From IMG/VR virus record IMGVR_UViG_3300010430_000283, positions 1 through 34,100 of that record: a stretch of DNA of 34,100 nt; one strand, written 5' to 3'. The stretch is from a virus. Each line of letters opens with the position of its first letter. Positions within the stretch are counted from its first letter, which is position 1. Positions 1 through 34,100 of the stretch are shown here, piece after piece. Under the pieces are notes generated by a model that did no database searches, had not been told where the DNA came from, and saw only the letters and a list, made by a program, of their open reading frames with translations. The position numbers and the translations under genes are program-made.

Positions 1-2504
1 ACATACTGCAAGCCACCCAGTCCCTCTGCATCATGAGTAAACGGGCGAGTTGGGTCAGCAGGGATAACAGCCGTGGAGTTCTCTACGGCTCCGTTTAAAA
101 GTTCTTTTTGATTACCAAAAGGAAACATGTCCAACTGATCATTTGTTAGGCGAATACCGTTTTCACTAACGCTGGTTTGATAGGATTTTCTATTTCCATA
201 GTTTGCATAAACATAGCGGAAAGTTCCGGTTTGCGGAGAGCTGGTGTAAAAATCAACCCCATTTTTTCTAAAGTGAATTACATCATTGTCATCGCGCTCA
301 ATTGATATGATGTCGCCACTTGCCACTCCGGTACTAGCGGCTGCGCCACCGGCATTAATGTAGGCAAAACAGGTGGATGGAGTAATTCTTATTCCGGCTT
401 GTCTGGCATGATTGTAAACACTCGTCTGAAAAGATGAGTTTACATCTAAGTCTGTAAATCCAATGTGGTCCTCACCATGAGATACGTTTCTCCAAATCAA
501 ATCAACTCTAAATGGTCCATCGAACTGATATGTGCTAGCATAAGACCCATGCCAAGCTGTTGGTCCATTAAAATCAAGTCGGGGAGTAGTTTCGCTAAAG
601 CCCACCTCATTGGCGAAGCTATAGTATCCTACAGCATCCCTCGCATTATTAACATTTATTACTGCATCGGCATTTGGCCCAAGAGAACCCTTGTTTAAGA
701 GAAGGTTGGAGTCTGTAGGTCCTTCAAAATCATACCAAACTAAAGGAGTCTCTCCAACGTTGGCTCCCCGAGTGCTGCCTGGTTTTAATGCTGCAAGGTC
801 TGCAATTTGGGCATCGGTTAATGCAGTGTTGTAAATACGTAGATCATCCATCGTACCATCGAAATGGTATGTTGCTCCACCGTTTGCTTCAGCACCTATG
901 AGTATGTCATATCCAGTAGCGTACAGAGAAGTGGTGGCTCCTGTTCCTGTAGTAGATTGTGCTCCTTGGTCTACTCCATTTAAAAATAAGGATAACACCC
1001 CGTTGTTAAATCTGGCACAAGCATGAACCCAGGTATTTATCGATATGGCTTCAGACAAACAATTAGAAAAGTTTGTGTTTGTTCCGTCTCTAGACACATA
1101 GAAACCAACGACACCATTTCCAGCACCGCCGTTTAAATCTACTACCCATCCTTTGTTAGCACTACCATCCCAAGTTCCAACTAACATTGCGTAATCGCCA
1201 GGAGAGCTAATCGTATCAGTGTTAAACCAAAGAGAAACAGTCAATTCAGTACTCAACTCAGTATCTAAATTTGGACCAGTGGCGTACTCCGTGCTACCAT
1301 TTAAATTTAAAGTATACTTAGGTCTCATCCGGCGTGGTGTGCCATTTCTACTCTGATCAACCAGCCAGGCTTTATTATCGTAGTTAGCTACGTAGTTCTC
1401 TCCGGCTCGATTATCCAAGTAGAGCGCAGTTCGCTCAACCGATACCTCGGGAACTTTTTTCGAGGAGCTTAGAGGAGTTCCATAAAGACTCCAGCTGCCT
1501 GATGTTTCACTGTAGACATATGCGGCCGACCTACCTCTATGATACAATACCTGTCCGTCGACCATCTCGGTCATGTTGGACCATTCGGTATCAGTATCAC
1601 AATAGCTGATTTTAGTTGGTACAAATTTCTCAACTGCCTCTAAACTAGACGCAGCTCCGCCAGCCGGAGTCGCTCCCGGAAGATCAATCGTTTCTGTAAG
1701 GTACTTCGTAGTTGTCCCATTGCTTGTTATAGAGACATTCCGCATCAAGCAATTAATATCATCTGACGGAGTAAAGTCCGTACCAAGATGAGAATTCTTT
1801 TGTTGTACGCTTATTCCCGTTTGAGTTTGAGAATTCTCTAGCTGGCCATTTAGATAAAGTCGAAAAGTATCACCAGTCCTAGTGAGTCGATATGTATACC
1901 ACGCCCCAGGCAAAATAGTTGTACTTGTATACATCAGAACATCTGTAAGTCCATCGATAAAGGCGCCTACAGTTGCATCTGTTTGAGCTAGAATATTAAA
2001 TCTTCCATCAACTCCGAAATCATACTGAGAAAATAAGAAATCTGAGTCTCCAACCGGAATAGCTCTCAAATTAAACTCGAAGCTAATATCAAAATCAGCA
2101 GTTGGATGGACTAAAATCTTCTCTAAATCTATAGAAGAAGCGCTTCCGTCAAAGTCGGCGGTATAATAACTGGATCTAGTTCGATTGTAAACCATGCGGT
2201 TACTTCGAACATAATAACTCTCGTGAGTACCAGTGTTAGCATCTGGAAGAGCAGCTATATTTGCGATAGACTGAGCCGCATTATAACTAACATCAATATG
2301 AGACCAAGTCGCCGCATCATTCGATACAAACAACCTGTGAATATCATCATACTCCTGCACGACAACCTGCGGAGCAAGCGTAGGGTGATCCCCGCCAGAA
2401 GGGGCTGCGGATTCTGAAATTACAGGTGCATCTCCAGCGATGGTGATCTGGTTATAAAACGCAGCATCATCGCAAGGAGTGCAAAGATTACGAATAACAG
2501 CCAT
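1..2504 (-). CDS. Large LamG-domain tail/adhesin protein, 3' end outside window
   Basis: The frame is open from an ATG at 2504 to the left edge (834 codons, no stop), so the C-terminus lies outside the window. I see two concanavalin/LamG-like jelly-roll segments, at about residues 115-250 and 400-560. The second has the typical LamG strings LTVSLWFNTD, WVHACARFNNGVLSLFLNG and FDGTMDDLRIYNTALTDAQI. A third beta-rich segment follows at about 620-790. LamG domains bind glycans or proteins, and in phage virions they usually sit on fibres or the baseplate and contact the host surface. The ATG lies 3 nt after the stop of the upstream fibre gene, so the two are cotranscribed in a portal-fibre-adhesin unit. 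No enzymatic residues were recognised. The domain class is fairly secure; the virion role is inferred from context. Confidence 0.85.
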   Translation of the reverse strand, partial: MAVIRNLCTPCDDAAFYNQITIAGDAPVISESAAPSGGDHPTLAPQVVVQEYDDIHRLFVSNDAATWSHIDVSYNAAQSIANIAALPDANTGTHESYYVRSNRMVYNRTRSSYYTADFDGSASSIDLEKILVHPTADFDISFEFNLRAIPVGDSDFLFSQYDFGVDGRFNILAQTDATVGAFIDGLTDVLMYTSTTILPGAWYTYRLTRTGDTFRLYLNGQLENSQTQTGISVQQKNSHLGTDFTPSDDINCLMRNVSITSNGTTTKYLTETIDLPGATPAGGAASSLEAVEKFVPTKISYCDTDTEWSNMTEMVDGQVLYHRGRSAAYVYSETSGSWSLYGTPLSSSKKVPEVSVERTALYLDNRAGENYVANYDNKAWLVDQSRNGTPRRMRPKYTLNLNGSTEYATGPNLDTELSTELTVSLWFNTDTISSPGDYAMLVGTWDGSANKGWVVDLNGGAGNGVVGFYVSRDGTNTNFSNCLSEAISINTWVHACARFNNGVLSLFLNGVDQGAQSTTGTGATTSLYATGYDILIGAEANGGATYHFDGTMDDLRIYNTALTDAQIADLAALKPGSTRGANVGETPLVWYDFEGPTDSNLLLNKGSLGPNADAVINVNNARDAVGYYSFANEVGFSETTPRLDFNGPTAWHGSYASTYQFDGPFRVDLIWRNVSHGEDHIGFTDLDVNSSFQTSVYNHARQAGIRITPSTCFAYINAGGAAASTGVASGDIISIERDDNDVIHFRKNGVDFYTSSPQTGTFRYVYANYGNRKSYQTSVSENGIRLTNDQLDMFPFGNQKELLNGAVENSTAVIPADPTRPFTHDAEGLGGLQY

Positions 2505-2507
2505 ATA

Positions 2508-4664
2508 TTAACCTGTTAGTGTCCAGTTTCCAGCATTATTCAGAGTCAGCGTCAAAACATCATCTTCACCGAATGGAATTACATTTCCCGTGATAGGCAT
2601 GGTAAAGAGCATGTTGCCGCCGGTCGTGCCAACATTATGGAGATAAACGTGAGGGTTGCTCACTCCATCTGGCGCAGCATAGGTAGAAGCAAAGTTGTCG
2701 AGAGTGTAGTCAGACGCACCCATTTCAATATAAATATGGATAGAGTCATAACCTTCTGGGAAGGCGCTTGGCAAAAGCCCGTCAAATACGACTTGACTTC
2801 CTGCAGCCACAGCATTAACATTTACATCAGGTGCAGCTCCACCGACGAATCGTCTCTCATGAGCGATGGCAGATCCTGCAGAGTCCACAATCCAAGTAAA
2901 GTAAGAACCTCGCGGGCTTACATAAGTAATTTGAGTGCCTGTTCCCTGGTCGTCTGCTGATAGGGCATTGTAGAAATTTTGAATCTCAAGATTAGTTGGC
3001 AGCTCTGCGTTAGCTGGACTGAGACTGCCGTTATTAAGATTCTGAGTTGGTCCAGGGCAGCAGCTACTGTTAAACGTGCTGACCCATTGTGATCCATCGT
3101 AAATCTCCATCAGGAGACCGTTCGAGAAAAACTCAATAACTTCATCGCCCTCAATTGGTGAAGCTGGTCGATTCGAGGAACCGGGATCTAGGCTGGTATC
3201 GTATGTACTGACTGAGTTATCCGTAAAGACAACTGTACTTGCGACATATCCAGGGGCCCACTCAGTTCCGCTCCACACAAGAGCTTGACCGCCGCTTGGT
3301 GCAGCCGTAGTTGTGTCAACATCTAACAAGGCGTCTACAGAGCAAGCATTTAGATCCGTGCAAGCGAATCTGTCAATCGGAGCAAACTCAGATCCGTCCC
3401 ACCCGAGAATTTGTCCGCTAGTTGGCGCAACGGTTGTAATGTCTACATCTGAAAGGGAATTAACCGAGCAAGTATTCAAACTAGAACAAGAGAACACGCT
3501 CGCACTAGCTGGAATCCAATTCGCTCCATCCCAGGTAAGCTGCTGACCAGAGGTGGGCGGAGTGCTAGTTGTATCCACATCGGACATCGCGTCGACGCTA
3601 CATGTGTTGAGGTCGGAACATTGGAATAAAACGTCTCCAGGTTCCCATTGAGCCCCATCCCAAACTAAGGCTTGGCCGCTTGTGGGCGCAACGCTAGTTG
3701 TATCAACATCAGATAAAGAGTCTACTGAGCAAGTATTGAGATCTGCGCAATCAAATCCCGCTAAAGACGATGGTTCCCACTGACTTCCATCCCAAGCCAA
3801 GAATTGACCAGAGGTCGGGGCGACCGTGGTCGTATCTACATCAGACAATGCGTCAATCGAACAAGTATTTAGGTCTGCGCACTCAAATGCACTTACTGTT
3901 GCTGCAAACGGATCTCCGACAACGCCTGTTCCAGTGATGGTTACTCCGTCGGCAATTGGCGTCGGAGCATAAAGACCAGCCCCTGAAACATTCGAAATAG
4001 CGTTAGCGCCTTCCGCCTGCGATGGAGCCAAAACTACATTAGAACTTACAACAGTTCCGCCAGAGATATCGAATCGAACAGAACCAGCTGACGACCAAAA
4101 GTGAATCGTCTCGCCGCAGTCAATAGTTTCTTGACCGCGCGTATTATCGATAATATTAGCCGTGGTGCCAGAGTTAATATCAAAGGTGCATCCATTCAAC
4201 ACATAATTAAACGGAGTTCCTGCATTGTCAACAAAATTAAGAGTGTTAGTCCCAGCTACATAAGTTAGAGATGCATTTGCGTGTGAAGCGACAAGACTGG
4301 AAATATTAATATTTCTACTTGTATTGTCAACAAACTTTACCGAAACCGTTCCGTTGGCATTGTCAGTAATCGTTGGAACTACATAGTCTGTCGAGCCAGC
4401 AATAGTATTCGGAAAAAGAATATTTGTTACACTGGCCACACCATCAAAGTGAGTAAATCCAGTTGCTGTTGGCGTAATAGTCGATTGAGCGAGAAGCGAG
4501 CCGCTGGGCAGAGTTACATCGCTACAACAGTTACTAAATGGAGTTCCGCCGCCTGGGAAGTTGATATCAAATTCTACGGGAGGATTCTGCTTATTATTGC
4601 CGTGCTGGCCGTAAACGCCACCAACATCCTGCTTATTCCCGCCTTTAGGTTTAAATGAAGACAT
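2508..4664 (-). CDS. Repeat-containing phage tail fibre-like protein
   Basis: 718 aa. The N-terminal region (1-260) is low-complexity and beta-rich with many Asn/Thr/Val. Residues about 260-475 are five tandem 43-residue repeats, each with a CxxLNTC-like start, an LSDVDTTT core and a WDGxxWxP end. The SDVDTT...W.G..W.P motif is common in phage fibres and surface proteins, where it tends to form trimeric beta stalks. The C-terminal part (about 480-718) looks like a globular tip. Two cysteines per repeat are unusual for a cytoplasmically assembled fibre. The gene is 29 nt after the portal stop and 3 nt before the LamG gene. No clear Shine-Dalgarno sequence precedes the ATG. A fibre or adhesin role is likely, but attachment site and receptor are unknown. 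Confidence 0.8.
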   Translation of the reverse strand: MSSFKPKGGNKQDVGGVYGQHGNNKQNPPVEFDINFPGGGTPFSNCCSDVTLPSGSLLAQSTITPTATGFTHFDGVASVTNILFPNTIAGSTDYVVPTITDNANGTVSVKFVDNTSRNINISSLVASHANASLTYVAGTNTLNFVDNAGTPFNYVLNGCTFDINSGTTANIIDNTRGQETIDCGETIHFWSSAGSVRFDISGGTVVSSNVVLAPSQAEGANAISNVSGAGLYAPTPIADGVTITGTGVVGDPFAATVSAFECADLNTCSIDALSDVDTTTVAPTSGQFLAWDGSQWEPSSLAGFDCADLNTCSVDSLSDVDTTSVAPTSGQALVWDGAQWEPGDVLFQCSDLNTCSVDAMSDVDTTSTPPTSGQQLTWDGANWIPASASVFSCSSLNTCSVNSLSDVDITTVAPTSGQILGWDGSEFAPIDRFACTDLNACSVDALLDVDTTTAAPSGGQALVWSGTEWAPGYVASTVVFTDNSVSTYDTSLDPGSSNRPASPIEGDEVIEFFSNGLLMEIYDGSQWVSTFNSSCCPGPTQNLNNGSLSPANAELPTNLEIQNFYNALSADDQGTGTQITYVSPRGSYFTWIVDSAGSAIAHERRFVGGAAPDVNVNAVAAGSQVVFDGLLPSAFPEGYDSIHIYIEMGASDYTLDNFASTYAAPDGVSNPHVYLHNVGTTGGNMLFTMPITGNVIPFGEDDVLTLTLNNAGNWTLTG
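3243..3887 (-). repeat. Five tandem 43-codon repeats in the fibre gene
   Basis: 645 bases encode five consecutive 43-residue units. Each unit begins F-x-C-x-x-L-N-x-C and continues with SV(D/N)xLxDVDxTT, PTSGQ and WDGxxWxP. Units differ at the DNA level, so this is an old duplication rather than a recent one. The final unit is the most divergent (LLDVD, WSGTEW). Confidence 0.9.
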
Positions 4665-4693
4665 ATCTTTTACTTTATGAGTAGTGGCTCGTT

Positions 4694-6646
4694 TTAGTTA
4701 TTTACACCATAAATAGCCCACAATTCGCTGAGCAAATTTTTTCTTTCGGCCTGAGTAAGCGACCGACCAAGCTCTGCCGTCAAATCACTAATCTCAGTAT
4801 ATATCTCTTCCAGCAAATCAACATCTAGCGATTTTTGAGTCGCCTCTATAACATCATCTTCGGCTGAGGCCATATTAAATAATGTAATTAGTTTTAATTC
4901 TTCCAACTGTTCGACCTCATCTTTAGTTAGGAACCTCATGTTCTTTTTGCCGAATGCTGCAATAGCCATCGGGTTAACTTCTTTGTCGATAAGGTCTTGG
5001 ATGCGGTCAGCTTCGATTCTCTTTGCACGAATTTGCGGAGTAAATCTCCGAGTTCTAGGCTCGCTATCCTTAACTCCTGGCGGTCGCCCTGGAGAATTGC
5101 TTCTATTAGGATTTGGGTTATCTGGAGTAGCTACGCCTTCTTCTGCTTTGATTTCAGAAGCCTTCTTAATCTCATTGGGAGAAGTGAATGGTCCTCGTTT
5201 GGGCGTTTTCTTTTTGAGTTCTCGACCAAGACGGCTTTTCTCAAGAGATGGATTGGCTGCAAATCGCTTTTGAACCCACTCATGGGACACTATATCTCTA
5301 TCTGCCAGCTCAAGCCAAAGTCTTTTCTCTACTTCCTCATCGCCAAAGTTTGGAACTTCGAACTCAATTTCAGCTGGCTGAGAGAAGCCCATCGTATTTC
5401 GAACAATCTCTAACTCCTTAGTCCAGAAGGAGATAAGTTGATTTCGCCCATACATCAATCTCTTGACTAGAGTCTTCAGGGAAACCAAATTATTGGTAGT
5501 TCCGCCGCCACCAGTCTCAGAACCAGTCAAAGTGCTGGGGACACCCAAGCCTGCATAAATTCTATTCAAGGTCGGAGCATACTTGTCATTGCCTAGGAAT
5601 TGATGAATGTCAATCGAAGATTCCTCGATTTTGATATCTTCACCCCAAACAATATTTCTGATTCCAGCACCATTATTTACAGTCAATAGAGAAATCAGCT
5701 TCTCAAAAGCTTCTGGAGTAGGATTAATTCCTTTTTCCTTATCGCCAAGTTTAAATAATCTAACATGGTCTACCGCACCGTCCAGGGCTGTGATATCGGC
5801 CATTTCGGCCTTTTCCAGAAGTTGAATTGGTCGTAAGATACTATAGGTAATGGGTTTAGCCCAAGTTTGCCAGTCTTCCTTCTTGTAGTGATACACATCG
5901 ATGTTATGCCCTTCCAGGGGAACCATCGAGAAATCATCAGACTCCAAAATCATCTTTTTTATGTGTTCAGGAATCGAATCAATAATTTTCTGTTCAACCT
6001 GTGTTGGTTTATTTTTCTTTAGAAGCTCTCTAAACGACCTAGGCAGACGAATTCCGTAATTCTTTTGTCCGTCGATAAATGTCGAGATAGCCCCATGAAT
6101 CACATCAACCATCATGGGATTTAAAAAGTTATACTGACTTGGGATTACTCTTTTGGCCGTGACGGGCGCTAAATCGGCTCTAGCGGTCTTCAGAGATTGC
6201 TCCATCGTTACAGTCCAAGGGGTCTCATAACGGTCTACAATTACGTTGCCAAATTTATATAGATTATTTAAGAAACGCTCAGAGCGCTCAATCCCGTTAA
6301 CCCTCATAAACCAATTCTCAAAAAATCTTTGAACGTTTGGCCTTGGGTGACTGACAGAGATTCCGCTCATCGTAAGGTCAGCCATCATGTCAATCATATT
6401 TTTGACGAGGCCGTGACGCTCATAAACTCTATGAACCTCATACATGATATTACGATGGGACGTTGGAATGCGCTCAGATGGCCTGAAATTATCGTAATCA
6501 TCCCAGGTGAGTCCCGGACGGCTAATCGAGTAATCGTCTTCTAGGAGGCCGTTCCCGCCCGTATAAGCGCTTGTAAAATCAATCGACCTAGCTTTAGCCA
6601 CTCCCATTCCGGCAATAGCGTACTCGTTTTCTAATTCTTCTGACAT
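4694..6646 (-). CDS. Phage portal protein
   Basis: 650 aa. It forms the dodecameric ring at the capsid vertex that serves as DNA entry channel and terminase dock. The overall pattern is portal-like: an alpha/beta N-terminal body with the YKFGNVIVDRYETPW segment, a central region with PLEGHNIDVYHYKKEDWQ and YSILRPIQLLEKAEMAD, and then IYAGLGVPSTLTGSETGGGGTT followed by helices with a FWTKELEIVR segment. That last block resembles the region after the wing in many portals. The C-terminus (about 490-650) is basic then acidic and helical. The gene diverges from the packaging operon at 7187 and is the first gene of the minus-strand structural unit. No strong Shine-Dalgarno is visible. Length fits large portals of contractile-tailed phages. 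The family was recognised by pattern, not by alignment. Confidence 0.8.
   Translation of the reverse strand: MSEELENEYAIAGMGVAKARSIDFTSAYTGGNGLLEDDYSISRPGLTWDDYDNFRPSERIPTSHRNIMYEVHRVYERHGLVKNMIDMMADLTMSGISVSHPRPNVQRFFENWFMRVNGIERSERFLNNLYKFGNVIVDRYETPWTVTMEQSLKTARADLAPVTAKRVIPSQYNFLNPMMVDVIHGAISTFIDGQKNYGIRLPRSFRELLKKNKPTQVEQKIIDSIPEHIKKMILESDDFSMVPLEGHNIDVYHYKKEDWQTWAKPITYSILRPIQLLEKAEMADITALDGAVDHVRLFKLGDKEKGINPTPEAFEKLISLLTVNNGAGIRNIVWGEDIKIEESSIDIHQFLGNDKYAPTLNRIYAGLGVPSTLTGSETGGGGTTNNLVSLKTLVKRLMYGRNQLISFWTKELEIVRNTMGFSQPAEIEFEVPNFGDEEVEKRLWLELADRDIVSHEWVQKRFAANPSLEKSRLGRELKKKTPKRGPFTSPNEIKKASEIKAEEGVATPDNPNPNRSNSPGRPPGVKDSEPRTRRFTPQIRAKRIEADRIQDLIDKEVNPMAIAAFGKKNMRFLTKDEVEQLEELKLITLFNMASAEDDVIEATQKSLDVDLLEEIYTEISDLTAELGRSLTQAERKNLLSELWAIYGVNN
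4698..4712 (-). promoter_or_regulatory. Candidate late-promoter motif inside the portal 3' end
   Basis: On the minus strand this reads TTATGGTGTAAATAA. It lies within the last codons of the portal gene, 33 nt before the fibre start at 4664. It matches motifs found at nearly the same distance before the portal, tailspike and packaging-operon starts. Because it overlaps the codons for Y-G-V-N-N, chance constrained by coding cannot be excluded. Confidence 0.45.
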
Positions 6647-6680
6647 AATTAGTGATTGTCCGGTTGAAACATGGTACTAC

Positions 6681-6702
6681 TGTATATACACCATAACCGT
6701 TA
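6681..6702 (-). promoter_or_regulatory. Candidate late promoter of the portal-fibre-adhesin unit
   Basis: The minus strand reads AACGGTTATGGTGTATATAC, ending 34 nt before the portal ATG. A 16-base stretch, CGGTTATGGTSTATAT, recurs with one change at 20520-20535 ahead of another minus-strand gene. The related core TGGTGTAWAYA precedes the fibre and tailspike genes. This is a promoter call by recurrence and position only. Confidence 0.55.
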
Positions 6703-6843
6703 ACCCTAGGCGACTATTAATTATTTTTTTGTAAAAACTGCGGAAAAACTGCCCTTTAAATATTTTTCCAAGAAAATTTGGATTTTTGCCTGTTAATACC
6801 CCTTCCGAAAAGACAGACATATAAGAATACCGGATAAAGTAGT

Positions 6844-6934
6844 CTATTAGATAGTGCTGAAGACGAAGCGTCCTGAGTTATAGAGCTGGTTTGGAACCAG
6901 CGATATAAGTTCGTGACGAACACAATCTTAATAG
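6844..6934. other. Possible four-way-junction RNA or cruciform
   Basis: A 9-bp outer stem pairs CTATTAGAT (6844-6852) with ATCT-T-AATAG (6925-6934, one bulged T). It encloses three perfect hairpins: GACG-AAG-CGTC (6862-6872), GCTGGTT-TGG-AACCAGC (6885-6901) and GTTCG-TGA-CGAAC (6909-6921). Together they form a cloverleaf-like fold of 91 nt. All pairs are Watson-Crick, so the strand cannot be told from G-U pairs. Triloops rule out a normal tRNA. It may be a structured RNA or a DNA recognition element. Confidence 0.45.
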
Positions 6935-7029
6935 TTAATAACTTTATTATCTAAACAAGTTACTGCTCTTAGTAACCTACAAATATATTCGTTACCTTAG
7001 TTATATATACTAAGTATTGAGTATTTCAG

Positions 7030-7086
7030 AGGCGAATTTCTACTTATCTTACTGTAGAGTAACGACTTACAGAAAGAGAAACGCCT
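7030..7086. other. Long interrupted stem-loop
   Basis: AGGCG-AA-TTTCT (7030-7041) pairs with AGAAA-CGCCT (7077-7086): ten pairs with a two-base bulge. Inside lies a second hairpin, TTACT-GTAG-AGTAA (7049-7062). It lies 46 nt before the candidate promoter of the packaging operon. Confidence 0.4.
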
Positions 7087-7131
7087 AAAAGGTGAAACAT
7101 ATGATAGTATTATTTCTATAGTCTTACCTTA

Positions 7132-7148
7132 TTTGGTGTTTATTATAG
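7132..7148 (+). promoter_or_regulatory. Candidate late promoter of the packaging operon
   Basis: The plus strand reads TTTGGTGTTTATTATAG, 38 nt before the ATG at 7187. The TGGTGT core and spacing match the motifs on the minus-strand structural genes. This is the weakest match of the set in its AT-rich half. Confidence 0.4.
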
Positions 7149-7186
7149 TGATATCTTACGGTTAAGTCTATACTGGAGAATTACTT

Positions 7187-7822
7187 ATGACTTGCGCCAT
7201 TTGCAAAACACATCCTAAATACAGCGACAAAGACAGTTATTGTCGTACTTGTAACAGCCTTCGAACTATTCGCAAACAGCACCTCTTTAAGTATGCTCAG
7301 CTGGAATATTTCGCGGAACGAGAAAAAACCGACATTGGAACCTGCCTCACATGCAGAGGTGTCTTCCACCCTAGCCAGCTTGGCATTCACACGCCTGCCG
7401 GAATTCCCTACCAAAAAGCATCTCACTCTACCGGCTCAGTGCCTTTTAAAGAAGAATTTCTTAATTATTTGGACATGAGAGATTTGTGTTGTCTGAATTG
7501 TATCCGCGCTCACAGGGGGACAGGTTGTTCAGAACTTAAGCAAAGAGCGCTCGATTTCTTGGGCGGGTCATGTTCTAGCTGTGGATTTGATGGTCCTCCA
7601 GCAGCTCTCGAATTTCACCACACTGACCGTTCGATTAAAAAATTACAAATTGGTGATAAAGGACTAAAGCACTGGGCGGAAATCTCTATTGAGCTTGAGG
7701 GATGTGAGATTCTTTGTGCGAATTGCCACGCCCTAGAGCACTTTATGGAGAAGCAGGCCCTCAGGGACGACTGGATCAAAACTTACAATCTAGATGAAGA
7801 CCATTACATTATTTATAAATAA
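7187..7822 (+). CDS. HNH endonuclease with N-terminal zinc ribbons
   Basis: 211 aa. The C-terminal HNH module (about 125-190) has C129-x2-C132, the EFHH motif with H144/H145, then C177-x2-C180-H181 and H185. These give the structural zinc and the beta-beta-alpha metal catalytic site of phage HNH nucleases. Two further Cys clusters lie upstream: CAIC...SYCRTC at 3-22 and CLTC...CCLNC at 53-105. GGAG lies 10 nt upstream of the ATG and supports this start. It is the first gene of the packaging operon, 2 nt before the next ATG. It could be a free-standing homing endonuclease, or, like HNH proteins next to terminases in several phages, it could assist DNA packaging. The domain is certain; the role is not. 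Confidence 0.85.
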   Translation: MTCAICKTHPKYSDKDSYCRTCNSLRTIRKQHLFKYAQLEYFAEREKTDIGTCLTCRGVFHPSQLGIHTPAGIPYQKASHSTGSVPFKEEFLNYLDMRDLCCLNCIRAHRGTGCSELKQRALDFLGGSCSSCGFDGPPAALEFHHTDRSIKKLQIGDKGLKHWAEISIELEGCEILCANCHALEHFMEKQALRDDWIKTYNLDEDHYIIYK

Positions 7823-7824
7823 TC

Positions 7825-7992
7825 ATGAATAAACCAGAAAAACAAGAAAATTTCGTCAAAAGAACTAAACCTCATCTTGCTAAGGCAAGCGTCGAACTAG
7901 AGGAAGAAATCCTTGAAGAAACCAAAGTCGAAGACCCAGAAGAAGAAGAAGCAAAAAAAGCCATCGCAAATAACAGACGAGGAACTGTATGA
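7825..7992 (+). CDS. Acidic 55-aa frame, probable N-terminal part of the gp55-like sigma factor
   Basis: The ATG begins 2 nt after the HNH stop. The product starts MNKPEKQENFVKRTKP, becomes very acidic (ELEEEILEE, PEEEEAKK), and then reads through out of frame to a stop at 7990. A +1 shift (or loss of one A) in the A7 run at 7953-7959 joins it to the sigma frame, giving ...EEEEAKKPSQITDEELY..., a smooth protein. The alternative is an independent small protein overlapping the sigma gene. I favour the joined reading because the sigma frame alone has only a TTG start and a lysine-rich N-terminus that looks like an out-of-frame reading of the acidic stretch. Confidence 0.5.
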   Translation: MNKPEKQENFVKRTKPHLAKASVELEEEILEETKVEDPEEEEAKKAIANNRRGTV

Positions 7993-8548
7993 GATGGTGG
8001 TCGCAATCTCTAGAGATTTGTCTCGGGGATTAAAATTCGGCCTCTATACCGAAGAAGACATTCTTCAAGAGGCATGGATCTGGGCAAAAGACGCGCTCCC
8101 AAGATATACGGGAGACGGGAAATTATTTAATTTTCTGTATACGCATATCAAATACCGGCTAATGAACCTAAGGCGGAATAAGTATGAGCGCATTCAAGCG
8201 CCGTGCGTTAAGTGTCCGCTGAATGCCTATGTTGATGGCGAATGCACGGCATATAAAATTATGGAAGATTGTTCTTATTGGATGAGTTGGAAGATACGAA
8301 ACGATAAGAAGAAAAACCTAGCGTCTAATGCCATAGGCGGGATTGACACAATTCATGCGGATGAGACTTCTCAATATAGAGTCGAATCTTTGGAGGAATG
8401 GCAAGTATTTATAGATCAGTTCACTATTGACTTGCAGATTGAAATCCAGCTTTATCGGCGAGGACACGACTTCTCTAAGAAAAGATTTAACAAGATGATT
8501 AGGGATGTTAAAAGAGAATTAGGGCGGCTAGAAGAAGATGACAGCTAA
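7913..8548 (+). CDS. T4 gp55-like late sigma factor with a Cys4 insert
   Basis: 211 codons from TTG 7913; an ATG at 7994 is the only other in-frame choice near the start, and the true N-terminus may be the 7825 frame. Residues about 20-90 resemble sigma-70 region 2: TEEDILQEAWIWAKDALPRY, then GKLFNFLYTHIKYRLMNLRR, the core-binding and -10-recognition helices. No clear region 4 is present, as in T4 gp55, which recognises late promoters without a -35 element. After region 2 there is an unusual C98-x2-C101-x9-C111-x8-C120 cluster that could bind zinc or an Fe-S cluster. It sits in the packaging operon, overlapping the next gene by 11 nt. By analogy it would direct RNA polymerase to late genes. 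The gp55 link is by architecture and context, not strong identity. Confidence 0.6.
   Translation: MKKPKSKTQKKKKQKKPSQITDEELYEMVVAISRDLSRGLKFGLYTEEDILQEAWIWAKDALPRYTGDGKLFNFLYTHIKYRLMNLRRNKYERIQAPCVKCPLNAYVDGECTAYKIMEDCSYWMSWKIRNDKKKNLASNAIGGIDTIHADETSQYRVESLEEWQVFIDQFTIDLQIEIQLYRRGHDFSKKRFNKMIRDVKRELGRLEEDDS
7953..7959 (+). other. A7 slippery run, candidate frameshift or indel site
   Basis: The run GCAAAAAAAGCC lies where the 7825 frame and the sigma frame would be joined. One fewer A fuses the frames. Explanations are transcriptional slippage, programmed +1 frameshifting, or a homopolymer sequencing or assembly error. Confidence 0.5.
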
Positions 8549-9389
8549 GAAAAAACCTCAACGGAAGCGAGGTGCTCTATCTAATGAAGATAAAATTTTT
8601 ATTAGAAAGAACATCCGCAAACTTGACCTAGCAGATATTGCGGAACAACTTAACCGTAAGCCTGCGCCAATCAGAAAATTCATTGACCAGGAGAAGATTG
8701 GTCCAGATTACGACATAGCTAAAGTGGATGTCGAGAAATCTCAAAATGAGATTATCCATGCGTTACGTAAACGACCGTTCTATAAAGACTTACGAGATCA
8801 ACTCTCTCAAAACGAGATGAGGTCCTTCGAAGAAGCTTGGGTCCTGTTTCAGGTGGACCTTGGGGATATCCTCGCATCGGAAGAGCTAGATTTAAAAGAA
8901 TTAATATTATTAGACATCCTCAAAAGCCGACTGTTGCACGAATCCAAGATAGCTACCGACGAGAGAAATGAGGCGCGCGACAAGCTTCGAATTGAAATGA
9001 AGCTTCCGCCAGAAGACCGGGACCGCGAGCTGATTCGTCAATACAAGCAGACTATTGCAGACTCTCAGAACTATCTCTCAACCTTCAACAAAGATTTGAA
9101 TGCGTTGATTGATAAGTCCAATAAAATAAAGAACGCTCTACAGCAAACCAGGGCCCAAAGAACAGAAAACTTAGACAAGGCTGAAGTTAACTATAAAAGT
9201 TTTCTGAAATTGCTCCAGGAGAAGAGTCACCGCGAGCGCGCAGCCCGCGAGCAGGAAATTATGGTTGCCGCACAGAAAAAAGAAGAAAAGAAGCTGGCGG
9301 GACTTTATAAGTTTGCTGATGGAGTTATAGATAGAGTTATTTTATCTAGCAAAACTGTGGTCGACGAGGAGGACTCTGAAGATGGTTAG
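8538..9389 (+). CDS. HTH and coiled-coil protein, candidate small terminase
   Basis: 283 aa, highly charged. The N-terminus (about 10-55) looks like a helix-turn-helix: LSNEDKIFIRKNIRKLDLAD, then IAEQLNRKPAPIRKFIDQ. The middle and C-terminus (about 130-265) are long predicted helices rich in Lys/Glu/Arg/Gln, consistent with a coiled coil. A DNA-binding N-terminus plus helical oligomerisation region, in an operon with the large terminase, is the architecture expected of a small terminase subunit that recognises phage DNA. I see no family signature that proves this. It overlaps its neighbours on both sides (11 and 8 nt), implying translational coupling. An alternative is a scaffolding or other DNA-binding protein. 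Confidence 0.5.
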   Translation: MTAKKKPQRKRGALSNEDKIFIRKNIRKLDLADIAEQLNRKPAPIRKFIDQEKIGPDYDIAKVDVEKSQNEIIHALRKRPFYKDLRDQLSQNEMRSFEEAWVLFQVDLGDILASEELDLKELILLDILKSRLLHESKIATDERNEARDKLRIEMKLPPEDRDRELIRQYKQTIADSQNYLSTFNKDLNALIDKSNKIKNALQQTRAQRTENLDKAEVNYKSFLKLLQEKSHRERAAREQEIMVAAQKKEEKKLAGLYKFADGVIDRVILSSKTVVDEEDSEDG

Positions 9390-9618
9390 TATTTTTAGTA
9401 AGTGGCACCTCTTTGCGGAAGAAGAGGAAATTCCTGAGGAGCCTTGCAAAACCTTCTACTATGATGACCAGCTCCAAGGAATCATCGAAGACTATGAGTG
9501 CGTTCATAATATTGCTTATAAGTTTACTGGGAGTGGCCATGTAGTTGCTAAGGTTAATTTTGTTTTAACTGAGAAACAATTTCAAGACTTAATGCTCAAT
9601 AGAAAGCCTATCGAATGA
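9382..9618 (+). CDS. Hypothetical acidic protein in packaging operon
   Basis: 78 aa, not recognised. It starts with an ATG overlapping the previous stop by 8 nt and ends overlapping the ClpP-like gene by 4 nt (ATGA). It is acidic in the first third (EEEEIPEEP) with a beta-strand-like second half, and has no Cys motif or membrane segment. The tight overlaps support it as a real gene. Function unknown. Confidence 0.7.
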   Translation: MVSIFSKWHLFAEEEEIPEEPCKTFYYDDQLQGIIEDYECVHNIAYKFTGSGHVVAKVNFVLTEKQFQDLMLNRKPIE

Positions 9619-10193
9619 CAAAACCTCAAATCACTAAAGAATGGCTTGATTCGTTCTATGATAGAGGAATTGACCCAGAGAATAGAGTTCTACATCTTTA
9701 TGGTGACATCGGAGAAGACAGCATCTCTAATTTGGTTAAATCTATTTATTATTTAGACAGCCTGGGCGACGACCCTATTGAGTTGTTTATCAGTAGCGTT
9801 GGTGGTTCAGTCTACGATATGTTTGCTTTGTACGATGTGACTCGCTCTACGAGATGCCCTATCCACACAGTGGGCGTAGGATACATCATGTCAGCCGCTG
9901 TGCTACTCGTGGCCGCAGGAACAAAAGGCAAAAGGTATTCCATGCCGCACTGCTCCTACATGGTGCACGAAGGGCTCTCAGAGCTTGGAGAAGGCCGCAT
10001 TGCATCTCATAAAAAAGTTGTGGATCATCTAAAACAACTCGATGAAACTTGGTACGACCTAATGGCCAAGCACACTAATTTAAGCGTGGCCCAGTGGAAA
10101 AGAAAATGTAATATTATTGGTGACTATTATTTCACAGCCGACCAAGCCATTGAGTTTGGCGTTGTGGATCATCTGTGGAGTGAGAAGCCGTAA
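9615..10193 (+). CDS. ClpP-like serine protease
   Basis: 192 aa, matching the ClpP fold. The FISSVGGSVYDMFALYD segment (58-74) corresponds to the ClpP oxyanion and substrate region. S93 in GYIMSAAVLL is the nucleophile, H118 in YMVHEGL the base, and D170 in GDYYFTADQA the acid. S-to-H spacing (25) equals that of E. coli ClpP and H-to-D spacing is close (52 versus 49). No AAA partner gene is adjacent. In tailed phages, ClpP-fold proteases in the head or packaging cluster usually process the scaffold and capsid during prohead maturation, so that role is likely. Taking over host Clp proteolysis is the alternative. It is coupled to both neighbours by 4-nt and 1-nt overlaps. Confidence 0.85.
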   Translation: MTKPQITKEWLDSFYDRGIDPENRVLHLYGDIGEDSISNLVKSIYYLDSLGDDPIELFISSVGGSVYDMFALYDVTRSTRCPIHTVGVGYIMSAAVLLVAAGTKGKRYSMPHCSYMVHEGLSELGEGRIASHKKVVDHLKQLDETWYDLMAKHTNLSVAQWKRKCNIIGDYYFTADQAIEFGVVDHLWSEKP

Positions 10194-10885
10194 TGTTTGA
10201 AACATGGAAATCAATACCCGGATACGAAAATCATTACGCAGTATCTCAATACGGGAGAGTCAAAAGTCTAAAGAGAGTAGATTCTCTTGGGAGAACCGTG
10301 GGCGGCATAACACTAAAGCAATCCTTAAGCACCGCCGGATATCCATGCGTTAATTTATGGAAAAGCAATAAAATGAAGCGACGCAAAGTTCATTTACTTG
10401 TTGCGATGGCTTTCAAAGGACATCAACCAAAGGATTATGAACAAATAGTAGATCATATTGACAACAATAAACTAAATTCAAAATTAAGTAATCTACAAAT
10501 TATCTCACAAAGAAAAAACGTAGTTAAAGACCTGAGTGATAGAAAAAAATCAAATCTACCGCTGGGTGTTTTTAAAGATAAGAACAAATACAGAGCTTCG
10601 ATTTATTTTGAAGGAAGATTAAGGTATTTAGGTACATTTAAAGACGCGGTAGAAGCATCTGAAGCGTATCAAGAGGCATTTAGTTTGATTGAATCTGGCG
10701 AAACAGATAAATTGAAATTTGCAAAAAAACCAGAAAGGAAACATAGTCTACCAAAAGGTGTTTTTAAAAATAAAAAAAGATTTATGGCAAGAACTAGAAT
10801 AAACGGGGTTATCAAATATTTAGGAACATTCGACACTCCAGAAGAAGCAAGTGAAGTATACCAGGAGGCTGTTCAATCAAGATGA
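10193..10885 (+). CDS. NUMOD4-HNH homing endonuclease with two AP2 domains
   Basis: 230 aa. Order of domains: NUMOD4-like WKSIPGYENHYAVSQYGRVK (5-24); an HNH core with KVHLLVAMAF and VDHIDNNKLNSKLSNLQ (about 65-105); then two AP2-like DNA-binding repeats, LPLGVFKDKNKYRASIYFEG...YLGTF (about 122-162) and LPKGVFKNKKRFMARTRING...YLGTF (about 186-227). AP2-HNH proteins are free-standing homing endonucleases that copy themselves into cognate phage genomes. The codons are visibly richer in A and T than in the flanking ClpP and ERCC4 genes, which fits recent insertion. Its ATG overlaps the ClpP stop by 1 nt and its stop overlaps the next ATG, so it inserted without breaking the operon. Confidence 0.9.
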   Translation: MFETWKSIPGYENHYAVSQYGRVKSLKRVDSLGRTVGGITLKQSLSTAGYPCVNLWKSNKMKRRKVHLLVAMAFKGHQPKDYEQIVDHIDNNKLNSKLSNLQIISQRKNVVKDLSDRKKSNLPLGVFKDKNKYRASIYFEGRLRYLGTFKDAVEASEAYQEAFSLIESGETDKLKFAKKPERKHSLPKGVFKNKKRFMARTRINGVIKYLGTFDTPEEASEVYQEAVQSR

Positions 10886-11361
10886 GTAAAAAGAAATTCA
10901 CTATACTTAGAGACGACAGAGAAAAGCCAGACCATCGCTGGACTTTCGGTCGAAGTAATCCCTGCAAGAAATGCCGCCTTGAGACTGGCGACTATACTCT
11001 GGAGGGCTATGAAGACATCTTAGCTATTGAGCGCAAGAAAGATGTAGCTGAACTTCATGGAAACCTCAACAAGAAGAACTGGCCTCGCTTTCAGGCAGAA
11101 CTCGAACGGATGCATGAAATTAAACATGCTTATATTTTATTTGAGTTCTCCTATGAGGATGTGAGCAAGTATCCATTCAATTTGCCCTACTATGTTAGGA
11201 AACGCATTAGAATTAGGGGCGGATATCTGCACAACCGGATTAGAAAAATAGAAGAAGAGTATGATGTAAAAATTATATTCTGCGGGAATCGTGAGCAGGC
11301 AATCAGCGTAGCCTGGGAAATCATGGAAGAAGTAGCAAAGACTGAGGAACCCTCTGAATGA
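10882..11361 (+). CDS. ERCC4-domain (XPF-type) nuclease
   Basis: 159 aa. A small ERCC4 nuclease: RDDRE (10-14), GDYTL (36-40) and the metal-binding IERK (49-52) are the conserved landmarks of the XPF/Mus81 catalytic core. The acidic residue that normally follows ERK at +6 is replaced by Ala56, with Glu57 next to it. ERCC4 nucleases cut branched or flapped DNA. Beside the terminase it could resolve junctions so that replicated concatemers can be packaged, the job of endonuclease VII in T4. This role is inferred from position. It overlaps its neighbours by 4 nt on each side (ATGA). Confidence 0.85.
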   Translation: MSKKKFTILRDDREKPDHRWTFGRSNPCKKCRLETGDYTLEGYEDILAIERKKDVAELHGNLNKKNWPRFQAELERMHEIKHAYILFEFSYEDVSKYPFNLPYYVRKRIRIRGGYLHNRIRKIEEEYDVKIIFCGNREQAISVAWEIMEEVAKTEEPSE

Positions 11362-14300
11362 AATGGCTTCTAAGTGATAACGAATTGGACAACTCGTGGT
11401 TAGGGCTTGGTGATACTTCCAAGATTCAACTGCCCGAGAATAAGCTGTTAGCTCCAATAAATGAGAAAATATATGAGGAGAATCCAGGTCTCTGGGAAAC
11501 GGAATGCTTGATTGATCCGCAGTACTTTGCTTATTTTTCGTATTGGGCACTGGGGATTACTTTGCCGCCCTATCAGATGGCCATCATCAATAACTTGTGG
11601 AAGCACCGTTTTCCGATGTTTGTGGGAAGTCGCGGGTCTGGGAAATGCTGCGATAAAGACACTTATGTTTCACTGGGAGATAGATTCTGCAAAATAGATA
11701 GTCTGTTCAATGAAGATGACCCAGAAGACGAGTTTATTCCATATAGCGAGAATGTGTTGGGAGAGAGGGGATTCCATGAATCTTCCTTTAAGTACACTCA
11801 AACGAATCGAGCTATTCGAGTTACTACGTCTGATGGGTATGAGATATGCGGATCAGAAAACCACAAAGTTAGAACCATAAAAAACGGTGAAATTATTTGG
11901 AAAAAGCTTGCGGATGTATCAGAAGACGATTATTTTGTTGTGGATAGAAATTCTGAAGACTATTGGCATTCAGGAAATTCAATCTCAAGTCCTGATGTAG
12001 GGTACCTATTTGGAGCCCTTGTGGGGGACGGGTCGTATACTATACGTGGTTATTTACATATTACATCAGCGGACCCACAAGTCATAGAAAACGCTAACCT
12101 TGGGTTGAATAAAATTCACAATAAAGTTCTTAAAAAAGTAGGAGCGAAATACCGATATTCTTTATGTAGCACAGAGCTGTATGACAGACTATTCAATCAA
12201 TATGGTTTTGGTAGTTCTGTATGCGCTGAAAAAGATGTTCCGGCGTCGATTTTAAGTTCCGGTAGAGAAGTTGTGGCGGGATTCCTACAGGGATACTTTG
12301 ACACAGATGGTTGTTGTGAGACACAAGTTGTAACAGCCTCCTCAAAATCAAAAAATCTTATAAAGAGCATACAATTCTTACTGAGTAGATTTGGCATTAT
12401 TAGCAGGGTTAAGTCCAGGCACAACAAAAAGGTAGATCAGACTTATTATTATCTTACAATCGGTGGGCAACAAAACCTACGCTTGTTTCGAGACAAAATA
12501 GGTTTTAGGTTAGACAGAAAGCAGAACAAGCTGGAGGAGATTACCTCAAGGCAAGGAAATCCAAATAAGGATGTTCTCCCAAAAGAACTAGTATTGGAAG
12601 ATATACTCGCACTTAGGGAACTCTACGCAAGCACAAGCGGATATAAAAAACTAAAAGAAAACAGGTTCAGTTCGTACAGATTTAAAACATATGACTGTTC
12701 TTATGGGAAATTTAATAAATTTCTTGAGGTTGTGGGCGAGTGTGCTGATTGTGCAAAAACTCCAGAGTTTAAAAGGTTAAAAGGAATATCTAACAACTAC
12801 TACTACTTTGACAAGGTTTGTCAGATTGAAAAACTTGATAACCACAAGCTTTATGATTTTAGTTTTAATGAAGAAGATCATTCGTATTTAAGTAATGGAT
12901 TCGTTAGCCATAATAGTACGTGCATTGCAATTTATTCGTTGCTTAGGGCTATTCTAATTCCAGAGCAGAAAATCGTTCTAACGGCCCCTTCGTTTAGACA
13001 GGCTAAGGCAGTCATGGAGTATGCCGTGGCCTTCTGGGAGAAAGCGCCAATCATGAGAAGCATGTGCGACCGCAAGTCCGGTTTCACGGGGGGCTTAGAT
13101 AGATGGACTCTCAGGATTAATGACTCCCTAATTACAGCCGTACCTTTAGGTACTGACGGCTCGCGAATTAGAGGTTTGCGCTCTAATGTAACTATCGTGG
13201 ATGAGGTTAAAGATGTTCCGGGGAAGATTATCGAGGAAGTTATTTTTGGTTTTGGTGCAGTAGCACAGAACCCCATCGAAAAACTTAAAGCAGCGGCGCG
13301 CAAGCAAACCCTGGAGCAGGAGGGAATCACTCTAGAAAAGGAGATTACGTCCTCCGAGATGAACCAGTCCATCATGACGGGAACCGCCAGCTATTATTTT
13401 GAAGAATATTATTCTTATTGGAAAAAATACAAGGCAATCATCGAATGCAAGGGAGACTATCAGAAGCTCAAAGATCAAGGCATCAAATTTGATGATAGGT
13501 ATTTGTCTTGGGAGGATTTTTGTATCATTAGAATGCCTTACCCATGCTTGCCAGAAGGTCTGATGGACGACGCGACAATTGCTCGTGCGCGGACTAACAT
13601 GAGCGAAGCTCTCTACATGAAAGAATATGAAGCTGTATTCATTGAGGATTCGGACGGCTTTTTCAAACGGACGCTTATTGAGGGGTGTGTTGCATCAGAT
13701 AAAAACATAGCGGCTGGTAAGATCCCGGAGGAATTCTGTGATGCTCCGTTCGACCCAGCGAACTTTGGTTCGGATAACTTTGAGTATGTTCTAGGGATTG
13801 ACCCAGCTTTCAAAGAAGATAACTTTGCTATCGTTTTGCTTGAGTGCAGGCATGACCATGCACGAGTGAGATACTGCTGGACTACAAATGAAGAAAATTT
13901 TGTAGAAAGAAAACAAGGCGGAACGACACAGGAAGATAATTACTATGCTTTCGTGAGCAGGCACATTCGGGAACTTATGAAAACGTTCAACATTATTGGG
14001 ATTGCCATCGATGCTCAGGGCGGTGGAATGAGCCTCATGGAGCATTTGGCTAGTACTGCGTATCTACAAGCAGGAGAGAAACCTCTTTATCCGGTGGTTG
14101 ACCGGAATAAGCGCAAGGACACGGATAGCATGGATGGGGATCACTTGTTGTACAGTGTCCAGTTTGCAAATGCCACCTGGGTAAGTCAAAGCAACCATGG
14201 GTTGCTCGCCGACATGGAAAAGAAGCGTCTACTGTTTCCGAGGTTTGATGCAGCAACTGTAGAACTAAGCATCGCAGAAGACAAAATTAAAGCTAGCCGA

Positions 14301-14702
14301 ATCGCCAAAGAATATGGCGTGAGCGCATCTAAAGTGAGACTTTATGATTCACTTGAGGACACCGCGCAAAATATCGAAGAACTAAAAGACGAGCTAACCT
14401 CGATTCAATACACTAGGACCGGAGCAGGCATTGGAGGGCGCGAGAAGTGGAGCGTTCCCGAGATCCGTATTGATGAGAACACTAAGGCATCAGGCAAGAA
14501 GGACCGTTATTGTGCTCTGCTTATGGCTAACTGGCTCGCGAATCAGTATAGATTAAACGCAAGCAAGCCATCGGACGAATACTTGACTGGCTCTCTGATC
14601 AAGGATGGGATCTCTAAGCGGCCAGACGCAGACGCCCCCGGATATAGCGAGGGCTCTGGTTATGGGGATTCATTTAGGTTCTTTGGAGCAGTCAAAAAGT
14701 AG
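11358..14702 (+). CDS. Terminase large subunit containing an intein
   Basis: 1114 codons: 691 aa of terminase and a 423-aa intein at residues 97-519. The mature protein would be an ATP-driven DNA-packaging motor and nuclease. ATPase part: Walker A GSRGSGK (90-96) completed by S520-T521 after splicing, and Walker B NVTIVDE (610-616). Nuclease part (RNase H fold): D815 in LGIDPAF, D885 in AIDAQGGG, and D1049 in KKDRYCALL. A packaging-typical segment with SNHGLLADMEKKRLLFP lies between. The start overlaps the ERCC4 stop by 4 nt. It is convergent with the tailspike gene, with only 2 nt between stops and no visible terminator. The length after intein removal is close to T4-type large terminases. 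Confidence 0.95.
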   Translation: MKWLLSDNELDNSWLGLGDTSKIQLPENKLLAPINEKIYEENPGLWETECLIDPQYFAYFSYWALGITLPPYQMAIINNLWKHRFPMFVGSRGSGKCCDKDTYVSLGDRFCKIDSLFNEDDPEDEFIPYSENVLGERGFHESSFKYTQTNRAIRVTTSDGYEICGSENHKVRTIKNGEIIWKKLADVSEDDYFVVDRNSEDYWHSGNSISSPDVGYLFGALVGDGSYTIRGYLHITSADPQVIENANLGLNKIHNKVLKKVGAKYRYSLCSTELYDRLFNQYGFGSSVCAEKDVPASILSSGREVVAGFLQGYFDTDGCCETQVVTASSKSKNLIKSIQFLLSRFGIISRVKSRHNKKVDQTYYYLTIGGQQNLRLFRDKIGFRLDRKQNKLEEITSRQGNPNKDVLPKELVLEDILALRELYASTSGYKKLKENRFSSYRFKTYDCSYGKFNKFLEVVGECADCAKTPEFKRLKGISNNYYYFDKVCQIEKLDNHKLYDFSFNEEDHSYLSNGFVSHNSTCIAIYSLLRAILIPEQKIVLTAPSFRQAKAVMEYAVAFWEKAPIMRSMCDRKSGFTGGLDRWTLRINDSLITAVPLGTDGSRIRGLRSNVTIVDEVKDVPGKIIEEVIFGFGAVAQNPIEKLKAAARKQTLEQEGITLEKEITSSEMNQSIMTGTASYYFEEYYSYWKKYKAIIECKGDYQKLKDQGIKFDDRYLSWEDFCIIRMPYPCLPEGLMDDATIARARTNMSEALYMKEYEAVFIEDSDGFFKRTLIEGCVASDKNIAAGKIPEEFCDAPFDPANFGSDNFEYVLGIDPAFKEDNFAIVLLECRHDHARVRYCWTTNEENFVERKQGGTTQEDNYYAFVSRHIRELMKTFNIIGIAIDAQGGGMSLMEHLASTAYLQAGEKPLYPVVDRNKRKDTDSMDGDHLLYSVQFANATWVSQSNHGLLADMEKKRLLFPRFDAATVELSIAEDKIKASRIAKEYGVSASKVRLYDSLEDTAQNIEELKDELTSIQYTRTGAGIGGREKWSVPEIRIDENTKASGKKDRYCALLMANWLANQYRLNASKPSDEYLTGSLIKDGISKRPDADAPGYSEGSGYGDSFRFFGAVKK
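11646..12914 (+). mobile_element. LAGLIDADG intein in the terminase Walker A motif
   Basis: Residue 1 is C97 of the precursor (CCDKDTYVSL, splicing block A). Block B is around ICGSENHKVRT. The homing endonuclease has two dodecapeptide motifs, LFGALVGDG (217-225) and FLQGYFDTDG (309-318), so it appears catalytically intact. The C-terminal blocks read LYDFSFNEEDHSYLSNGF and then VSHN, followed by extein Ser520. All residues expected for class 1 splicing (Cys1, block B His, C-terminal His-Asn, +1 Ser) are present. Insertion between K and S of GSGKS destroys the P-loop until splicing occurs. Confidence 0.95.
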
Positions 14703-14704
14703 TT

Positions 14705-16690
14705 TTAGGCCTCGATTGAACCGAAAGTTTTCCAGGTTCCTGGAGTTCCAGCTGTTGTACAGACCCAGCCAAGGTTTCCACTAGCAGTTGGAGTTCTGTT
14801 ATACGAAACGTCTCCTACATTCCAAGTTCCAGTGGTCGGTGCAGCTGTGCTTGTTATGATGAATTGACCATTGATTTCCGTGCCCTCGTAGGTTGCGCCA
14901 AAGAATCCATTTCCACTAGCAAAAGTCGGAGTATTTAATCGTCTAGTGTTTTGAACAAGAACAGTAGCAAAAGTATTGGTCGCCCTCCAAACATAAGCAA
15001 TGTTGCACTCCTCAAAGTAATTATCTCTAATAAGATTTGCATCTTCTCTGCCTGAGACCGTTTCTGTGTTGTAAAGCCCAGTTGCAAACCCTACAATATG
15101 ATTATTTATAAATCTATAATTTTGTACTCTCATGCGTACGCCCATATTTGTGTCTGTAGCGCCCACGCCCGAGCCTGCAAGGTTTTGTATGAAATTATCA
15201 TAAATACTTAATGTAGCATTTTCGGTTTGTTGATCAACGTCTATACCGATAGTGTCACCATTGGTAATTATTGTATTTCGCGCAACTCTACCTTCCGCCT
15301 CTGTGCCAACAGAAGCTTTGATATTTATACCAATACTCTCAACCTCAATGTGATTATCAGAAATGTTAATCAGTGAATTAGTGTCACTATAAAAAATACC
15401 TCGGCCAATGCTAGAGCGAATTACATTTCCTTGAACTATGCAGGCATCGGTATTATCAAGCCTGATACATCCCAGGTTAGAGCTTGAGGACTTATAATCA
15501 ATAATTTGATTATTTACTATTTTTGCTTTATTTGCATTATTTAGATGTATACCAGAGCCTAGCCCGTTCGGGGCATCTGGACTAATGCCATTGTTTCTAC
15601 ATATATTTCCTTCTACCAGGATTCCAGTGCCGGTTGGTACATAAATTCCAGACCAATTCGTATTCAAGCATTGGTTATTACTAACAATAAATTCTGATCT
15701 ATTCGATGCATTATAAGAACAAACTATGCCATGTCTTTTTCTTGTTGGCGCAGCAATGACATCTCCGTTTGCGTCTTTCGTATCACAAATATTGTTAGAT
15801 ACCACTATATTTTCATCATTACCAAGAGCGCCCGAATAAATATTCTGGCTAATATCCGATGTGCAAACATTATTTGTGATTAAAATGTTATTACAGTCTC
15901 CATAGGTCAAGATGTCTGCAGAAGTATTGGAAGTATTGACGGATTGACCAAATCTGTTTTGAGATACTAAACTATCGGTAGTTCCCCTGAGTTGCACAGA
16001 AGAATTGGAAAAGTTTTCAGATGAGCAACCGATTATTCGCACATTACGAACTAAAAGACCTGGCGCGCCTGCGCTATAAATAAAGTTACAATTTTCAAAG
16101 GCCACTATGGCAGTTCCCTCGCCTATGCCATGAATATTTTCAATGGTGATATTACTGGTTGAATTTTGAATTTGAATTAAATTTGTTTCAGCGGCGGTTT
16201 GCTGTAATACGGATTCCTTGCCAAGGCCCGATATTGTAATATTGTCATTACTAATAACTATTGAACTATCTACTGCGAATGTCCCTCTGTTTATTTTAAG
16301 ATGTCTATTCGGCTGAGAAATGGCTGAATTTAACCTAATGGAGTTTGCGGCAGCGTTAGTGCCTCCAGCTATTGCCCCAAATTGTTTAGCGTAAGATATA
16401 TCTTGATCTGTAGATATAAAACGACCCACGCCTGTTCCTGCTGCGTTTTCTGCAGCTTGAAGTGTGGCTGTGGTATTATCTCCATCCAAACCATCTAAAA
16501 CCCAGCCCCAGTCTACAATGCCAGAAGCGGTAGCGCTGTAAGTGTATAAATTACCTCCACCGTCTCCAGGAGTATAATAACCCAAGGTTTGTACTAGCTG
16601 CCCATCCGCAGGCCTAGGTATGATATTACTTAAGCCACTTACGTTGGCTACTGTGATTGTACGGTAGGTTGGATTAAATAGTTGAGACAT
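14705..16690 (-). CDS. Tailspike-like right-handed beta-helix protein
   Basis: 661 aa. The N-terminus includes VQTLGYYTPGDGGGNLYTYS and ISYAKQFGAIAGGTNAAANS, the usual entry of pectate-lyase-like phage tailspikes. From about 150 to 560 the sequence shows right-handed beta-helix periodicity: many N(I/V)xxxNxxx and VxxNxIxx turns such as ILITNNVCTS, IVVSNNICDT and VEGNICRNNG. The C-terminus (about 600-661) is a short cap domain with TTGTWNVGDVSYNRTP. Such proteins bind or depolymerise surface polysaccharide. I could not assign catalytic residues. It is convergent with the terminase. The ATG lacks a clear Shine-Dalgarno but follows a candidate late promoter by 41 nt. Confidence 0.85.
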   Translation of the reverse strand: MSQLFNPTYRTITVANVSGLSNIIPRPADGQLVQTLGYYTPGDGGGNLYTYSATASGIVDWGWVLDGLDGDNTTATLQAAENAAGTGVGRFISTDQDISYAKQFGAIAGGTNAAANSIRLNSAISQPNRHLKINRGTFAVDSSIVISNDNITISGLGKESVLQQTAAETNLIQIQNSTSNITIENIHGIGEGTAIVAFENCNFIYSAGAPGLLVRNVRIIGCSSENFSNSSVQLRGTTDSLVSQNRFGQSVNTSNTSADILTYGDCNNILITNNVCTSDISQNIYSGALGNDENIVVSNNICDTKDANGDVIAAPTRKRHGIVCSYNASNRSEFIVSNNQCLNTNWSGIYVPTGTGILVEGNICRNNGISPDAPNGLGSGIHLNNANKAKIVNNQIIDYKSSSSNLGCIRLDNTDACIVQGNVIRSSIGRGIFYSDTNSLINISDNHIEVESIGINIKASVGTEAEGRVARNTIITNGDTIGIDVDQQTENATLSIYDNFIQNLAGSGVGATDTNMGVRMRVQNYRFINNHIVGFATGLYNTETVSGREDANLIRDNYFEECNIAYVWRATNTFATVLVQNTRRLNTPTFASGNGFFGATYEGTEINGQFIITSTAAPTTGTWNVGDVSYNRTPTASGNLGWVCTTAGTPGTWKTFGSIEA

Positions 16691-16731
16691 AATGGTGCTG
16701 AATGATCTAGAGAGGTTGTTGGGTTTCTGTA

Positions 16732-16746
16732 TTTGTATACACCGAA
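16732..16746 (-). promoter_or_regulatory. Candidate late promoter of the tailspike gene
   Basis: The minus strand reads TTCGGTGTATACAAA, 41 nt before the tailspike ATG. It shares the GGTGTAWAYA core and spacing with the motifs before the portal and fibre genes. Confidence 0.5.
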
Positions 16747-16772
16747 TTATTAGGTGGGGTGCTTAGTGAGGC

Positions 16773-16833
16773 GTAGCTCGATAAGACATATCGCGCTATT
16801 TTCTAGGGGGTAGTAGTTCGGTAAGACATATGG
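16773..16833 (+). repeat. Two tandem GTAGYTCGRTAAGACATAT repeats
   Basis: GTAGCTCGATAAGACATAT at 16773-16791 and GTAGTTCGGTAAGACATAT at 16813-16831. The GRTAAGAC part matches the left half of the 25-bp promoter-like motif at 18965, 19885 and 21061. The first copy is also followed by CGCGCTA, so it looks like a degenerate full motif with a 4-nt spacer. Confidence 0.6.
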
Positions 16834-17450
16834 GAGTGTTTTTTGTTGGGGGAGGTATTGTGTTGACCCCCCGCGCGACGGTCAAGCAAAAATTTTTTTT
16901 AAATTTTTTTACTATAACCCCCCCGGCCTATTATAAATATATTATAAGTATAAAAATTTATTATAGATATATACTACTAATTGTTTTTTTATTATATCTG
17001 GTATGGTGTAAATCTGTTCACTAGTACTGTACATCCGTACACTGTTCATCTGTTCACTATGGGTGTACACCCGTACACTGCATTTTTAGTGTACAAACGT
17101 TTAGTTTTGCGGGAACCCGAAAATCGCGTCTATCGGCATTTCAGCCTATCGAGCGACTCCCTACACCCCTAACCCCCCGAATCGATTCTGGGGCATTCTG
17201 GGGCATTCTAGCGGTATGTAAAAATTACAGTGTTCACCCCTAAAATCGTGTTTGGCATGGTATTTGCGTCGCGTGCGTGCGTTCCTATTCAAACGCTGTC
17301 GCGTTTGGGGGGTGTATCGTTTTATCGAACACATGTTGCATTTTGCTACACCCCCTATTCGGGGGGGAATCGTCATAAGTCGTTGCCACGTAACAAGTTA
17401 GAAAAATCAGCAGTTATGGTACGCTATATGCTCTATTGTGGCTTGCGGGA
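16834..17450. other. Divergent non-coding region, candidate replication origin
   Basis: I see no credible gene here. 16890-17000 is very AT-rich, with poly-A/T runs interrupted once by a C8 tract. The cluster of short repeats at 17016-17094 follows. A TTATGGTGTAAAT-like element lies at 17001-17013 on the plus strand. Further on, GGGGGGTGTA (17308-17317) and TACACCCCC (17347-17355) form an inverted repeat. Next to the latter is a CCCCC-TATTC-GGGGG hairpin. An AT-rich unwinding zone beside iteron-like repeats is the classic layout of an origin, but it could equally be an early operator region. Confidence 0.4.
17016..17094. repeat. Cluster of GTWCACT iteron-like sites
   Basis: Within 79 bases: GTTCACTA (17016, 17052), GTACACTG (17037, 17073), the palindrome GGGTGTACACCC (17061-17072) and TAGTGTAC (17087-17094, inverted). 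The two larger units CCGTACACTG and ATCTGTTCACTA are each repeated exactly, 36 bp apart. These look like binding sites for a replication initiator or a repressor. Confidence 0.6.
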
Positions 17451-17608
17451 GTGTTAGCGGCAAAGCTGCGATACTCAAGAATCCCCACTTGACGTAGTGG
17501 GGGACGATGCTACAATCGTCGTGTGGGTGTTAGCGGCAAAGCTGCGATACTCGAAAATCCCCCATGTTGGGGGTGGCGTGGAAAATATGTCCATGTTTCA
17601 AAAATCCC
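17451..17608 (+). repeat. Tandem double-hairpin repeats ahead of the 17724 gene
   Basis: A unit of about 36 bases starting GTGTTAGCGGCAAAGCTGCG and ending ATACTCRARAATCCCC occurs at 17451 and 17527, 76 bp apart. Within each, GCGGC-AAA-GCTGC folds with one G-U pair, and each is followed by a C/G-tract hairpin: CCCCACT/AGTGGGG (17483-17502) and CCCCCA/TGGGGG (17560-17574). A third C6/G6 hairpin follows at about 17605-17620 after AAAAAT. Conserved G-U pairing suggests an RNA acting on the plus strand, for example a regulatory leader. Confidence 0.5.
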
Positions 17609-17723
17609 CCCATCCGGGGGGTGGGCTGATGGTATGCTTAAATGGAAACCATGGCTCGCCTAGATTGGCTACGCTACCGGTCCGTCTAGGCAAAACTAAA
17701 ATAGGTAGAATGAGGTTACTACG

Positions 17724-18278
17724 ATGGAAGCTGTTAAAAACGAAATTGTTGCATTGCCAGTAAATCTGTCTCGGGTTTCGGTTGCTGAAAAGCAGGCAGA
17801 GGCTAGCCAAAATTACCGGAAAGAGGTTTCCGAAGTCGCGAAAGCTGGTATTCGTCGATTCGCCGGGAAACCGCTATGTGAGACAATTTCGGCAATCTGG
17901 GAAGCTATGGCAAGCTATGGCGATGACGGTCCGGCTGCTAGTTCGGCTGTATTCGGTTCGGGGGTAGACTGGGTGGCCTTGGTAGCTTTGGCGAATCGAA
18001 AGCGACAGATTGCTGGGAATGATCCTGCTACCGATTCGGACGTTAAAATGGATGCCTTGCGAAAGCTGCGTGGCATGGTCGCCGAGATTCACCGCAAGAA
18101 AGACGGAAAAGCCGGGTACGATGTACTAGTCAAGGAATTGACAGCATTGGGGCAGCCGGGAAAAGCAAAGCGAATTGCACAAACACGATTCCTTGAGCAA
18201 ATGGATAACTTAGGCGGAGTTCCCAAATTGCGGAAACCCGCAAAGTCGGAAATCGATGACTTACTTGACTTGTTCTAA
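17724..18278 (+). CDS. Hypothetical protein with C-terminal DLLDLF
   Basis: 184 aa, not recognised. It is mostly helical, with a mixed-charge N-terminus and a Lys-rich stretch (RKKDGKAGYDVLVKEL) in the second half. The last residues are DDLLDLF. The same C-terminal hexapeptide DLLDLF ends the otherwise unrelated 120-aa product of 19520-19882. It resembles the bacterial sliding-clamp-binding motif QL(S/D)LF. The gene starts after a TGAGG Shine-Dalgarno sequence and ends just before a strong terminator. It is the first gene rightward of the candidate control region, which suggests early expression. Its use of TCG, CGG and GGG codons differs from many later small genes. Confidence 0.75.
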   Translation: MEAVKNEIVALPVNLSRVSVAEKQAEASQNYRKEVSEVAKAGIRRFAGKPLCETISAIWEAMASYGDDGPAASSAVFGSGVDWVALVALANRKRQIAGNDPATDSDVKMDALRKLRGMVAEIHRKKDGKAGYDVLVKELTALGQPGKAKRIAQTRFLEQMDNLGGVPKLRKPAKSEIDDLLDLF

Positions 18279-18291
18279 ACCCCCTAAACTA

Positions 18292-18320
18292 CCGCCCCCC
18301 ATTTGGGGGGGCGGTTTTTT
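18292..18320 (+). terminator. Rho-independent terminator
   Basis: CCGCCCCCC (18292-18300), ATTT loop, GGGGGGGCGG, then TTTTTT. A strong GC stem with a U-tract, 13 nt after the stop of the 17724 gene. Confidence 0.9.
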
Positions 18321-18340
18321 CCTCTTTCGGAGTTCCTACG

Positions 18341-18856
18341 ATGAACCGTAAACAATGGCAAGCTGCACAAAAACGCGAGATTTTAGAAATTAGGAAACCG
18401 CAAGAAACGTGCGAATCCGCACAGTCTGAGGGGATTGCAATCAAAAAACAGGCTAAAAATTGGGGGTTACTTGGGTGGTGGAAACGTCCGAAACGTGTTA
18501 AGTGTTTTGACACGGGAAAACAGTTTGTGGAGATTAGGCAGCATGGGAATTGTATAGAAATAGCTGGATTATCGCAAGACGGACGGAATAAACACGTTGG
18601 GCGATTCGGGAAGCTGACTAAACGCCTAAAAGATATGGGGTTCGTGTGGGTTAGGAAGGCGGGTGAACGTAGGGTGACTGGCTGGGTTTTGGATTGTAGG
18701 GAGACTGGGTGGAATCGTAAAGATTGGTTAACGGCGGTTTGGGTGGAAACTAGGCAGTATGGACTGGACAAGTCCGACAGCGAATTCATGGCGACTAGTC
18801 AAGCTGCTAAGATTACGCAACATATGGTAGGGCGATATATCGGACAAAATAGGTAG
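18341..18856 (+). CDS. Hypothetical basic protein
   Basis: 171 aa, very basic and Trp-rich, with no recognised domain. Landmarks are a Lys/Arg-rich N-terminal helix (KQWQAAQKREILEIRK), a central KCFDTGKQFVEIRQHGNCIE segment and a Trp-rich stretch (GWVLDCRETGWNRKDW). The charge suggests nucleic-acid binding, but no fold is evident. It begins after a CGGAG Shine-Dalgarno sequence and lies between two terminators, so it may be a single-gene transcript or depend on read-through of the first terminator. Confidence 0.7.
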   Translation: MNRKQWQAAQKREILEIRKPQETCESAQSEGIAIKKQAKNWGLLGWWKRPKRVKCFDTGKQFVEIRQHGNCIEIAGLSQDGRNKHVGRFGKLTKRLKDMGFVWVRKAGERRVTGWVLDCRETGWNRKDWLTAVWVETRQYGLDKSDSEFMATSQAAKITQHMVGRYIGQNR

Positions 18857-18886
18857 GTTAGTCGGAATAGCGGGCTTGGGAAAATT

Positions 18887-18910
18887 CCCCCCAAACGGGG
18901 GGTGTTTTTT
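18887..18910 (+). terminator. Rho-independent terminator
   Basis: CCCCCC-AAAC-GGGGGG followed by TGTTTTTT, 31 nt after the 18341 gene. Confidence 0.85.
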
Positions 18911-18930
18911 CGTGTCTTTTTTTTCGAAAA

Positions 18931-18960
18931 TTCTTGCGCGCAAGAAAGTTTTTTCTTTTT
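18931..18960 (+). terminator. Second tandem terminator
   Basis: TTCTTG-CGCG-CAAGAA hairpin followed by AGTTTTTTCTTTTT. It lies just downstream of the previous terminator and 5 bases before a promoter-like motif. Confidence 0.65.
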
Positions 18961-18964
18961 TTCC

Positions 18965-18989
18965 GGTAAAATGGTAACGCGCTAGATTG
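18965..18989 (+). promoter_or_regulatory. Candidate promoter motif, copy 1
   Basis: GGTAAAAT-GGTAA-CGCGCTAGATTG. It has the same 8-5-12 layout as copies at 19885 and 21061. Its place directly after two terminators and before a new gene block favours a promoter; TAGATT could act as the -10 element. Confidence 0.6.
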
Positions 18990-19166
18990 GCTCAAGATGG
19001 GGCAATTCAATTATGAATATTGTGGCGGGATTTTTCTCGGTAAAACAGTTGACAGCCTGCCTGATTGGCAGTTAGTGGGACAATTCGATAGGCCGCTGAG
19101 TTTTTAATAGATAAAAATTTTATTATTTAAATACTTGGCGGGATTTCTCCAGCAGGAAGGGAAAAT
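18990..19166 (+). other. Leader region before the 19167 gene
   Basis: No gene seen. It contains GGCGGGATTTTTCTC (19024-19038), the hairpin CTGCC-TGATT-GGCAG (19057-19071), an AT-rich segment with AAAATTTTATTATTTAAA and a second GGCGGGATTTCTCC (19137-19150). The AT-rich segment plus the second GCGGGATTT is nearly repeated at 22355-22400. A canonical TTGACA lies at 19049-19054, without a convincing -10. Confidence 0.4.
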
Positions 19167-19358
19167 ATGTCCAGCTACCTACGCAATCCTCGAACTCGCA
19201 ATGAGATGAAGGCTAATTGTGATGATATGGGTGGATTGATTAAGATTCGTCCATCTCGCAAGCCTTTTGCTCTCCCTAATGAGTGGGATGATTGTCCACG
19301 TCGAGATATTGACGACCGGACTTGGAAGCGTCACCGCAAGTTTCAATACAAGGGATGA
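19167..19358 (+). CDS. Hypothetical small basic protein
   Basis: 63 aa, not recognised, rich in Arg, Asp and Pro. A strong AGGAAGGG Shine-Dalgarno sequence precedes the ATG. It ends 7 nt before the next gene, so 19167-19882 is a three-gene unit. Confidence 0.65.
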   Translation: MSSYLRNPRTRNEMKANCDDMGGLIKIRPSRKPFALPNEWDDCPRRDIDDRTWKRHRKFQYKG

Positions 19359-19365
19359 TTGTCCG

Positions 19366-19527
19366 ATGACTCAACAGCAATTCAACCAGATGAAGCCACA
19401 AGCCCAAGAATACATGATCCGACATGGGATTGTGCCCTCTTGGTGGAAAGTCTCTCAAGACAGGGACAATAGGCCTAAGATTGTCCGGTCCGTGTTCAAT
19501 CCAAGTACTAAGGTGCAACATGCTTAA
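19366..19527 (+). CDS. Hypothetical small protein
   Basis: 53 aa, beginning MTQQQFNQMKPQAQ. Upstream in-frame ATGs exist, but 19366 follows AGGGATG at a suitable distance and avoids overlap with the 19167 gene. Its stop overlaps the next ATG by 8 nt. Basic C-terminus. Not recognised. Confidence 0.6.
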   Translation: MTQQQFNQMKPQAQEYMIRHGIVPSWWKVSQDRDNRPKIVRSVFNPSTKVQHA

Positions 19528-19882
19528 ACAGATTCTCATTCTGAAGAACAACCAGACCGGTGAGTTAGTCGAGAGAGAATCGATGGATCACACAATGGTC
19601 AACAGGAAACGTCTGTACTCACTGGAGAAACGCGTTGTGACTACGCTCTATCAAGTCACAGAATTTGATGGCAAGGGCAATAAGGTAAAACAATGGCATC
19701 GAACTCCTGATTCGGCAAGCATAGACCATTTGCCACCGGTCAAGCCACTGAAGTTTGATCCCGTGCGAAACTCTGCCCACAAGAGGATAGAACAACAGAT
19801 TCGCGATTTTGAGGCCAAGAAACCCAAAAAGTCCAAAGCACCTAGAAAGTCTGGCGTGTCTGATTTGTTAGACTTGTTTTAA
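19520..19882 (+). CDS. Hypothetical basic protein with C-terminal DLLDLF
   Basis: 120 aa from the ATG overlapping the previous stop. The N-terminal half looks beta-rich (MLKQILILKNNQTGELVERE). The C-terminal third is Lys-rich (EAKKPKKSKAPRKSG) and ends SDLLDLF, matching the end of the 17724 product. A flexible basic tail ending in a clamp-binding-like peptide is the layout of several proteins that dock on DNA sliding clamps. No other homology recognised. Confidence 0.7.
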   Translation: MLKQILILKNNQTGELVERESMDHTMVNRKRLYSLEKRVVTTLYQVTEFDGKGNKVKQWHRTPDSASIDHLPPVKPLKFDPVRNSAHKRIEQQIRDFEAKKPKKSKAPRKSGVSDLLDLF

Positions 19883-19884
19883 CT

Positions 19885-19909
19885 GGTAAGACAGTTTCGC
19901 GCTAGATTG
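19885..19909 (+). promoter_or_regulatory. Candidate promoter motif, copy 2
   Basis: GGTAAGAC-AGTTT-CGCGCTAGATTG, 2 nt after the stop of the previous gene and 19 nt before the next ATG. If TAGATT is the -10 element, the leader would be very short. Confidence 0.55.
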
Positions 19910-19928
19910 CACCAAGAAAGGGTAATCC

Positions 19929-20138
19929 ATGCGAAGACGTAGAAAACGCAAAAAGTGTGCCGTCAAAGCAACTTTCACAGACAGCTCTTGTCGGCAAAAC
20001 GGCTCTAGCTTTCGTAGTAAAGGAGCAGGATTGATGAGCCCTCATGGTCGTGGCCTTGGCATTGGAAATTTATCTTCGAACATGTCCGGCTTTTGTAAGG
20101 CCTCAGGAGCTTCGACAGGTTATCTAAATGAACAGTAG
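19929..20138 (+). CDS. Small Gly/Cys/Ser repeat protein, member 1
   Basis: 69 aa. A poly-basic start (MRRRRKRKK) is followed by the family pattern: TDSSCRQNGSS, then HGRGLGIGNLSS, then GFCKASGASTG. The GxGNLxS block followed by xxCxxxGAST is shared with the members at 23291 and 28145. The arrangement of [ST]DxSCxxxGxS units with a GxGxG tract between defines the thirteen-member family in this window. Only this member has an Arg-rich head. Function unknown. Confidence 0.65.
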   Translation: MRRRRKRKKCAVKATFTDSSCRQNGSSFRSKGAGLMSPHGRGLGIGNLSSNMSGFCKASGASTGYLNEQ

Positions 20139-20168
20139 GCTAGAGAGACGTTTTGACGAATAGCTACG

Positions 20169-20417
20169 TTATAGCTTCAGATGCTTCATAATCTTCTCCA
20201 AAGACTCCTCAATAAAGTCGAGCCTGTTGGAGATATCTGTAGATTTTTCAATATTGTCTACAGTTGCTTGGATCTGCTTGATTGAAGCTAGGATTTTCTC
20301 AGCCTCGGTCAGTTTTTTGGCTCTTGTGAGCTTGGCGTATTCGTTTCGACAGTCTTTACAGTAAGATTGGCCGTCGGCTTTGTCTTTTTGTTGACACATG
20401 GGGCACAGTTTTGACAT
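20169..20417 (-). CDS. Small zinc-ribbon and coiled-coil protein
   Basis: 82 aa on the minus strand, the only minus gene in the right arm. The N-terminus has C-x2-C...C-x2-C (CPMCQQKDKADGQSYCKDC), a zinc-ribbon similar to the N-terminus of the HNH protein at 7187 (CAIC...SYCRTC). The rest is one or two long helices with heptad character. The ATG at 20417 is chosen over a TTG at 20429 because GGAG lies 6 nt upstream of it. A regulatory or DNA-binding role is plausible but unproven. A cluster of ATGACTT repeats and a late-promoter-like motif lie upstream. Confidence 0.7.
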   Translation of the reverse strand: MSKLCPMCQQKDKADGQSYCKDCRNEYAKLTRAKKLTEAEKILASIKQIQATVDNIEKSTDISNRLDFIEESLEKIMKHLKL

Positions 20418-20444
20418 ATTTCGCTCCAACTTCAGAGAAATTCA

Positions 20445-20513
20445 ATGACTTTGCGTGAATTTACTCATAAAAAGTCAATGACTTCATATGAGTTACATGA
20501 CTTTTCATGACTT
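20445..20513. repeat. Phased ATGACTT repeats
   Basis: ATGACTT at 20445, 20478, 20497 and 20507, and ATGAGTT at 20488. The last four are spaced about 10 bp, on one face of the helix. The copy at 20478 is part of the palindrome AAGTCAATGACTT. They lie between the minus gene and its candidate promoter, so they may be an operator. Confidence 0.6.
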
Positions 20514-20519
20514 TCCGCT

Positions 20520-20541
20520 ATATAGACCATAACCGGTATAT
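20520..20541 (-). promoter_or_regulatory. Candidate promoter of the zinc-ribbon gene
   Basis: The minus strand contains CGGTTATGGTCTATAT (20520-20535), 15 of 16 identical to the element before the portal gene. It lies 102 nt from the ATG, farther than in the structural genes, with the ATGACTT repeats in between. Confidence 0.45.
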
Positions 20542-20623
20542 ATACGGGGCCTAAACGCATTAAACTGCGAGAAAACCGCATATTTCAAGATTTCCAAGAT
20601 TCTCAAGGATCAAGGGGTTTACT

Positions 20624-20692
20624 ATGTTCTATTTGTTCCACCTCCTCAAGAAACAGCAAGAAAATGCCGAAAAACAGCGGAAAAACGCATAA
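20624..20692 (+). CDS. Possible 22-aa leader peptide
   Basis: ATG after AAGGGG at good spacing. It encodes MFYLFHLLKKQQ and a charged tail, and overlaps the start of the next gene. It is too short to judge; it may be a leader that couples translation of the 20664 gene. Confidence 0.3.
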   Translation: MFYLFHLLKKQQENAEKQRKNA

Positions 20693-20870
20693 AACGAACG
20701 CCGAATGCTCTCCATATGGTCAAGGACACGGGGGCGGACATGCTTGGGGATGGGGTACTGAATATGGCGATTGTCCATGTGGAGGCACTATTTTGGAGGC
20801 CGTATCTGGCGACTGTTGGGCTGATGGAGTCTCTAGAGACCTGTGGGAAATCCGCCCATTTTCGGGGTAA
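20664..20870 (+). CDS. Small Gly/Cys/Ser repeat protein, member 2
   Basis: 68 aa. Family features: AECSPYGQGHGGGHAWGWG, then YGDCPCGG, then SGDCWADGVS. The block (D/E)CSPYGxxxGxG is shared with the member at 23291 (DCSPYGHNY). Gly alternates with His, Trp or Tyr in the centre. Basic N-terminus (MPKNSGKTHKTN). The start overlaps a short upstream frame. Function unknown. Confidence 0.6.
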   Translation: MPKNSGKTHKTNAECSPYGQGHGGGHAWGWGTEYGDCPCGGTILEAVSGDCWADGVSRDLWEIRPFSG

Positions 20871-21229
20871 ACGGGCTGTTTTTTGCGGGAAAATGGCCCA
20901 TTTGGTCAGATTATTGTGTGCTTGGGTGAGGAGCTTACACCCAAACAACACCCCCCAAACAAACGACCCTCCTGCTGATTGGTATTATGTGTATGTAGTG
21001 TATGTGTTTTTATACTATATATACGCTTATTTAGTGGTTTTTCGGCTCTTTCAGTCCTTTGGTAAAACGATATCGCGCTAGATTGAAAAACTGCCCGCCA
21101 ATTGCATTTTTCTTAGGGTTTTTCTAAGTCCTTATCTGGCCTCACCTTACAAACTGGATTAGAATTGAGATTTAATTCATTTTAAATCATTTAGAAATCC
21201 AGCGGAAATTTCACTAGGAGATATTATAC
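20871..21229 (+). other. Non-coding region with promoter motif before the kinase gene
   Basis: No credible gene. A weak hairpin GCCC...GGGC (20854-20876) followed by TGTTTTTT may end the upstream transcript. AT-rich TGTATGTAGTGTATGTG repeats lie at about 20990-21010. The third promoter-like motif is at 21061-21085, leaving a leader of about 145 nt before the GTG at 21230. Confidence 0.5.
21061..21085 (+). promoter_or_regulatory. Candidate promoter motif, copy 3
   Basis: GGTAAAAC-GATAT-CGCGCTAGATTG, identical in layout to copies 1 and 2. It lies in an intergenic gap about 145 nt before the kinase gene. Confidence 0.6.
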
Positions 21230-21658
21230 GTGATTACAATCATGCGAGGCGCTCAAGGGTTTGGTAAATCTCACTACATTAAGAACAATCTCCCAGAGGA
21301 AACCATTGTTTGTAGTGCGGATCACTTTTTCATGAAAAACGGAGATTATCTGTTTGACCCGAAACAAATCAGCAAGGCCCACGAGGAATGTCTCAAAAAG
21401 TATACGCTTCTTGTTGCTTCTAACTACAGTGGGCACATCGCAGTAGACAACACCAACATTCGACTTTGGGAGATTTCCCCATACGTCAACCTTGCCACCG
21501 CATTTGGCCTTGATTACAAGATTGTCGAAATCGTGGCCAATCCGACAATTGCAGCCGCAAGAAACATTCACGGAGTTCCTGAAAAAACTGTAATTCAAGC
21601 CTATAAAAACCTTGAGGAACCGCTTCCTTGGTGGAATTATGAGTTGTATCAAAATTAA
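21230..21658 (+). CDS. P-loop kinase (AAA_33 / N4BP2L-like)
   Basis: 142 aa. Walker A GAQGFGKS (7-14). Then CSADHFFMKNGDYLFDPKQI and KAHEEC, which match the polynucleotide-kinase-like P-loop family (T4 Pnk kinase domain, NEDD4-binding protein 2-like), where the Asp of the SADxF stretch acts in catalysis. VDNTNIRLWE follows, as in the family. A substrate such as a 5'-OH nucleic acid end is possible but not shown, and no phosphatase or ligase domain is attached. GTG start, favoured by AGGAGA 8 nt upstream. It is the first gene of a block of overlapping small genes. Confidence 0.8.
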   Translation: MITIMRGAQGFGKSHYIKNNLPEETIVCSADHFFMKNGDYLFDPKQISKAHEECLKKYTLLVASNYSGHIAVDNTNIRLWEISPYVNLATAFGLDYKIVEIVANPTIAAARNIHGVPEKTVIQAYKNLEEPLPWWNYELYQN

Positions 21659-21878
21659 TTACGGAAAACCAAACATTTTCTACCGGATTAAAGTATCTAC
21701 AGGCAAATGGCACTGGGTACGTGATTGGACAGAAAACAATAAGTCTTTTAGTTGTGCCGTATGTGATAAAAGCGGTTCCCGAACGGGAGTTGTTCTTTGC
21801 GGACTTATTCAGGGTGATTTACTCAGAAAAGAAAATGCCCTGCACAATCTAACCTTTGACTCTTTGGAAAGGGTCTGA
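21639..21878 (+). CDS. Hypothetical small protein
   Basis: 79 aa from ATG 21639, which overlaps the kinase 3' end by 20 nt. It contains KINYGKPNIFYRIKVSTGKW, several Trp residues and a CAVC pair. Ends 2 nt before the next ATG. Not recognised. Confidence 0.6.
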   Translation: MSCIKINYGKPNIFYRIKVSTGKWHWVRDWTENNKSFSCAVCDKSGSRTGVVLCGLIQGDLLRKENALHNLTFDSLERV

Positions 21879-21880
21879 TT

Positions 21881-22147
21881 ATGGATTATTCGGCAAAAGT
21901 TACTGCATTTCTGGAAAAACAAAGCAGGATCAAGTACATGCTCGAAAAAGCAACAGAGGATGTTTTGGGTTTACTTAATCCGCCCCGCTGTAATGTTGAT
22001 TGTGGCGAGATTGTCCTTGAGACGAACGCAGAGGCCGTCTTAGAGCATTTGGCTGATGAACCTGTCCACCTAGTCAGAAATTGGGAAGGGGCCTTAGAAA
22101 GCCTCACAGAGGACGAGGTAGACTATGAAATCGAATTCTACGAATGA
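21881..22147 (+). CDS. Hypothetical acidic protein
   Basis: 88 aa, strongly acidic at the C-terminus (LTEDEVDYEIEFYE). Helical N-terminus. Starts 2 nt after the previous stop. Not recognised. Confidence 0.65.
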   Translation: MDYSAKVTAFLEKQSRIKYMLEKATEDVLGLLNPPRCNVDCGEIVLETNAEAVLEHLADEPVHLVRNWEGALESLTEDEVDYEIEFYE

Positions 22148-22352
22148 CGGAAGAGGCAAGGCATCAGGAAAGTGCAGAGCATCAGGAAAAGGCAAGGAAG
22201 TCATACTTAAAGACTCAAGGGGTTGCAGCTCTGGCATATGTAGTAAACGGGGCGAATCAATTGATTTTTATATGGAATGTACTCCCCAAGGATATTCCAG
22301 AGTTAATTATTCCAGCTTAATACTTTATGAATCCTGGGCAAACCATGGTTGA
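22125..22352 (+). CDS. Small Gly/Cys/Ser repeat protein, member 3
   Basis: 75 aa. Family features: GRGKASGKCRASGKGKE, CSSGICSKRGESID and MECTPQGYS, i.e. Cx2-3(S/R)G(K/E)S-like units in close succession. It is more Lys-rich than other members and has a longer non-repetitive C-terminus (NYSSLILYESWANHG). Overlaps the previous gene by 23 nt. Its TGA lies inside TTGATAAATAGAAAAAA, a string also found at the end of the 22888 member. Confidence 0.55.
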   Translation: MKSNSTNDGRGKASGKCRASGKGKEVILKDSRGCSSGICSKRGESIDFYMECTPQGYSRVNYSSLILYESWANHG

Positions 22353-22400
22353 TAAATAGAAAAAATTTTATTATTAAAAGAAATGGAGCGGGATTTTTCC
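22349..22400 (+). repeat. Duplicated AT-rich leader element
   Basis: The AT-rich part AAAAATTTTATTATTAAAAG followed by GAGCGGGATTTTTCC resembles 19107-19150 (AAAAATTTTATTATTTAAA, then GGCGGGATTTCTCC). The TTGATAAATAGAAAAAA portion (22349-22365) recurs at 23088-23104. GATAAATAG resembles T4-type late -10 sequences, but this is only similarity. Confidence 0.45.
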
Positions 22401-22502
22401 ATGCAAATCAAACTAACTGAACACCAATTAGCTGATGCAGTTAAGCAGATGGATCTATCTGATCTTGCATTGACCAAAAGGGAGTATATCAATGAAATCT
22501 GA
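22401..22502 (+). CDS. Very small hypothetical protein
   Basis: 33 aa, MQIKLTEHQLADAVKQMD..., amphipathic helix-like. It overlaps the next gene by 11 nt. The duplicated leader directly precedes it. No function can be assigned. Confidence 0.45.
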   Translation: MQIKLTEHQLADAVKQMDLSDLALTKREYINEI

Positions 22503-22764
22503 ACGTTTTAACAACTCGATGGTCGATTTTTTTGATAAAGCTATATATATGTTTTTTTGTGGGCTCATTCTATCCACAGTAATCCTTGTTGTGTTTTTAA
22601 CAGCGACAGGAGCCGTTAGTGTCACGAGGGAACTAGACAAAGAACCAATCAAAATAAACCTTTTGGATTCCAACAAAAAACTAATCAAGCAACTTGATGG
22701 ACAGGTATATTCCACACCGGGAAAATACAGCACAATAAAATCCATAGAAGTTACAGTCAAATGA
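22492..22764 (+). CDS. Small single-pass membrane protein
   Basis: 90 aa. One hydrophobic segment at about 17-42 (AIYMFFCGLILSTVILVVFL) and a soluble, basic and beta-like C-terminus. GGAG lies 7 nt upstream of the ATG. Likely in the cytoplasmic membrane with the C-terminal part on one side. Unknown role. Confidence 0.65.
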   Translation: MKSERFNNSMVDFFDKAIYMFFCGLILSTVILVVFLTATGAVSVTRELDKEPIKINLLDSNKKLIKQLDGQVYSTPGKYSTIKSIEVTVK

Positions 22765-22882
22765 TGGGCACCATAGCCCTATTTTAACAACAATCACCAA
22801 GGTAAAAAAAATGAGGCAACTTTATATATATCTCTCGCTAAATCTGGAGTGCGAAGACATGGGGCATCATAGTCCTATTCTA
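22762..22882 (+). repeat. Imperfect direct repeat around the 22888 start
   Basis: ATGGGCACCATAGCCCTATT (22763-22782) is repeated as ATGGGGCATCATAGTCCTATT (from 22859), about 96 bp apart, each followed by T(T/C)TAA and a short ATCAC. This may reflect a partial duplication of a gene junction. Confidence 0.5.
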
Positions 22883-22891
22883 ATCACATGA
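22811..22891 (+). CDS. Possible 26-aa peptide
   Basis: ATG 22811 to TGA 22889, encoding MRQLYIYLSLNLECEDMGHH and a short tail. It ends in an ATGA overlap with the following family gene, but no strong Shine-Dalgarno is seen. Low support. Confidence 0.3.
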   Translation: MRQLYIYLSLNLECEDMGHHSPILIT

Positions 22892-23091
22892 ATCACCACC
22901 ACACAGACACCTCATGCGACACATCAGGGAAATCGAGTTTTGATGATATGCCTGAAGAAGAAATGTGGGGCTTTGGTTACATTTGGACGGATTGTTCGGA
23001 TTCTGGTTTGGCTAACCCATCTTACTGGAGAGAAGCTGATTGTAAAGAATCTGGAGAATCGAGCAATGCTCGCGGTATGTCGAATTGTTGA
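22888..23091 (+). CDS. Small Gly/Cys/Ser repeat protein, member 4
   Basis: 67 aa. Three repeat units: TDTSCDTSGKSS, WTDCSDSGLAN and EADCKESGESS, separated by acidic and aromatic stretches (DDMPEEEMWGFGYI). The C-terminus is RGMSNC. It lacks a long GxGxG tract. Followed at 25 nt by the companion gene 23116. Function unknown. Confidence 0.6.
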   Translation: MNHHHTDTSCDTSGKSSFDDMPEEEMWGFGYIWTDCSDSGLANPSYWREADCKESGESSNARGMSNC

Positions 23092-23115
23092 TAAATAGAA
23101 AAAAGGAAAAAATTG

Positions 23116-23286
23116 ATGAACTCTGAAATCTACGAAAAAACTTCTGGCGATGGCAACCAATTCTGGAAAATGATCAAAGGAAACCAACTAATTCCCGTCA
23201 AGAAGATTGGCGGATGCTGGCGTCAAGTCGGTTTGACTCCTACTGATTACAATGAGAAAATCTTTACGTTCCATGAACTTGGGTAA
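23116..23286 (+). CDS. Small IY...LIPV-type protein, copy A
   Basis: 56 aa, MNSEIYEKTSGDGNQFWKMI then NQLIPVKK and GCWRQVG. It aligns along its full length with the product of 27963-28148 (shared IY, W-x-M, LIPV-x-K, W, YxxK-x-F). Each copy lies immediately upstream of a family member containing GYGNLKSDC, so it belongs to a duplicated two-gene module. Beta-rich, resembling a small SH3-like barrel, which is only an impression. AAAGGAAAAAATTG before the ATG supplies a Shine-Dalgarno. Confidence 0.65.
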   Translation: MNSEIYEKTSGDGNQFWKMIKGNQLIPVKKIGGCWRQVGLTPTDYNEKIFTFHELG

Positions 23287-23290
23287 GCCC

Positions 23291-23488
23291 ATGACTGAAA
23301 TGACTGACAGTTCTTGCAGAAGATCAGGCAAATCCGCTCTTTGGATGACAGATTGCTCACCTTATGGGCATAACTATGTCGACCATGGAGACGGTGGTGA
23401 AGGCTCTGGCTTGGCTTACCCAGACGGCGAGTGTCATGGGTACGGAAATTTAAAATCTGATTGTGATAAATGTGGCAGAAGCACATGA
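23291..23488 (+). CDS. Small Gly/Cys/Ser repeat protein, member 5
   Basis: 65 aa from ATG 23291, chosen because it lies just after the companion stop; ATG 23300 is possible. It is a full family exemplar: TDSSCRRSGKSA, TDCSPYGHNY, HGDGGEGSGLAYPDGECHG and GYGNLKSDCDKCGRST. The last block is nearly identical to that in the 28145 member. Its stop overlaps the next family gene (ATGA). Confidence 0.65.
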   Translation: MTEMTDSSCRRSGKSALWMTDCSPYGHNYVDHGDGGEGSGLAYPDGECHGYGNLKSDCDKCGRST

Positions 23489-23670
23489 CAGACAATAAAT
23501 TTACCGACTGCAATCGCTTTGGCAGATCCATCAAAACATTAACTAATGAAAAAGCCGGGCAAGGACACGGTTTAGGCCTAGGTGAAGGCGAAACGAACAT
23601 GTCCGGCAAGAGCTATGGTTTTGGTTGGGCCGCAGACACAGGCGACGAAACAGGCGCAAGCGAATGCTAG
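23485..23670 (+). CDS. Small Gly/Cys/Ser repeat protein, member 6
   Basis: 61 aa. Begins MTDNKFTDCNRFGRSIKTL, then a GxG tract (GQGHGLGLGEGETN), then MSGKSYGFGWAADTG and a C-terminal Cys. ATGA overlap with member 5 and a 7-nt overlap with member 7, so three family genes are translationally coupled. Confidence 0.65.
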   Translation: MTDNKFTDCNRFGRSIKTLTNEKAGQGHGLGLGEGETNMSGKSYGFGWAADTGDETGASEC

Positions 23671-23873
23671 GTGACTTTGACGAATCAGGCGAAGGTAACG
23701 GAATAGGAGCCTATGAGGGCTACGTACACGAAAGCCTTTGGATGGACGAACTCAACAATCCCTACACGTATATGCCTAACGGAGATGGTTGTACGGAAAC
23801 TTCAACTCTGGGGTGCGGCATAGGTTTTGATTTTAACGAACACGCTCAGGAGAACTTTCATGAATCCAGCTAG
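23664..23873 (+). CDS. Small Gly/Cys/Ser repeat protein, member 7
   Basis: 69 aa from ATG 23664 inside the end of member 6. ESGEGNGIGAYEGYV, then an acidic and aromatic centre, then NGDGCTETSTLGCGIGFDF. It is the most acidic member, with fewer canonical DC units. Overlaps the next gene by 14 nt. Confidence 0.55.
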   Translation: MLGDFDESGEGNGIGAYEGYVHESLWMDELNNPYTYMPNGDGCTETSTLGCGIGFDFNEHAQENFHESS

Positions 23874-24075
23874 ATTTGGAGGTATTCCCCCAAGAGACTA
23901 CAGTCAACCTACAGTACAACAAAGGGAATCAGCTACTTGTGACGAGTTTTTAGAGGAAGTCCGACCAATTTTTCACGACCTTAGGAATACCTTGGTCGCT
24001 AATTCTGTATCTGGACACATTGCTCTTCCCGATGGGAAATACAAGATAACAATCGAAATAATCAATGAACATTAA
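23860..24075 (+). CDS. Hypothetical small protein
   Basis: 71 aa from ATG 23860, preceded by AGGAGAA. MNPARFGGIPPRDYSQPTVQ, then a helix (CDEFLEEVRPIFHDL) and a beta-like end. Not a member of the Gly/Cys family. Overlaps the next gene by 11 nt. Confidence 0.6.
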   Translation: MNPARFGGIPPRDYSQPTVQQRESATCDEFLEEVRPIFHDLRNTLVANSVSGHIALPDGKYKITIEIINEH

Positions 24076-24217
24076 AGTAACAGGTCTTGATAGCGGCGGG
24101 GTAAAACTATTCGAGGCCGAGGAAACCGTAGATCCCGACAATACCCTACAAGATATTAAAAATGATGTCTTGCGGGAAAATCCCCACGTAACTCAGATTG
24201 TAATATGTCTTACATAA
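24065..24217 (+). CDS. Hypothetical small acidic protein
   Basis: 50 aa, MNIKVTGLDSGGVKLFEAEE..., embedded in the overlapping gene string (11-nt overlap upstream, 13-nt downstream). Continuous frame without unusual codons. Not recognised. Confidence 0.5.
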   Translation: MNIKVTGLDSGGVKLFEAEETVDPDNTLQDIKNDVLRENPHVTQIVICLT

Positions 24218-24429
24218 TTAACAGCAAAGGGAAAGGGTGCGGTCGAAACGACACTTTTGGACAAGGGAATGGTCGAGGAGATATTGATAGCGACTGTAAT
24301 TCTAACGGGAAATCAATAGACGCTTTCAATCTTTATGTCGTGGAATGCCTAGGCAACGGAAAATCATGTGCGGCTGACGGCATGTCTTTTGAAAGATGTG
24401 ACACTTTTGGAAAATCCATACGGTGGTAA
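24205..24429 (+). CDS. Small Gly/Cys/Ser repeat protein, member 8
   Basis: 74 aa. The clearest repeat organisation in the family: NDTFGQGNGRGD, SDCNSNGKSID, VECLGNGKSC, ADGMSFE and RCDTFGKSIRW, i.e. successive (D/E)(C/T)xxxGKS-like units about ten residues apart. SIINSKGKGCG at the N-terminus. Function unknown. Confidence 0.65.
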   Translation: MSYIINSKGKGCGRNDTFGQGNGRGDIDSDCNSNGKSIDAFNLYVVECLGNGKSCAADGMSFERCDTFGKSIRW

Positions 24430-24432
24430 CTT

Positions 24433-24642
24433 ATGTTTAATTATTTGATTTACTTCAGTATTGAAGGCGTTCCAGCAATGACATCGGCTTGCGTAAAAAG
24501 CAATAATCCCGATGACGCATTGCACAAGTTATCTGAAACCCTCTATGGCGGGGGAGCCAATGAGTATCGTCTTGTTACGATGCAATCTGTTTCTGAGGAT
24601 TACCTGTTTGAGAATCAATCCCTGATTGAGATGTGGATATGA
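24433..24642 (+). CDS. Hypothetical small protein
   Basis: 69 aa, MFNYLIYFSIEGVPAMTSAC..., with alternating beta and helix segments and a GGGANEYRLV turn. Ends in ATGA overlap with the next gene. Not recognised. Confidence 0.6.
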   Translation: MFNYLIYFSIEGVPAMTSACVKSNNPDDALHKLSETLYGGGANEYRLVTMQSVSEDYLFENQSLIEMWI

Positions 24643-25115
24643 ATATTTTCTTTCTTGATAGATGCCCGAAGAAATGCGCAGAATATCATTGCGACAAGCA
24701 TGTAGTCAAAATGATTCTGGAAACCGGACAAATGATGTCCACGGCTCATCAAGTATTGGGAAATTTTCCTCGCCAAGACTTATACAAGAAAGCCTATCTT
24801 AATCATCCAAGCACAGTATGGGTCCGCTCATCTATTGAGCATTACAGATGGACTTTTCATTTAATGTTTTGGTTGAATTTTGAGTATACCAAGCGATATG
24901 ATAAAATTCATAAAACTTGGTTAAGGCTTCATGAAGCTATCAAGTTTCCACCCTCTGGGTTGCTTCGCTATGGGTGGACTGACCCACCTCAATGTATGCC
25001 AGATTATTGTAAATCAAACGATGCAATAGCGGCTTACAGAAAATACTACAAAACTGAAAAGAAAAGATTCGCTACTTGGAAAACTGAAGCGCCTTCATGG
25101 TTCAGTGACTATTAA
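24639..25115 (+). CDS. Conserved phage protein with HCDKHVVKM motif
   Basis: 158 aa from the ATG of an ATGA overlap; a GTG at 24633 is possible. Motifs in order: NIFFLDRCPKKCAEYHCDKH, VVKMILETGQMMSTAH, NHPSTVWVRSSIEHYRWTFHL, RYDKIHKTW, PPQCMPDYCK and AYRKYYKTEKKRFATWK. This pattern recurs in many tailed phages as a conserved protein, whose function I cannot state with confidence. The invariant Cys/His/Asp/Lys cluster suggests an enzyme or metal site. This is the longest recognisable ORF in the small-gene array. Confidence 0.75.
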   Translation: MNIFFLDRCPKKCAEYHCDKHVVKMILETGQMMSTAHQVLGNFPRQDLYKKAYLNHPSTVWVRSSIEHYRWTFHLMFWLNFEYTKRYDKIHKTWLRLHEAIKFPPSGLLRYGWTDPPQCMPDYCKSNDAIAAYRKYYKTEKKRFATWKTEAPSWFSDY

Positions 25116-25139
25116 CTAAACAAACAAGGAACAAATAAG

Positions 25140-25250
25140 ATGTTTGAAAAATTCCTAGAACTCCTCTGGTATCACCCAGGTATTGCTGCGGTTATTTGGG
25201 GTAGTTTATGTTGTTTGGTTTGTGGGGTCTTTTGCAAAAATTATGGATAA
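25140..25250 (+). CDS. Very small membrane peptide
   Basis: 36 aa, MFEKFLELLWYHPGIAAVIW followed by a Cys-rich hydrophobic stretch (GSLCCLVCGVFC). A single transmembrane segment. Its stop overlaps the next ATG by 8 nt. Confidence 0.5.
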   Translation: MFEKFLELLWYHPGIAAVIWGSLCCLVCGVFCKNYG

Positions 25251-25458
25251 CAAAAACAAAATAACCACATTTCGCTCTATTGAGCTTAGCGACGACGCCG
25301 TGAGAGATCATTTGGATTCCAAAATAAAGGCAAAAAGCCTCTCTTCAATAAATTGTAAGGGCCCAGATTGTTTCTGTAATGAAATTATGGCTGCTTATAG
25401 GCACGCCCCACCTGAATTGAAAGATTTAATTTTCCGAAAGTTGGCTGGTTGTGAGTAA
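25243..25458 (+). CDS. Hypothetical small protein
   Basis: 71 aa from ATG 25243. Charged, helical, with CKGPDCFCNE in the middle and a C-terminal Cys. Not recognised. Ends 4 nt before the dockerin gene start. Confidence 0.6.
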   Translation: MDNKNKITTFRSIELSDDAVRDHLDSKIKAKSLSSINCKGPDCFCNEIMAAYRHAPPELKDLIFRKLAGCE

Positions 25459-25462
25459 TTCT

Positions 25463-26440
25463 ATGAATTTCGAAAGACTTGAAAACAGAAACATGTTTTG
25501 CTCTGGCGTCGTTATGGCTGACGAAGTTATGCCAGTGGGTGATTTAACAGGGGACGGCAAAGACGACCTGTTAGTCTACAGGGAAAACCGAGATGCGTAT
25601 TACGCTATCGGTCTGGACAATCAGATTGAACGAATAAATCTGCCAGAACCAACTAACGACCCTTGGGACACACAAATTATAAACCTTGGCGATATCGATA
25701 GAGATGGCAAGACTGACTTAGCTGTAAAATATAGAGGAAACAGTATACAGTTTGGGTTTCTCGGAAACTTTGACACCTCTATCATTGGTCCAAAACGCCT
25801 AAGCAGACTGCTTGATGACAGTTCTTATCAGATAGACTATGACGTAAACCCTTACGACCAATGGGATTACAACAACGATGGCTCGCCAGACAAGCCCTGC
25901 AAAGATGGAAATCTGACAGGCATTACGCTCGGTGAACCAAGAGCCAAAGCAGAAAGCGCCCCGGAACTCTTTTTATCAATAGAAGATAATTTTATCTATT
26001 TAAATGGTACTGCCGACGAAATCTTTGGCTTTGATATCTACTCTAAGGATGGCACCCTAGAAGTCCTTGAGGATTCGCCATTGACATTTCGTGCCCGATT
26101 TAACTCTGAACCTAACGAAGTCATAATTCGTCATTACGATGAATATGTAAGTCTTGACGGAAAGGCTAGTCTAGGTGTAAGATACACAGGCAGTCTAGAA
26201 AACCTCCATGTGGAATATCACCACGAGGCCACTAAAACAAGCAATCCAGTCAAGGGAATTCAAGGGGATTCAAACTTGGATGGGGCCACCGACTTCGCAG
26301 ACTTTTTAGCTTTGTCTCGTCATTTCGGTAAAACAGTAGACGCCGAGGTTGACGCTGCAATGTGCGATTTCGACGGAACGGGACGGATTGACTTCGGGGA
26401 CTTCCTTATTCTTTCACAAAATTTCGGAAATAACTCATGA
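25463..26440 (+). CDS. Planctomycete-type surface protein with FG-GAP-like and dockerin repeats
   Basis: 325 aa from ATG 25463 (a GTG at 25451 is also in frame). The N-terminus, MNFERLENRNMFCSG, resembles the RLExR/LExR signature at the start of many planctomycete secreted proteins. Then come two FG-GAP-like calcium loops, VGDLTGDGKDDLLVYR and LGDIDRDGKTDLAVKY, a further NNDGSPD loop and a beta-rich middle (about 160-265). The C-terminus has two dockerin/EF-hand-like repeats, GDSNLDGATDFADFLALSRH and CDFDGTGRIDFGDFLILSQN. It was probably acquired from a planctomycete host. Possible uses are host-surface remodelling or superinfection exclusion; neither is shown. The Cys in NMFCSG could allow lipidation, but it is not a standard lipobox. 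Confidence 0.8.
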   Translation: MNFERLENRNMFCSGVVMADEVMPVGDLTGDGKDDLLVYRENRDAYYAIGLDNQIERINLPEPTNDPWDTQIINLGDIDRDGKTDLAVKYRGNSIQFGFLGNFDTSIIGPKRLSRLLDDSSYQIDYDVNPYDQWDYNNDGSPDKPCKDGNLTGITLGEPRAKAESAPELFLSIEDNFIYLNGTADEIFGFDIYSKDGTLEVLEDSPLTFRARFNSEPNEVIIRHYDEYVSLDGKASLGVRYTGSLENLHVEYHHEATKTSNPVKGIQGDSNLDGATDFADFLALSRHFGKTVDAEVDAAMCDFDGTGRIDFGDFLILSQNFGNNS

Positions 26441-26682
26441 TTAATTTTTTCTTGTTTTTTTATTTTATTTGTTCCTGTCTTATGGTTTTAGTATGTGTTG
26501 GGTTAGCCCCAGGCATTTTTGAAAAATACGTAAAAAAAGACACGACGCGTCTTCAGTTGATTTGGTTTTTTATTCAATTTGTGGCAGCTTTGATTACTGT
26601 TTTTTGGCTGTGGCCACTGTGTATCATTTGGGGATTGCTTCTCGAAGCAAAACGTAATTCTGAAACTGAGGATCTAATATGA
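26437..26682 (+). CDS. Small two-pass membrane protein
   Basis: 81 aa. Hydrophobic segments at about 2-26 and 42-70, with a short charged loop (KYVKKDTTR) between. ATGA overlaps on both sides. It could be a holin or antiholin-like protein, but no lysin lies nearby in this window, so I leave it unassigned. Confidence 0.65.
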   Translation: MINFFLFFYFICSCLMVLVCVGLAPGIFEKYVKKDTTRLQLIWFFIQFVAALITVFWLWPLCIIWGLLLEAKRNSETEDLI

Positions 26683-26921
26683 CTAACGAACAACAAGAAG
26701 AAGAAGCTCTTGGATGCGGAACTGTGATTTTTATCATGTTTCTTATGTGTCTCTTCATGGGTCTTTTCTCTGGAGATGAAAGCGGCTCTAGTTCTAGCTC
26801 CTCTAGAAAAACCGAGTGGAACGTAAGAGATTCAAGCGGACAGGTTCGCCCAAGTATGACAAAAGGCGAATACAGAAAATTTCGCAGTGAAGTCCTAAAG
26901 AGAGTTGAGAGGGGTTACTAA
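26679..26921 (+). CDS. Small membrane-anchored protein with Ser tract
   Basis: 80 aa. Acidic N-terminus, one transmembrane segment (about 14-32, GTVIFIMFLMCLFMGLF), a serine run (SGSSSSSS) as a linker, and a basic helix (GEYRKFRSEVLKRVERGY). Likely membrane-attached. Unknown function. Confidence 0.65.
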   Translation: MTNEQQEEEALGCGTVIFIMFLMCLFMGLFSGDESGSSSSSSRKTEWNVRDSSGQVRPSMTKGEYRKFRSEVLKRVERGY

Positions 26922-26944
26922 GCGCTGCCAAAACAGCATATTGC

Positions 26945-27019
26945 GCCCCCGTAGCTCAATTGGATAGTAGCAGCGGCCTTCTAAGCCGCAGGTTGTAGAT
27001 TCGAATTCTACCGGGGGTA
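26945..27019 (+). tRNA. tRNA-Arg (anticodon UCU)
   Basis: Full cloverleaf: acceptor GCCCCCG/CGGGGGT (one G-U), a short D arm, anticodon stem GCGGC/GCCGC with loop CTTCTAA (anticodon TCT, reads AGA), variable loop AGGTT, T stem GTAGA/TCTAC with loop TTCGAAT, discriminator A. CCA is not encoded. The D stem has only three good pairs. AGA is frequent in this phage's genes, so the tRNA may supplement the host. Confidence 0.92.
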
Positions 27020-27110
27020 CTCAATAGTCATTTCGAGTCTCACTTGAGATAGTTGCGTGTGACCAAGTTGGCTTTACCGCCTATGTTTAACAAGGCGTAT
27101 CTAAGTTACT

Positions 27111-27383
27111 ATGAACAACAACTTCAGCGACGGCAACGGCGACGGCGACGGCTACGGCTACGGCGACGGCTACGGCGACGGCAACGGCGACTGCAGCGGC
27201 GACGGCGACGGCAACGGCTACGGCGACGGCTATGGCGACGGCAGCGGCGACGGCTACGGCTACGGCTACGGCAACGGCAACGGCAGCGGCGACGGCTACG
27301 GCTACGGCTACGGCTACGGCAACGGCAACGGCTACGGCTACGGCTATGGCAACGGCGGCGGCTACGGTCACGACCACGGATAA
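27111..27383 (+). CDS. GX-repeat protein of the Gly/Cys/Ser family, member 9
   Basis: 90 aa, almost entirely alternating Gly with Asp, Tyr, Asn or Ser: after MNNNFSDG the sequence reads (G-D/Y/N/S)n with a single Cys in GDCSGDG, and ends GGGYGHDHG. At the DNA level it is a GGCNAC/GGCAGC hexanucleotide array with C at nearly every wobble position. The correct frame is the one that starts at this ATG and whose end (HDHG-stop) is conserved in the next gene; other frames give low-complexity Ala/Val/Arg strings. Alternating Gly suggests an extended or beta-like fibrous or low-complexity protein. Function unknown. Confidence 0.6.
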   Translation: MNNNFSDGNGDGDGYGYGDGYGDGNGDCSGDGDGNGYGDGYGDGSGDGYGYGYGNGNGSGDGYGYGYGYGNGNGYGYGYGNGGGYGHDHG

Positions 27384-27566
27384 GATTAATATGACAGACC
27401 CAGTTTGCAGCGATTACGGCAGCGGCTACGGCAGCGGCTACGGCGACGGTGACGGCTACGGCGACGGCGACGGCTACGGCTACGGCTACGGCTACGGCTA
27501 CGGGTACGGCAGCGGCAGCGGCAGCGGCACCGGCATCGGTAACGGCTACGGCCACGACCACGGATA
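27117..27566 (+). repeat. GGCNAC hexanucleotide tandem array
   Basis: About 450 bases of GGC(G/T/A)AC and GGCAGC units spanning two genes, interrupted only at the gene junction near 27369-27420. Open reading frames appear in nearly all six frames because stops are absent from the repeat. Expansion and contraction by slippage is likely. Confidence 0.9.
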
Positions 27567-27604
27567 AGATTAATATGACAGACCCAATTTGTGGCGATTA
27601 CGGC
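27369..27604 (+). repeat. Duplicated gene junction
   Basis: A 52-bp segment beginning CACGACCACGGATAAGATTA and including the next start MTDP(V/I)C occurs at 27369-27420 and 27553-27604 with few differences. It joins the stop of one family gene to the start of the next, direct evidence for tandem gene duplication. Confidence 0.9.
27391..27567 (+). CDS. GX-repeat protein of the Gly/Cys/Ser family, member 10
   Basis: 58 aa, MTDPVCSDYGSGYGSGYGDG..., then alternating Gly through a GTGIGNGYGHDHG end. The start is 7 nt after the previous stop within the duplicated junction. It shares its N-terminus with member 11 and its C-terminus with member 9. Confidence 0.65.
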   Translation: MTDPVCSDYGSGYGSGYGDGDGYGDGDGYGYGYGYGYGYGSGSGSGTGIGNGYGHDHG

Positions 27605-27763
27605 AATGGAGACGGAAGTGGCGACGGAGACGGTTGCGACTTCGGAGAAGGACAAGGAGACGGCGACGGCTATGGTGACGGCTTTTGCGATATTACTGGC
27701 GAAGGCTACGGCGAAGGCTATGGCGCTGGATTCTGTCATTACTCAGGGGAGGGTCGCTTTTAA
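27575..27763 (+). CDS. Gly-rich Cys protein of the family, member 11
   Basis: 62 aa, MTDPICGDYGNGDGSGDGDG, then CDFGEGQGDGDGYGDGF, CDITGEGYGEGYGAGF and CHYSGEGRF. It shows how the pure GX repeats connect to the Cys-containing units: each Cys opens a CxxxGEG block about 15 residues apart. Its codons are more varied than in members 9 and 10, so it may be the older copy. Overlaps the next start by 1 nt. Confidence 0.7.
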   Translation: MTDPICGDYGNGDGSGDGDGCDFGEGQGDGDGYGDGFCDITGEGYGEGYGAGFCHYSGEGRF

Positions 27764-27987
27764 TGAACAGCCAACAAATTCAAAGACTTAAACATTTCTC
27801 CAAAAGCAATAGCTGCGCGCCGCATATTTTACAATTAATGGATTGTTTAGTTTGTTTAGACAGCCTCTACGTTCATGAGGACGAATGCAATCATTGTATG
27901 GAAGCTGCCGCTATAATTCGACATAACACCCAAGACGAACCCCTTATTAGAGAGATATTAGAGTGTACGGAATCTACAAAAGCCTAG
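27763..27987 (+). CDS. Hypothetical Cys/His-containing protein
   Basis: 74 aa. Helical with CLVCLDSLYVHEDECNHC in the centre, a possible zinc site (C-x2-C, H, C-x2-H-C). Overlaps the following gene by 25 nt. Not recognised. Confidence 0.6.
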   Translation: MNSQQIQRLKHFSKSNSCAPHILQLMDCLVCLDSLYVHEDECNHCMEAAAIIRHNTQDEPLIREILECTESTKA

Positions 27988-28148
27988 CAACAAATGATTA
28001 TGAGTATTGGGCTATGGTCGAACAAGACAAGTTGATTCCGGTAGCTAAGTTTCCAAAAGAGGGTTGGGTTGCAATTGGTTTTGGAGTGAAAGCCTATTAT
28101 GATCCAAAAGTTTTCAAGATTATTCCCGGTGAGAACTTCCTAAAATGA
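27963..28148 (+). CDS. Small IY...LIPV-type protein, copy B
   Basis: 61 aa from GTG 27963. MYGIYKSLATNDYEYWAMVE, then KLIPVAKF and WVAIGFGVKAYYDPKVFK. Full-length paralogue of 23116-23286. Its stop overlaps the start of a GYGNLKSDC family member, as in the other copy, where the pair is separated by 4 nt. Confidence 0.65.
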   Translation: MYGIYKSLATNDYEYWAMVEQDKLIPVAKFPKEGWVAIGFGVKAYYDPKVFKIIPGENFLK

Positions 28149-28378
28149 ACTGGACAGACCTTTCTTGCATGGCAAATGGAGAATCAGTTATTTTAAACGA
28201 AACAGAAGGAGCAGGAAGGCCAAATCCGTACGGGGAAAGCTGGGGCTATGGTAACCTAAAGTCTGATTGCAATAAAGAAGGAGCATCGACGTGCCTGCTT
28301 TATGACGAAGATAATTTCTCCGACGGCCAATCCTACTCAAAAAACAAACGCTGTGACGAAAAAGGCTTTTCAAATTAA
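28145..28378 (+). CDS. Small Gly/Cys/Ser repeat protein, member 12
   Basis: 77 aa. WTDLSCMANGESVIL, GAGRPNPYGESW, GYGNLKSDCNKEGAST, NFSDGQSYSKN and RCDEKGFSN. It closely parallels member 5 in block order, and both follow an IY...LIPV gene. ATGA overlap with the upstream gene and 1-nt overlap with the downstream one. Confidence 0.65.
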   Translation: MNWTDLSCMANGESVILNETEGAGRPNPYGESWGYGNLKSDCNKEGASTCLLYDEDNFSDGQSYSKNKRCDEKGFSN

Positions 28379-28449
28379 TGTTATTTATTTTAGTTGCCTT
28401 TTTACTGTTTAGCCTATGGTTCTTTCTAATGATTGGAGAGCTTAGATGA
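28378..28449 (+). CDS. Very small membrane peptide
   Basis: 23 aa, MLFILVAFLLFSLWFFLMIG and three more residues: a single transmembrane helix. Coupled by overlaps to both neighbours (ATG in TAATG, stop in ATGA), which supports it despite its size. Confidence 0.5.
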   Translation: MLFILVAFLLFSLWFFLMIGELR

Positions 28450-28688
28450 TACCTGATTATGTAAAATGTTGGTGTAGACATATTGCTCAGGCTTATGACT
28501 TAGCTGCTCTTCAGTCATACTGCGAAGAGATACTAGAAGAGCGTCGCTCTATAGTAGAGCTAGACAAAAAAACTCAAGAAGAGATTCGTCATCTGACGCG
28601 GGTTAGGGCGGTGCAACATGTTAGAACCAAATTTAGAATCCCATTAAGACAAGCGTTAGATTTAGTAAGAAAATATGAACAAAATTGA
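28446..28688 (+). CDS. Hypothetical helical protein
   Basis: 80 aa, all-helical, MIPDYVKCWCRHIAQAYDLA and a basic second half (HLTRVRAVQHVRTKF). It overlaps the sigma factor gene by 14 nt, so it may be a partner or regulator of it, but nothing identifies it. Confidence 0.6.
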   Translation: MIPDYVKCWCRHIAQAYDLAALQSYCEEILEERRSIVELDKKTQEEIRHLTRVRAVQHVRTKFRIPLRQALDLVRKYEQN

Positions 28689-29220
28689 CCCCTTGGACCA
28701 TATTGGATTAATTCATACTGTGGCTCATCGTTGGGTTACACCCTCACCCAATATGTTTCCACTAGATGACAGATTGTCAGTAGGCTATATCGCTCTAGTT
28801 AAAGCAATAGAGAATTACAATCCTGCAAAGGGCGTGGCTTTCTCTAGTTATGCCTATGTTGTGATTCAAAGGCATCTCCACAGACACCAAATCACCAACG
28901 AACATCAGGGCTTTGCGATGCCCTACAATCCTGTAGAGCCAGCTCCAAAAGTTGGCACAATGCCCCGCAAAAAAGAAATCAACGATAGAAGCATTCTCAA
29001 CGAGGACCTATTTGAGCTAATCGACAACAAAGATTACATCGAAACCATCCTGAGTAGATGCTCTAAAAAAGAAAAATATATATTAAACAATATGTTGCAG
29101 GGGCGGTCTCAAGTTGAGATTGCGAAAGACCTTGGTTGTGGCAAGGCCAACGTAAGCAGGATTTACAATCTTGTGCTAAAACGAGAAAGAGAGCTTTACA
29201 ATGCAAACAGTGGCACTTAG
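28675..29220 (+). CDS. Compact sigma-70 family factor A
   Basis: 181 aa. Region 2: DDRLSVGYIALVKAIENYNP followed by GVAFSSYAYVVIQRHLHRH, the core-binding and -10-recognition helices. Region 4 HTH: ILSRCSKKEKYILNNMLQGR, SQVEIAKDLGCGKANVSRIY and LVLKRERELYN, which would read a -35 element. Regions 1 and 3 are reduced, as in FliA/SigF-like or phage factors. It is a paralogue of 30363-30905. It would redirect host RNA polymerase core to phage promoters; which motif it reads is not known. Confidence 0.85.
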   Translation: MNKIDPLDHIGLIHTVAHRWVTPSPNMFPLDDRLSVGYIALVKAIENYNPAKGVAFSSYAYVVIQRHLHRHQITNEHQGFAMPYNPVEPAPKVGTMPRKKEINDRSILNEDLFELIDNKDYIETILSRCSKKEKYILNNMLQGRSQVEIAKDLGCGKANVSRIYNLVLKRERELYNANSGT

Positions 29221-29449
29221 CGCTTCTCACGGGAATAATCTTGAGGCTATCTTGCTTTTGAGTCAGGCAGATGTGATTTATACAACTCAAGTTCGCCATA
29301 GAAGAGAACTACAAAAATTGTTTGGGCGTATAGTAAAATTCATCCCAGACAATAAGCCTGATATGATTGCTTTCCTAAGAGAGAGGCATAAAGGGGCAAA
29401 CTTCATCACCTATGAAGACCTATATGAGCTTCGACTGGGTGAAGAATGA
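29201..29449 (+). CDS. Hypothetical small protein
   Basis: 82 aa, MQTVALSASHGNNLEAILLL, then a basic helix (RHRRELQKLFGRIV). Overlaps the sigma gene by 20 nt and the next gene by 4 nt. Not recognised. Confidence 0.6.
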   Translation: MQTVALSASHGNNLEAILLLSQADVIYTTQVRHRRELQKLFGRIVKFIPDNKPDMIAFLRERHKGANFITYEDLYELRLGEE

Positions 29450-29670
29450 TAGTTTCTATGCACCGAGAACAATTCTTCTACCCGAAAGAGATTGTTGATG
29501 ACTATGGGGATTTGATTTACCAAGTGTCCACAGAGTATAGGGATCTTTGGGTTATCTTTGGTCCTAATGGAGTGCTGAGCAAGCATGACTGTCCCAAACA
29601 AGCCGAAAAAGCCTACCAGCAGTGGGAAGACTTCTTTAAGTCTCGCCCAAATAGAAAAAACAATAAGTGA
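29446..29670 (+). CDS. Hypothetical small protein
   Basis: 74 aa. MIVSMHREQFFYPKEIVDDY, then an alternating beta pattern and a QWEDFFKSRPNRKNNK end. The start overlaps the previous stop. The next gene begins inside it. Not recognised. Confidence 0.55.
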   Translation: MIVSMHREQFFYPKEIVDDYGDLIYQVSTEYRDLWVIFGPNGVLSKHDCPKQAEKAYQQWEDFFKSRPNRKNNK

Positions 29671-29842
29671 GTTTACTTATCTTGAGTGCATAAGTATATT
29701 CCAGACTGGAAGGATTTCAAAAAATTGGTACGATATTGGAGAAGAGGCCAGTTTGGTTCATGCTCATGTGATTCATTGTGGCGACTTTCAGAAGATAAAA
29801 TCTTTAGTTGCAAAAAGACTTTTAGACACGGTTCCTTTTTAG
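29585..29842 (+). CDS. Hypothetical small protein, long overlap with upstream gene
   Basis: 85 aa from the only in-frame ATG (29585), overlapping the previous gene by 86 nt. The part beyond 29670 (ISEFTYLECISIFQTGRISK...) looks like ordinary protein. The first 28 residues (Pro/Lys/Ser-rich) may be a by-product of overlap. A non-canonical ATA start near 29660 cannot be excluded. Confidence 0.5.
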   Translation: MTVPNKPKKPTSSGKTSLSLAQIEKTISEFTYLECISIFQTGRISKNWYDIGEEASLVHAHVIHCGDFQKIKSLVAKRLLDTVPF

Positions 29843-29853
29843 GAGATTAAATT

Positions 29854-30177
29854 ATGGATTATTTAAGCAGGCTTCGTGATTTTCGTTTGATTGCTAGACC
29901 ATTGATTGATGCTTATGAGAGCTGTTCTCTTACTGACCCTACCGATGATTTTTATTTAGATAGGGACCTAAGTGAAGACCATGCCTCAGAAACTCTTGAG
30001 GTTGTTACGGTGGCTTTATGTAAGGCTATCGAAGTTCAATTTCCCGAGTTATCAACTTTTCAGGTAGACACTCTGATGGAAACCTGGGCCGAAAGTTCTT
30101 GTGTTGATTGGCGCTCTATGAGAATTTTGATCCAAGAAAAACTGGAGGCCAGCAAATGTTCGGTTTCGGCCTTTTGA
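29854..30177 (+). CDS. Hypothetical acidic helical protein
   Basis: 107 aa, MDYLSRLRDFRLIARPLIDA, an acidic stretch (DPTDDFYLDRDLSEDH) and further helices. AGGAG lies 10 nt upstream of the ATG. Not recognised. Confidence 0.65.
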   Translation: MDYLSRLRDFRLIARPLIDAYESCSLTDPTDDFYLDRDLSEDHASETLEVVTVALCKAIEVQFPELSTFQVDTLMETWAESSCVDWRSMRILIQEKLEASKCSVSAF

Positions 30178-30353
30178 TTGGATTAAGCCTGGGCTTGATT
30201 TTTAATTACTATCAAACTAGGCGTTACGTAAAAAACCTAAACGAACTCACTTCTAGATGGAAGTCTGTCGTTGGGTTTTGGCAAACTAATTACTATTCAA
30301 AATGTAACACGAGGTACATTGAAAATTACAGAAGTAAACATTTAAACAATTGA
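30156..30353 (+). CDS. Small membrane-anchored protein
   Basis: 65 aa from ATG 30156, inside the end of the previous gene with GGAGG upstream. N-terminal transmembrane segment (FGFGLLIGLSLGLIFNYY), basic and aromatic soluble tail. Unknown role. Confidence 0.6.
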   Translation: MFGFGLLIGLSLGLIFNYYQTRRYVKNLNELTSRWKSVVGFWQTNYYSKCNTRYIENYRSKHLNN

Positions 30354-30362
30354 GAGGCGACC

Positions 30363-30905
30363 ATGATTAACCTTGAGGACCATCTAAATATAGCTTACAA
30401 GCTTGCACATGAGTGGAACACTCCAGAGTATTTCTTCCCCAAAGAAGAAAGAATATCTGTTGCGTTGCTTGGCTTAACGGTGGCCGCAAAGGGATTTGAT
30501 GAGTCTAAGGGGTATAAGTTCTCTACTTATGCTCATACAACAATTAGAAACCACCTTGCTAAATTTGCCTTTGAGGAGTGTAGACCGGCGATAAGAATCC
30601 CAAGATCTAACCGAAAAGACAGGGTTCTACCTAAGGTTGAAGAGTCGACTTTAGACATGATCTCCAAAGAGCAAGACTCTCTGGTTGCTGTAGAAAATGA
30701 GGAGTTTGTAGATGGTATTTTAAGTAGATGTACTCCGCAACAAAAATTTATCCTGAACGAGATTCTCAAGGGAAAGCTTCAATATGAAGTAGCTAAAACT
30801 TTAAAGTGTAGCAATCAACACGTTTCTGAACAGTATAATCGAATCTTAAGAAGAGAAAGAAAGAGACTAAATGAAAACTCCAAAAATCCTAAAACAGTGG
30901 CTTGA
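30363..30905 (+). CDS. Compact sigma-70 family factor B
   Basis: 180 aa, paralogue of factor A with the same two-part layout. Region 2: EERISVALLGLTVAAKGFDE, then GYKFSTYAHTTIRNHLAKF. Region 4: ILSRCTPQQKFILNEILKGK, QYEVAKTLKCSNQHVSEQYN and ILRRERKRLNENS. The strings ILSRC, KxILN, VAKxL and RERxxLNxNS are shared with factor A, while the -10-reading helices have diverged, so the two probably read different promoters. GAGGCG precedes the ATG. Confidence 0.85.
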   Translation: MINLEDHLNIAYKLAHEWNTPEYFFPKEERISVALLGLTVAAKGFDESKGYKFSTYAHTTIRNHLAKFAFEECRPAIRIPRSNRKDRVLPKVEESTLDMISKEQDSLVAVENEEFVDGILSRCTPQQKFILNEILKGKLQYEVAKTLKCSNQHVSEQYNRILRRERKRLNENSKNPKTVA

Positions 30906-31026
30906 CAATGCCGACCCTTCTGTTAAAAATTGGTTCATGGGATTGAAAGGTTCAGACAGGGAACGCGAATTCAAAATCGCCGAAAAAAACCTGACGGCCA
31001 TTCAAAAACACATTACTAAAGGGTGA
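30871..31026 (+). CDS. Hypothetical small basic protein
   Basis: 51 aa, MKTPKILKQWLDNADPSVKN, helical and basic. The start lies inside the end of the sigma B gene (35-nt overlap). Not recognised. It could act with sigma B, but nothing shows it. Confidence 0.5.
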   Translation: MKTPKILKQWLDNADPSVKNWFMGLKGSDREREFKIAEKNLTAIQKHITKG

Positions 31027-31028
31027 TT

Positions 31029-31619
31029 ATGTTTTACAGATTCAAACAAAATAATCCTGGAGGCTTCTTTGATTATAAGCCGCCCTTTGGGCTTTATGTT
31101 TATATCGAAGCCGACTCAGAGGATGCCGCAGTAAATCGAGCAGAGGAAGTGGGGCTTTATTGGAACGGCCAAGCCGATGGGGTTGACTGTTCGTGCTGTT
31201 TCGACAGATGGAAACCCGACCCTGAGTTGATTGACTTTAACATTAGGAAAGATGCTGCCCCATTGCCAGACATAACGTCTTTGGCTAGATATACCGCAAA
31301 CTACAGGGGCGGACCAACGTCTGTTGTTTACAGAGATGGCTTGGTGAAACTTTTTGATCATCTTGATGTTCAACACAAAGAAATCCAATTGGAGGACTGC
31401 AAAACCGACAAAGAACCTACTCTGATTGACTTGTGTCCACCGGCAGGATATATCTCAATTAAAGACCTGCAAAACGACCAAGGGGGCGAATTGTCTATCA
31501 ATGGAGAGGCGACTTTCAAGAAGAATGATGAAACTTTTGTCTTTTTAAGGGGTGACTTTAAAAAGATTGATGAGGAGACGCTCAATTTTTGGGCGGAAAT
31601 TTTCGTTAAACCTAGTTAG
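31029..31619 (+). CDS. Conserved phage protein (FYRFKQNNPGG type, possibly DUF7296)
   Basis: 196 aa from ATG 31029. The N-terminal module MFYRFKQNNPGGFFD, YVYIEADSEDAAVNRAEEVG, LYWNG and DCSCCFDRW is typical of a widespread phage family of unknown function that I believe is DUF7296. The Cys-Ser-Cys-Cys and Trp are hallmarks. The C-terminal part (about 115-196) is beta-like and specific to this protein. The start is 2 nt after the previous stop. Confidence 0.7.
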   Translation: MFYRFKQNNPGGFFDYKPPFGLYVYIEADSEDAAVNRAEEVGLYWNGQADGVDCSCCFDRWKPDPELIDFNIRKDAAPLPDITSLARYTANYRGGPTSVVYRDGLVKLFDHLDVQHKEIQLEDCKTDKEPTLIDLCPPAGYISIKDLQNDQGGELSINGEATFKKNDETFVFLRGDFKKIDEETLNFWAEIFVKPS

Positions 31620-31628
31620 AGGAAGATT

Positions 31629-31805
31629 ATGCTCGTTATAAACAGAAAGGTAAAGCAAGAGATTGTACTTACACATGAAGCTCTAGGAGAACCAATCGTT
31701 TTCAGTCTACAGAAAGTCAGTGGCAGCTATGCAAAAATTGGCATAGAAGCGCCGGATGACGTTAGGATTTTGCGCTCAGAATTACTTGAGAAAGAATCTG
31801 AGTAA
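31629..31805 (+). CDS. csrA: CsrA/RsmA-like RNA-binding regulator
   Basis: 58 aa, full-length CsrA: MLVINRKVKQEIVL (consensus MLxLTRKxGExIxI) and SYAKIGIEAPDDVRILRSEL (consensus VRIGIxAPKxVxVHREEI). Arg6 and Arg49, equivalents of the RNA-contact residues Arg4-7 region and Arg44 of E. coli CsrA, are present; the usual HREE is LRSE. CsrA homodimers bind GGA motifs in mRNA leaders and block or stabilise translation. AGAGGAAG provides the Shine-Dalgarno. A phage copy could reprogram host metabolism or time phage gene expression. It lies between the DUF7296-like gene and the MoxR gene, apparently in the same transcript. Confidence 0.88.
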   Translation: MLVINRKVKQEIVLTHEALGEPIVFSLQKVSGSYAKIGIEAPDDVRILRSELLEKESE

Positions 31806-31854
31806 ACCACCCGCTAGTTAATTTTTAAACTACTTTAATTTCAAGAGGAAAATT

Positions 31855-33051
31855 ATGTCTTCCAACAAAAAAACCGTTCAACGTGATCACTGGGAAACTA
31901 TTAAGGTTTCAATGACCAAAGCTCAAAAAATGATTGAGGCTTGCATTAAGGTTGATGCCCCTTTCTGGCTTTGGGGGTCTCCGGGTATCGGAAAATCTGA
32001 GATGTGTCGAGCAATCGCCAAGAAGGCTGGTTTTAAGTATATCTTAGAATTGACGCCCGCCACGTTTGACTTGGTTGATGGCCGTATTCCAGTGCCAAAG
32101 GACGGAGTTAAGGCAAAGCGGACAAATCTTCAAACTGGCGAAGTGGAAGAAGAGTCTATTGAAGGACTTGTTAGTGATTTTGCTATCTCTGCAATGTTCC
32201 CGCGAGACGGTAAAACCTTCCTGCTTTGTGATGACTTGGCAACGGCGGCACCTATCTTGCAGCCTCAGTTCTTCGCTTTGCTGAAGGACAAGCGAATTGG
32301 CACGTTTGATTTGCCTGAGGGGTCTTATGTCTGTGCGGCCAGTAACCGCCCTCAGGACAAAGCTGGTGCCACTATGCCGATTACTCCTATTCGAGGTCGT
32401 GTGACGCACATCTATGCTGTACCGTGTGTCAAGAAATTCGAAGAGGTGGCAGTCGAACGTGGGTTTAATCCAGGCTTGGTAGCCTGGGTAACGGGTGGCC
32501 TGAAAACCACAAACTCTATGAATCAGGATAAAGACGGACAGAAGCTGAAAGACGCTTTATCTTACTTTGATCCAGACGATATCTCAATCGGTTGCAATCC
32601 TCGTAACCTTGAACGTCTGAGCGATTTGCTCAATAGTGATATTGATATGGACTGCTTGACCGAGTTCGCCTGTGGAACCATCGGGGTTGTCTGTGGGATT
32701 CAATTCAGTAATTACTACCAGTCAGATTATCTGAAGAATATTCGTATTCAAGATGTTCTGAATGATCCGATGAACTGTGAAATCCCGTCAACTAATCGAC
32801 CTGACTTGTTGTATGCTCTGCTAATGCAACTTCTGAATGCGATTAACGTTGAGGACAAGAAGCAAGCGACCAAGAATGCTCGCGCTGCTACAGAGTTCAT
32901 CATGAATCGTATTTCGAATAAGGCTAAGAGCAGCATCTTTATTCACAATGCGATGTCTCGAAATCCCAAATACTTCTCGATGCTGACTAAGCCCCAGCAA
33001 CAGTATTTGATTAAAGAGTATGCGTCGATTTTCGCTGCTGCCGTAGGTTAA
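31855..33051 (+). CDS. MoxR-family AAA+ ATPase
   Basis: 398 aa. Walker A GSPGIGKS (41-48), Walker B FLLCDD (122-127), sensor-1 region AASNRP (161-166) and an arginine-finger stretch PIRGR (178-182), in the order of MoxR/AAA_5 proteins. A C-terminal helical lid follows. MoxR ATPases act as chaperones together with VWA-domain partners. The next large gene resembles DUF3150, often found beside phage MoxR genes and followed by a VWA/CobT-like protein, which would lie beyond the right edge. AAGAGGAAAA precedes the ATG. The gene ends just before a strong terminator. Confidence 0.85.
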   Translation: MSSNKKTVQRDHWETIKVSMTKAQKMIEACIKVDAPFWLWGSPGIGKSEMCRAIAKKAGFKYILELTPATFDLVDGRIPVPKDGVKAKRTNLQTGEVEEESIEGLVSDFAISAMFPRDGKTFLLCDDLATAAPILQPQFFALLKDKRIGTFDLPEGSYVCAASNRPQDKAGATMPITPIRGRVTHIYAVPCVKKFEEVAVERGFNPGLVAWVTGGLKTTNSMNQDKDGQKLKDALSYFDPDDISIGCNPRNLERLSDLLNSDIDMDCLTEFACGTIGVVCGIQFSNYYQSDYLKNIRIQDVLNDPMNCEIPSTNRPDLLYALLMQLLNAINVEDKKQATKNARAATEFIMNRISNKAKSSIFIHNAMSRNPKYFSMLTKPQQQYLIKEYASIFAAAVG

Positions 33052-33066
33052 TCGATTGGTTTGTCG

Positions 33067-33096
33067 CCCTGCCCCTTCGGGGGCGGGGTTTTCTTT
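33067..33096 (+). terminator. Rho-independent terminator with UUCG loop
   Basis: CCCTGCCCC-TTCG-GGGGCGGGG followed by TTTTCTTT, 15 nt after the MoxR stop. Nine pairs (one T-G) capped by the very stable UUCG tetraloop. Confidence 0.9.
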
Positions 33097-33109
33097 AAGT
33101 AGCTAGAAC

Positions 33110-33331
33110 ATGACAGCATTATTGATCCAGGACTCAGACATTGATGGTTATGGCAGAGGCTCTGGGTCTACTCCTGATGACATTAATGAATACGATTATT
33201 CTTTTGGAGGCGAAAAAGGTTTTGGCTGGGGTTTGGGCCGAGCCTGTGGAGCCTGTAGATCCGATAATTTAGGCCACGGAGGCGGAGACGCTTTTGGTTC
33301 TGGTTTCAGAAATAGCTCTGGAATAGGTTAA
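33110..33331 (+). CDS. Small Gly/Cys/Ser repeat protein, member 13
   Basis: 73 aa. DSDIDGYGRGSGST, YSFGGEKGFGWGLGRACGACRSD, then NLGHGGGDAFGSGFRNSSGIG. Two Cys in ACGAC and many alternating Gly. It is placed alone between a terminator and the DUF3150-like gene, far from the other members. Family membership is weaker than for members 5 or 8 but the composition and motifs agree. Confidence 0.55.
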   Translation: MTALLIQDSDIDGYGRGSGSTPDDINEYDYSFGGEKGFGWGLGRACGACRSDNLGHGGGDAFGSGFRNSSGIG

Positions 33332-33356
33332 ACTTACTTTTTTTAAGGAAAAAATT

Positions 33357-34100
33357 ATGACTTCCATTTCTGACAAGGTAATTCTGGTAACTGTTGAGTT
33401 TCGTGGCTGCACAGGAAACAAAGTCGACAAGGCAATCTCAAATGAGGTAGCTGAAAACAAATCAGCCAACCAAAAAGAGCTTGGTAACTTTACTAAAAAG
33501 CTATTCGGTAAGTTTCCAGAGCTTGAGCAAATCAATAAGTTCGATGCAATGCAACGCAAAGAAATCGAAAAGATGACTGTTCCATTTAGTAGGAATCAAC
33601 ACCTGCTGCCTTCTGAAAAGCTAATGGACTACTATCGGTTGATTAGTGATATTAAAACAAATAGAGAAAAACTTGTTAAGAATATGGTTGATGCGATTCC
33701 TGGGCGAATTGAGGCAATCAAGCAGAGCCAAGGGACCGCATTTGATGAGGGGATGCTCCCAACTGCCGAGCAGATGGCTAGTCGATTCTCTATTGATCAT
33801 TTCGAGAGCATGCTGCCAGAGAAGTCCAACTTTGAAAAACTTATCGGAGTCGATGAGCTGATTGAAGACCTCCAAGAAGAGTTTGACTCAAAAATGGAGA
33901 ACAAGATTGGTCAAATCGAGTCCCACTTGAAAGGACTTTTGAAGGAGCGCCTTGAAGCAGTAAGGGAGCGGCTGTATAATCACAGCAGTGATTCCCGAAA
34001 AGTGCAACAGAGGGTCATCGACAGAACAGTAGAGCTGGCTGAACGTGTCAAGGAACTCAATGTAACCAACCTAGAAGACATTGAAGAACTTTCCAACGAC
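33357..34100 (+). CDS. DUF3150-like protein, 3' end outside window
   Basis: The frame is open to the right edge (248 codons). MTSISDKVILVTVEFRGCTG, then a basic helix, LFGKFPELEQINKFD, VPFSRNQHLLPSEKLMDYY and long helices with heptad character to the edge. The opening beta strand plus an LLP-containing segment and long helical body resemble DUF3150 proteins that neighbour MoxR ATPases in phages and plasmids. AAGGAAAAAATT precedes the ATG. Assignment is by pattern and context only. Confidence 0.55.
   Translation, partial: MTSISDKVILVTVEFRGCTGNKVDKAISNEVAENKSANQKELGNFTKKLFGKFPELEQINKFDAMQRKEIEKMTVPFSRNQHLLPSEKLMDYYRLISDIKTNREKLVKNMVDAIPGRIEAIKQSQGTAFDEGMLPTAEQMASRFSIDHFESMLPEKSNFEKLIGVDELIEDLQEEFDSKMENKIGQIESHLKGLLKERLEAVRERLYNHSSDSRKVQQRVIDRTVELAERVKELNVTNLEDIEELSND

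Follow-up and report, generated by a model that had tools for sequence, protein, structure and literature searches.

Small Gly/Ser/Cys proteins of a viral record and their apparent tie to Gly-X tract proteins of other viruses

Introduction

Low-complexity domains of the FUS type are composed of [G/S]Y[G/S], and silk is an extracellular structural protein with a like alternation of Gly, Tyr and Ser. Polyglycine helices, repeating every three residues, make up the Gly-rich segments of the phage protein gp38. A polyglycine-rich phage tail-fibre adhesin of this name is on record (PMC12892980).

Small phage proteins make up a large unexplained share of viral genomes, and composition filters tend to conceal those of low complexity in ordinary searches. 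Here we analyze thirteen small ORFs (m1 to m13) of an uncultured bacterial virus, IMG/VR record IMGVR_UViG_3300010430_000283; the whole 34.1 kb stretch, called the window below, is probably a genome fragment. The original prediction took all thirteen for one undescribed, actively diversifying phage protein family.

Results

The thirteen ORFs were confirmed on the plus strand at the predicted starts, with 58-90 codons each. They are given here together with two copies of a neighboring gene, gene A.

19929..20138, plus strand: m1, core member; TDSSCRQNGSS ... GIGNL ... CKASGAS; leave-one-out E 2e-8; blastp to m12 1e-7
20664..20870, plus strand: m2, possible member; AECSPYGQGHGGG, DCWADGVS; shuffle z 5.1 with m5; profile E 0.22-3
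22125..22352, plus strand: m3, possible member; two CxxxGxS units; profile at noise; 23-nt overlap of its start with the preceding ORF
22888..23091, plus strand: m4, core member; TDTSCDTSGKS ... DCKESGES; leave-one-out E 3e-3
23113..23286, plus strand: gene A copy 1, directly 5' of m5; paralogue of 27963-28148 (blastp E 1e-4, alignment)
23291..23488, plus strand: m5, core member; TDSSCRRSGKS, TDCSPYG, GYGNLKSDCDKCGRS; leave-one-out E 5e-9
23485..23670, plus strand: m6, probable member; TDCNRFGRS and GxGxG; 4-nt overlap with m5; profile E 0.02-0.12
23664..23873, plus strand: m7, Gly-rich ORF, membership unsupported; no unit; shuffle z at most 2.4; start overlaps m6 stop
24205..24429, plus strand: m8, core member; four CxxxGxS units; leave-one-out E 2.5e-4
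27111..27383, plus strand: m9, (Gly-[Y/D/N/S])n tract protein of the viral Gly-X class; TRF hexamer array 27130-27556
27391..27567, plus strand: m10, hybrid; unit head TDPVCSDYGSG, then Gly-X tract; unit pattern in 0/4507 control ORFs
27575..27763, plus strand: m11, hybrid; unit head TDPICGDYGNG, then Gly-X tract with CDITGEG and CHYSGEG; junction ACGGATAAGATTAATATGACAGACCCA common to m10
27963..28148, plus strand: gene A copy 2, directly 5' of m12, 4-nt overlap
28145..28378, plus strand: m12, core member; TDLSCMANGES ... GYGNLKSDCNKEGAS ... RCDEKGFS; leave-one-out E 1e-10
33110..33331, plus strand: m13, Gly-rich ORF, membership unsupported; no unit; shuffle z up to 4.0, and this with Gly-X ORFs alone

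Together the thirteen ORFs amount to 2763 nt, which is 8.1% of the window and not the 4 percent or so first given. The start overlaps the upstream stop by 4-23 nt in five members, indicating translational coupling, and the annotated frame is the best fit of synonymous codon use in 11 of the 13 (the exceptions are m3 and m4). On both grounds the ORFs look genuine.

Units of the predicted type, [ST]DCxxxGxS, do recur far above chance. With the three ORFs that have long Gly-X tracts set aside, C-x3-G-x-S occurs 17 times in the other ten, compared with 0.6 ± 0.8 times in within-protein shuffles, and [ST]D..C...G.S eight times compared with 0.04. The unit always begins with Cys, often with an Asp ahead of it, and the longer form TDxSCxxxG is common to m1, m4, m5 and m12. 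Two or more units are found in 6 of the 49 ORFs between 19.9 and 33.4 kb, against 0 of 4449 control ORFs (50-150 aa, from further loci that total 1.28 Mb and are almost all viral), and the stricter unit [TS]D(x0-2)CxxxGx[SG] is found in 0 of 4507; because it was Gly-X tracts or unit patterns by which the control loci were picked, any bias among them should favor ORFs of these kinds. The unit does not extend to all thirteen ORFs: CxxxGxS is found in m1-m6, m8 and m12 only and is absent from m7, m9, m10, m11 and m13, with m10 and m11 carrying a CxxxGxG form instead. That the unit stems from a repeat in the DNA was rejected, since the codons differ between units (both TGT and TGC for Cys, three codons for Gly and five for Ser).

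Profiles built by leaving one sequence out rank m1, m4, m5, m8 and m12 ahead of all ~4500 control ORFs, at E 1e-10 to 3e-3, and the shuffle z scores are high within this core (15.0 for m1-m12, 11.4 for m5-m12, 8.2 for m1-m5 and 8.1 for m8-m12). By profile and pairwise comparison, these five are demonstrable homologues. The best non-seed in every profile run is m6, at E 0.02-0.12, while m2 and m3 are at the noise level in the core profiles and have only the unit in common with the core; the family would then have at least five and perhaps eight members. Neither m7 (shuffle z 2.4 at most), m13 nor m9-m11 are among the listed matches of the core profiles, and m9-m11 form a separate group, with shuffle z 5.9-9.7 among themselves. 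The two groups appear to be tied together by m10 and m11, which start with a unit and of which m10 has shuffle z 4.4-5.2 with m1, m5 and m6; this link runs through the short unit head alone, and the core profile misses both proteins. A thirteen-member family of a single kind of protein is not supported by these results. What stands is a core of five with m6 and perhaps m2 and m3, next to three Gly-X tract proteins and two ORFs whose membership is unsupported.

The history of the copies differs between the groups. Residue for residue m5 and m12 have the same block GYGNLKSDC, yet 7 of its 9 codons differ synonymously. With synonymous sites near saturation in a conserved block, the core copies look old and the conserved blocks appear to be under purifying selection, which would act on the protein. 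Of the blocks said to be nearly identical between distant members, GYGNLKSDC is confirmed for m5 and m12 only, and DCSPYG is inexact (TDCSPYG in m5, AECSPYG in m2). Since paralogous copies of gene A (23113 and 27963) precede both m5 and m12, a two-gene cassette of gene A and a unit protein was probably duplicated. The proteins m9-m11 are tandem duplicates, in which the junction ACGGATAAGATTAATATGACAGACCCA is retained at both borders of m10 in near-identical DNA. Active diversification, as originally proposed, is thus shown for m9-m11 alone and not for the old-looking core copies.

Searches of PHROGs, Pfam and NCBIfam gave no match to the unit family beyond weak ones that look compositional, in support of the predicted undescribed family. 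It gave only E ≥ 2 in 50,697 phage records, no relative in IMG/VR by the unit patterns used and a best E of 0.63 in the PDB, in searches limited by the difficulty of finding short repetitive proteins. All seventeen IMG/VR unit-pattern matches are due to chance, as are, in our judgment, the genome-contig matches L005 and L006 (HAD-type proteins with 14 residues in common), and the Caulobacter phage matches concern another gene. The core profile matched nothing in 94 Gly-X-bearing records, and the same profile retrieves its five seeds in the window. We found no description of these proteins in the literature. The unit family thus appears to be previously unrecorded and to have no detectable relative in the collections searched.

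By contrast, proteins like m9-m11 occur in many viruses. One degenerate pattern with a (GY)3G[DN]G core matched at least 120 IMG/VR stretches, yielding at least 150 Gly-X ORFs in at least 118 loci, and nothing in 398 Pseudomonadota genomes. Among the matches listed, most ORFs have a head of at most 25 residues and a stop almost directly behind the tract, the median tract length being 62 residues, and at least 26 loci have two or more tracts. The X residue in the 168 tracts of these matches is Y (44%), D (25%), N (12%) or S (12%), together 93%, where the bait favors Y, D and N at few positions per tract and Ser lies outside it. Ser in the same listed tracts is written mostly as TCY and not AGY, which together with the restricted choice of X suggests that the residue is chosen at the protein level. 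We found no credible Pfam, PHROGs or NCBIfam family for these proteins (matches to Pfam TrAA12 and NCBIfam ser_rich look compositional), and the class, judged from these matches, would be widespread among viruses and have no family name in the libraries searched.

All of m9-m11 have Gly at alternate positions over at least 16 residues, with X mostly Y, D, N or S, and they have the short head, tract of ~60 residues and near-immediate stop of the viral Gly-X ORFs, which likewise often occur in several copies per virus. Unlike those ORFs, m10 and m11 have the TDxxCxxxGx[SG] head that is absent from the 4507 control ORFs. The core unit proteins differ in having few Gly-X repeats.

Several observations concern the Gly-X loci themselves. 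In viral record L092 a DUF7666 domain (PF24703) is followed by a Gly-X tract, so tracts can trail domains; none of the window ORFs scanned with Pfam has this domain. The tract of that protein (L092:514-996) slips frame into a Met-Ala repeat, an instance of tract instability. A recurrent N-terminal domain, TxxDVLxAGACxDGV, stands ahead of Gly-X tracts in L011, L018, L024, L045, L065, L079, L082, L094, L110, L114, L118 and L120, and six of these (L011, L024, L082, L094, L114 and L118) gave only a compositional TrAA12 match in Pfam. Four tandem ORFs at L021:1681-2971 have identical heads (MRSSMGLKAFLKFG) and identical tails (EPNLTSAGATVVEE) with different Gly-X tracts between them. In several loci, with L044, L061 and L115 the closest cases, Gly-X ORFs have an AAA/VWA pair in their vicinity; a general association was rejected, since just 8 of the 120 loci listed have an AAA or VWA match.

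Gly, Ser and Cys tend to occupy every second position, with an excess of pairs at lags 2, 4 and 6 (z 5.4, 4.0 and 4.7) and a deficit at lags 1, 3 and 5, although the signal comes partly from the unit, in which C, G and S are evenly spaced like Gly in the tracts. The structure prediction suggested at the outset was run with AlphaFold for m12 and m9 and gave no fold (pLDDT 36 and 38), which fits disorder as weak evidence, given that the input alignments held 1-5 sequences and such values reflect disorder or lack of information alike. Specific motifs were sought in all thirteen proteins. The proposed Ca-binding role finds no backing in RTX nonapeptides, GGxGxDx(hydrophobic), which occur in 0 of 13, nor does metal binding as a zinc finger, there being two isolated CxxC and no paired knuckles. 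The P-loop at which the GKS unit ends hint is likewise absent ([AG]x4GK[ST] in 0 of 13), as is any long hydrophobic stretch. Nor was a RiPP modification enzyme found among the 17 non-family ORFs scanned with Pfam or PHROGs. A role at the RNA level with the phage CsrA was rejected as well, because ANGGA, 2.3 times denser in the ORFs, is expected from the proteins they encode (28 against 27.6, codon-controlled).

Other features of the window are:

3-2504, minus strand: LamG-like protein, structural block
4694-6646, minus strand: portal-like protein, structural block
11358-14702: terminase large subunit with intein-like insert, Walker A interrupted
25451-26440: one protein with FG-GAP repeats, dockerin domain and LENR-type start
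26945..27020, plus strand: tRNA-Arg (TCT), by ARAGORN and Rfam RF00005, just 5' of the Gly-X array
28675-29220 and 30363-30905: pair of sigma factors, paralogous but diverged (34% identity), near the unit-protein genes
31629-31805: phage-encoded CsrA (Pfam E 9e-13)
adjoining m13 (33110..33331): AAA ATPase gene

A pyrimidine-dimer glycosylase is also encoded. With its FG-GAP repeats, dockerin domain and planctomycete-like, LENR-type N-terminus, the protein at 25451-26440 may point to a planctomycete host. None of the 50,697 phage records comes close to matching 19.1-34.1 kb, and relatives sought via the terminase, the portal, the AAA protein, the sigma pair and the unit patterns came down to one near-identical sister contig, IMGVR_UViG_3300027820_000090. 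It breaks off ten bases inside m1, at position 19938 of the window, perhaps because this region is hard to assemble. The two contigs differ by 20 substitutions, of which nine fall within ~250 bases of the terminase gene (13844-14087), all at third codon positions, and are likely a recombination tract. The terminase insert, of ~420 residues, lies directly behind the Walker A Lys (GSRGSGK / STCIA), and two otherwise different ORFs (17724-18278 and 19424-19882) have the short tail DLLDLF in common.

Discussion

We tentatively prefer to regard these proteins as an old, genome-internal, probably disordered Gly/Ser/Cys family together with members of a widespread Gly-X class, both being accessory proteins that would act by multivalent weak contacts. 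Specifically, unit proteins built on [ST]D(x0-2)CxxxGx[SG] would be joined via the hybrids m10 and m11 to the (Gly-[Tyr/Asp/Asn/Ser])n class, both types placing small residues (Gly, Ser, Cys) on alternate positions. Probably made from a small-gene region of the host-takeover type, such sticker-and-spacer chains may attach to a target of host or phage origin, coat it or cluster it, with Tyr and Asp as stickers (also Cys, Lys and Arg in the unit family), and the number of copies would provide avidity and variety. Disorder, timing, multivalent binding and target are the parts of this picture that we infer, and the mechanism itself, that of disordered, weakly adhesive and sticky binding proteins, is our best guess. 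Against stickers or condensates, Cys would be unusual, being rare in typical condensate-forming low-complexity proteins.

The main rival, somewhat unlikely and still a serious contender, is that the proteins are host-takeover or anti-defence inhibitors, each of which folds or tightly binds its own host target, the copies being a diverged arsenal. This would suit their position amid numerous small ORFs of no known kind, along with CsrA and two sigma-factor genes, and also their duplication, divergence and very different spacing between units. However, the conservation of the unit and of GYGNLKSDC at near-saturated synonymous sites argues against a separate job for each copy at those positions, and no anti-defence relative was found in the collections searched. 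The evidence is compatible both with condensate-forming or sticky disordered proteins and with a host-takeover role; the preferred reading and this rival overlap.

A broader proposal, to which we give a rather small chance, is that many unrelated viruses keep a virus-specific class of alternating Gly-X sticker proteins for condensates or coats inside infected cells, and that this virus evolved a Cys-bearing branch by repeated duplication. It is improbable that the proteins are decoration or glue of the virion, low-complexity chains on capsid or tail that are possibly Cys-crosslinked after release: the Gly/Tyr/Ser alternation resembles that of extracellular structural proteins and a chain can have as many as five Cys, with little His, but the genes lie outside the minus-strand structural block with the portal and LamG-like genes, and the chains have no long hydrophobic stretch. 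Metal-binding or redox proteins, for which the constant Cys of the unit, often behind Asp, would provide regularly placed ligands, are very unlikely, since the set has one CxxC each in m5 and m13, one CxC in m2 and few His, and the Cys of one protein are mostly at least a unit apart and not paired. Least credible is that Gly-X tracts are selfish microsatellites (GGCTAC/GGCGAC hexamers subject to slippage) without a protein role and the unit ORFs unrelated genes, for despite the hexamer array of m9-m10 and the frame slip in L092, 93% of X across the listed tracts is Y, D, N or S when a single change of the third base could produce E, K or a stop, Ser is mostly TCY, most listed Gly-X ORFs have a short head and tail that keep the frame, and unit ORFs keep residues with different codons.

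A clear unit, a family recovered by leave-one-out profiles and an apparent link to a class found in at least 118 viral loci together offer a handle on low-complexity viral proteins. Compared with known systems, gp38 is alike in being a Gly-rich phage protein, but a polyglycine adhesin of that kind was rejected here because the three-residue register is absent, with 5 Gly-Gly pairs at lag 3 where 18 are expected. In relation to FUS-type domains, the core unit proteins differ in being Cys-bearing and Tyr-poor and the cellular context is another, whereas m9-m11, likened to them by sequence, have Tyr spaced by Gly or Ser in the same manner.
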